Below are positions 1 through 64,000 of a stretch of DNA of 64,000 nt, piece by piece; positions within the stretch are counted from its first letter, which is position 1, and the number at the start of each line of letters is the position of its first letter. The stretch is from Corella eumyota (lineage: Eukaryota > Chordata > Ascidiacea > Phlebobranchia > Corellidae). The stretch lies in contig OY720098.1 in assembly GCA_963082875.1 (NCBI GenBank), forward strand, positions 14,446,001-14,510,000, written 5' to 3'. The notes below the pieces were generated by a model. That model made no database searches and was not told the origin of the DNA. It saw only the letters and a list, made by a program, of their open reading frames with translations. The position numbers and the translations under genes were made by a program.

Positions 1-883
1 AAGTGACTAACCTTTTTACGATACGATTATTGTTATGAATCCGGTATTAAATATTTACTGTTGATACGAAACGTGTTAAATCTATATACCAACCTATGCA
101 TTAAAAAAATAAAAACTAGTCAAAATTTTTTTATAAAATACAAAAAAAAAACAGCTAGGGGCATAATGCTTTTGTCGGATAGTTTTTGCAGGTGAATTAA
201 TAAAAAAGGGCAATAAATAATATATAAAAACGAAAGTTATGTTTAATTATTTAATTAAAGTTTAAAAGATAACACCCCAAAAAATTAGCATAGAACACTT
301 GTAAATTTTTTAATCTTTACCTATCTTTGCATAACGATAAATTTTAAGCTATATTATTTCGAAATAAACTTGGTTAAATATTTGTTTGTGCTCTAATGTT
401 TGATCAACATTTTAATTATTACCAAAATTTTTTCTTAAACTACAAATTGCTTGTATAATTTATGTTAAACTAAATCTATGCTTAAAAACATTTTTTTTGG
501 TAAAACATTTCGGTAAAAAGTAATAAAGTTTGTTATTATATTATTGTTAAAGATATTATATAGTTTTCAAGATTTACAAATAAACTTGTTTAGCATTTTT
601 TTAGTTAAACACATACTAACGATATATATATATATATTTGTTTAATTTAAGTAAAACCATTTGATAAAACGATAGTTGTAACCCTTCTTAATTAATTTTA
701 ATTTAAAAAGATCTTCTTACGTATAAATGTATTTGTACGCCTAAAATAAATGTCCCATATAAAATCACATCACTATAAAAATGTTAGGATTAAGTTGAAA
801 TTTTAAAAGAATATTTTATAAATCTCACAATGCTTATATAGTTTCGTTAGCAACAAATCTTTTTTTAAAGAATTTCTGCCTCA
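1..883. other. AT-rich sequence without a recognised gene
   Basis: I see no convincing exon or family-level repeat here. The sequence is very AT-rich, with homopolymer runs and a short (TA)n tract near 620-638. Confidence 0.5.
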
Positions 884-1315
884 TTAAAACATTGCTTTTC
901 TTGAGATTTCAGTTCGGGGTTCTGCGGCTGCAAAACTTGCTCGTAATTGTGGATTTAATTCCCCAATTTTATTCTGAAATTTTTCTTCAAACTTGTCAGA
1001 AATCGATAACTTTCTGATCAGCTTTGTGACGTCAGATTTTCCAAGGTTGTCAGCAGGTACGTCCGGCTCTACGCCCGTGCCTTCACACAGTTCTTCAAGT
1101 ACGCGATCTTCTTTGATTTTTTGCGTGGATGGCGCTATTGATGATCTTCTTCGTATTCGTTTTGGATGATTGCGAATTATTAAGAGTTCCGCGTTACGTT
1201 GTTCGGCTTGTGATGTTTTTTTCTCCAGGTCAACTTCACCATCGAGTTTCCAACATCTTGAAACTTTTGAGCCCATGTTTTTATCAACATTGTAGCCTTT
1301 TACGTTTAATTCCAA
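884..1315 (-). CDS. Unrecognised small basic protein or exon
   Basis: This is an open frame of 143 codons whose first codon is TTG. The first real ATG is at 1276-1274 and would give a protein of 130 residues starting MGSKVSRCWKLDGEVDLEKK. It ends at a TAA at 886-884, and an in-frame stop lies upstream. The product is rich in Lys, Arg and Glu, has a basic stretch (PKRIRRRSS) that could be a phosphorylation or nuclear-localisation site, and shows no signal peptide or membrane segment. The GC content is clearly above that of the flanks and codon use looks coding. I do not recognise a family. It may be a single-exon gene or the last exon of a gene to the right, now separated from it by the transposon at 1401-4874. 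Confidence 0.45.
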   Translation of the reverse strand: MELNVKGYNVDKNMGSKVSRCWKLDGEVDLEKKTSQAEQRNAELLIIRNHPKRIRRRSSIAPSTQKIKEDRVLEELCEGTGVEPDVPADNLGKSDVTKLIRKLSISDKFEEKFQNKIGELNPQLRASFAAAEPRTEISRKAMF

Positions 1316-1420
1316 TTTTATGATTTTTAAATTTATTCAAGCAAAAATTATGACATCACAATACTATTTTTCTTTTACGAATTTTTTTTATATGGAAAAT
1401 GTACGGTGGCCCACAAGGGC

Positions 1421-1800
1421 AAAACATTTAAAAGAGTAAAAACATTTTAAAAACTAAAAACATTTAAAAAATTAAAAACATTAGTTTAAAAAACATTTAA
1501 AAAATTAAAAACATTTAAAAAATTGAAAACATTTAAAAAATTGAAAACATTTTAAAAATTGAAAACATTTAAAAAAGTAAAAACATTTAAAAAATTAAAA
1601 ACATTTTAAAAATTGAAAACATTTTAAAAATTGAAAACATTTTAGAAATTGAAAACATTTCAAAAATTGAAAACATTTTGAAAATTAAAAACATTTTAAA
1701 AATTGAAAACTTTCAAAAATTGAAAACATTTCAAAAATTGAAAACATTTCAAAAATTAAAAACATTTAAATTTTTGAAAACATTTCAAAAATTGAAAACA
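1421..1800. repeat. Minisatellite in left arm of transposon
   Basis: About 23 tandem units of 15-17 bases resemble AAAAATTGAAAACATTT with small variants. The array starts directly inside the terminal 20 bases of the transposon and has a complementary array in the other arm. Confidence 0.9.
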
Positions 1801-2341
1801 TTTTTCCGGCGCCAACCAGACCTTACGCGGTCCCAAGACAGAGTACCGGAACTCTAAAGATATTAAAAGTCGACCACGAGGCGCTACCTGTGTCGCTGAA
1901 TGCAAGTTACCAATAGTTTTGGACGGTTTTTCTATATTTATTTAGTGTAAAATAGGAATATGGGCATACATAATTAAATGAATTAGTCAGTGTCAGTTTG
2001 ACATAGTGACAGCGGTAGCCTGTGGTAACGTACATGGCGTAGCGGTTTAGTGACCTTTTGGCTAGTGGCTTGCAGAACTAACTCTGCTAAATTTTAGCGA
2101 ATTAATCCGCTTTATATTTACCTAAAAATACAATAACTTTAATATATAAATATTTAAATTGCAGTAGGGTATAACTGTATTCGTTGTGGCAAAGGAGTTC
2201 TGAGTACTGTGGGCTACTGCCTGACTGTTAATAAATGTTTTTTTTATTAATTTTGGCATTATTTAGAATCTTGATGTTGTTTGATTTGTTATTAATAAAG
2301 TCAAGCACGAAGAAATTATTGTTCTCCTGGTCCTAACTTGA

Positions 2342-3078
2342 TGGCATATTGACGGATATGACAAACTTAAGCCTTACGGCTTTGCATTGCATGGATGCAT
2401 TGATGGCTGGAGTCGTAAAATATTATGGTTGAAGGTACTAAGATCCAATAATAATCCTGTAATTATCGGCAATCTCTATTTCAACAAGGTAGTTGAATTG
2501 GGTGGTTATCCACATAAAGTCAGGTCTGATTGTGGAACAGAAAATGACCTTGTTGCTACCATGCAATGTTATTTTTGTAATGATGAAAATGGGCACATAT
2601 ACAGTACATCTCCGCATAACCAAAGAATTGAGGCCTGGTGGTCTATTCTGCGAAGAACAAGTACCACCTGGTGGATGAATTTTTGTAAGGATTTAATTGC
2701 ACAACAAGACTTTATACCAAAATGCAAGAGGAATGTTTGTGGTTTTGTTTTTCAACCTTGCTACAGTATGAAATTGATGATGTTGTTCAAAGGTGGAACT
2801 CACACTATATTCAAAAATCTGGCTATGAAACTGTAGCTGGACGTCTGGATGAGTTATATTATCTGCCACATTTGCATGATGGGGAAAATAAATTGGCAAT
2901 GATGTTAAACAGTCAATACGAACATGTTACCCAAAATTTACCATAAAGTTGTGATGACAATTCAATTTATCAAAGATACTTTGCTGATGTTTTGGAATCG
3001 GCTAATGGGATTTCCTTACCCAAGGATTGGGACAGTGCTTTAAATTTGTACAAAAACTTGCTTAAGGTTGCATGTTGA
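2342..3078 (+). pseudogene. Integrase-type transposase remnant
   Basis: The translation carries the three acidic sites expected of a DDE transposase with an integrase (rve-like) fold: the Asp in WHIDGYDKLKPYG at about 2342, the Asp in RSDCGTEN at about 2520, and the Glu in NQRIEAWWSILRR at about 2620. HGCIDGWSRKILWLKV lies between the first two. The 3' part (about 2750-3078) encodes a helical tail with RWNSHYIQKSG and LDELYYLPH, as in complete relatives. The frame is interrupted and no N-terminal DNA-binding domain is visible, so this copy is unlikely to make an active enzyme. It sits centrally between the inverted arms. Confidence 0.8.
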
Positions 3079-3993
3079 TAAAATTTAACCTCTTATTACT
3101 TTTTGAAATGTATATACTTTGATTGTACAATAAATAATCCAAGACTGTGTTATAATTTTGTTTATTAAAGTATATATAATAATTTGATTTATCACAAATG
3201 GTAAAACAACAAAGATTTATTAATAAGAGGAAAAATTACACAGTTTAGAACCTTAAAACTTTTATATGTAAAAATAACATAAAATACAATCCATATACCA
3301 TAGGCTGCTATTTACAACTTCTAATAAAATACAGTAGGTACATGGTACAATTTTTTCAAAAGATTACTTAAATAATAAAAAAACTGACACAAATTATGTT
3401 TAACATTGTTTAGTTAAAGTTAAAAATAATATCATTATAAAAAAATGAAATATTAAGTGTTTCAAAAACAAGTGAACCTCATCAAACCACAAATTTTACT
3501 TAACTCACACACAAGGTTGCATTTTTAAAAGACTTACTCTCATTGTCATAAAAGTTTTTTTTCAATCAAATGACTACAGTTTACGTTGATTAGGAATGGT
3601 TTCAGTATTGTGTGAACATTAAGGTTCCATATTAACAGCTGTTTCTTGAATCCTATTATCAGTAACTTCTGTGGTAAAACAAATATACAACACAATTCTT
3701 CCATTAAGGGTAAATGGAATATGCCTTTTCCTGGTATAAAGATTACCTCAGAGCCTTGAGCAATTAGGACAATATTTAAAACTTTCTTGCATGTATTCTT
3801 CACAATGTTAGCAATTAATTCTTATAACAATTTTTATTTTTTAAACTTATTAACCTTGTACAAAAAACACTCAGTATACATAGGTAAAATGTCTAGTCAC
3901 AAGTATATATGTATGCCATGTGTGTACTGCAAAACCATGTTCTGCAATCTGGTTTGAAGGTGCCTGTTTTACTAGCAACTATTCTGATTGCTA

Positions 3994-4874
3994 CTTGACT
4001 TTATTAATAAAAAATCAAACAACATCAAAATTCTAAATAATGCCAAAATTAAAAAAAAAATGTATTAACAGTCAGGGTAGCCCAGTAGCCCACAGTACAG
4101 AAGTCGGAATTCTATTGCCACAACGAATACAGTTATACCCAACTGCAATTTAAATATTTATATATTAAAGTTATTGTATTTTTAGGTTAATATAAAGCTG
4201 ATTAATTCGCTAAAATTTAGCAAAGGGTTAGTTCTGCGGACCACCAGCCAAAAGGTCACTAAACCGGTACGCCATGTACTTTACCACAGGCTACCGCTGT
4301 CACTATGTCAAACTGACACTGACTAATTCATTTAATTATGTATGCCCATATTTCCCATTTAACACTAAATAAATATAAAAAAAACATCCAAAACTATTGG
4401 TAACTTGCATTCAGCGGCACAGGTAGCGCCTCGTGGTCGACTTTAAATATTTTTAGAGTTCCGGTACTCTGTCTTGGGACCGCGTAAAGTCTGGTTGGCG
4501 CCGGAAAAATGTTTTCGATTTTTGAAGTGTTTTCAAAAATTTAAATGTTTTCAATTTTTGAAATGTTTTCAAAAATTTAAATGTTTTCAATTTTCAAAAT
4601 GTTTTCAATTTTTAAAATGTTTTTAATTTTCAAAATGTTTTTAATTTTTAAAATGTTTTTAATTTTTAAAATGTTTTCAATTTTTAAAATGTTTTCAATT
4701 TTTAAAATGTTTTCAATTTTTAAAATGTTTTCAATTTTTAAAATGTTTTCAATTTTTTAAATGTTTTTAATTTTTTAAATGTTTTTTAAACTAATGTTTT
4801 TAATTTTTTAAATGTTTTTAGTTTTTAAAATGTTTTTACTTTTTTAAATGTTTTGCCCTTGTGGGCCACCGTAC
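3994..4874. repeat. Right inverted arm of the transposon
   Basis: This is the reverse complement of about 1401-2305. It includes a shared unique segment around 4000-4500 and, at about 4510-4856, the complementary minisatellite of TTTTTAAAATGTTTTCAA-like units. The two arms could pair into a very long hairpin. Confidence 0.85.
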
Positions 4875-4878
4875 AAAT

Positions 4879-6985
4879 GGTACGACGATGCTTAATAACA
4901 AATTACGCGATGGTAATTTCGAATTATGCATAAATTTAAAATACGAAGTCGAAAACGCTTGTGTGTTGGCACTAGTTTTTAGAATGTCGGTGTTCATAGC
5001 AATGTAAAATAAATGGGTTTTGTGTTTTTGCAAATTTTGTGCACCTAAAGCGCAACCGCAATATGTAGCTTTTATTTCAAGAAAACTGTTTTTATTCACC
5101 ACCTTGCCAAATATAAGGGCATTTTAACTAATTAAGTACTTAAAATTGACTTTCCTGTTATTTTGTACCGTACGCCTGGGCCTGAATAGCCCTGAAAAAA
5201 CTAGCACAACGGAAATTGTATTAAATTAAAAACTGTCAGGGTAATTTATTTCAAATCTAAGATAAAAAATAACACTAAAAAATTATCATTTAACAAGACA
5301 TTTTAGACTCTAACGGTAAGTCAACAAGAGAAAAAAAAAGCATTAAAAAATTATCATTTAACAAGACATTTTGGGTTTAAAGTGTAAGTCATCAAAACCG
5401 GTAGAAAATTGTAGTCCAAATTAGCCTTAACCTATTAAAAGCGGTAAAAAGGGGGGTAAAACACAAACACATCGTAATTGTTTTCATATCGGTTTGCGTA
5501 TTTTTTTTCACTTTAAGAGAATTTTAAAAGTTAAAGCTTAAATTTAAAAATTATGAAAAAATTGTTAAAATAAAAACATTTAATTTTTTCAGACTGTTTG
5601 ATAAAGTGGGGTAAAAATAAAATACCATAACCAATTTGGCAGTATTTTTTATATTTAAGTAGAATCATTCTAGTTTTTTGTATTTATTTATTTTCAATGT
5701 AAAAACGCTGACCTGATAGCTACAACCAATGATATATAATGTTTATTATATATCATTGGCTACAACTTATACATTGTCACTTTTAGTTTTAGTTGGTTAA
5801 ACCCAGCCTTTAAATAACTATTTCAACAATTTATTATGTTATTATTTTGGATTGCCTGATAATTAGCCTGGCGTTTTTATTTTTTACTTAAAAAAGTTTT
5901 TACCGTTTATATAGCGCCATATACTCAAGGGCGCTACGAGAAAGAAGCGGTAAGAATCAAAAATTGAACCTTTTATAGTAACCTGAGTTTAAGTTTATAA
6001 AATAAAAACTAACCTAAATTGTTATTAAATAAAGACTTTTTTCGGTTATGGTATTACTATGTAAATTTTTACAAAATTAAAATTTGAAAAACAAATCAAG
6101 CATAGCCATTTTTTAAAATATCCAAGTACTCCTTTTTGTGGATTCAACTTATTTATTTTGATGTTTTTTTCACATCCAATTTTACATTTGACCAAATAAT
6201 CATTTGCCCAAAAACCGAAATTTCGAAAACGTTTTACTGAAATTTTACTGAAAATGGGAATAACGTTTATTTAAACAATGTAATTTGGCAGAGGGGGGTT
6301 AGGGTAAACTGTAGTATTTAAAAATATGTTTTGTGGTGGGTAAACTTACTGTTTTGTTCATTTTGTATTTTGTCAAATGTATTTTCGGGTAAATAGTTTT
6401 CAAGCAAATAACAGTAATTCAGGTTAACCCATACGTAGCTAGTCCATAACAAACACAGCCTTAAATGAATTAAATCAATTTATATTATAAGTACATAACA
6501 TTGTATATTTTCAAAATGTAAACACTTTTTAAATAAAGTTTCAGTTTTTCTTTTAAAAAAATATTTAGCAAATTATTTTTGCCATAGATATCTTATATAT
6601 CATTTTTCGTTACCTAGTAACAACACTGTTTCGGTAATTTTTCAGTTTGTAAGCATGAAAACAACGTATAGTGAGATAGTTAAGTATACATTCGTAAAAT
6701 TAACTAAATGCTGAATTAAAATTTTATTTGTTGTTGCATTACGCGTGGACGACAACACATTCTCCAAAATCTTTGCCACTTCTAATTGCCTAATTAATTT
6801 GTTTAGTTAAAGCGCAATAAAAATTTAACACAGTCAAAAATTTACTTAAAGTCCCCAACGCCAAATAGTCCGCTAAATAATCACACTATTTTTAATGTTT
6901 GCACTAATGTTAAAAAGAGTTCTTTTTACTAAAAAAGATTTTATAAAAGAAAAGAAAATTTTATAATAGAAAGAAAAAAAACTTC
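4879..6985. other. Gene-free spacer with minor repeats
   Basis: No exon is recognised. A 26-base block (AAAAAATTATCATTTAACAA and following bases) occurs twice, at about 5279 and about 5344. A perfect 14-base-arm palindrome lies at 5727-5760. A stretch at about 6185-6430 has loosely inverted ends (CATTTGACCAAATAATCATT near one, CAAGCAAATAAC near the other) and resembles the MITE-like unit at about 46452-46665. Confidence 0.45.
5727..5760. repeat. Perfect palindrome
   Basis: CCAATGATATATAA and its exact complement flank a 6-base centre (TGTTTA), giving a hairpin with a 14-base stem. GCTACAA or CTACAAC repeats lie on both sides. It could be a tiny fold-back element or a microsatellite inversion. 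Confidence 0.7.
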
Positions 6986-6989
6986 TGAT

Positions 6990-7240
6990 CAGGTCAAACT
7001 AACACCCTGTCTGGCTTTACAACATGAGGTTCTTGGTTCAATCCCCACTGCTCTTATGCTGTAGTTTCCCTAAGTAAGGCGATATAGTCGTTATAAACAG
7101 CAGCTTATAATAAGCAGGCAATTACAATCTATAATATTCTAAACTGCTAAAGGCAACTCGAGACTGAGTCGGGGTAGATGATGTTACTCTATGTTTAGGT
7201 TGTGAAGTCAATCTTTCTACATTGAGGATAAATAGATATA
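6990..7240 (+). repeat. tRNA-derived SINE copy
   Basis: This diverged copy has the B-box-like GGTTCAATCCCCACTG, then the body blocks (CTAAGTAAGGCG, AATTACAATCTATAATATTC, CAACTCGAGACTGAGTCGGG) and the end block TTGAGGATAAATAGATA. It lies just upstream of the ROPN1L 5' exon. Confidence 0.8.
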
Positions 7241-7345
7241 AAAAGGACTTACAAATCTGCCTTTATACCATTCTTTTATATTGTTATATATCATTATTAT
7301 TTTACATGTTATAGATTTTATTTAACATTAAAATTATTACAACTT

Positions 7346-7357
7346 TATTATTTGCAG
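7346..7357 (+). promoter_or_regulatory. Splice acceptor upstream of ROPN1L start
   Basis: TTATTATTTGCAG ends at 7357, 72 bases before the ATG, with no in-frame coding between. It is either the end of a 5' UTR intron or a spliced-leader trans-splice site. Tunicates are known to trans-splice a leader onto many mRNAs, so either reading fits. Confidence 0.4.
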
Positions 7358-7426
7358 GACCTAAAAATATTTTTTATAAGATCAGTTGAAAAAAATTCTT
7401 TTCCACTTTATCAAATAGACTTTTAA

Positions 7427-10100
<2,674 letters not shown>

Positions 10101-10278
10101 GATATTTTTAACCACTTTAACTACTTATCCTTCAAATTAATATAAGCTTTTTTAGTTTTTCATATTAAACTTTTATATACACTAAAAAGAAAAACTGCAG
10201 CTTGCTTAATATTTTTAACTTTAGGACCGAATGATTTAAATATTTTTTTAAATCATTTTTTTTTGTATATATGTATAC

Positions 10279-10284
10279 AATAAA
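10279..10284 (+). terminator. Poly(A) signal of ROPN1L
   Basis: AATAAA lies 179 bases after the ROPN1L stop, in the first AT-rich stretch of the 3' flank. Confidence 0.5.
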
Positions 10285-12080
10285 ATATATTTTTTAACTA
10301 GTGGATATAAAAGTAAACAGAAGAACTGAAATTATTATATTTAACCATTTATAACACAAGTTACAAACCAATATTGTTTTCAAGTTCTATTTATTAAGTT
10401 TAAATTCTATAGTTTTTACAATGCAAGCTAATTGAGTCTAAACTAAAGTTTGCGTGGAACAGAAATTTTAGGAGTTCTCTTCTTAACAAACAGTTTTTAT
10501 AAACTATTATTTTTAGAAGGCCTCTTACGATTTAAATTAAGTTAATATTCAGTAACTTAACAACAAATTACACAAAAATAATTTTTCAAACTATAGGCTA
10601 CATAAAACTTAATTTCATTTTAAAAAAACAGCCTTTAATTGTATTTATCAAGATCATTAATGATCGTATAAGTAATTTATTTTTATGCTGAATCTATATT
10701 TAACATCAAGTAAAAAAATACATTTTTAATGTGCAATTACCAAAAAAACTACTAAAGTAAAAAAACAATGCTGTATATGATATATTTTTATATCACAAAA
10801 TTAAATGGTTGAGTATTCTGTTACTATTAAGTAGCTTAGTGAATTTAACAAAACTATGTGTTTAAAAAAAGTTGTAAAACACAAAAAAATACATTTTTAC
10901 TCACAGTTTTTTTTAATTAAATTAAAAAAATTTAAAAAGAAATGCTGTTTTTCGAATAAGATTTTTCAATTTTACTCTGCATAATTGGACATTGGACATT
11001 ATAAGCATATAAATATAAAAACGATAAAATGTAAATATATTAGACTAGAAAATTTTTTTCTAAAAAAAGTGAAAATAAAAAACAAACATGCTGATAAAAG
11101 TATTATGAAACTATAAAATATCAAAACAAAAATATAAAAAACATTTTAAATGCTTCAAAAAAATTAAAGCATTTCACAATTTTTTCCACAGCATATTGGA
11201 GTTTAGAGGTATGATTTTATATGTTGTTGCGTATTGGGCTGAGGTAAATCGCGCTAAGTTTTTGAGGTAGATTTACCATTTCTAATTGTTAAGCTTTTTG
11301 TTCAGTTTTCGATATTTTGGCTGTAAATAGACTTATTTATTTTTGCACGATTATTCAATCATGTTATTAAGAGCCTATAAAGAATTAATTAATTAAAAGT
11401 GGTTTATTATTTTTTTTAGTAACCTATGTCAAAAACATAACTACGTAAATGGTTTATGTCGTATGGAACAATACCCAAAAAAATTAATTTTAATAAAAAA
11501 TTTTGCTAAATTAATATAGGTAATGGTAAATTTAACCATATAATAGACAAACAATATGATCATACAAGGTAATATGAGGTGATCATTAAATTTATTAAAA
11601 TATTGTCTTTAGTTATATATGTCTAAAGTTTTACTTGAACTATAAACATTCAAGTATTTAGGTTGTTATTTAACATGTATAACAATAATTATTTATTTAT
11701 AACTAACAGTTTTCCTATGATTTATACATGATTAAGAACTACATTGGAGTTCCCTTGACCTATTATTAAGTTACCATATGATATAAAATGTAGATTTAAC
11801 TTGTTGTGTTATTTCTATTCGCAAATTCGGGAAATGGCAATTTTAATATTTTCTCTAAAATAATGGTAAAAATAAAAACCTAATTGTACTATTTAAAATA
11901 TTAGAAATACTTAACAATTGCGCAAACAACATATTACATACTTTTGCCGGTATTGTGTACTATTGACATTTGGCAAAGTTTTTTAAATCTAAATATGCTG
12001 TATATATAAAAAAAAACAGAATAATTTGAGGTATACCGGTTGAAGTTGTTGGAGTATAGGTAATCGACATTAAATTGTAA
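10285..12080. other. Convergent intergenic spacer
   Basis: This joins the 3' ends of ROPN1L (+) and TSPEAR-like gene A (-). It is very AT-rich and probably holds both 3' UTRs. I see no exon and no SINE. Confidence 0.5.
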
Positions 12081-15000
12081 TCAATACGTAATGATTTTGT
12101 ACAATTTTGACAGAGTATCATATGGGTAAGCTGAGGCTAAAAAGTGTTCGCCTTCAAAATTGACATAATTAAAAGAAGAGGTACGTCCTATTGGTAAATT
12201 ATGAACAGGCACAAATTTTTCCACACCTTGCCACCTATAAAATATGAATAAATAAATTTAAGAGTGACAGGTCAAGTAAATCTAAAAAAACTAACCAAAG
12301 AAAGTTCAACCTTCAAGGAATGAGGCTTATTAAAATTTATAAACAATAAAAGAGTGGTATTAGGTTTTAACAGTACCTATAGATAACACTTGTATAGGGA
12401 GATTCAACAAATGTATGCTCTGCATAGGAATTGGCGACAATGAGAAAATGTTGAGATCCAATTTTAAAATACTCCCAGTCCAGTGCACTAATACATAATT
12501 AACTTTTATGATAAATTCAGAATGCTTTTTAAAGCAAAAAGCTACACTTTTCTAGAGTTTTGAAATTTGTCGATAAATAAAGCTTTAGAAAAATAATAAA
12601 ATAAAATTAACTCTTTAAACAGTGAAGTTATGTTTTTACTTTACACTTTCTTTTTTTCACCCATTTTTTTCGTATATACATTTATCCTCGATGTGGAAAG
12701 GTTAAATGCGCGACCTAAACATAGAGTAACAACTGTTACCCTGACCCAGTCTCGAATTGCCTGTGGCAGTTTGGGATATTATATAGATTATAATTGCCTG
12801 GTAATTCTGCTGCCGATTAAGTGCTGGCCAGGCAGGAGTTCATACCGTTTATAGCGCCTGACTAAAGGGCACTACAGCATGAGAGCAGTAGGGATTGAAT
12901 CCACGACATCATAGTGGTGTAGCAAGTGTTCTTACTACTACACCACGCTGCCAGTTGTTAATAGCATAGCTGTATTTGTAGCTTAAAGTAATTTTTACAA
13001 ACCCATAAGTTGTAATCTCCTGATAAGGCTGAAATTTTAACTCCAAAATATCAAGTTCGTAGATTTTAGAGTTAACTATCCAACTCGGTTGACTTTCATC
13101 TGGATTTACATTTGGTCCTAAGTTTAGTTGAAAATTCTGACTATTTGCCACAACGAGAAAATGGCGGAATCCACTTCTATCTGCTGGGTCAGTCATCTGA
13201 AAATATTCCCAGTCTGTTGCCCCCTTTGTCTGCAATTAATTAAGGCATAAATAAAATTTATTTATACTTGCAGTATGGTGTAGTGGTTAAAACAATTAGG
13301 TTTATAACATGAGATCATTGGTTTGGTTTCGACTAGGCCAGGGTAACAAATGCTTCTCTATGAGGGTCTTAAAAAGGGTCCTTCCACTTTAAGGATGAAT
13401 ATATAAATAAAAAAAATCATAACTTTTTATGTTACGTTCTATGTATTTGTTAACAATTATCTCAATAGTGAAATAGATTAAAAGATTAAATTTGAGTTTG
13501 ACAACCATTAAATAAAGAAACACTCGCCTATATCCAAAAAATAAAGATTCCGAACCTCAATTAATTGATGCTGCATAAACATTCGATTTCTTGAAAGCCA
13601 ATAATAAACAACAGAATCTATAACTGTTGTTCTACCATTGTAGGAATTCGCTACAACCAGTAAATGTACACTTTCTATTTTAAAAAATGTTACATCACGT
13701 CCTCCTACTGTTGGAAAATTTTGCGCAAACACAAATCTTTGACGGCGGCGTTTCCATTCATATAATTTTGAGTTGACATTATATAGACCAGGTTGTTCTA
13801 GTGGTAATTTTAAATATGAATGTTAAAATGAATTTTTAATTTTAAATACAATGTTAACCTCCCTTTTTCTTCTAACATTATTTTATGTTTATTTACACTT
13901 AATGTGGGAAGGTATAAACATAGAGTAACATTTGTTGCCCTGACTTAGTCTTAAGTTGCCATTTGCAGTTTGGGAGATTGATCTTGTTGCCTGATAAATG
14001 CTCTTGTGCTTCGTTCTGGGGTCGAACAAAGGGCCTCATGTAGTAAAGTCAAGTGTTCTAACCACTTCACTGTATAGCCATTTTTGTAATAAATTCACCT
14101 TAGAATGAATGCCGATAAAAAATTTACTCACCTACACTTTCGTTATTAACAACAAACAAAAAATTGGATTTTCCTATAGCAAAAGCTCCAAGACCCTGGG
14201 CTCGTTCTGTTCTAATCTTTTGGTATAAATTAAATTTGTTTATCATACTGGACCAAATATAAATTTCACAATACACCTTTTTATCCTGTTTCGTTCCACT
14301 GTTTGCTACAGCCAAAAAGTACTAAAAACAAATGTGTTTTAAGCCATTTGGGTTTCCTTATCTTATTTGGGTTTTCTTTGGTATTAAAAAAGGTTTTTAA
14401 AATTATTTTTTTGGTCAAAAGTAAGTTTAATAGAACATATTTTTGTTTGGATTTGGACTATGTTATTATATATTTTTCAATGTAAAAAATTTCCCTTTAA
14501 ACTAGTGTTTAAAACAAAATTCGTAAAATTAATGCATTCTAAATCAGTAAGTAAAACAAGGTAGGTGTTTAGTTTACCTTTCCATCAATAACAAATGCCT
14601 TCCATTTATGTGCTTCCTTAGTCTTAAAAGTTTGAAAAAGTTTAATACTTTTGCCATCCCATAAGTAAAGTCTCGATTTATTTTTGTTTGCAGTAACAAA
14701 AAAAGTGCCGTAACCTTCTATTGTAAATGCTTCAATAGATAATGTTTTGTCTGTGCTTTCTTCACTATTATAATCCCTTATATCTTCATAATCAATAATG
14801 TAATCCAACCGTTCCTGTCCTAAGTGAATGAGGATTTTAAAAAAGTGTCTTTTCAGTGTTACATTTTTTTTAAATAAAATATAAAATATCTCAATGTGCA
14901 AAATAATGCAACTAATGGAAACAAAAATTACTGAAAGAGTGCATTACTAACCTAAATAAGCAAAATTGACTTACTTAGTTAAAGTTCAATAAAAAAAAAA

Positions 15001-18000
15001 TTTTTCTTTAAATTTTACCACAATTAACTTGACTTTAGTTTATTTTTCTTACCGCCACGTATTGGCTTGTATGCATTTCCATTACAAATTTCCAATGTTC
15101 TTTCTTGAGTGTATTTTAACTTTCCTCTGTGTGTTAATGAACATGGGATCACATCCTCTGAATAATCAGACTCAAAGAAAACTAAATAAATTACTTGGTT
15201 ATAATATTGTTTTAATAATTTCAATTAAAAATAATGCAGAAGGTTTATTATGATAAACATTAATAATATATTACTAGTGTGTTACAAAAATAACGATTTT
15301 TTTTTGCATAAAAAATTTATGGCTATATGTAAAGTTGGGACAAATTTTAACAAACCTAACTGAAATAAATAAATAAACCGCCTTTTAGTTGTTAAAGTAA
15401 TTTAGTTTGCTTTTTATTAACAATATAATTTTAATAAAATATAGTATACATGGGAATTAAATATATTTTTAAAATTAACAATAAATAACTAACTGTTGTT
15501 AAAGAAGTGTTTATATTAAAGTTTAAAAGAACAACAGAGCTTTTACCTTTTGGATCTGGGGTTATCAACATATCATTTTTAATTTCTAATTGCCCAAATC
15601 TGGGGTTATTCGAAGGACAAATTTTTTTGGAGGCATCCACTCCTGGAAAAAGGATAAATTGGCGTAAAAACCCCTGCCAAAATGTAGAACAAATATTTAA
15701 AAAATACTGCCCGAAGTTGTTTAGTTTTTTTTAAACATTAAATAAATAAAAGTTATTTTTTATATTTATTTTATCCAAAAAAAATCAAAGCTGGCTGTAG
15801 ATGCTTTGTAATTTTAAGAAACAGAGAATTTTTCGGGGTAATTGATTTTACTAATTTTTATATATTTATTATAATATATATATTTAAATATACATATTTT
15901 ATAATCATTTTCTTTTTTTTATTAAACTATTGAGTATTTTATTTGTTTTTCAATGATTAAATAACTATTGGCTGTAGCAATTAGTATAAATGTATATAAC
16001 AGCCTTTTAACCACCTTTAAAACTTACAATATATCTTCTTCTTTGTTTTCCTCGACTGCCAATGAAAAATATTGTATTTTTGATATTCATTTTTCTAGGA
16101 AAGGCATGTGGAAAATTTCTAAAAATACAAGGAAAATGTCACACAAAGTTTGTTCACATTAACTTCAAGCGTTTTATAAATCCTACCACATTAATAAATA
16201 ATGCAATTTAGGGATAAGAAACATGAAATTAATCACCTTTTTATAAAAAACAAACATTTATTTGCACAAATAAATTTTTTGATAAGAAAATTTTGTAAAT
16301 TAGATTTATTTACCTAATTAAAAAATAAGTTTTAAAATCAGCATTGATAATTGTAACACAAATTAATAGTTTGTTTTGATATTTGAATTATACCTTTCCA
16401 ATCAGTACAACACATTATTAAAGAAAAAAATGTCAATTTAAATGATGTCTGTAATGTATTAAGTATATTGCGTCTCCGCAGATAACTGCGATTCGTTAAT
16501 GACAATAAATTCTGCAACTTCAATTTGAAAGAAACATATTTATAGAGACAACTAGTAAATATTTATTACAAAATGTCCACCCATAACAGCAACATGCCAA
16601 CAAAAATAAAGAAATTTTTATTCTGGATTTAAGACACGACGTGAAAGAATGCTGGAAAAACCAAGAAGTTTAAAAATCCAAAATCTAATAGAAAAGATGG
16701 TACATCGTATAAATCATAGTGGAAAGTTTTCTGAGTTTGCTAATACGTCCGAAATTATAACTATGCCATCACAATTAAAATCGAAATAACGTGAACAAAT
16801 TTTGAGAATTTAACATCTTAGATTTTTGTGCGTTAATTTTTCAGTTAATAGTTTCTTAGGAGCTGCAATTCGTTGCATCACTTATTACTCGGCATTTGGT
16901 AATGCGTTTTTTGTTTTTTAAGTTTGTGTGTTTGTATTTTTTTTAATTTGCCTATCGAAAAATATTTCTTGTTGAATCGTTTTACCTTATAGTTATTAGA
17001 GTTAACGCAGTTGGTTGACTAAGTTAGGATTGTACTTGTCTTGCTCGTAAAAACCATTTAATTTGCCAATTTAAATAGCGGAAGCCGTTGGTAACAAAAT
17101 TAATAACTTCCTAATTACTTCGGCTGTTTTTTTGCTGGGTATTACGAAACAATAGACAGTATATTGTTTTGGATTTCTACCGAATGTCAATGTTTGTTCA
17201 GTTAGTTTTTAAGGTAGCTTAACGCATTTAATTATTTCTACTACGGATATAGTAGAACCAACTTTGTAGATATAATTTACATAAAAGACAAAAAAAAGAT
17301 TATTGCCCCAGTCCACAACAAAGGTAGCCTTTAGAAAAGAAATATCGATAAGTTAAATATGATTAAGAGATATTTAAACTAACTTAACCAATTTGTTATA
17401 ATGTTTTAAAAACAACAAAAACAACATACAAAGAGTTAATTAAATTAAACATGTCAAATAAAACGTTAAAAATTTACTTACAACAAACACAAAATAATAA
17501 CAAACAAAGGAAAAATAGCATTCTTTACCTCCCTTTTAGCCCCCCTCGTAACAAAAAATCGCAGTTTTTTGCTGCAAAAAAGTATTTTGATTGCAAATCT
17601 AAAAAAAATTAAAAACTGACAATTTTACTATTTAGTAACGATTAATTTTTTAAATACCGCGAATATTTTCGTTTTTACTTTTTGTGCAAGACTGATGAAC
17701 CTTGACCTAATTACAAAATTTTTCTTTTTTAAAAGCATTTCTTTATAAAAAAAATGAGTAAAAACCAGACTTAAACATTCAGTAACAAATTGTTTCCGTT
17801 TTTATTATATAATGTCTTACCAGTGTCACTTATTTTTGATAATGTCACTGGTTGTCAAATTATAGCCTATTTTCTTCATGTCATGTGAATATTCGAGCCG
17901 TAGAGTAACGTTACAAATAAAACAACGGCCGCTCGAGAACAGATTCACTTTTTAAACGTACCCGGCAATCCGTTAGATCTAGAAATTTAAGACTGTCCGT

Positions 18001-21000
18001 CCATCGGCAGCTAACCAGTAGTGCATAAAACAGTCTGTCGCTCTGTTTGCGTTAAAGTCTTGGATCGTTTACCTTTTCCTAATATCCGATTTTCACAAAT
18101 CATGTGGTTGCAATTTACCCACAAAACTGCACAGCTATTTATTAGTTTATACAAACTTTTATTTAAAGCTGAATGCGATGACCTAGCAGCATGATTTTAT
18201 GAGGAAAGTACTGTATTTTAAACGATTCGGTATTTGACGATAAACGAACATGTTGACGGACAGGCCTTATATTAATCCCATCGCCTTACAGCTTGTCCTA
18301 TGTCTGCAGGAGCGGTATAAAAGTCGAATTTGCCAGGATTAACTTTTCAAAATCTTGCTAAAAAAATATATATACTGTATTTGCTTGAACCCTTCTTAAA
18401 GCAGGATAATAAATAAAAATATCATCAATTAATAAACTTTCGCATGCTTAGGCCAAGATCAATTACGTTTTGCGAAAATAAAGTTAGATATTTAGTTTGT
18501 TTAAAGACTCCCAATGTCAATAAAACTATTTGTTTTTGATCCTTATTTTAAAGCCTTCCATCATTTAATCCAAATGCATCCCTACAGTTTATTGTTACAA
18601 ACTTTTTATAGACTCAGATTTCCAACAAGATAATTTTTAAATAAAAAAAATACATAAACTAAAATCTTTTTTGAGTTATTAGAAAAAAGTCAAAAAGAAA
18701 TGTGTTGGTGAGTTTAACTGATTGCCAATTTTTTACCAACTTATTTTGTATTGAAATATGCAACAATAATTGTATCTTTCAAAACTTTTAATTGCTGGTC
18801 ATAGGCAGCAATTGTTTGATAGTATAATGTTGTCGTCAAATTTTATTTCGTCTCATACAGTTAATACTTTAATAGAGCAATGAATGTGTTTTTCTAATCC
18901 AATAAAATTTCGATAAATTTTTTATAGAAAAAATTTCTAATGAAAATTGGCATTGTTGCCTGATGTTAGATCAAACCTAATTGTCTGCTGTTAGATCAAA
19001 GTATTTTACCGACGCTTTACCATGTACTAAACGTAAAATTATATTGCTTTTTATTCCAAATGATAGTCAATATTTAATGAGCATACTAAAATTGATATAA
19101 TGACTCAATTATAAGATAAAGGCAAATTTAAAAAAACGCACGTTTCGTGAATTGTGAGCTCTTTAGTTGATATATGCTTACAAATGAGTAGCCTAACTTT
19201 TTCAACCGGCGGTACTGTTTGATCATTTTCGCGTAAAACGACATGGTTCTTATAACTCTGTCGGAAACGGAATTTATATGTTTGCATGGCTAACGATGCT
19301 ATCACGTGGTTTAGGCGGTATGTTTGTATAATGCTAACCACGATAACGTTTGCTATGGTAAATAGACAAATAATACCTGGTGTTTACTAAGCAAGCATGC
19401 TCTGTTCGCAAATGTTTTAATAATATTACTTTACATTATTTTTTTATGGTTTGGTGGTCTAGACATAAAGGTCTGGCTACCGTTCAATATTTTTTTTTTA
19501 ATTTTTAAAATTAAGTAAAACCGCCCTACAATGTTTTGTGTTGTGAATATTTTTTTGTAATGTAGTCAATACAATTCAAATTTATTATATTAATCTTTTT
19601 TTTTTTAATATTAATTGTCAATATATATAAAAAATTTATTAGTAAAAAAATTTAATCGCGGTTAATTAACTCGCGGGGTAATTTCGTTTGTGCAGACATT
19701 TATTTAAGGTTTGTATATTTTAACCATAAAATATCAGGTCATTTGATTTTTAAATGGATGTAAATGTTATAGTGTATATTAAGTAAAATAACGAAGAAGT
19801 CGTAGAATTGGCAATTTAATTATTTATAAACGATTATGTATTTTATGGTGTAGGCCAATCAATGGGTATTTAAGTGTGCAAAAAGTAAAGAGGTTAGATA
19901 TTTATTATTTACAAGTTTACGATCGACTTAAAATATACATTGCGTTTACCCGCGTAAGACAAACTAAATTTACGACGATTTTTAATGATCAATTACATAG
20001 TAGCAAGTGTTTGGTCTTAAACGAAATCGTACAATACTAAACTCGCACAGAATCCCAACTTACGGCAGGTTTTATAAGACAATAGTCGAAATAACAGCTA
20101 TCAAATACAACAGTTTTGCACACACTTAAAAAGAACACAACATAAACAGGTTAAATTCCGCCCAAAACCATATTTGCCTTATCAGAAGACGTCCAGACAT
20201 ACAATTATTTTATTATAATTCGGGAAAAGTTAAACCAGCAACCATAATTAAGAACATCGTGTAGTAGTTACGCTTTCAATTACAATATAATCCCCTCTTT
20301 TTGGTGTTTTTAAATAAAAAAGTGTCATTGAAACAAAATACTTTTAATATTTAATGAAAAATTTAAATTAAGTTGTCAAAAATCTTATTTTTGCGAAAAA
20401 AATACTATTTTATACTGTAATTTTTTAAACGAAAGTCATAAAATAAGATATAATAATGTTATCTTATACTAAAACTTAAAAACTATGTTTATTAAAGTTT
20501 TTATCCTTTTTCCGGACAAAACTTATTTTTAAAAACCCAATTTCCGGACTTTAAGTTAAAATCCATAACCCGTAACCATTCGGAGTTTGACGTTTTCAAA
20601 ACAATGCTGATATAAAAAAGCTACCTATTTGAACGTATTTATATCTAATATTAAAAGGTAACCCACACTTTACTTGGAAAAAACATTTGATTTTGAATTT
20701 TTATCAGTTTAGTAACTTCTGTATTTTGTAAGGGTAAAAATAACTTATTTATATAAATTACGAAACACAATTTGTATGTTTATAACCCAAATTACTAACG
20801 ATTTTAAGCTATATTTTTCATGTAAAATATTTTTTTCTTATATTCGCTATTTTTAAGTATATTTATAGATTTAATATTAAAATAGTAGAAGTCCCAAGAT
20901 TAAACAATTTATTTAAATTTAAGCTTACTTTTCACCGATCATTTTACAGTCAAGGGTAAATTTGACGTATTTATGAGCAACTGTTATAACCAAAGTGTGC

Positions 21001-23795
21001 CACGACCCGTCCACAAAACTTCGATCTTGGATGCCAATGCCACGCCTTCTTCCTCCAGAGTGACCTGGATCAAAATCAATAAAGATTCTATCTTCTCGGA
21101 TTCGAATTGACATCTTAATTGCTTGGCTATTCTAAATTGAAAATACAATTCGAGAAAATTTTAAAAACTAACAGGACAACTTGGTAGCATAAAATGGTAG
21201 AATAGCAAAAATAAATTGTATGTATAAAGCTATTGAAAAACGGCGTTCGATCAACAGCACATAATATTAAAGAGAAATAGTTGATAGCCCATCCGACCGA
21301 CTGAATTTAATTGTCGTGGCCACAACTAATATAGGCTTTCAATAATTTAACCGATCACATAAACGACAGATTTTTAAGGTCTATAAATACGTATGTATGT
21401 TTTGTCCACTAAGCTTTATTACAAGTTACAAATTACAAATGGAGCGTTAGGTACAGAATACCATTATATAAAAAAATTCAAACCTGATAGATTAAAATTG
21501 TTTTTTTCCTACCTTTTCAATTAACGCCATCACAAATTCATTAGTTGAGTTTGCTTGGGGAAAATGTTTTAATGTTATAATAATTGAAAACTCGGACGAA
21601 AATATATTGCACTTCATAAATACAGAATCGCTGCTTGCTGAAATAATCGGAGTGCTTGAGTTAAACCTATAGTAACAAAACACATTTAACTTTTGATATT
21701 TTATTAAATTCTTCTAAATATCTAATGAATTTAATATTTATTGTGCCTACGAAACAGTAAAACAAAGTTTTACATATATTTAAAAGGCTATTGTTTTTTG
21801 AACCTGACACAAAATCTTATATATTTTGCCATTTTTTGTAAAAACATAAACATTAATTTAAATTAATAAATAAAAATTATTGAAATATTGCCGATAATGA
21901 GAATTTAAGCTTACCAATACCCGTTTATTCCATTTTCAACAACTTCCAATTTACTCGGAGAGTTACCCAATGCATTTCCCAATAAATCGATTGGTCTTGG
22001 GTCTATAAAAAAATATGATTATCAAAATAAATAAATAAAAATCAAAACTTAGTATTTTGTTTAACTATACAAACAAGAATAATTATAATGATTGTTAAAA
22101 ATTTTTTAACATAAAAGCTTTTTCCAAATATGTTACGAGTGTAAAAAATAAGGTTTTAACATTCTTTAAATAAATAAAATAAAAAATTAAACAGACATGC
22201 CCATTAAATTAAAAATAAATTTAATTATAATATATGATTCGTGTACTTGTTGTTACAGTTTAAAATTACGTTTAACATGAGGTTACTGCTGATAAAATTC
22301 AAGGGTTTGTAGCAAAATGTTGCGTTAAGATAATTGAAAAAATTTGTTTCCAATTTTAAAAATTAAATCGATTTTTGAGGTGCAACAAAAATAAATACAA
22401 AACTTGTTAGATTGGTCAATTACTATTTCACATAATACGAAATAGTTAAATACTTAAAAAGTATCTCGAAAAGGTTAACCAAACAAACACATCCTATTTG
22501 AAATAACAAATTAAAGTTCAAATAGACGTAACAATACCAAACCACACCAAAAACGAGATTTATAAACCGTAGGAAACTCGATATCTTGTCTAAACAAACG
22601 ACAACTAACAGTTTGAAGGGCTATTTTTAACAAGTGTTTAAATGTACATGAACTTGAAGCGCCGATTTAAAGCGGCATCATAATTGTCTTATTTTATATC
22701 ATCACCTCTGATTTGACCCTTCATATATTATAGCGATAAAGTTGGAAAAAATATAAAGCGGGTACAATTAGCTTTAGCTTTTTTTGGGTTGGACTTTAAA
22801 TCGACTGGTTTCACATCGCGTCACGTTTATTAAATGTCGGACCACATCAAAGGCGAAATGGTAAAAGCAGTCGCGAACTGAAACTGCAAAAACGAGTATA
22901 GGAAAAAAAACTTATACAAAGATGGTTAAAATTTGTCTAACTTTAAAGGAAAAGTTTTTATTTAGTTCTAATTCCAAATCTCCTCAGGAAATGTGCAAAT
23001 CTTATTCACCTCTTCGGTGTGAAAACGCCGTAACTGAGTTTCATTTATTTTGTGTCACGTTTTTATTTATTTATCTAAAATATAAACCCTTACAAAAGTT
23101 TAACATTTATGTATTATAGAATAAAAATATAAAGGCGTTAAACTGTTGCAAAATTACCCAAATAGCAAATTGTTGATATAATACAATTTTGCTTTGGCAA
23201 TTGGTTAACTATAAAAACAGTTTTTATATTTGAAAACTTGAAAAAATTTCGATTTCGTATTAGCATTAAAAGTTTAGTTCATGTCGCTAAATTTTGTATT
23301 TGAGACGATCAGAAAATAAAGCGCACTATATTTCCTAATACCGGCAAAATTATTTGGTTAATAGCTATTACTTTTTATATAAATTACTTGAAAACTTTTT
23401 AAAGTTTACTACCCATCACTTACTTGTACTCACAGCTGTAGCCGCAGTAATATAGTGACTCACTTAATCGTAAATCTTAGACTGTCTGAATTTACGACTT
23501 TAAATAGTAGACCAAAAAAATGACATTGACTTTTTGGGCGTTATTATAGAGTTTTACACCTTGGACTTCATAACTTATATTATATTAAATAAAACGTTTT
23601 CGTTTTAAAAATGCTGTTTACAATAATTACTTATGGTTAAGTATCCGAAAATAACAATTTATTTAAGAACGGCTTGCTAATTAGAATATGTAATTCTTAC
23701 TTACGTGAACATGGTTGTTGGTAAGTAATAGATGTCATCCGCAAAAAATAGAATAACAGAAATTGAAAAAATGTTAAAAAGTCGTTCGTTTGCAT
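12081..23795 (-). CDS. TSPEAR: TSPEAR-like protein A (13 exons, 674 aa)
   Basis: Exons in transcript order: 23795-23705, 22002-21915, 21666-21513, 21131-20929, 16094-16028, 15673-15547, 15181-15053, 14819-14578, 14321-14132, 13797-13556, 13229-13003, 12487-12377, 12234-12081. All borders are GT-AG, phases agree throughout, and the total is 674 codons plus TGA (human TSPEAR is about 669). Residues 1-28 are a hydrophobic signal (FLTFFQFLLFYFLR), then PCSHPRPIDLLG starts the laminin-G/TSP-N-like domain to about residue 245, with DGSWHTLVITV and FFIGSRGKQRRR. Residues 290-674 hold seven EAR repeats, each with an xFLxVAN-type core, and the protein ends KLYKIITY. Family role: a secreted or surface protein needed in ear and tooth epithelia of mammals; EAR repeats should fold as a seven-bladed propeller. 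The function here is unknown. Gene B is its head-to-head partner. Confidence 0.9.
12668..12956 (-). repeat. Nearly full-length SINE copy
   Basis: Read on the minus strand it runs from the GGCAGCGTGGTGTAGTAGTA head to the ATCGAGGATAAATGTATATA-like end. It lies in the intron between exons 11 and 12 of TSPEAR-like gene A. Confidence 0.9.
13268..13412 (+). repeat. Internally deleted SINE copy
   Basis: The tRNA-like head (GCAGTATGGTGTAGTGGTTA) is joined almost directly to the 3' end block (CCTTCCACTTTAAGGATGAA), so most of the body is missing. It is in gene A between exons 10 and 11. Confidence 0.75.
13880..14084 (-). repeat. Diverged SINE copy
   Basis: The minus strand carries the head (GGCTATACAGTGAAGTGGTT), a shortened body and the AATGTGGGAAGG complement of the 3' block. 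It is in gene A between exons 9 and 10. Confidence 0.75.
16095..20928 (-). other. Long intron 4 of TSPEAR-like gene A
   Basis: This 4.8-kb intron follows the LamG exon, at the same place and phase as the long intron 4 of gene B. It holds no SINE. Three islands stand out by higher GC or an open frame: 16573-16789 (+), 17870-18270 and 19105-19341 (-). None can be tied to either gene by phase and homology, so they may be regulatory or decayed elements. Confidence 0.5.
22003..23704 (-). other. Intron 1 of TSPEAR-like gene A
   Basis: This 1.7-kb intron has phase 1, the same as intron 1 of gene B. I see no coding or repeat element in it. Confidence 0.5.
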
Positions 23796-25734
23796 TTGAT
23801 TCTATGTTGTTTGAAATAACGGCAGGTAACAGCAAAGAGTACGTTATGTTGAATGATTCCGCTTTTAAGTAGTTGCTAGTTTGTTGAACCAAGTCTGTGG
23901 CTTAAGGTATTAACGCTATAACCGGCGGTCCTGCTCCAAAGTGCGTCAGATTGAAAACCCTTCAGTTGGTGCATTCAGCAAAGCAAGTGTTGTACTTGAT
24001 TTTAATGCAGGTCTTTCAAAGTTTATTCGTCCTAACTTGAACGTACATTGGCCCTCTTTCTCACTTTTTCTTTCTTTGCAATTCACGATAGTTTTGTTCA
24101 ACAGATTAACAGATTAATTAATTAAACTATAGTATAGTAAAAAATATCCTACATTGTTGTATTCAGCTTAAACAAATTACAAAGGCTCAATATAAAATTT
24201 ATAGTGTCTATACTACAAAGCTATGCAAACATTTGATCATAATTTAGTATGCTACCAATGCGGAAATCAGATGAAAGCTATTTCGCTAATATTTACTATA
24301 ATGACCCAAAATTGCTCTTTTTTAAAGGGCTTTCCTTTTTGGGCAAAAATGTTTTTGTTACACTAAACTGGGTAGAGACGTGATTAGCGTACAATGTAAA
24401 CATGGTTGGGTAACATTGATCCAGCGCAGTATATGACCATAGTCGACTCGCTGTAAGTATTTAAATGGTACGCAAACGGCCTACTAAGGAGTTATTAAAG
24501 GGTGTGTCTTGAAAAGCCTTAGATCATATCTTTTATTTGTTCATAAGCGACACGCAGCTACGACCAAGTCAAGTTTAGATAAAAGTTTTTTCACATTATT
24601 GATAAAAAGACTTTTAAGAATTTTGGCTTCGATAATAAATCCACATGTTTAATTTCACTTGTATATAAACATTTTTACTTTTTGAATAATGATATACCTA
24701 AATGTTTTAAAATTCAGTTAACTTTTTTTGGAACTAAATGTACTTCATATTTAGTTTAGGGATTCTGTATATATATTTTAAGACCATGTATTTCTTCTTT
24801 ATTAAAACATAAAAAGGTGCATTTTGTTATTTCAACAAATGATGTTGTTTCTTTTGCAAAACATGTAAACCCACGAAACCTAAATTACACGAGCTTTGGA
24901 TACGAGTAAAATATTGACAACAATGCAATTCGGGCGAATCAAACATTCAACATCAATCTTTGTTCAAGAGATTTTTGATTATGTTAAAAAATGTTTGTTT
25001 TAAAACGCTTGTTAGCCACGAATAGGTAAGGTCAAGAAATCTATCAATGTGCAGCGCTCGTCGTTTTCCGCCAAAACTACTTCCAGTTTTCAAATTAAAA
25101 CTGGTTTGTTTCTACTTTGAAAATAATGATTTTCTTATTATTTTAAGCTTAAGATAAACATCACGAAACAATGTCCATCAAAGGCATGATTTATATCGTT
25201 TAAAGTGGAAACTACAAATAATAGCTCGCGCTTTTTATCGTACAATTTTTTAACATCAGAAACGATTTTAGTGCATTATCTTTATTATTATAACCAGGTA
25301 ATAAATGCATCGATTGCTTAATTTATTATTATAGTGCCTGTTATCAACGTTGGTAATTGCGTGTTCATTTTAAAGGAGGCCAGTGGAAAAAATGGTAGCT
25401 TACAATATCGGGTTTTGTGCAAACAGTATGTTTTATACTTACGCAAATTCTTTTGGCAAAGTCGCGGGTAATAAAAAATCGCTTAACTGCTTTGATCTGC
25501 CTTTGATAATGTCAAATACGCTTAATTTGGCGTGTTTGCCCTTAGTTTAAACATCACTAGTTTGTTGTAGCATGTTAATGCGTACGCGTGAAAATAAGTT
25601 CAATTTAAATGACGCAAACAAAAAAAACGCAAAAAATTTCAAAATTCAATACATAAATGCAATGTCGAATAATTTTATCAACTCAAAAAAAATTACAATT
25701 TAAACGTTATTAGGAATTAACTATGCGAAAAACA

Positions 25735-25742
25735 TGACGTCA
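25735..25742. promoter_or_regulatory. CRE palindrome TGACGTCA
   Basis: This is a perfect 8-base CREB/ATF-type site in the divergent intergenic region. A second perfect copy lies 367 bases away. Confidence 0.45.
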
Positions 25743-26101
25743 ACCGAAATTACAAAATTATAATCATATATTTCTTTTGAGTAGAAAATTCCGTAAGCGA
25801 ATAGTTGGCGGTGCGCGACTACTTGTAAATCTCATAATTTTATAGCAGTTATATTGAGATTAAATGTGGTTAATTCTCTAAAACATCAAGGAAACGTCCA
25901 AGATATGCGGAAACCTATTTTAGACCCAACAAACTAAGTCCCATATTCAAGTTTTATTAAAATTGAATTCATTTGTAATAAAAATATATTGGTTCTATTA
26001 AATTTTTAAAGCGCCATTGTTTATGTTAATTGTGTTACTTTTTATTTCATTTTTTAGTGATGACTAAAAATACCATAAATGCATGCAAAACATACAAATT
26101 A

Positions 26102-26109
26102 TGACGTCA
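26102..26109. promoter_or_regulatory. CRE palindrome TGACGTCA, second copy
   Basis: A second perfect site. Near-sites (GTGACGTCGT at about 26344 and ACGACGTCGC at about 26482) follow within 400 bases, making a small cluster. Confidence 0.45.
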
Positions 26110-29100
26110 CATGTACGCAATTTTCTATTTATTCTATCTATCCACGCTCTAGTAAATTTAAACAATTTGTTCATTTTTACAAGAGCAGTACTTTTTTTAT
26201 GCCTCCATTAACAACGCGTAATATTTTTGTGCATTGTATTTTGTATAAATAAAGCTATTGAACTTTATCTACTCGTTGGCGGATTAATTTATTTCATAAA
26301 TCTATTTTCCACTGTTCTATCTACTTGCCAAAGGACCACACAAGTGACGTCGTCTCATTGTCAAAAAAAAGATCAAAAAAATAAACCAATCGGCACCTAA
26401 CATGTTTATTTGCCTTTGCCATCACAACAGTAGTTTAACAACACAACTAATGCATGTTTTTTGATTTGTATTTGTAAATATACGACGTCGCCAACATAAC
26501 AATTAACTGTTGTCTGGCTATTGACAAAACAATGCAGTATAATGTATAGAATTCCCTAACTCGTATCTGAGTTAGCTATTTTAATCGTGGGATTTATTTT
26601 AAATATGGTCTGCTAGGTTGCTATTGGTAATCTAAACATTTTTACTGTTAAATTTTGTTTATTTATTTTTTACTTTTTAAATATTCAGATATCGGCATGT
26701 CAACAATAATTGAATCAAATTTTACCCTATTTTTTGGTAAAGGCGACTCGATAACCTAAAACTACTTTATTTTTATATAACTTTCTAAATCTGTTGAAAA
26801 GATTAGAAAAATTGCACTCGTATTATAAAAAATTTAAGTAAATGTTGACTGAATTACTGTTAAAAATTATTTTATCAACTTAACTTTAAAAATATTAAAA
26901 AAATTAAAATTTTTATTGAAAAAACTGTCTTCGAAAGAATTTAAATTTTTTGGTATTTATTACGCTAGATCAAATTGCAAATTATTTCTTTTCGTTAAGT
27001 TTTTAATTTTTCTCTAAGTTCAAATTGTGCAGCTATCTGTCATCTGTACAATAAATAAACTTCTCATGATTTTTATGGTAAACGAGCGATGGCAAACAAA
27101 AAAAAGAAGTGTTTGAAAAAGCCGCCTCTCTTTTTCTGAAATAGTAATTTTCACCGCCGTGAAATTAACTTTTTTTTACATAAAAAACCTCGTTTTCACT
27201 CTGCAGACGAACTTGTTTGTTAAAATTATTGCTTCACCAGAGTACACCAAAAAGTAACCTAATATTAACAATATATTATATTTTTAACATTATTTGCTAC
27301 ATAAAAAAAAAAAACAATCTTTGCTGGGTTTTCAAAACGCATTGGTAATAAGACTGTTTCGGATTATGTCAGATTTTTGCTTTACCAAGATAATGCGATT
27401 TATTTTGAATGGCGTACAACTATAAGGCTTCGTTGGTTACAATAACGGATTAGCGTTACATGTTGGTATTAAGTTAAACTTACATTTCTCAAGCTACTAA
27501 ATTTAGAAATATTTGACAGGTAACTAGTGTACAGAGCGCTAAAAAACTTATAAATTTTCGCAACAAAAACATTTTTTCACACATTTATTAATAAACTTTT
27601 GAAATTAAATTTAATAACAATAGTTTATTTAAAGGATATAGTGCAATGAGGGCGTTTTTGATTATTTAATACGTGACTGTGGCATTTATCTTTATTTATA
27701 GTTGCCCTTTTTTGGGAAAAGCAAATTGTAAAGTAAAAACATAAATAACAGCAAATGTAGCAAATGTAACTCATCTAAAATATATATTGGCTAGCAGGGC
27801 CTAAAAAAGTATTTTAAATTATTATTGCTTAAAAATTAGCATCTTGTTAATGAAATCGAATAGATGTAATGAAAAGTCAAAAATGTTTTTAAAGTTCCCT
27901 TATATTTCCAAAAAGGTTTCATTATAAAACTCGACTTTATGGCTTTTTTATTTTGATCGGTTTCCGGTTTGTTTTGGTTTAAAATTGGGTTCAACAATAC
28001 TTTTCATTTACATAAGTGCGTTGTTTGATAAAGCAAAAGTATCAACTTGGCGTAAAAAAGGCGTTTGTAACAAAAAATAGAAATGACACTATTTTGAATA
28101 TAAGAAAAAAATCTGTTAAAATATAACTTTTAACCAAGACATTTAAAACGTGAAAAAAAGGTAGTGAAATAATTTAGAAAACGTTGTAACATTTCAATCA
28201 AAGCTGGCCACTCCAAGAACGCCACTTATGATTTAAGTAGTAAACACCTGGTAAGCTTATTAACGTTCCTCTGATCTGTATATTGCCTCAAGTCGTCAAG
28301 TATTAACGCATTACAACTGCTTATCAAATGTAAACGGGCGCTGCGGGTTTCTGTTTTTCTTTTTGATAAAAATAGGTAAATATTTTGTGTTGTTAAAGGT
28401 ATTTGCCCGTTTTGCTAGATATGATTTGACCGAATAAACATTTTTCCTAAAATCCAGAATTTTTAAAAGTGACAAAAAAAACAAAATTTAGATCATTATT
28501 TTAACAGAAATATAAAGGAATTTTTTAAAATAGAGGTAACGGGGTTAAAGTCTTTTAGTAAATATTTTTTTGGGAAATATGATTTATTGGTTAAAGTTCT
28601 ATTCAGCAAAATGTTTTTCGGTAACATGACAGTTTTCCATTGATGAATGATGCCTTAAAAAAGTGTTGTTTTTTATTTAAAAAAAATTTAAAAAGGATAA
28701 TTAACTCAATCTATTTAAAATATTCAACGAATTAAAGTTCAATGACGACTTAAAATAGTTCAGATGATACTTAAAACAAATTTTGGACACATCAAAGGTC
28801 ATCAATGATCTATTTCGACGAAATTGCAATTAAATTTAACCAAGTAAAGAGTTAGTTTATTTCGATGTTACATTTTTTAATAAAAATTCTTTTTGTAAAA
28901 AATATTCAGACACCCTAATTTTTTCTTTAGTGCAAATAGAATGTTTTTTGTTAATGTTTTTTATGTTTTTTTTAAATAGAAAATGTTTTTTTTTGTTTTT
29001 TTAATAAAAATATTTTGTTTTTTTAAACAAATTGGTTGTTCTACTACAGCGTAAAGAACGGTGTTGCGTTTTCTTGTTTTACCCATCGTTTATTTTCCAT

Positions 29101-32100
29101 TTTCACCCTATATTTTAGCAGTAATGAAGGCTTTTTTATATTTTGTGTTTTAAAAAAAAAAAAAAATTATTGTGTTGCGATTCAGACACCCTTTTACTTG
29201 TCGCATTGTTTTGTTAACAAAATTGTTCTTTATTCTAACGCATTATCTTTTTATTTGAAGTCATACCAAGGTTATATTTTAACATTTTTTTATTATGATG
29301 TAGTTATGTTTTACCTTAATTTAAGAAAATCTAAATTTCGACAAAGGGTGGTTTATTATTAAGTTGCATCTTAGTTCAATGCAAAGGGAATTTTAACAAA
29401 GTTTTGGTATTAAAAAACACATTACTAAAAGAAATTATATTTAAGTTAAAAAATTCTTATTTAAACGCGTTGTTTAGCGAAGATTTAATTCGTTTAAATG
29501 AATTACATTTTTATAAAGTGATTTAATGTGAAAATTTTTCTACAGCAAATTAATTTATTTAACAAGTTGTCCGAATATTTTATAACGTTTTTTTTTGTTT
29601 TGGCGATTTTTTATCCAAAAATTCTTTGTTAAAAATAAATACCATAATAAACGGACAACATATTATGCAAAAAATTTTTCAGTTTTTTTTATTTTTCGAT
29701 TAAAAAAATGCGATAGTTTTGTGTTTTATCAACCTTGTTAAAAGGGTAAGGCTGCGTTTTTGTTTATTTTTTATTTTGTGATTATGTATTTAAAATTCAT
29801 GCTTTAGTTTTTCTTTTAATAAAAAAAGAGTATCAATCCGAGAGAGCAAATATAAAAATAAGAAAAAAAGGGAGCGTCACATGTCATACTTACTATGGTC
29901 ATTGCTGTTGCCACATCAATGTTACATAGCAATTAAGACAAGCCCTAATAGCTTTGAAAATTCTTAATTGCTTGTAGTTCGGGCGTTAAAGACCACATAA
30001 AATGTGACAACCACTATAGCGAAAGGTAAGTTAAATTCCTTAGCAATTTTATCGCATTTTTGACATTAAACTGTAAAGGTACGTCAGCTTTTAATATTTT
30101 TTAAATATTTTAATTAAACTTAGATTTCGAAATAAATTTTTCGAAATTTTGTTATAATAATTATATACCTCGCAACCTGTTATCTTCTGTCATGACCAAT
30201 ATACCACAGTATCGGAATTTAAGATTTTTTTGTAATTTTTATTTGGAAAGGGTGAACTTTTGGAACGTGTTTCAAGCTTTCCGAAAACGCCAGGCTCAAG
30301 TGCAAATTGGGTGACATTGGTGTAACTTGAACCCGAAACTCTTCGGCTTGTACTTGTGCTATAAATAGTATACCACACTAAAGATATTTTTGGTATAACT
30401 CTTTTGCGCCCTCTTACGATTGTTATATTTTCTTTATTTTTTAAAAAAAAGCACAATCGCTAAAAAGTTTTAGGTTATTAAATGAATATGGTAATCTTTA
30501 GTGTTAAAACTAATTCTAAAAGTTTGTTTTAGTTTCAAGTTTATAATATAATAGTATAACATACTTTAGTATAATATAAGTACAAAACTAGTTCTCTACT
30601 GTAATGTTATATCAATTTATTTTTGTTAGCTTTAAACTAGCTTAATAAATCATGCTACTTCTACGTCATGTGCCTTTGGCATATGTCCATCTGCCATTGG
30701 TTTTATATTGATTAGTTGCCTTAGTGTATAATTGGTAACTTTGTTGTGCTTTGAGGCAATGTAGGCAAAATCATTTAGCACAAAGCTTGTCGCGTGGCCT
30801 TTTTTATGTTTAAATGATTACCTTTTGTTTCTATGTAGTTTCTCTAGCTAGACTGTAATTGTGTGTCAATGTTTAATATGTTTTTAAGTGCATTTGATGC
30901 CCTTGAATAGTAGTATTGTTATATTTGTAGATTTCAAATGCTAAGGTATTTAGTAAACCTTTCTTAAAATCTATACTAGCCGAGTTTAGGTAGTTTGTTT
31001 TATAATAGGCTGTTATTAATGATATTACCTATACGCTCAAAAGAGCATAAACTGAAGGACATTTACCAAAGAAGGGTTAGATAAGGTTAACGGAACATAT
31101 CTTATTGTCGGTAAAAATCGTTTTCCGAAATTTAGTTTTTGAACATAATTTTACTTTATCGCGCTTAATAAAATAGTTTTTGCATATTTTTCAGATTGTA
31201 CCGCACAAAAAAAGATTTAGACAATAAAAAAATGGTAAACTGTGTTATTAGAAAAAAACTTGATGCTTTTACAAAACTTACCAAGGAGCTGAAAATTAAT
31301 GTACGCACATTAACTGAAGTAAAAAATTGAAAAAAAATGAATTGGGACTGGACATTTCAAAGGCAAGTATATAACTTTTAAATTTACAATAATTTTCTTA
31401 CAAAAATATTAAATAAAGGTTATATATTTAAAACTTACTATTACATGGCCCACCCTGCAGGATTTTAATTGTCGTAATATGGTCGTTATATACTTATTTA
31501 CCCTTATAAATAGGATATACATATACATATTGTCTACTAAACTTTATTAGATATAGATTACTTTTACGGTCCTCTTAATATCATTTCTTTTTTGCCCTTT
31601 TTCAATCTCTTAGACCTTTATGTTCTTTAAAATATATATTATATATATACTTTAACTCTATAAGAACTCTTAATTTATATATACTCTTACCCAAATTCGT
31701 TAAACGCTATATATTAATATTCTTTTTTTAATTTCTAAAATTAACAAAGTAAATTTAAAAGTTTATTTTGTTAATTTTAGAAATATATCTTACCCTAGTA
31801 AACTTTTAAATTTATTTTGTTAGTATAAGGTATTGGATGATAATGCGATTTCAAATTTTTTTGTATTTTTTCATTATACGAAAAACTTTTTTAATTACAT
31901 TTTAAGATTTATGATATGATTGTTATACCGTCAATATATAATATAATACAAAGCGAAGACGGGGGAGTCCCCTACTTCTACGTTAAAATTAACACATTAT
32001 ATTTAATTAACTTATTTAAATTTCCCACAAAAGATTTTAAATGTGCTTAAATCATTTTTTAGTTGCCAATAAGTCAAGTCAGTATTTATCCTTTTTTTGT

Positions 32101-33719
32101 TACAGGCAACTATAAAGTGTAATTAAACAGTTATTTGTTTATTTAAGTTTTTAAAGTTGAACCAGTACATTGTTGATTATAGACTAAATATCTTCAAGGC
32201 TACGTGACACTAACTTTGGCGAACAAACATATATAGACGACACAAAATAGAAATGTTTTATGAGTAAGTACATTAAACGAGACATGTAAACTGTTGCCTA
32301 GTAAATGTTATGGGTTTTATGCCTGAGTAGCTTTAATAATCAGTAAAAAATTATTTGTCATGTAATTTTCATGATATTTTTTTTTTTCTGAAAATAAAAT
32401 AAACCTTTAGAATTTTACAGACATGAATTATATTTTTATCATAATATTTTGTGTTTCTTTACAGCAGGTGCATTTAAACCTTGTAAAGCGTACGCGGCTG
32501 TTTTTTGATGCGTTTCACTGGTTTTTATGCCAACATATTGATGACGGGTTTAGGCCATTTGGTCTACAGTCGGGTTTTAAAACAATATAATATACTGTTA
32601 AAGTCTTACTCAGTCTACTGGAATTACATTTAAATTAATTAATACAGAAATTAAAAATTTTAAACTATAAATCTGTTGTTTAGTTAACAGTCTCTGAAAC
32701 ATTATCCCTACATTTAAAAAGCTTAAAAAAACAAACGTTTGCCTATAACATGTGAAAAACTTCACATTGACATCATTGTGTTGCGTTACAAACACAAACT
32801 TTGCTGTTGCTTCTTATATTTTGGTTTTTAAAAAGTTAGTGACCTAAAAAATACAAAACCACTTAAAACAAATTCTACTTCTATTTGCTCGATTTTTGTT
32901 ATGATTACAAAATACAAAACACAAGCATTTCCCAATTTTTTAAAAACATAAAGCCAGACAAATAAATTTAAATTTTATAAAGTGAATATTGATAATAAAA
33001 AATATGCTTTAATTTTTTTATTACTTTCTATAAACATCCCGTACGTCTGGTGAATTTTATTAAACTAATTACATTTTTTTTATCGATTTTATTCTCCACA
33101 AATGTCTCTCTTTAATGGGCTTATAGCGTGAGAATTTCCTTTTAATTTATCTCAAGTTCTTTTAGTAGCGATAAAAATATCAAATTGGCCAAAAAAAAGA
33201 AACATAAGGTTTAAAATTTGGAATCATGTAGTCTATTATTTTTTTAAACTATCAATACATTTCAATTAACGTTTTTGATATAAATATTTAGTTCAAAAAT
33301 GTAACAATGTTATCGTACTGTGAAAATGTGGTTTACGTCGTTTTTTTTTTAAATTTACAAGCACTTTATTTTGTAAATGCCAAATTGAACCGTGGTAAAG
33401 CATTTGTATCAACACACACATTGTGTTATTATAAAGTATACGATATAAGTATTACGTTAAATAATTGTTTGTCATTGTGTTCAAAAACTTCAAAGGTAAT
33501 CCTGCTTTGAAGTGTTACTAGCCTTAACGTTTAAAGTTTAGACCCAAATTTGAACGAAACAAAGCAAAATTTTTCAATATTAAAAACCTTCGTCCAATTT
33601 TTTTATATATTCTGTTACTAAACGCGCCATTCACTTTATATTTTTTCTCTTGTGAATTTGTCAGCAAACCTATTAGGACCATTTCTTTTGGGCTAGCGAG
33701 ATCGTAGAATTGATAAAAC

Positions 33720-34450
33720 AGTTAGTGGGGTGTTTTTATCTGCGACAAGCGCTTTTAACAGTTTTCGTTGGATTACTTTTTCTTCGCTTGTGTGCAGAAA
33801 TTCGTTAAAGTTCTGTAAATCGCTCAAACGAAATCTTGCTAGGTCGTTCTGTTTGGGGTTTGTTGAAAAAAAAACTAATAGTGCCAGTAAAACTTTAAAG
33901 AAAAATTTAACGCAATAAAATAAAAAAAAAAATAATTGGTAAAATACTTAAAAATGAATTTAATAAACGTTGTTTTTTTTCTAAAAATTTGTTATTAAAG
34001 CGAGCTAGTTATTAAAAGTTTTATTTATTTGGTTAGTTAGAAATTAATTGTCGTGGTTCTTTGATTTAAGAAGTATAGGAAGGCGTGGAAAGGTATACAG
34101 GATGTCAGTTTCCTATTTACTCTGCACTTTAGTCGTTTTATCGTTTTTTGGAGGCTGGAAAAGTTGACTGACAACCATTGTCAATGTAATTTTGGCCAGC
34201 ATCTGAGAGACTTTCTAAACGTTGCATGACTTAATCTAGTTGATCTATTTGTGCCAAAATGAAACTTAATCGCGACGAAACGAGATTATTGTATCATGTA
34301 ATAGAGAGAAGCGACTGGTCTGGCCGAATCGCTTGCCGGATTACTTTTAATTCTTTCACGGAATTATCGCTATTCAAACCTGGCCGCTGAACAGAATTAG
34401 TCTCGGCGATCGGCATTGGGCGTTAAAGTAACAGCAATACACAAAATATT
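33720..34450 (+). other. GC-richer island with short open frames
   Basis: The block has less skew than its surroundings. A 21-codon frame from the ATG at about 34102 reads MSVSYLLCTLVVLSFFGGWK and looks like a signal peptide. A 43-codon frame from about 34259 begins MKLNRDETRLLYHVIERSDW. Neither has a partner exon. It lies about 0.9-1.5 kb upstream of the gene B start codon, so enhancer, alternative first exon or small peptide gene are all possible. Confidence 0.3.
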
Positions 34451-35312
34451 AATTTTGGTGACATTTTTAATCTATTTTGTAGCGGAACTTTCTAGTATAA
34501 TATTAAAAATTCGTAGTAGCATTTTAGGCAAATAACAAAAAGAATAAATTATAGACAATACGCTTTTATAATATTGCGCAAATCGAAATTGACTTGCTTG
34601 AATTAAATAAACATTCTTGAATCAACGGTAATGAGTAATGAGAATACAGTAAATAAAATGTTACTAATAATAGAGTCGACGTATTAATAAAAAGACAGCA
34701 TTAAACTTTTCAGACGTAGCCCTTCCGACCATGATATTCTTTCACCGCGAACAAGATTAGACGATTTATAAAACGAACCAATACAAAAAAAACGCCTTGA
34801 TTGACAGCAATAAAACTTACAATACTTGATATCTGAAGTCGAGACTGAAGTACCACTATAGTTCAAACTAGACATGCGTAACCTAAAAAAATGCTGGACT
34901 GGTTTTAAGCTGTATATTTTTAAAATGATAGTAAAATTATTACTATGTAACCGAATGCAGTATTAGTGTAAACATAAATGTTAATAGTAAATGCTAATGC
35001 GCTGCTGTATAACTTGAACGTTAGGACTTTAACAGTTTATTGGATATAAAGACTGTTATAAGTTACATTATAGCTTTTTTTGCAAAAATAAGTGGTTAAA
35101 TTACATAATAGTGTTTATAACTTCAATATATGCTAATATTGAACCGTTATTTTTATAGATTTATATGGCGTAACAAGATTCTGCAAACACCGGTTAAAGC
35201 TTTAAGAAATATGAAAAACTAAAAAGTTTAACATCGCTTAAACGTGATTATTTTGTGAAAAAACATAGTCAATGCCAGTGCACATGCCACGCGGCCAGTG
35301 TTGCGAATTATG

Positions 35313-38300
35313 ATGCCAAGCTACTGGTGGACGTATTTATGCTTTTGTTGCCTGGCAACAGTAACATCGCCAAGACCGGTGTCACAATTATGCTTTGGTG
35401 AGTTATAATAACTTGTAATTAATTAGTTTTACAACAGTTAAATATTACGTTAAGCTATTAAAATTAAAACCATTTTTAAGAAAAGGCAGTTGAACAAAAA
35501 CTCGTTTAACCCCAGCTTACCATATTCATTTTCTAGAAAGTTTTCTTTATTTCCAGCGAAATGATAACTTGAATTTTAGTAAAATGACGTTTTTTTTATT
35601 TTGGTCCACGGAAAAATGTATATTTGATTAGGTGTATACTGATTAATAAAGACGTCTAAAATATAGAGAATAGCATACCGATCGTTAAAATAATATTCAA
35701 CACCATATAAACAAAGGCAAAATCTGATGTTATAACTTGAATGTAGGAATTGCATATTTAATAAATACAATTTTAAACCCCAACTACTTATATTTTTTAT
35801 AAATAAATCCTACCAGTTTATTTTATTATTATGATGACGAGTTACAGGAATACGTAATGGCTAGTTGCCTTCTTATTCAGCAGCCCGGTGCTGAATGGGT
35901 CGGCCCCGCATTCTTTGATCGTAATATTATGACGTCAGCATAAACGATTTTTAAGTTAAGATTGCTTATGTCTGAGATAAGCTTTAAATCAATAACAAAA
36001 ATACGGTTAAACGTCGTAATAAATATAAGCATTTAAACCGCGGGCAAAAATTAATCAGTTTTGTTTAAACAGTAGAATGTAAATATAAACGTTATTAATT
36101 TTCAAATATGCTGGCATTTTGGGTATGACACTTTAGTCTTTAGGTTTTCATACCCGGCAATTGATTAAAGCTGGGTGTTCAAATTGGGTAGGATAAAATC
36201 ATTTAAATTGCACTGTTAAATCAACTGATACGGTAACCTTAAACTGGTGGAAAAAAAATTGAACAAACCTACTTATTTAAATATTTTTTTGATGTGGGCT
36301 AGATATTAAAAATAGAAAAAAATTATTGTTTGTACGAAAAGCGACAATGCCTGTCGTATTTTGCCGAAAAGTAAAACCTTTAATCCAGGAAGGATTTGCG
36401 TTAAAGATAATAAATTAGGGCGTTGTTTTAGAGAATTAATCTTTTCAAAGTTGTTTTGATGTTTAAGAAATCTTGTGTGATTAAACTTCAATTGTATACA
36501 AATAAAATATAGACTTTATTTATCTCGTTATTTATTTCATAAGTATTTTATTTTTATTATAGTAAACAATATTAATAAATAATTCATATCACGTTTTAAT
36601 AACGCATTTATTGAATTTTTATAACAAAAATTACCTTTATAAATTAACATTTCATTTCTTTATAGCTTAAGAAATATATTGTTAAGAAGGTATTGGGTAT
36701 AAATTAACCTTATATTTTAAAAAAAGTTAAATATTTTAAAATATTTGGTAAAACGAATTGAGTGGTTTGTAATAAACGCACACAAATCATCTTAATCCTA
36801 TAAAAAGTGATAAAATATGCCGAAATTGTGACGCTAAATATTAAATACTATTACGAAACTTTGTTAAACGTAATTTTTTGACAAAAAATAACGTTCTTTT
36901 TGTTATCATTTAAATAAAATATGTTTATTAATTAAATTACTAAACTAAACTTAAAGTTAGCTCAGCCGTTACGTAAGAAAAGAAAGGCACTGTGCTCAAG
37001 TGTAAGTCAAACAAGAACCAGCTGCACTTGTTTATTATCATTTTTTGTTGGTGGTTCGATTAAATTGGTCAAATTTAGTTATCAAACAGAATAATCAAAT
37101 TGCTTTAGGGGTCCTTACATTTCTGGCATTGTAATAATATTTTAAACTTTTTTAAACTTTATGTTTGAAATTTTTAATATGGTATAAGTAAAATAAGATG
37201 TATAAGGAATAAAATATACTTAACGTAATCATGGATAAAACTAACACATTTATATCAAATTTAAAAAATAAAACCATAAATTTAATTTTAATGAACTTTG
37301 TCGATTTTTCGTTTGATATAATTTCGATATGTTAATAAGTAATTTATAAATATTGTTTCAAAGAAAACCTTAATTAGGTAGTTTGCTAGAAGTCTTTTTG
37401 TGGTCATATTGTCCGGGTGGGATTCCGACGCGCCATATACCCAATTTCTTTATGTAACTTTTAATACACTGATAAAGTTATCGTAGGGTACCCGGATTTA
37501 GTGCACTTTGTAGTTTGTTCACCCTGTGACTCAAATCCAAATTTAAGTAATTACGATTTTGTTTCATACTCATCGAATTATATTAAAATATCTTAGTTTC
37601 ATGGGTAAATTTTCGATATAGGGATTTAAAGTCGGCCCAACTGTATAGGTAAATAAGATAATTTTCAAGTTTTTATTATTCCCATTTTTTTCTTCCAGTT
37701 TCTGTTAAAATTTTTAGTTTTTGTAATCAGGTTTTTAAAAGCATTGGAAGCTGTAACAACATGTGTTAACGGGTTTATTATAAAATGTTTGATATACTAG
37801 TATTTAATTTCATACTAATATAGCAAATTACGTTAAGAAGAAAATTAAAAAAATGGCAAACTGTTTTGTATCACGATTTTTACACAGTTGAAAAAAATCT
37901 TAAGAATTTTATGTAACTTAATAATAAAATATATTATTTATGACATCATGCCATTATACCCCCATTCTTATTAATAAATTTAATCGCACTTTGATATAAA
38001 ACTGGTCTTTCAATTCAACTATAGTTAATTTAGAAAAATGTACGAAAAAACTCACTTTTATTTTATCGGGCGTTTTTGAAGTAAATTATTTAATCAAATG
38101 AAATTTAAAAATCATCCACTTAAATTGTAATTTTAAAAAATTGCACTTTTTAAAATTTTTATAGTTACTTTTGCTGTTTTATAGAATTTTTTAGGTTTTT
38201 TTTGCTAGATGGTTTTCGGTTATTATGTGAAATATCTTTTAAATTTTTTCAGTATACATCCTCTTTAGATAAATTTTTTTTTTAGATGTTGAGGCTATTG

Positions 38301-41300
38301 ACTTGTTAGGAAAATCTTTATCTCAATCTTCAAGTTTTCCTGCTGGCGTTGAAATTGTGAAAGAAAACGGTGTAAGTGGCTACAGGTAAAACCAGAAATC
38401 TTTTTGTTGCTAAAAGTTGTATTGTATACGATACCACATGGCACTGGAGTTTTATTGATAAAATTATACGAAACTCTATACTATATGTGTCATACTAAAA
38501 CCAACCTAATTAAGTAGGTAAAACATTTAATGGTACTACGTAGACGTACAATGGCGTTGGAAACTGTTTTAAATTTGACTGGCACTAGCTCAAATGTCGT
38601 TATAAGGGAAATTTTATTTAGGTTTTTCACGCATCAGTAACAGTAGAGAAATAAAAAGATACGATAAATAATAAATTGACTACGTAGAAAAAACGTCAAA
38701 ATCAATTTCATGATTTAAAGCAGGGGGGCCACAATTGTATAATATTTACCCATAATTTTATGTTATGTCATGGTATGGTCACGAAATCTAATTTAATGAG
38801 GATTAATAATAACTACCGTAAAGTTTTTATTTGTTTGCATAAAATGCGCACAGATGATAAAAAAGGCAACAATAACGTTAAAAATAAAATATAAGTCACT
38901 GGATTTAATGTCCAAATATTAAACTGTATTTTTATTTAAATTTTATTAGAGTGTATCTTAAAAAAAAACAAAAAAAAACCTTTTAACCATTAAACTGGTT
39001 CAATTTAATCTTTAACACAATTTATAGTACATTTTCAACCATATTTGCTTGGTTTATAACGTATGAAAGCACACAACTAGTAGATATTGCTTTGATATCT
39101 ATTGTATGTAATCTGGACAGTTAAATCATAGTTTGTCCTGGCACAGATTTTACATTCTACTGCCCATCAACTTGCATTTTAGCCTTACTATCAACACGTT
39201 AAAACTACTAATCACGTGACAATGCATATGTTCGCACAGACAACAGTTTACGAAATCACAAGACGCATATTTAGTATCACACAATTTAGCAACTTTACAA
39301 TATTTGCAATTTTTAGTTTTAAACTTTAATAATAATATAAAGGCATTTCATGTTAATGTATTCTGGATATAATCATTAAAATAAATATCCTTTTTTTGAC
39401 GTTAAGATTATGCTTAACTATAACTTTGTAATGTTAAAGGTTTTATCCGGAAGCTAGACTTTTAGGGGTACCGGCTTCTGAAGTGTTGACATCGTGTTCA
39501 TATTTACCGCAGGAGTTTTCTATTGTGCTTACCTTTCGACGTGAAATAACCAAAAACGACAACGAATATATGTTAACTCTTTTAGCTCAGGTAAAAGGCG
39601 ATATAAATGGTATTTTTACCAATATAAAAAAATCTTTAAAGCATGTGCTTTTAATAGTTAATGTGATCAAAATACGCATATAGAAACATGTTAAGGGTTC
39701 CTTGTTGATGATACATATACCTTTAAGAGGTAGTAAGTGTGACACTTTAAAAATCATTAAGTTGGCCGCTTATTTGATTTTTAGGACCATCACACTGTAA
39801 TAATGGCTGTAAAAGTTCAACGAAATAAGCTGAGTTTTGATTTCACTGCTACAACTAACCGTCAAAAAATCTCATCAAGTTACCAGAATAATCGATTTAG
39901 TGACGGAGAATGGCATACCCTTATTATCACAGTCACTAAAAAAGAAGTCAAATTTACTTTGGACTGTCTGCCATCGTTTGTCAGGTAAAATATCTATTAT
40001 ATTTAATTATTGCTGTTTAAAAATAGATTTGTATTGCAAATCAAATATTTATTAAGTATGTTAAATTCCCTTTTCAAAAAAATAAGGTATTTAATGTAAG
40101 TACACCCAAAAATTGGCACTAAACCGTTAATGCGTTAATCGTTAATTAACATAGTTAAATTTTTCGATAAAATTTAACTTTTAAGTTAAATTTAAAAATC
40201 GTTAACGGACCTGTTAACTTTCGTTTAATTGTGCTTCCGTTAAATTAATATTTTTACAAGTTTACCATGGTAATATAAAAGTATATTTATTTTATTTTGA
40301 CGTTTATTGGGTTTAATCGTTTCAATTTTAAACGATGTATGCCACTACCATCTGGCCGCTGTTATTTGAGCATTCTTTCAGTTTTTAAAACGTCATTTAA
40401 ACTTACGTTCGTGTAGTTAAAATATCAACTAAGATAAAAACTGCTGTTTTTTTAAAATAAGGTCGTTTCTTTGTTTGTTTTATTTAAGTTTTAACGTTAA
40501 CGGTTATCGATAACTACCGTTACATTTTGTGTAATTTAACTTATTAATGTACTATGTAACGAATTATCATTTAACGAAGTTACTTTCTCGGTTAACTGTG
40601 CCCACCTATGGGTATACCATATTATAAAACGTATAAATTTAGCTTTGTTAATTAGAAGTTAAATTTGTGTTCGAATGTTTAGACGATTTACAAAAACTTT
40701 AAGTATATAGTAATAATATTGCTTATGTAAATTGTACTTGGTCCTCAGTTGTTAACTACAAAAAAACAATTTAAAAAAATATCTTTCTTGTTATTTAAAA
40801 TCGTCTGGCGTGGTAAAACTGAAACGTTTTTGCCAAATGTTTAGTTTTGCGTAATCTAGCTTACTTCCTATACCAATTTATGCCTGCAAAACACATTTAC
40901 AAAATCGTTGACCTCGCAGTAAGTATACCGTCTATGTATTGTTTACTGATTTATGTAGAGCGTTACAACAATCATTTTAGTTTTATACCTGAATTGATTT
41001 TTGTTAAATTTTGTACAATGTACTGCCAAAACTAACGTGTGACCTATTAGGTACCTTATCTTGCCAAAATTGAAGTTACTAAGCAAAAGGGGTCAATTGC
41101 GTTTTTTTTATGATATCTATTGCTTGAACCACAAAGCAAGGTCGTATTTCGCAGACAACCAAATAGTAGGATGCTAAAATTCATCTGTCCGTAAACTTTA
41201 CGTAGAATCGCTTCCTTTTTGCGACATAACATATCGAAAACTGTGAAATAAACCATGACCAAATATTAAAAGCACTTTTTCAAAATAAAATTATACGATT

Positions 41301-44300
41301 TAATTCAATTGGTTTTGCCTTTCGCTTCACCTAGATCGTGTTAAAATTAGGAATTCTTGAACGTTTTTTTTTAATTTTAAACCTAAACGAAAAAAATAGA
41401 ATTTATTATTATCAAAAGTGTAATTTAACCGAAATTCCAGACTTTCTTTTATAACAAAATTTGCGTGCAGTTGAAACATGTTAGTAAAACATCATAACAA
41501 TTTTTGGGTAAAAGTTGTTGGTCGCTATGTTAGACTTCAGTCGAGGAACCAGAACCAAAAAGAATCACAATAGATTACCAACATACACACTTGTACATAT
41601 TCAATTACATGACAATACCAACCTAACTCCCAATTTCTATTAAAATTCTGTTTTCTGTGTATTAGGGATTTGAATAATTTTATTTACGTTAAGTTAAGTA
41701 TAGCTTAAACTTTTTACTTGAGATAATCAAGCTTAAAATGAATATTTATTAAGACAACTCCAATATTTTGAAAAACCTAATACCGGCTTAGTTATTTAAT
41801 GTTTAGTTTTATTTGACCAATTAAAAGTTGTTTAAAAAACTAATTGTATGCTTTGAATATAAATTTTATTCTTTTAATTTCATTAAACAAACAAGTGCAT
41901 AATCACAATTAACAAATTAATTTTTAATTTTTAAAATATAAAACAAAAATTACTAAAATTAAAGCCAACATGTTAAAAATAAATGATATTTTAAAATTCT
42001 ATAATAATCGTTAAGTTATTTAATAAAAATGTTTACTTAATTAAAAAAATTACATTGAAGTTGTTGGTGGATAATTTTTGCACCATATCAAAAGTGATTA
42101 AATTCTGTTTTCAAATTTTTGATTTCATTACGTGAAATATTTTATAAATTTCGCGGAATTTTTAGGCGTTCATCTCCCGCTGTGACAAGTTAACTTTTAC
42201 GGGCCGTAAATTGTTTTTCCCGCTGGGCTAAATTTACTTTGGTCCCTTTGATCATTCTTTACATTCATTTAAATTACACATAAAAAAAATTGAATATAAA
42301 GTTGCTAATATGTATTAAAATCCAAAGTTAACATATTAGTGCTTTACTTAAAAGCATATGATTTTGTAAATGATGTACCCAAACAAAAATTAGTAATGGT
42401 GATTATTTAGTTACGCTGATTTTTAGTCATATAAAATATTTAACGATAGGTAATCTTGTATATCTCTTATATGACTAAATAATCTCCCATTACTTTGGCG
42501 AGAAATTTAATAAACTGAAGACATATTATTTTTTATTTAGGTTTCACGCACCAATGACGTATTGAAATCCAAAATTTTTTAGCGTAATAATTATTACAAT
42601 TATAATAAAGTGATTCGGTGCAGAAAAAACTAAATCAATTTCATGATTTAAAACATGCTAAAATTATTAAAAAATTACGCGTGATTTTTTCAATATAATT
42701 GCTATAACATGGTTACCAAACTCACGTTTAAATAAAAAACGTTGATACAAACAAAAAAATTTTACCATGTAAAATTTTTTTTTACCATGTAAAATTTTTT
42801 TTTTTTTTTTTCAATTTTACCATGTAAATTTTTTTTTCCAAAGCAGATTTTAGTTACAATTTTTACTTTTTAATATTTGTCGCATTGATATTTCTTTTGA
42901 CTAGTAATATTTTTTTATTTTCAAAATTATATTTTACAGTAAATTGCAACATTTTCTGCCTTCAAAATTAAATATTTTATCATCAAAATTTTATATCGCA
43001 AGTCGTCGGAAAAAAAGAAATAGATTTATGGTAAGTATATTGTTACTCTTTAAATTGATAACAGAGTTACCGGCAGCATGGTGTAGTAGACATAACATTT
43101 AATAACATGAGACCTTTGGTTCGATCACCACTGCTCTCATGCTACAGGTGATAAAAACGGTTTAAACTCCTGCTAGGTCAACCCTAAATCAGCAGCTTAA
43201 TTATTAAGCAATTCCAATCTATAATATTCAAAACTGCCAAGGGCAACTAAAAACTGGGTCGGGGCAACTGGATTTTCTATGTTCAGGTCACGAGGTCGAC
43301 CTTCCCACATCGATGATAAATGAATATTTTTAAAAAAGTTGTATTTTTACAGAATTTTTAATTTTTCTACGTTGTTGTTAATGATTAGTAATATATTTAT
43401 TTAAATGATTTGGTGTAGGGACTTCTAAGGCAAGTAAAATTAATTCCTGGCGCAGACGCAGCGATTCATCTTTGTCGTGATTCGTCATCAAAATTTCCCT
43501 CCTGGCGTGGAACAAATCTTTTTATGACAAAAAGTAGGAATTTTAATATCGTGATTAAGTATCATCAACTTTTAATATATAACATATGTGTTCTAACGCG
43601 TGATGACTTACGCGTTGTAGGTCCTTTAACATTTTATTTGCCTTTGTTTATTCTTGATGTGAGAAGATCGGCCTACCTATTCTAAAGTTGCTAATGGCAG
43701 TTTTGGATATTATATATTACATTTTTCCGATAATTAAAATAATGATCGGTTATTTTGCTTTTGGTTTTTGACTCGACAGAAATTTATACCGTTTAGAGCG
43801 CTTCACTCAAGCGCGCCGCAATATAAAAGCAATGAGGGTCGAATGTTTTCACGAGGTGGCGCTATTAAGGCTTGGCTATGTGACGGTTTGGTCAATAGAG
43901 TCGTGTCCTTATTTATGTTCGAATTTAGTGCTATTTATCTAGACTTTTTACACAGTTGAAATAAATATTAGCTGTTTATATAATTGATTGATGTAATAAA
44001 ATCGGGAACTTTTTCTTTTGGCACTTACAGTAACAAAGCAGTAACAGCCAAGTTTACATTTGCGTTTTAGGCAGTCACTTAACATGCATTTTAGCAACAT
44101 TACAATTTTTTATGTTTGAAAACTGTTAGAAACTGAAAGCAACCAAAATGTTCATTTTGACAATGTTGATGATGACCAAACGTTAACTTGCAACGACGAA
44201 ACAACAGGACAACTTATGTATCGAAAAAGTGATAAAAAATTGGAGATGTGTGACGGTAATGCTTGGATGAAATTAAAAACTTGTGAGTTGTTATTTAAAT

Positions 44301-47300
44301 TATGCTGTTTTGAAATAGCATCTTCCTCTTATTAAAATAGTTTTAAATGTATATAAATTTTATTGCTACATTTATAGGGCTTTATTAATTGTTATTAATT
44401 CAAATTAAACAACTTGAAATTTTGTTGAAAATAACAAAAACTAAAATATTTTGCAATGAATTTGCAGTTGTTTAAAATAGGTAGCATATTTTTGTTTAAA
44501 TATAAATTAAAAAATAAATTTAGCTGCTTAAACGAATTTTAAAAGGCAGATATATTAATTTTGTCACAATAAAAAAACTATTAAGGTTTTTTTTTAGCAT
44601 TCCCTAGATTAGACTACGTTGTGGATTTTGGAGATTTAATGACAAAAAGCAAAACTCTGGATATCGAAATTTTTCGAATACCTGGCGAGGGTTTATTTTT
44701 AGCCGCAGCTAATCAGGGCCGAGATAGAAACATGGACTCGACGATTTACAAATGGAATGATGAAAAAAAGAAATTTGAATCGTATCAAAATATAAGCACT
44801 GATACTGCTAGAAATTGGAAATACTTTTCTATAGGCAGCGAAGTACGCTGAAACAATTTTAAAGTCGCATTTTGTTTTATGTGTTTTTTGCAGAGTTAAC
44901 AAAAGTTATTTAAAGATTATTCGGACTTTGCGGTTCGAAAACGAACTCTTTTACTTTACGGTCCCCGCCAAATTACAACTAATTCTTTTACTGCTTTATT
45001 CTATTTAAAGGTAAAAAATGCAATTTGTTTTTTGATTTAGCATTTTCTTGCTGTTGCAAATCAAGGATCTGACGAACGATCTCCGGCAGCTCAAAGCGCC
45101 ATCTACCGTTGGAATCATAACCGAAAAAAGTTTTTACTTCATCAACTAATTCGAACCTTTTCTGCTCGCAGCTGGGAAAGTTTTAAAATTGATGGCAAAC
45201 ATTACTTAGCGGTTTCTAACTACGCTGGAGGTATATTTTTATTACAAAAAATAATTAGTGCAGTAAATAGTAAATAAAATATATTTGCAGTAAAAACAAT
45301 TTCCTGACTAAGTAGCTAAAATATAATAGGTTCCGATAAAAGGTTTTAATTAAAATGGGTTTGAATAATGGGGTTTCAGTGTGAGGGGTTTAAATTAAAG
45401 GGTTAAAATATAAGGAAGTTAGATAAAGGTTTAAATGTGAAGTGTTAAAATAAAGAAGTTCAAATTAAAGGGGTTTAGATAAAGCAGTTTAAATGTGAGG
45501 GGTTTAAATGTTTGTGGTTCAGATAAATAACGCCTAAATTAAAAGGGTTTAAACGTTTGTTCACCCTTATAATTAGTTTGCTTATTCATATAACCAAATA
45601 GGATTTTAAATAGCTAATAAATTTACCCAAGATAAAAATTATAAACATTTTAACTAACGTTATTTTGTTTTGTACTTCACGGTCCTAATTGTTTGGGTGG
45701 ACCGTAAAAAAAAATGATAAAGAAGTTTTATTTTATTACAATTATATTTAAATCGGTAAAATAATTTATTTATTTTAACCATTACAGCTAAAGGTCATAA
45801 AGAAAAAAGTTGGATATATTCTTGGGATGCAGATCACAGGGCATTTGTCAAATATCAAGTAAGATCAAAGTGTAAAACATAAATTTCGAAGTTTTGATGT
45901 AAAAAGAAAAAACGTAAATTTTTTTAAAAAAAGGCGTAATTTTTTTTATCTATTTCTTTATCTATTTCCGTTATATATATTTTTAACGCTAAAAAATACT
46001 AAATAAAATTTAGTAAGACTTTTAGACTAATGTTATAACATTAACACTGAGTTTAGGCTATAGAAACAATTGGTGCTTACGACTTTGAGTATTTTAAAGC
46101 AGAAGATGAACATTTTCTTGCTGTAGCGAATTCATTTGACGGAGTAAAAACCAAATTAGATAGTGTTATTTATCAATGGAGACAATCAAGTTTTGTCCCA
46201 CTGCAATATGTTGAGGTATTTTAAATACGTGAAACGTAAATTTATTTTCGAACCCAATTTAACTGAGCAATCTGAAATAGGGAACTTATTATAAAATTGC
46301 TAATATTCGTTTTAGACTAAAAAATTCGTTTTAAAATGCAAAAAATCATTTTTATAAATATGTAAAAAGCTTTTATTTAAAAATTTAAGCTTTATTTTAA
46401 AAATATTGGGTATACAATCACAATTTTACTGGCATCCGTTCTCATTACCGAAAAACCATTTGACCAAACGGACATTTCACCAAAAACAAAAATTTCGAAA
46501 CGACAGGTTACTTAAATTTGAGTCAACGATTTTTATAGAAATAAAAAGGCATTTTTCCAATAAAGGGTTGGGGCAAGAAGAGTTTATTAAGTATGTCTCA
46601 ATGTCAATAAAATTGGGTTTTTGGGCTAATGTCAATTTGTAAAATGGTTTTCAGTAATATGATATTAATCCAATTTCTGTTAAACTTGCAATAGTTCATA
46701 GAATTACAAAATTTATGTTTTAACAAAATTATTAAAAGGACTTGGACAAACTTAAAGTTTATTTTTGTTTATTAGACTTTCGGGGCTACGGATTGGGAAC
46801 ATTTTGTAATATCCGATCGTAACTTTCTCGCTGTAACAAACTATTACGACATCGATCCTGAAAGAAATACCTACCTCGTTGATTCTTTTATATTTGAATT
46901 TAAACCAAAGATTCATCAATTTGTTAAAATTCAAAGTTTAGAAACTCACGGGTAGGCTATGTTAGAATATTACTAAAGTTTTAAATTTTATTTACTTAAT
47001 AACTTAATATTTTTTTACAAGAACATTTTTAGGCTTGTATAATTTGTTAAACCTATTTTACTATTTAAAATTTGATATGTAGGGCTTTGGATTTTGAATT
47101 TTTTACAATCGGTCGCGACTCCTACCTTCTAGCTGCTAGCTCATCAGATGGAAATGAAAAATTATTCAGTACCATTTACAGGTAAAACGAACAAATACAT
47201 TAACTATAAGTATATTATTTGTGTTCGGCAGCAAAAAGTTGGCAGCGTTTTGTAGTGCTTAAAACATAATTTCACATCATGTCATAGGTTTAATTCCCAT

Positions 47301-47567
47301 TGCTTCCATGCCATAGCATCCTTAAGTAAGATGCTATCCAAGTTGTTCTTTTCATAATATTTTATTTTGTCAAAATAAGAATGAAATTCAGTAACAATAG
47401 CCTTATTTTGTAGGTGGCAAGGACTAGAAAACTTTGTACCGGTTCATTCAATATCAACTCATCCTTGCGCAGATTGGGAACACTTTGTCGCTGACAGTCA
47501 TCATTACCTTGTATCCGCCAACGCTAAATCAAGAAAAAGTAAAATCTTGCAATTGTTGACATACTAA
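35313..47567 (+). CDS. TSPEAR: TSPEAR-like protein B (14 exons, 662 aa)
   Basis: Exons: 35313-35397, 38286-38385, 39440-39590, 39785-39984, 42940-43030, 43419-43533, 44130-44282, 44598-44842, 45041-45230, 45788-45858, 46057-46215, 46776-46951, 47083-47181, 47414-47567. All introns are GT-AG and in phase; total 662 codons plus TAA. Residues 1-20 (MPSYWWTYLCFCCLATVTSP) form a signal peptide. The LamG/TSP-N-like domain runs to about residue 255 (DGEWHTLIITVTKKEVKFTL, FYIASRRKKRNRFMGLLRQV). Seven EAR repeats follow (HFLAVAN, HYLAVSN, NFLAVTN and similar cores), ending in KILQLLTY. For exon 3 an acceptor at 39458 is possible; I chose 39440 because it gives the same 19-residue spacing to the Cys as in gene A. 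It is a secreted or surface protein by family knowledge, the paralogue of gene A, with one intron more in the EAR region. AATAAA is at 47711-47716. Confidence 0.9.
35398..38285 (+). other. Intron 1 of TSPEAR-like gene B
   Basis: A 2.9-kb intron, phase 1, with no SINE. It contains a perfect CRE palindrome at 35930-35937 in a GC-richer patch (35850-35940). Confidence 0.5.
35930..35937. promoter_or_regulatory. CRE palindrome in gene B intron 1
   Basis: A perfect TGACGTCA about 530 bases downstream of the first coding exon, next to a GC-rich segment (CTGAATGGGTCGGCCCCGCA). Confidence 0.4.
38610..38815. repeat. Dispersed repeat, copy 1
   Basis: It shares TTTATTTAGG, TTTCACGCA, AATCAATTTCATGATTTAAA and a trailing ATAA...CATGGT block, in the same order, with 42535-42735. 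Both copies are in introns of gene B (introns 2 and 4). The family is not recognised. Confidence 0.55.
40105..40615. repeat. Possible hAT-type MITE
   Basis: The segment starts ATTGGCACTAAACCGTTAAT and ends CGGTTAACTGTGCCCACCTA, giving a loose inverted end of the GTGGGCAC type seen in many hAT-derived non-autonomous elements. The inside is built of GTTAAC/TTAACG-rich words and includes TTAACGTTAACGGTTATCGA, a local palindrome. It lies in gene B intron 4 and has no coding capacity. Confidence 0.4.
42535..42735. repeat. Dispersed repeat, copy 2
   Basis: Second copy of the repeat described at 38610-38815, in intron 4 of gene B. Confidence 0.55.
42757..42832. repeat. Tandem repeat of TTTTACCATGTAAAATTTT
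   Basis: Three units of a short palindromic word (TTTTACCATGTAAA) are separated by T runs, about 110 bases before exon 5 of gene B. Confidence 0.8.
43066..43335 (+). repeat. Nearly full-length SINE copy
   Basis: It has the head (CCGGCAGCATGGTGTAGTAG), B box (GGTTCGATCACC), body and the CCTTCCCACATCGATGATAA end. It lies between exons 5 and 6 of gene B and is the first SINE seen after a 29-kb gap. Confidence 0.9.
43638..43868 (-). repeat. Diverged SINE copy
   Basis: The minus strand shows head and body blocks (CGCGCTTGAGTGAAGCGCTC and AACTGCCATTAGCAAC). It lies between exons 6 and 7 of gene B. Confidence 0.75.
45345..45565. repeat. Degenerate GGGGTTTAAAT-type minisatellite
   Basis: About 14 units of roughly 15 bases alternate GGGGTTTAAAT, GTGAGGGGTTT and AAATTAAAG words. 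It lies in the intron between exons 9 and 10 of gene B. Confidence 0.7.
46452..46665. repeat. Possible MITE
   Basis: It starts AAAACCATTTGACCAAACGG and ends near TGTCAATTTGTAAAATGGTT, which are loosely inverted. A related unit lies at about 6185-6430. It is in gene B between exons 11 and 12. Confidence 0.35.
47228..47343 (+). repeat. SINE head fragment
   Basis: Only the tRNA-related part remains (GGCAGCGTTTTGTAGTGCTT, GGTTTAATTCCCATTGCTTC, TTAAGTAAGATGCTA). It is in the last intron of gene B. Confidence 0.7.
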
Positions 47568-48698
47568 GTTATAGAAAATGCTGTATTTTTGTTATTTGAA
47601 TTTATCATAAGGTGATTCTTAGTAAAGTTTCTGTGTAGTTACTCTTTAGGCATTTTTTGGGGGAGATAACTATGGAGTCAAATAATAGCTACAATTTTTT
47701 TCAATTTGTTAATAAATCCCATTGAATTATTTTTAAATTTTTATTTGTAGGTCTATATCATTCAAATTGATCTATTTGTATTGTTGCAAGCTTTATAAAA
47801 GTATTCAGCATTTATAGTTTGTTTATTGTGCGTAAACTTTAAATTAACTTTTTAAACTGTTACGAACTCTCAGGTCAATTTTTAGAATCAATTATTTTAT
47901 TTTAAATGTTGTGTTTATTAAAAAATTGTGAAATAATAACATTTGTTATTTAGTAACTAAGTTTTTCTTTTTTTGATACCTTAATTTTTTTTTATTGTGA
48001 ATATTTATTGTTTTACCACTGCCTCTACTATTCAGTATATTATTTTTTATATTTTATATTGTCTTCAGCATAATACATTTTTTAAACAATCATTAAGTGT
48101 GTTTTTTTCCAACAAGATATTCAGAAAACAATGTGGATCAATTTCTGCACACAGTCTAGCTGTCAAAATACTGGACCATAATTAACAAAAATCACGGGGC
48201 TTTAAAAAGTACAAACAAGTTAAAATTTTCAGATCAAATGTACAGAGTCCGCGAACAATCTTGTTACCTTACGGTCTTAATTGTTTTAATGTTCTTTTTT
48301 AAGGCAGCCTTTGGCGTAATAACGAATAGGCCATGTATAACGCATGACGTTTTTGTACTTTTTTTTAGTATGCGTGCATTTTTATCATGGATTTAAGGTA
48401 ATTAGTTTATGTTCATATTTGGTAACTTTATTGCTTTTTGTGCCTAAAGCATATCTAGAACGTTGTGGAATCAAGTCACGAATAGCGTTGGTTACACTTA
48501 AGGCGAACGAATCCCTTATTGAACACCGTTGCTTTTTATTTTAATAAGTAAAACCGTTGTATAATTGATTTATTTTCTTAAAAAAACAAAGTTATGATTA
48601 AATAGTAATTATAAGGTCATATTATGACATCATTTTAAATGCATTGTTTTATCGTTAATTTAAAAATCTAAAATGCGTTTAAACGTTTTTGTTATCCA
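47568..48698. other. Spacer between TSPEAR-like gene B and CATSPERB
   Basis: About 1.1 kb in which the 3' UTR of gene B and the CATSPERB promoter must both lie. The open frames here are short and AT-driven. Confidence 0.5.
47711..47716 (+). terminator. Candidate poly(A) signal of TSPEAR-like gene B
   Basis: AATAAA lies 144 bases downstream of the TAA stop. Confidence 0.45.
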
Positions 48699-51600
48699 AT
48701 GATTAAAATGTCAAGTTTTTCAGAAAAAATAAAGTTGATTTCAATAGCATTTTTATTCTTCGTTATCCCTGGCGTTCATTCAGATTATATTTATACAAAT
48801 ACAAGTATTCACTGTCAAGAATTCGGTCAAACGAATAAAATCGAAGTTAAACTTTTCCAAAATGTTGCTGTAAGAACTTTTTTCTACATTAGGTTAGATA
48901 GCATAGTTAACTGGAACATATACAAAAATTAACCGGTTTGTTATTTAAAATCTTTGGTTTTATATAATGTACAGCCTTAATACAAAGATGGGGGTTTCTT
49001 GCAAAGGTTTAAAGGCTTAGCTTCTAACAGGAAAATATTAACAGATTTATATAAAAGCATAGTTTTCTAAAAATGGTTTAACCTTTTCTTGGTTTCACCC
49101 ACTTAAACTTTTTTGTATCTGTTGATGTGGCATAACTACATAATGTATTGGGTTTGATTTTACCTTCTTTCATGCAGAACAATTGGCAGATTAGTAATTA
49201 GGCAATTATAATTAATAATATCCCAAACTACCAAAGTCATATCTAGGCTTGGCCTTAGTAACATATGTTACTCTATGTAGGGCATAAAGTCGGTCTTTGC
49301 ACTTGACTTTAAACAAAATAAAAATTATTTATAATTTTATTAGTTTTAAAAAAAAACAAAAATTGCCTTATTTATCTTTTTTAAATTTTAGAAATATTAT
49401 GTCTGTACTGGTATTGATAAACATTTTTTTTTATATTATTTTAGAATTTTACTTGTTCATTATACAACGAAAAGAACATTGTTTCAAGTCAAACTCTCAC
49501 AAACAAATTTCCTAAAATTTTGAAATTGACAGCCTACAATTCAACATGGGAGAAAAAATACACATTCATGTCTTCTCAGGATGCTGTAAGTTAAAAAGTT
49601 TTTTATATTTTTTATTTAAGTTATCTTATGATTTAGTTAAAAATAACACTAACAAATATTTTTTTGTTTTTTTAGACCACTTGGACTGTATTACTTTTAG
49701 AAAGCGATTTTTTTAAAGAAGTCAGTGATTTTGACCTATTTCCCAAGCCTTCTATCTTTTACACTGATATTAATTTAAAATGGTTTTTAAAAGTCGAATT
49801 TTGCCATCCCTTATTGTCAAGATGTCTTTATCAAAAAATGATCCTTGTTCACAAAAATACAGGTTAAAAACATTTTCAAAACTTTTTATTTAACATAATA
49901 TATATTACCTATTTTTTGTGAAGGCTTGCAGCCTATAGGCTGTATTTGATTATTTTAATTTTTTTTTGTATATATATCTTTATTCTTGATGTGGGAAGGT
50001 CAAATGCGCAACCTAAACATAGAGTAACTTCAGTTACTCTGACCCAGTCTCGAGTTGCCTTTAGCAGTTTGGTATATTAAAGATTAAAATTGCCCGGTAA
50101 TTATGCTGCTGATTAAGCGCTGGATCAGCAAGAGTTCATACCGATATAGCTCAGCAAGAGTTCATACCGATATATTACTCAAGGGTGCTACAGCATGAGA
50201 GCAGTGGAAATTGAAACCCACAACCTTATGGTATTCTTACCACTACACCATGCTACCGGTATTGCATGTTTCCCAAATATGCTTTGACATAAAAGCAGTA
50301 ACAATCGAATCTAGGACTTCATTGGGTTAAGGTAAGTGTTCTAACTGCTACTTAACACATTTATGGTTAGTAGTTTAACTTGCAAAGATCGTCTATGGTT
50401 TTACAACAATTTTACAGATATATTGTTTAACACGAAATGGGGAAATCAAACCATTTTGTCACAACTGGAAGTCAAAAATCTTCAATTATCATCAACCAAT
50501 ATTATATCAACTCACCAACCATGTCAACCTGGTAGCATGCTTACTATATACTCTAAACCCAATGATGAAATATGTAAGTCAAGATTTTTGATTAATCTTG
50601 CTTTAAAATATAAATTACAAATTGCATAAAAAATTTTAAGTATATATATTTTTTTATCCTTGATGTGGAAAGGTTGAATGCGCGACCTAAACATAGAGTA
50701 ACAACTGTTATTACGACCCAGTCTCGAGTTGCCTTTAGCAGTTTGGGATATTATATAGTTTACAATTGCCAGGTAATTTTGCTGCTGAGTAAGTGCTGAC
50801 TCAGCAGGAGTTCATACCATTTATAGCGCCTTACTCAAGGGCGCCACAGCATGAGAGAAGTGGGGGTTGAACCCACGACCTCCAGTATATACACTTTAAG
50901 TTAACGTAATTAATAAATAGATATAAATTGATAACCAACATAGCAAGTAGAATATATATTTTAACGTAAATGTTTCAAAATACAGCAAGTTTAAACTAAA
51001 TATTAATTATAATTAAATCAGAAAATAATTGATATGTATTGTATTATTTAATGTTTGCGATGAATGTGTAATCTTGTAATTTATATGTAATAACAAATGT
51101 TGTATAATTTTATATTTTTTTTTACAATTTGGATAATTATTTTTGAATCACCTACAGTTCTTGGTCTCTAAAAAAATGTAGGACCCTATAAAGGCAACAA
51201 GACAATATTCATTAATTATTGCGGTTAAAAAATATTACTAACCTATCATATACAGGACCATAAACTATAACTGATTCATATTTTCTTTCGAAGATTTTTT
51301 AGCTTTCTGGAACGCTCCGCAGTTTAAAACTTGGTTTAAATTTGACTGTTCCCTTACCAACCTTCCTTCGTGTGTAAATTTGGTGATATATGATGCTGTT
51401 CTAACTGGAAGAAAATTATTGTTGGCGACATCAAAAGGATTACTGAGCTCAAAACAAATTAGTTTGCCCTGCTTTGAACATAAATGCATGGTTCGTTTTT
51501 ATTTTTTTTTATTTTAAGTTATTTTAATTTGTTAATAAACTTAGTTTGTTAAGGCTGTATTTATAATTCTGTTTAACCTTTTACTAATTTATTTAGTTAT

Positions 51601-54600
51601 ATAATAAATTCATTTATATATATAAATAATCAATTTTTAGTTTATTATTTGCTATTAAGTTTAAATAGGATCAGGTGTTACCTAGTTTTAAAACTACAAA
51701 TTTGCATATATATATATATATAGAGAGTATTTTTTTAAAGATTTTGTTACTAAACTTAATACCACAAAATTTAAAAACCAACTAGATTTGTTTTCTCTGT
51801 AAATTGTAAAACCTATAAACATTGGTAAATATAATATTTATTTCTTATTAAAAAAAAATTATTAAACTATTTTTCATTTACTAAAAAAATTTAAGTATTG
51901 CTCTTGTTAAAATTAGTTTTTTTTATTTCAGGTTTATTTTTATTCAATTAACATAACTTACCATGATTTAAATTGGAAGACTGCAAGTTTTTCTTTTTCA
52001 CCAATATGTGCCAAGTTAGATTACATTCTAAACAAAGGTATTATTGGTTGAATGTTTTGGAATATTATGCTTCTTTTAGATATGATTAAATTTTATAACA
52101 TAAAAATGTGTAATTTTTTGAAAGTATATTTGTGTTTTGTTATTTAAACTGTTAGTTTTTTTATCAATGTTATGTTAAAAACAATGTTAACAATGGTTTT
52201 AAAATTTTATGTAAATTTTTTTTATTGGCATAAAAATTAAAACTGAAATATAAAATTGTTTTATAAATTTAAATTATAAATCTGCTTTTAAATTTATTAA
52301 ATATTGTAAGTTTCCTACATAAAGTAGATATACCATGTTTGTTAATATATTAATTCTTGTTTTTACCTAAAAATATTTTATATATTTTTGTTTGCTGTGC
52401 TTATTATTTTTGTAATTTTTTCGGATATATTCTTATCTTCGATGTGGGAAGGTCAAATGCACGACTAAACGTAGAGTAACATGAGTTATTTCAACCCTCG
52501 AGTTGTTATTTCAACCCTTGAGTTGCATTTTAGGATATTATATAGAATATAGTTGCCCGATAATTATGCTGCTGATTAAGTGCTGGCTCTGTAGGAGTTT
52601 ATACCGTTTATAGCATCTTACTCAAGGGCACTACAGCATGAGATTAGTGGGGATTGCACCTATGACCTCAAGACCTCAAAATAGTTATAACTCATGTTAA
52701 AATACTGTAATTAATGTTAATGGTATTTAAGCATTATTTTTCTTTTTAATTACATAAAAACAAACTGTTATTAATTATTCTTTATTTTTTTATTAGGAGA
52801 TGTAGTGTTGCTAAATGTTGAAAACACGCAAAGACACAAGGTAAATAACCTAATTTGAATAAAATAAGAATTTATGTGTTTTTTATTTAGTTTTGGGGTG
52901 GTTGTAATGCCCTGTTGGGTTTGATAAATATATCATGCTATATTAAACTGCAAAATTTTGTTTAAATTTTTAATAACTTTAGAATATTTTATTTTATGAA
53001 TTTGACATTAATTTATAATAAAATTTTTTGCATGAAAAATTAAGAATAAATAAAAATCAAACTTTTTAATATTAACAAACTTTATCAAAAACCTAATTTT
53101 TTTATATTAGTTAGTTTTTAAATCTTTTGAACCTTACCTATATTGGAAAATAACATTGAAAAGTACAAATGTCACAGAAAACAACATTATTTCAACTACA
53201 TTTGATCGACAAACATTAAGTTTGATCACAATGTATGGCAATAATGTAAGATAAATAGAGTAGAACTAAGTTTAAAAAAAAAGTTTTTATCTGTCTTAAA
53301 CAACAAATATTATAGCTTATTGATTATTATTATTTTTTTTTAATATTTATGAAAAAATGTGTGCTTTCAATTTTTTTTTCAGGGTCAATTTAAAGCAAAA
53401 AATGATTTTCTATCAACAATAAGCGCTTCTTGGAAAAGTTCCCTTAAATATCCTTCATTTTTATTTTCAACCATTTTTCAAGAAAATGTCACTGTACATC
53501 AAATTTTATTATCGAATCATTATTTCTTTGTTGCAATTTTATCTGATATTTGGTTATCTATTGATGGTGGAAATACATTTGTGAGGTAACTTTTAGTTTC
53601 AATTTAAATATTTCGTGATATGTATGAGAAACTAAATTTTTGGTAAATATCTTTTTATCCTCGATGTGGGAAGATGGAATGCTAAACATAGAGTAACAAC
53701 AGTTACCCCAACCTAGACTCGGGTTGCCTGTGGCAGTTTAAATATAATAGAATATATTTGCTTAATAATTACGCTGCTAATTAAGTGCTGGCTTGGCAGG
53801 AGATTATAGCATCTTACTTAAGGCGCTACAACATGAGATCACTGGGAATCGAACCCAGGACCTCATGTAGTGTAGGAAGTGTTCTGACCACTACACCACG
53901 CTACCGGTTAAATTTCATTGTTAAACAGGTGATTTTAAAGTATAACAAAACTTAGAAACCTTTTTTATACTTTTTAATTCTAACTTTTTATATATATATA
54001 CCTATTTACACTGCCTAAATTTAAAGTGACTTATGTTGCTTTTTTTTAAGTTAGCAGTTTGAAATATTATTGTTCATATTGCCTAATAATTAACTTGTTA
54101 TTATTAGCTTAACAATATTTTGTATGGTTTATTCAAATTTAAAACCATTTTTTTTTATTTAACTCTTTTCTGATAAATGGGTATTAAGAATTTATACTTT
54201 TTCTGCGAATGAAAATGTGATGCAACTAACTGGGTATGAACCAACTAAATCAGTTGCTTGCTTGACATCCAACGATAAAGTTTGGATTTATAATCAGAAC
54301 TCAAAAAACATGGTGGAACTTCAACCCAAACAGGTAATAACATTAAGCTATCAAGGAGAGAAAAAACATAAACTTGGTAAAACGAAAAATGTTTTTATAT
54401 TAAAAAGATGGTTTGCATCATGGACCTTAAATTAAGCATGGCATAAAGTGCTATACATCACCTTACATTAGGTCATATGCTTGATTTTTGCCTCTATTAT
54501 ATTTTTATGACTTTAAGTAATGTACTAACAAGACAGGCTTATTAAAGTCCCCAAAATATTTAATGTTAGTTGATGAAGTTGTTAAAATGTAATTTTAGCT

Positions 54601-57600
54601 TAAAAACAAGAGTGTTAAACTTACTTTTCTTATCTGTTTGTACTTTTTCTTATCTATTTGTACTTTTTCTTATCTATTTGTTAGGTGTTGGTACTGTTTC
54701 AGAGTAAGCTTCGGTTAATCATATTAAGTTACGTAGTTTTAAATGTTTATTTTTAGATTAAAAATATCTAACTGTATTAGCTAATTGATGTTATATATAT
54801 ATGTTTAACCTGGATTCTAGGTGAATAAGACTTTCAAGTTAAAAAACTAAAAAACTAACTTATATTGGAGTCAAAATCTGTTACAGTATATATTTAAAAA
54901 ACTGTTATTGTAACAAATACGTTATTTATGTTAGCTTTAAATATTACAACTAATAGTCAATGTTTTTAGGCTTATTTTTATTTTACTGTTATTTTAATTT
55001 GTAGACTTTATCTGATGTTGTTGTACTGTTTTATGACCATATTGGAAATCTATTTGCAAGCAGTGGGGGTGGTGCTATTGGGTTTAATAAACATAATTAT
55101 GCTGAAATTTGCAGGTATATCTTTTAATTTTGTTTTCCAAAAATCAATGTTATTTAAAATTTTACATAGAGTAACACCTAAACATAGAGTAACATTTGTT
55201 ACCTTGACCCAGTCTCGAGTTGCCTGTGGTAGTTTGGGATATTATATAGATTATAGTTGCCCTGTAATCATGCTGCTGATTAAGTGCTGGCTCAGCAGGA
55301 GTTTGTATCGTTTATAACGCCTTACTCAAGGGTGCTACAGCATGAGAGCAGTGGAAATTGAACCCACGACCCCATGGTGGTGTAGCAAGTGTTTTTAGCA
55401 CTACTGGTATAACTACTTTTTATGATTTTTTAACTTAGTTTGGCTATGAAACCTCAACTACCACATGCAGTTCAGTTTTTGCAGCTAAAGTCGATATTTA
55501 ATTTCAGTGTTTTTCTTCATAAAATGTTAGCAGGTATACTAAGGTTTTATTTTTCACTAATAAAACTTAATTTACTAGATTTCGTTAATGTAAAAATGTT
55601 TTCAACTTTTATTTTACTGCTTATTTTTTTTTTACATATAAAGAAAAAAATTTCTTTTTTTCTGTTGCGTTTGGAAATCCAAGTTTGTTAAAGGCAAGAG
55701 TGAAAAATTTAAATCAATTATCAAACCCAACCGTTTTTATTGAAATTGAAAGTCAATTTATGTTACAGGTATGTATTTAACCTTACTTTTTTTGGTCTAA
55801 CTACGCATTTTTCACATTTTCTTTGTTTTTGTTGCTATGTAGCACGAAATGCTAACATCTTTTGTGTTTATCGGCAGTGTGGTGTAGTGGTAGAAACACT
55901 TGGTACACCGCACATGAGGTCGTGGGTTTATTCCCCACTGACCTGTAGCGCCCTTGAGTAAGGCGCTATAAACTGTATGAACCCCTGCTGAGCCAGCACT
56001 TAATCAGCAGCATAACTATCGGGCAATTATAATCTATAATATTTCAAACTCCCACAGCCAACTCGAAACTGGGTTTGGAGTAAGTCTCGCATTCGACTTT
56101 CCCACATCGAGAATAAAGTTATATACAAAAAAAAAATTAATTATTTTGGCATTTTTAAATTATAAATTTTATTTTCTACTTTTTTTTAGTGTATAAATTA
56201 GTGTGTTAATAGCCTAGTAAATTAATTGGAAAAACTGTTAAATAAAATAAATCAAAGTTTATTATATTCGCACTTTTGCAGGGAATAAGTTCAATTACTG
56301 TTAGTTTTACCAGCAAATTTTGCGGAACAATCACTTATGAGCTTTTAATTATAGTCGGTCAAGAACAGAAACGACTAACATTTGATTATAGTTCATTGCT
56401 TCTTAAAAACAGCAAACTTGATATTGTTGATTATGTGTCTAATGATGTTAACGCTACAAATAACTTACTCCAAGAATTACCGGTGCACTAAATGTTTTAT
56501 TATAAAATATAGCATAAGTGAAGTTATAAGTTTTTAGATTAAAGGTGATTAAGTCATTTGATATGAACTTTTCAGCTTAAACATTTATTGTTTCTTTATG
56601 TCTCAGAGTTCAGTTATCTTTGATAGTTTTGTATATTATTAAAAATATTCTTAAAGAAATATGGCAAATTTTTTTTTAATTTGGCAGCAGTTAGTTTAGT
56701 TTATAATTTTGTACTTAAAATCTAAATATTTCCTTCTTAGTTTTTCATCTAAAACTTACCCAAAATTTAAAAACGTAAAATTATATTAAATTTTAGGTCA
56801 ATTATCAGCCACCCTCATCTATAGCAGTTGCTATTCCACAATCATCAAACATTTATAATATTCAACCAAATCTTTTAAACAACTCACGCAAATACAGTTT
56901 TGCAGAAATGTACAAGTATGAAAGTTTTTTTTTAAATTGGGTTATAGTATTATAGCTTATAATTGCCTAAAAATTATGCTGCTGATTAAGTGCTGGCTCG
57001 GCAGAAGTTCGTACCGTTTATATCGCCTTACTCAAGTGCGCTACAGCATGAGATCATTGGGAATTCAACACACTACACAGCTTGCTCTATGTACTGCATT
57101 AATATTATCTTAATTAATTGCAACTTGCAGCTAGTATTTGGCTGTGGTAATTTACTTAGGCACCACAAACAGCAGTTTTTTTTTACTAAAAGCTTGGAAA
57201 TTGCAAATACATATATCAATTAGACATACATGCATAAACGTATACAAATTTATCGCTTACTAACCTTCATTTTACATTAATAGTTAGGCCTTAATTAAAT
57301 TTGTTTAAATATTTTAAACTAGATAAATGTTTTCATTAATAAAATAGTTTGAAAGAGATTTGTAAGGTTGATAATCCAGGAGAGAAATGTAGTTGTTCTT
57401 CTGCTCAGGAATTTTCCTCTCTCGAAACTTATACGGATTGTAGAAAAAGGGTAATCTAATTTAATAGTTGTTTATGTTATGCTAGTATACCAAATTTTTA
57501 TCAAAAAAAAAATATTAAAGATCTAATTTTTTTAAATAATCTATGATTTTTTTTAAATATTAATATTCATGATGTAAGATTGGCGACTTTACAGCCCAAA

Positions 57601-60600
57601 CATAGATTAACTTTAATACTTCAAGCAAGTCTCCAGTCGACTTTAATTACTAGTTGTTTTTTAACTTATCTGGAATCATCTTTTAAAAGCGCCTTACTCG
57701 GGGAGTTACAGCATGAAAGCAGTAGAGATTAAATTTAGGACCTTATATTGTAAAGCCATGTGTCTCTGCTTTAACCGACAGCGTGGTGTAGTGCTAAGAC
57801 CACTTGATACACCACCATGAGGTCGTGGATTCAATCCTCACTGCCTTCATGCTGCAGCTCCCTTAAGTAAGGTGCTATAAACGGTATTAACTCCTGCTGA
57901 GCCACCACTTATTCAGCGGCATAATTATTGGGCAATTATTATCTCTATAAAATCCCAAACTGCTAAAGGCTACTCCAGACTAGGTCGGAGTAACGTTTAG
58001 GTTGCTTATTTAACCTTCCCACATTAAGGACACAAAAAAACACCGTACTGCATGTGTTTTAAAAATAGAATAAAATCATTAAATTTTAGGTTTATAAAGT
58101 TGTTTGCAACCATGCTTACAACATTGAACTTTCCATTATTGACAACTATATTACATTGCAACAAAACACTGATAAAAAACCTGTTGTTGACATGAGGGAT
58201 TATTTTGTTTATCTTGAAGAAGTAAATGGCAGAGATGAAACCGTCTATACAGCAAGTAATGGTGAAAGTTACGATGATTTTTGTAAGTTTTAAAAAAATT
58301 TTTTCCCAATTTTTCTGATTTTCTTTTTTATTTTATATTTTTAAAAATTTTGGAACCAAAAAAATGTACAAATCAATTTTTGGATTTTATACATGCCATA
58401 AATATAGCTAATTCTCAATTAAAAATTTTAAAATGCTGGTACGAATACCTTGATATGGGAAGGTCGACTTCACGACCTAAACAAAGAGTAACAACTGTTA
58501 CCCCGACTTGGTCTTAATTTGCCTTTGGCAGTTTTGGATATTGTTAATTATAATTCTATATACATTTAATTAAGCTGCTGATTTATTGCTGACTTAGCAG
58601 GAGTTTATACCGTTTGTAAGGGCCGTACAGCATAAAAGCAGGTTAAATAATTTATTAGTTTTGATAAAAATATAATATATTCGAAGTTGTTAATAAAAAG
58701 AATTTGAATGTGTTGAAGGTTTAAAATTTCCCAATCTATTGGTTTGCAAGGCATATTTATCCCAAAATTCTGGTAACACTAATTCATCTATTCTTAATTT
58801 CTTAACAAGAGGCAAAAGCAAGAATATTTACAATGCTAGCATGCTATCAATTAAATTTTTGGTAAGTATTACTCTATAATTATATTGTTTGATAAGCAAA
58901 CCAATATACTTTTACCAGTTTGCAGTTGATTTTAATTTAACTAAGAACAAACATGTTTATAAAAAAAAAAAACTTGACTATTTAGCTAAACTAACTAATA
59001 GATTAATTTCTTCTTTTGAAAATATAACTTTAGTAAAATTCGTATTTTACATAACTTCTATATTTAAAGAGAAATTTAAGACATAGTTGGTGTAACATAG
59101 CCATAAGTTTAGGCTGTAAAATTGACCTTTTGCATCAAGGATAAATATACATAAAAAAAAAATTTGAAACATGATTTTAAGTTACTTAACTCTGATCTAC
59201 TTTAAATTTAAAGGGTTCTGGATTATTTCATTTTCGAGTTACAATGGTTCAGGGTTTTACTTTCTGTGTTCTTCAAGATGAATTTCAAGTAAATATTTTT
59301 ATTATAGTTTACCAAAAACAATTAAAATTAAACTATTAGACAAAAAAAACGGCAAAAGAACACTTGTAGTGGTAAGAACACTTGCTACGTCCCTGTGAGG
59401 TCGTGGGTTAAATTCCCACTGCTTTAATGCTGTAGTGCCCTTGAGTAAGGCGCTATAAATAAAGTCTTGCTAAGCCAATACTTAATCAGCATTTTAAATA
59501 TCGGGTAAATATAATCTATAATATCCCAAACTGCCCAAGTCAATTTGAGACTTGGTCGGGGGGGGGGGGGGGGTGTTACTTAATGTAAAGTCAATCTACT
59601 CACATCGAGAATAAAGATATTAAAATTCAATTATTAGATAAAAGCTGCCAGCCTAGTACAATAATAATAAATAGTAGAATAAAAAAGGTTTTAATTTATT
59701 AGCAAAAACTATTAAAAAAGGTCAATTTTAGAAATTCTTTTTAAATCAAATTTGTTTTTTCTTAAAAATGTTTTTTTTTATCTAAATTAAATATGTATTA
59801 TCCTTTAAATGCCTTAAACTAGTCACTTCTTTAGTTAGCAAACATTAATTTTTTCTTGTGTTTTAGGCCTATGCAACGAATCCACCATTACCTTTTCCAA
59901 CTGGAACTATTATTCGCTTGACTGTTTCATTTCTTATGGGATTAGTTCTCATTGTTATTTACATGAAGTTTTTGTCATTACAAAAAATACCTGAATCACA
60001 GCCAATGACCCAAACACAGAAAGGGGTAAATGTTGAAACATCTTTTGTAAGACTTAAGCCTAACCCATTAACAGGTCAACTATCAAGACTTAGAATCCAT
60101 AGCATACCAATGGAATTGGCAGCGTGGTGTAGTGGTAAGAACACTTGCTACACCACACATGAGGTCGTGGGTTCAATCCCCACTGATCTCATGCTGTAGC
60201 GCCCTTGAGTAAGGAGCTATAAACGGTATAAACTCCTGCTGAGCCAGCACTTAATCAGCAGCATAATTACCGGGCAATTATAGTCTCTATAATATCCCAA
60301 ACTGCCACAGGCAACTCGAGACTGGGTCGGAGTAACTTATGTTACTCTATGTTTAAGTCGCGCATTCGACTTTCCCACATCGAGGATAAAGATATATACA
60401 AAAAAAAAAAATAAAAAATTTAATAGTTGCCCGATAATTATGCTGCTGAGTGCTGGTTCAGCAGGAGCTTATACCGTTTACATCGCCTTACTCAAGGGCG
60501 CTGCAGCATGAAATATTGTTTACTAGTTCTTTAAAAAGTATAATAATAATGGTTTATATTAAAATAAGAATAATATGATATAGTCTATATGTTTTTTTTT

Positions 60601-60765
60601 AACCAAACGTCCAAACTCTAACCTAATTTAAAATGTATCGGAATAAATTTTGAATAAATTATTTTTTAGAGTTTGGCATCTCCAAACCGAAGAAATATGT
60701 CATATGTTTCAGAAACTGATATAAAAGTTTTGAGAACCAAATTACGCAGCAGTTTTGCATCTTGA
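48699..60765 (+). CDS. CATSPERB: CatSper channel auxiliary subunit beta (21 exons, about 987 aa)
   Basis: Exons: 48699-48869, 49445-49585, 49676-49862, 50371-50573, 51303-51490, 51932-52037, 52797-52840, 53111-53245, 53383-53585, 54189-54333, 55005-55114, 55439-55533, 55644-55768, 56282-56482, 56797-56915, 57348-57450, 58090-58282, 58719-58861, 59214-59288, 59867-60046 (or -60025), 60670-60765. A signal peptide (SIAFLFFVIPGVHS) opens it. DIWLSIDGGNTF is the propeller block shared with mammalian CATSPERB, VNYQPPSSIAVAIP and CSCSSAQEFSSLETYTDCRK match the extracellular Ig/stem part, and SGLFHFRVTMVQGFTFCVL then PPLPFP lead to one membrane helix (LTVSFLMGLVLIVIYMKF) and a short basic tail. Family role: single-pass part of the sperm flagellar Ca2+ channel. 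All phases fit except exon 3 to 4. Human is 1116 aa; a propeller segment of about 200 residues is not found here. Confidence 0.92.
49128..49305 (+). repeat. 5'-decayed SINE copy
   Basis: The head is weak, but ATAATATCCCAAACTACCAA and GTTACTCTATGTAGGGCATA are clear body blocks. CATSPERB intron 1. Confidence 0.65.
49966..50262 (-). repeat. Nearly full-length SINE copy
   Basis: The minus strand runs from ACCGGTAGCATGGTGTAGTG to the ATCAAGAATAAAGATATATA end. A short duplication of the AGCAAGAGTTCATACCGATA block lies inside it. CATSPERB intron 3. Confidence 0.88.
50268..50362 (-). repeat. SINE head fragment
   Basis: A second, older tRNA-like head fragment (B box read as GATTCGATTGTT) directly abuts the previous copy and ends just before exon 4 of CATSPERB. 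Confidence 0.55.
50645..50885 (-). repeat. SINE copy
   Basis: It holds the 3' block (TTATCCTTGATGTGGAAAGG complement), full body and B box, cut just short of the A box. CATSPERB intron 4. Confidence 0.85.
52424..52680 (-). repeat. SINE copy
   Basis: Body and B box are clear on the minus strand. A short stretch around CCCTCGAGTTGTTATTTCAA is duplicated inside it. CATSPERB intron 6. Confidence 0.82.
53648..53908 (-). repeat. Nearly full-length SINE copy
   Basis: Read on the minus strand it runs from ACCGGTAGCGTGGTGTAGTG to the CATCGAGGATAAAAAGATAT end. CATSPERB intron 9. Confidence 0.9.
53990..54115 (-). repeat. SINE 3' fragment
   Basis: Only a diverged 3' half can be traced (TTAGCAGTTTGAAATATTAT and CCTAATAATTAAC words). 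CATSPERB intron 9. Confidence 0.4.
54622..54682. repeat. Three 20-base tandem units
   Basis: TACTTTTTCTTATCTATTTG is repeated three times with one change, in CATSPERB intron 10. Confidence 0.9.
55165..55409 (-). repeat. SINE copy
   Basis: Body and head on the minus strand. The CTAAACATAGAGTAACA block is doubled at its 3' side. It ends about 30 bases before exon 12 of CATSPERB. Confidence 0.85.
55873..56125 (+). repeat. Nearly full-length SINE copy
   Basis: GGCAGTGTGGTGTAGTGGTA head, B box, full body and CCCACATCGAGAATAAAGTT end. CATSPERB intron 13. Confidence 0.9.
56950..57080 (-). repeat. Partial SINE copy
   Basis: The middle part only (GCTGCTGATTAAGTGCTGGC to ACAGCATGAGATCATTGGGA). CATSPERB intron 15. 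Confidence 0.75.
57558..57775 (-). repeat. Decayed SINE copy
   Basis: TTCATGATGTAAGATTGGCG and CGCCTTACTCGGGGAGTTAC blocks show the family. It abuts a SINE in the opposite direction. CATSPERB intron 16. Confidence 0.65.
57775..58030 (+). repeat. SINE copy in opposite direction to its neighbour
   Basis: GACAGCGTGGTGTAGTGCTA head, GGATTCAATCCTCACTGCC B box and body. It forms a tail-away inverted pair with the previous copy and ends about 60 bases before exon 17 of CATSPERB. Confidence 0.85.
58440..58645 (-). repeat. SINE copy lacking the head
   Basis: The minus-strand body is seen, ending at GTACAGCATAAAAGCAGG. CATSPERB intron 17. Confidence 0.75.
59080..59155 (+). repeat. SINE 3' end fragment
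   Basis: The 3' end words survive (AGTTTAGGCTGTAAAATTGA, CATCAAGGATAAATATAC). CATSPERB intron 18. Confidence 0.55.
59358..59622 (+). repeat. SINE copy with a G16 run
   Basis: Head through end can be followed. The normal GGTCGGAGTAAC stretch is replaced by an uninterrupted run of 16 G (59558-59573). CATSPERB intron 19. Confidence 0.85.
60118..60400 (+). repeat. Best-preserved SINE copy
   Basis: GGCAGCGTGGTGTAGTGGTA holds a pol III A-box-like stretch and GTGGGTTCAATCCCCACTG the B box, so the head is tRNA-derived. The body (about 215 bases) ends in CCCACATCGAGGATAAAGAT and a short TA/A tail. It starts about 70 bases after the 3' end of coding exon 20 of CATSPERB. Confidence 0.93.
60422..60515 (-). 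repeat. Partial SINE copy
   Basis: A 94-base middle piece in the opposite direction directly follows the best-preserved copy, making an inverted pair in CATSPERB intron 20. Confidence 0.75.
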
Positions 60766-60923
60766 TATATCTAAAACTTTGAAGTTAAAGAGTCGTTAAA
60801 ATACAAAAAAATATATTTTTTAAAACTTAGTGTTATATTTTTGAATTATTTAAACTTTTGCAGCTGCTTTAGTCTAAATTTTCTTTTTCATTTTGTAAGA
60901 TTGTGTACTCGAGTTTTTTTTTT

Positions 60924-61197
60924 ACATAGATCTTTATCCTCGATGTGGGAAGGTCGAATGCGCAACTTAAACATAGAGTAACATTAATTACCAGTCTCGA
61001 GTTGCCTTTAACAGTTTGGGATATTATATAAATTATAGTTGACCGATAATTATGCTGCCAATTAAGTGCTGGCCCAGCAGGAGTTTACCGTTTATATCGC
61101 CTTAGTCGAGGGCGCTACAGCATGAGAGCAGTGTGAATTAAACCCACGCCCTCATGGTGGTGTAGCAAGTGTTCTTAACACTACACCACGCTGCCGG
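60924..61197 (-). repeat. Nearly full-length SINE copy
   Basis: Read on the minus strand it runs from ACCGGCAGCGTGGTGTAGTG to the end block. It lies just downstream of the last CATSPERB exon. Confidence 0.9.
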
Positions 61198-61489
61198 TTT
61201 ATTTGGTAATTTTTAATGCTAGTAACTATAGACACTTTTCTTTATTTTATATATTAAGTAATTAAAAGTTAACAAAACAAATATTCTACAGCTGTTTACA
61301 TGTTATTCCAACCTTGATTAGTTAAAAGGACCGCCGGAAGTAAGGTGAGGAAAAAACCAAATCGTTTTTTTATTATTAAATCCAAAATTCTACTAAACCT
61401 TAAGTTTTATTTAGATAGAAAGTATTTATATATATGATTGCTTAAGGCTATATATAGCCTTTGCAATGTAAGCCTTTTCTAAAACGGCT

Positions 61490-62660
61490 AAGCAATGTCG
61501 AATAGAGATGCTACCGTCCTGGTTTTAAGCATAATAATGCTGATGCGCTGTCTTGTCGCCCGTGTGATTTAAAGTGTTACCACTGTAGTCGAGTTAAGAA
61601 AAGGCAAGAATCAGTCAACGTAATAAATGCAAAGTTGTTATCGATTTTTTTGGGAGTCCACGATAATGATATAAGAGATGCCCAACTCAAAGAACCTAAA
61701 ATAAAATAGATTTTATCTTACAAAAAGGAAAACGTCATGTGCCCGATTTATAAGATATTTTTTTAGTTAAGTTGCTATTTAGACCTGGCAAATTATTGTA
61801 ATTCTTTAGACAAAGGCCAAATGAAAAAGACGAAGTGTGCAATGAAATTACATTTGGTTGGTTATTCACTTTAAAGGATGGCATTGAATATACATAGCCT
61901 TCTTCAAAAAAAGCCTCTAACCTACCTATAGGCAGCGCTCTTGAGCAATGCGCTATAAACGGTATAAACTCCTGTTTAGCCAGCAGCTTAGTTATCAGGC
62001 AATTATAACCAATAATATCTTAAACTGCCACTGGCAAATCGAGAATTTTTACAAAACATGACCCAAATTTTTAAAATTAATCAATTCAAAGAAATGCTAA
62101 AAATACTAAACATTATTAAAACGTGAACTACACCTTTTTGGCCACAGAATGATGGCATGCTAAAACAATTCAATCGCACCCTACAAGCACAATTGGCTAT
62201 GTACAAAGAAAATCGCAACGCGATTTGTTTTTTATTTGCCGTGTATTGTAATGGCATGCATAACGGCTGTAAATAAAAGAACTGATGCTTCCAATATTAT
62301 AGTTCGGTCGAGAATTGAATTTGCCAACTGAATTTTTTTGAAAGACCGGGAAAATGCATCATATTTCCGAGTTAAAGGCATTTAAACAAGAATCAGTTAT
62401 AATAGAACAACATTAAAAAAAAAACTCTTAAAGATAGAGGTAAAGTATGGTTACATTGCACTACGTGCAAAAGGGACATTTCTCCAAAATTAACTTCGTC
62501 ATGGTGGTCCTTGTTCCGTCATAAATTGCCTTAAAGGTTTAATATATCACATTTGGTTATTGCCACATCATAAACCAATTACTGTGAATACAAATCAACT
62601 GTGGTCATACAATGGTAAAATGGAGTGGAATTTAAACTATGTAAACGACCCTTGTAGTAT
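61490..62660 (+). mobile_element. Fossil Ty3/gypsy-type LTR retroelement, pol remnant
   Basis: Translated words on the plus strand match, in order, the end of a gypsy-type RNase H domain followed by a Cys-rich piece (about 61500-61620), the integrase core (about 62150-62340) and the integrase C-terminal part (about 62440-62540). No LTRs, gag or envelope can be recognised. The copy is broken in many places and looks old. A piece of SINE lies inside its span. Confidence 0.65.
61922..62050 (+). repeat. SINE middle fragment inside the fossil
   Basis: GCGCTCTTGAGCAATGCGCT through AAACTGCCACTGGCAAATCG is a SINE body without head or tail, inserted in the gypsy-type remnant. Confidence 0.75.
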
Positions 62661-62664
62661 ATTA

Positions 62665-63080
62665 AACCCAGTGGCGGCTCGTGTATGGAGCTAATGGGGC
62701 TAAAACCCCCAACTTTTTTTAATGGTTTTATGTTTTAATTTATATATATTTTTTTTAATTAATATTTATTTTTTTAAATAATATTTATTTTTTTGCACTG
62801 TTTTTCGCTAAAATTATTTAAAATATTAAAAAATAGCGCCTATTTTGGCCACAAAATACGCAAAAATTTTCGAAAAACGTAGCGTAAACATGTGAGGGCT
62901 AAACCAAAATTAGCCCCACGGGCTGCCAAATACAAAATATCATAATGCCGTTTTTGCTGTCAGAATTCCGAAATTTGGAAAAATGTTGAGAACTTTGATC
63001 GAAATGTGGGGCTAAGACCACCATAAAGTTGCCAAATATTTTGGCAATTTCAAACGTTGTATATTAACAAATTTTATCGT
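62665..63080. repeat. Possible non-autonomous DNA element
   Basis: CAGTGGCGGCTCGTGTATGG at 62670 is a typical opening of a hAT-like element. GGGGCTAAAACCCCC, ATTAGCCCCACGGGCTG and GTGGGGCTAAGACC repeat a GGGGCTAA word in both directions. I could not fix the right end. Confidence 0.4.
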
Positions 63081-63689
63081 TTTTGTTTAACTATTAAACA
63101 AAAATAAAATAAAATAGGTGTAAACTGGGTATTTTATTCTTGTTTAAGGTAGTTTTAAGGCCTTAAATAATATTTTTAAGTTAAAAAAATAGAAATACTA
63201 ATCGTTCGATCGAGTATATTCTTACATTATATTTATGATAAAAAGGTCGCTCTTAAGCCTCGCTAAAGCTAAAACAGCAAGTTTAAATCAGTTTTTGCAA
63301 TCTTTTTAAAAATTTGTATGTTAATTAATGCTTTTAATTTTGATTAAGGCAAGTTTTTAAAAATAATCATAATGGATTTACTGCCTAACAAGAAGACTCA
63401 TGAGCAGCTTGCCTGTTTGCCTGCCTGTCAAAAGAGCATAAATAAAGTTTGCCAATGAAAAAAAAACATGCAATGTACATAGTTTACTAGTGACTGTAAA
63501 TATTGAGTCATAGATTAGGATAACAGATAACTGTTGAAACTCACAATAAAAAAGTTGAAAGAAAAAGGGCACATTCTAAGTAACTTTATCAAACCGCTGA
63601 CATTTTGTAATGTGCATATTTTGATATGTAAGAAGTTAATTAAACAGCAAACTTCTGTAATCAAGAAATATTTTGGTTATTTGCAGCTA

Positions 63690-63989
63690 AAAGCTTAGTT
63701 CGACATCATTTTACAGGAGCATTTTGTAAGTGCAACAGTCATTAAGTGCACTTCTCTGTCTGTCGGTTTACTATTAAAACTGTGTTGGTGGAATACACTA
63801 ACAAAAGTAAGGTTGATTTTATTGCAGCTCAACCAGATAAATCGTCTAATATTAATACAATTTGCAATTCCTTTTAGATTTATCGTAAATGGTTATTCTG
63901 TTAAACAGTTTTTGTTATATCACAAGGCCAATGATCTTACATGATAAAACATGTGCAATGGGTGGAAAAATTGCTTTCAAAATTAAAGT
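63690..63989 (+). other. Possible exons of a gene running off the right edge
   Basis: A frame at about 63740-63882 reads HFSVCRFTIKTVLVEYTNKS and onward to a TAG. A second frame ends at a good donor (AAATTAAAG then TAAGTTATG) at 63989. Neither has a recognisable family and they are not shown to belong together. Confidence 0.2.
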
Positions 63990-64000
63990 AAGTTATGTAA

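Follow-up and report, generated by a model that had tools for sequence, protein, structure and literature searches.

Two divergent, structurally complete TSPEAR-family genes in the ascidian Corella eumyota, likely derived from an old local duplication

Introduction

Two neighbouring genes that point away from each other and encode proteins of the same architecture raise the question of whether they arose from one another and whether they are still held together by common regulation. This question is posed by a stretch of 64,000 nucleotides from Corella eumyota, hereafter the window, which is AT-rich (G+C content about 28%), contains spliced genes, and harbours two genes resembling TSPEAR, referred to here as A and B. 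In humans, TSPEAR is associated with deafness and ectodermal dysplasia; its molecular role is poorly understood. We rebuilt both gene models and analysed their domain plan, their introns, their divergence and the DNA that surrounds them.

Results

The window contains two full-length TSPEAR-type genes in divergent orientation

Exon homologies were located by six-frame self-comparison of the 64-kb window, which revealed a collinear series of homologous exons, with gene A on the minus strand and gene B on the plus strand. Spliced models were derived with a small codon and splice model trained on the homologous exons, the exons being chained by phase, and the ends of both models were then fixed by reading the sequence by hand. 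The resulting features are as follows.

Gene A, 23795..12081, minus strand, 13 exons, 2049 nt, 682 amino acids
23705..23795, minus, A exon 1, 91 nt: ATG and leader MQTNDFLTFFQFLLFYFLRM... (assigned by hydrophobicity only); ends in phase 1; donor CAC/GTAAGT
21915..22002, minus, A exon 2, 88 nt: start of TSPN/LamG; aligns with B exon 2
21513..21666, minus, A exon 3, 154 nt: LamG; LamG profile match 6e-26
20929..21131, minus, A exon 4, 203 nt: LamG core (DGSWHTLVITV..VKFTLDC)
16028..16118, minus, A exon 5, 91 nt: LamG
15547..15673, minus, A exon 6, 127 nt: end of LamG
15053..15181, minus, A exon 7, 129 nt: Cys-containing linker (C..GKLKY..LEICNGNAY)
14578..14819, minus, A exon 8, 242 nt: EAR1 and start of EAR2
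14132..14321, minus, A exon 9, 190 nt: EAR2-EAR3
13556..13797, minus, A exon 10, 242 nt: EAR3-EAR4; undivided, two exons in B
13003..13229, minus, A exon 11, 227 nt: EAR5
12377..12487, minus, A exon 12, 111 nt: EAR6
12081..12234, minus, A exon 13, 154 nt: end of EAR6, EAR7, stop

Gene B, 35310..47567, plus strand, 14 exons, 1992 nt, 663 amino acids
35310..35397, plus, B exon 1, 88 nt: ATG and leader MMPSYWWTYLCFCCLATVTS... (assigned by hydrophobicity only); ends in phase 1
38286..38385, plus, B exon 2, 100 nt: start of TSPN/LamG
39440..39590, plus, B exon 3, 151 nt: LamG
39785..39984, plus, B exon 4, 200 nt: LamG core
42940..43030, plus, B exon 5, 91 nt: LamG
43419..43533, plus, B exon 6, 115 nt: end of LamG
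44130..44282, plus, B exon 7, 153 nt: Cys-containing linker
44598..44842, plus, B exon 8, 245 nt: EAR1 and start of EAR2
45041..45230, plus, B exon 9, 190 nt: EAR2-EAR3
45788..45858, plus, B exon 10, 71 nt: second part of EAR3
45859..46056, plus, intron found only in B: phase 0, 198 bases
46057..46215, plus, B exon 11, 159 nt: EAR4
46776..46951, plus, B exon 12, 176 nt: EAR5
47083..47181, plus, B exon 13, 99 nt: EAR6
47414..47567, plus, B exon 14, 154 nt: end of EAR6, EAR7, stop

Both genes are open from ATG to stop with no internal stop codon, all introns are of the GT-AG type, and the ATG of A (23795) and that of B (35310) are separated by 11,515 bases. A first-pass annotation of this DNA had described two full-length, divergent TSPEAR-type genes of the same plan across 11.5 kb, each with an exon 9 of 190 bases and a last exon of 154 bases, and the rebuilt models agree with it in all these points. 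An EAR profile search found no third TSPEAR copy in the window.

A and B share the TSPEAR domain plan

In both proteins an N-terminal hydrophobic leader, recognised from hydropathy and not by a signal-peptide predictor, is followed by a TSPN/LamG domain, a short Cys-containing linker and seven EAR (EPTP) repeats. The EPTP family of Pfam was matched in B with 264 bits (E 4.4e-80) and in A with 167 bits (E 7.9e-50), the latter scored on a model lacking exon 3. Laminin_G_2 scored 33.2 in B, above the cut-off of 22.9, and 21.7 (E 3e-4) in the N-terminal fragment of A, just below it. When a profile of the two proteins was compared with solved structures, the EAR part matched the EPTP domain of LGI1 and residues 39-245 matched NELL2/NEL. 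The Pfam scan yielded no further domain above cut-off in either protein, and no family for the linker of A (exon 7).

Seven C-terminal EAR/EPTP repeats, which can be laid out in each protein, and an N-terminal TSPN-type laminin G domain, above the Pfam cut-off in B and just below it in A, are the features by which a TSPEAR protein is recognised. The proteins are not of the LGI type, as the Pfam scan detected no leucine-rich repeat family in A or B and LamG precedes EPTP. The common plan of signal, LamG/TSP-N-like domain and seven EAR repeats proposed in the first-pass annotation is upheld, the signal being represented by a putative, hydrophobic leader.

The weaker EPTP and LamG matches of A might mean that one copy, more probably A, is decaying. 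Both Pfam families are matched less well by A than by B, and EAR5 of A carries longer inserts, but the 2049 coding bases of A extend over 13 exons without a stop codon or a frameshift, all introns of A are GT-AG, and dN between the two genes (0.67; NG86) is well below dS, which is saturated. We therefore regard decay of either copy as very improbable.

The intron plan is probably older than the pair

Each of the 12 introns in A is paired with a B intron of identical phase. Ten of them occupy exactly the same alignment column, and the other two lie in gapped stretches. B has one additional, phase-0 intron between EAR3 and EAR4 (45859-46056), not mentioned in the first-pass annotation, for which A exon 10 contains no counterpart.

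The splice variant c.543-1G>A (PMC12111227) places an intron of human TSPEAR between coding bases 542 and 543, which corresponds to phase 2 in codon 181; phase-2 introns follow base 536 in A and base 539 in B. Variants of the human gene have been assigned to exon 5 (c.668), exon 6 (c.872), exon 9 (c.1423) and exon 11 (c.1788) (PMC9222913, PMC12865981), and by coding coordinate these four positions map to A exons 6, 7, 10 and 12, so that the human exon number is always that of A minus one. Because the human intron matches in place and phase and the human exon numbers fit the layout of A, the intron plan, as judged from one human intron and four exon numbers, appears to predate the pair: it was probably in place before A and B separated, having come down from an ancestral TSPEAR gene of early animals, and could consequently be common to any two genes of the family. 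The first-pass annotation was right that intron positions and phases are shared, but a single duplication does not follow from them. The additional intron of B apparently has no equivalent in human TSPEAR by exon numbering, which, on coordinates only, suggests a gain in B rather than a loss in A.

The two genes diverged long ago, probably after a local inverted duplication

A and B are 35% identical at the protein level (38% across the EAR repeats, 35% across LamG), and 22 of 73 comparable four-fold sites are identical, approximately what base composition alone would give. With protein identity this low and four-fold sites randomised, the duplication is old, as had been proposed earlier. EAR repeats 1, 4, 5 and 6 of A find their best match in the B repeat of the same number, as expected from duplication of a whole gene, and repeats 2, 3 and 7 do not. 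No relatives of A or B were found in GTDB prokaryote genomes or in IMG/VR viral contigs.

Adjacency, mutual similarity and the repeat-by-repeat correspondence make a local inverted duplication the simplest reading. We consider it likely that A and B are intact paralogous TSPEAR-family genes that originated in this way long ago and encode secreted LamG/EAR-propeller proteins. One TSPEAR gene, already equipped with the intron plan of the family, would have been duplicated in inverted orientation, and both copies would have stayed neighbours ever since. Two findings count against this explanation, namely the LamG domain of A just under the Pfam cut-off and the mismatch of A repeats 2, 3 and 7 to their B counterparts.

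The same low identity and saturated synonymous sites would be seen if A and B had been separate TSPEAR lineages since early in the history of animals, in which case the duplication would not be specific to the lineage and the genes would be adjacent owing to a tandem cluster that was never broken or to a later rearrangement. As the intron plan is apparently common to human TSPEAR, the introns do not date the split and are compatible with such an early event. Adjacency, however, is most simply explained by local duplication, and no second TSPEAR lineage that would back a deep split is seen in the window, which makes the early split somewhat unlikely in our view.

The 5' halves of both genes lie in a SINE-free block with undepleted CpG

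On one side the pair is flanked by ROPN1L (plus strand, exons within 7427-9556), which matches ropporin-1-like in solved structures (8j07_Q, E 1.4e-44). On the other side, scattered plus-strand exons within about 49445-59970 are probably CATSPERB, judged from matches to 7eeb chain E (E 2.5e-4) and to PF15149 (E 6e-4, below its cut-off); the introns of this candidate are rich in SINEs. An inverted repeat of about 0.9 kb at 1400-4875, the arms of which (1400-2305 and 3994-4875) are 89% identical and contain 18-bp tandem arrays, flanks an integrase-core (rva_4) fragment at 2342-2836 and together with it probably constitutes a transposable element. The top coding score of the window belongs to a 150-aa ORF on the minus strand at 884-1336 that has no match in Pfam or PDB. 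Searches of the window for RNA families and tRNAs found none.

A SINE family of about 290 bp is present in the window in 24 merged copies, but absent from 14,072-43,069. This 29-kb block lies between ROPN1L and the probable CATSPERB and holds the divergent 5' halves of A and B. None of 20000 uniform placements produced an equally long gap, although this model overstates the surprise since SINE insertions cluster, and the gap was seen in one window. The observed/expected ratio of CpG is 1.24 in the SINE-free block versus 0.79 and 0.83 on its flanks, and in 2-kb steps with SINEs masked it ranges from 1.0 to 1.7 at about 16-48 kb versus 0.3 to 0.9 at 6-16 and 48-64 kb. The contrast is not clean, as parts of the first 6 kb, where the probable transposable element lies, are CpG-rich as well, and 16 of 128 circular shifts of the 29-kb block score as high in CpG, most of them overlapping the original block. 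Most plainly read, A and B would lie in an unmethylated block of a mosaic-methylated invertebrate genome, and a shared regulatory domain across the block is possible.

The intergenic stretch gives little indication of shared regulation

23796..35309, no strand, intergenic stretch between the two ATGs: no SINE copy

The intergenic stretch contains no convincing gene; its longest ORFs lack a Pfam match and have weak coding scores. Start sites served by a bidirectional promoter usually lie less than about 1 kb apart. The 11.5 kb between the ATGs of A and B, which 5' UTR exons could shorten, far exceeds what such a promoter would span, so that shared regulation cannot be read from the arrangement. 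Comparison of the regions upstream of A and B gave no significant similarity (best E 0.028). The CRE-type palindrome TGACGTCA, which was chosen after being seen, occurs four times in the window (1027, 25735, 26102 and 35930) versus 0.23 expected, a number reached in none of 100 shuffles, and the last three copies are located around the starts of A and B. In the intergenic stretch including intron 1 of B, no 8-mer, TGACGTCA included, remained significant once about 33,000 tests were corrected for. The nearest to significance in the stretch without that intron was CGCAACAC, with four occurrences versus 0.08 expected (p 1.8e-6, about 0.06 after correction).

A and B might be co-regulated, with common enhancers in the 11.5-kb stretch, one open, unmethylated block and expression in the same cells, a reading that fits either origin of the pair. 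The intergenic stretch and both 5' halves do lie in one SINE-free block of elevated CpG, and three of the four TGACGTCA copies surround the two starts. The distance between the starts, the dissimilar upstream regions and the lack of an 8-mer surviving correction nevertheless argue against it, and low transcription or methylation in the germline could by itself explain both the lack of SINEs and the CpG level, so that we judge co-regulation unlikely. That the pair is a long-maintained regulatory unit, held together by the shared block, with both genes expressed in the same cells and their products perhaps acting as partners, appears distinctly improbable.

Discussion

Proposed function of the two proteins

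A and B each probably encode a secreted protein. In this model the TSPN/LamG domain would dock on matrix, heparan sulphate or a receptor, and the seven EAR repeats would close into a seven-bladed β-propeller that binds a partner on the cell surface, in line with the description of the EAR fold as a seven-bladed, partner-binding propeller (PMC3691968). A role of TSPEAR in Notch signalling and epithelial development has been reported for human and mouse, and its knock-down reduces Notch signalling in human keratinocytes (PMC5065119); a TSPEAR-annotated protein has been found in the skeletal matrix of red coral (PMC7853314). On the basis of these family data, i.e. Notch, EAR propellers and coral matrix, A and B may act as secreted adaptors in the matrix or at the cell surface, docking through LamG and binding through the EAR repeats. 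The copies probably differ by now in what they bind or in the tissue where they act. We infer secretion, the propeller fold and the adhesive or ligand role, just as we infer the local inversion-duplication from which the pair would have arisen.

Significance of the pair

A and B are ordinary old TSPEAR paralogues, the products of an ancient gene duplication of the usual kind. With two such copies, both old and complete in structure, this animal provides a natural case for asking which surfaces of LamG and EAR are under constraint, and the apparent agreement with human TSPEAR in intron position and exon order suggests that the structure of the TSPEAR gene is very old. The block around the pair, free of SINEs, not depleted in CpG and sharply delimited, hints at a common chromatin domain in a way that can be tested.

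Comparison with known systems

NELL1/NELL2 and the thrombospondins resemble A and B in their N-terminal TSPN-type LamG domain; they contain no EAR repeats, LamG being followed by VWC/EGF or other modules. LGI1-4, the genes of which have been reported only from chordates (PMC3691968), share the seven-repeat EAR/EPTP domain with A and B, but carry leucine-rich repeats, which A and B lack. The TSPEAR-annotated matrix protein of red coral, a cnidarian, is a secreted protein annotated as belonging to the same family.

Human TSPEAR (Q8WU66), a protein of 669 amino acids with one thrombospondin-type LamG domain and seven EAR repeats (PMC9222913), was compared with A and B by plan and coordinates. It differs from the situation described here in that C. 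eumyota has two divergent, adjacent copies, one of which, B, contains an extra intron in the EAR3/4 region. Like A and B, it combines an N-terminal leader, a TSPN-type LamG domain and seven EAR repeats in a chain of similar length (682 and 663 amino acids in A and B, respectively), has an intron at the matching coding place and in the same phase, and, at the four published variant positions, follows the exon order of A, numbered one lower.
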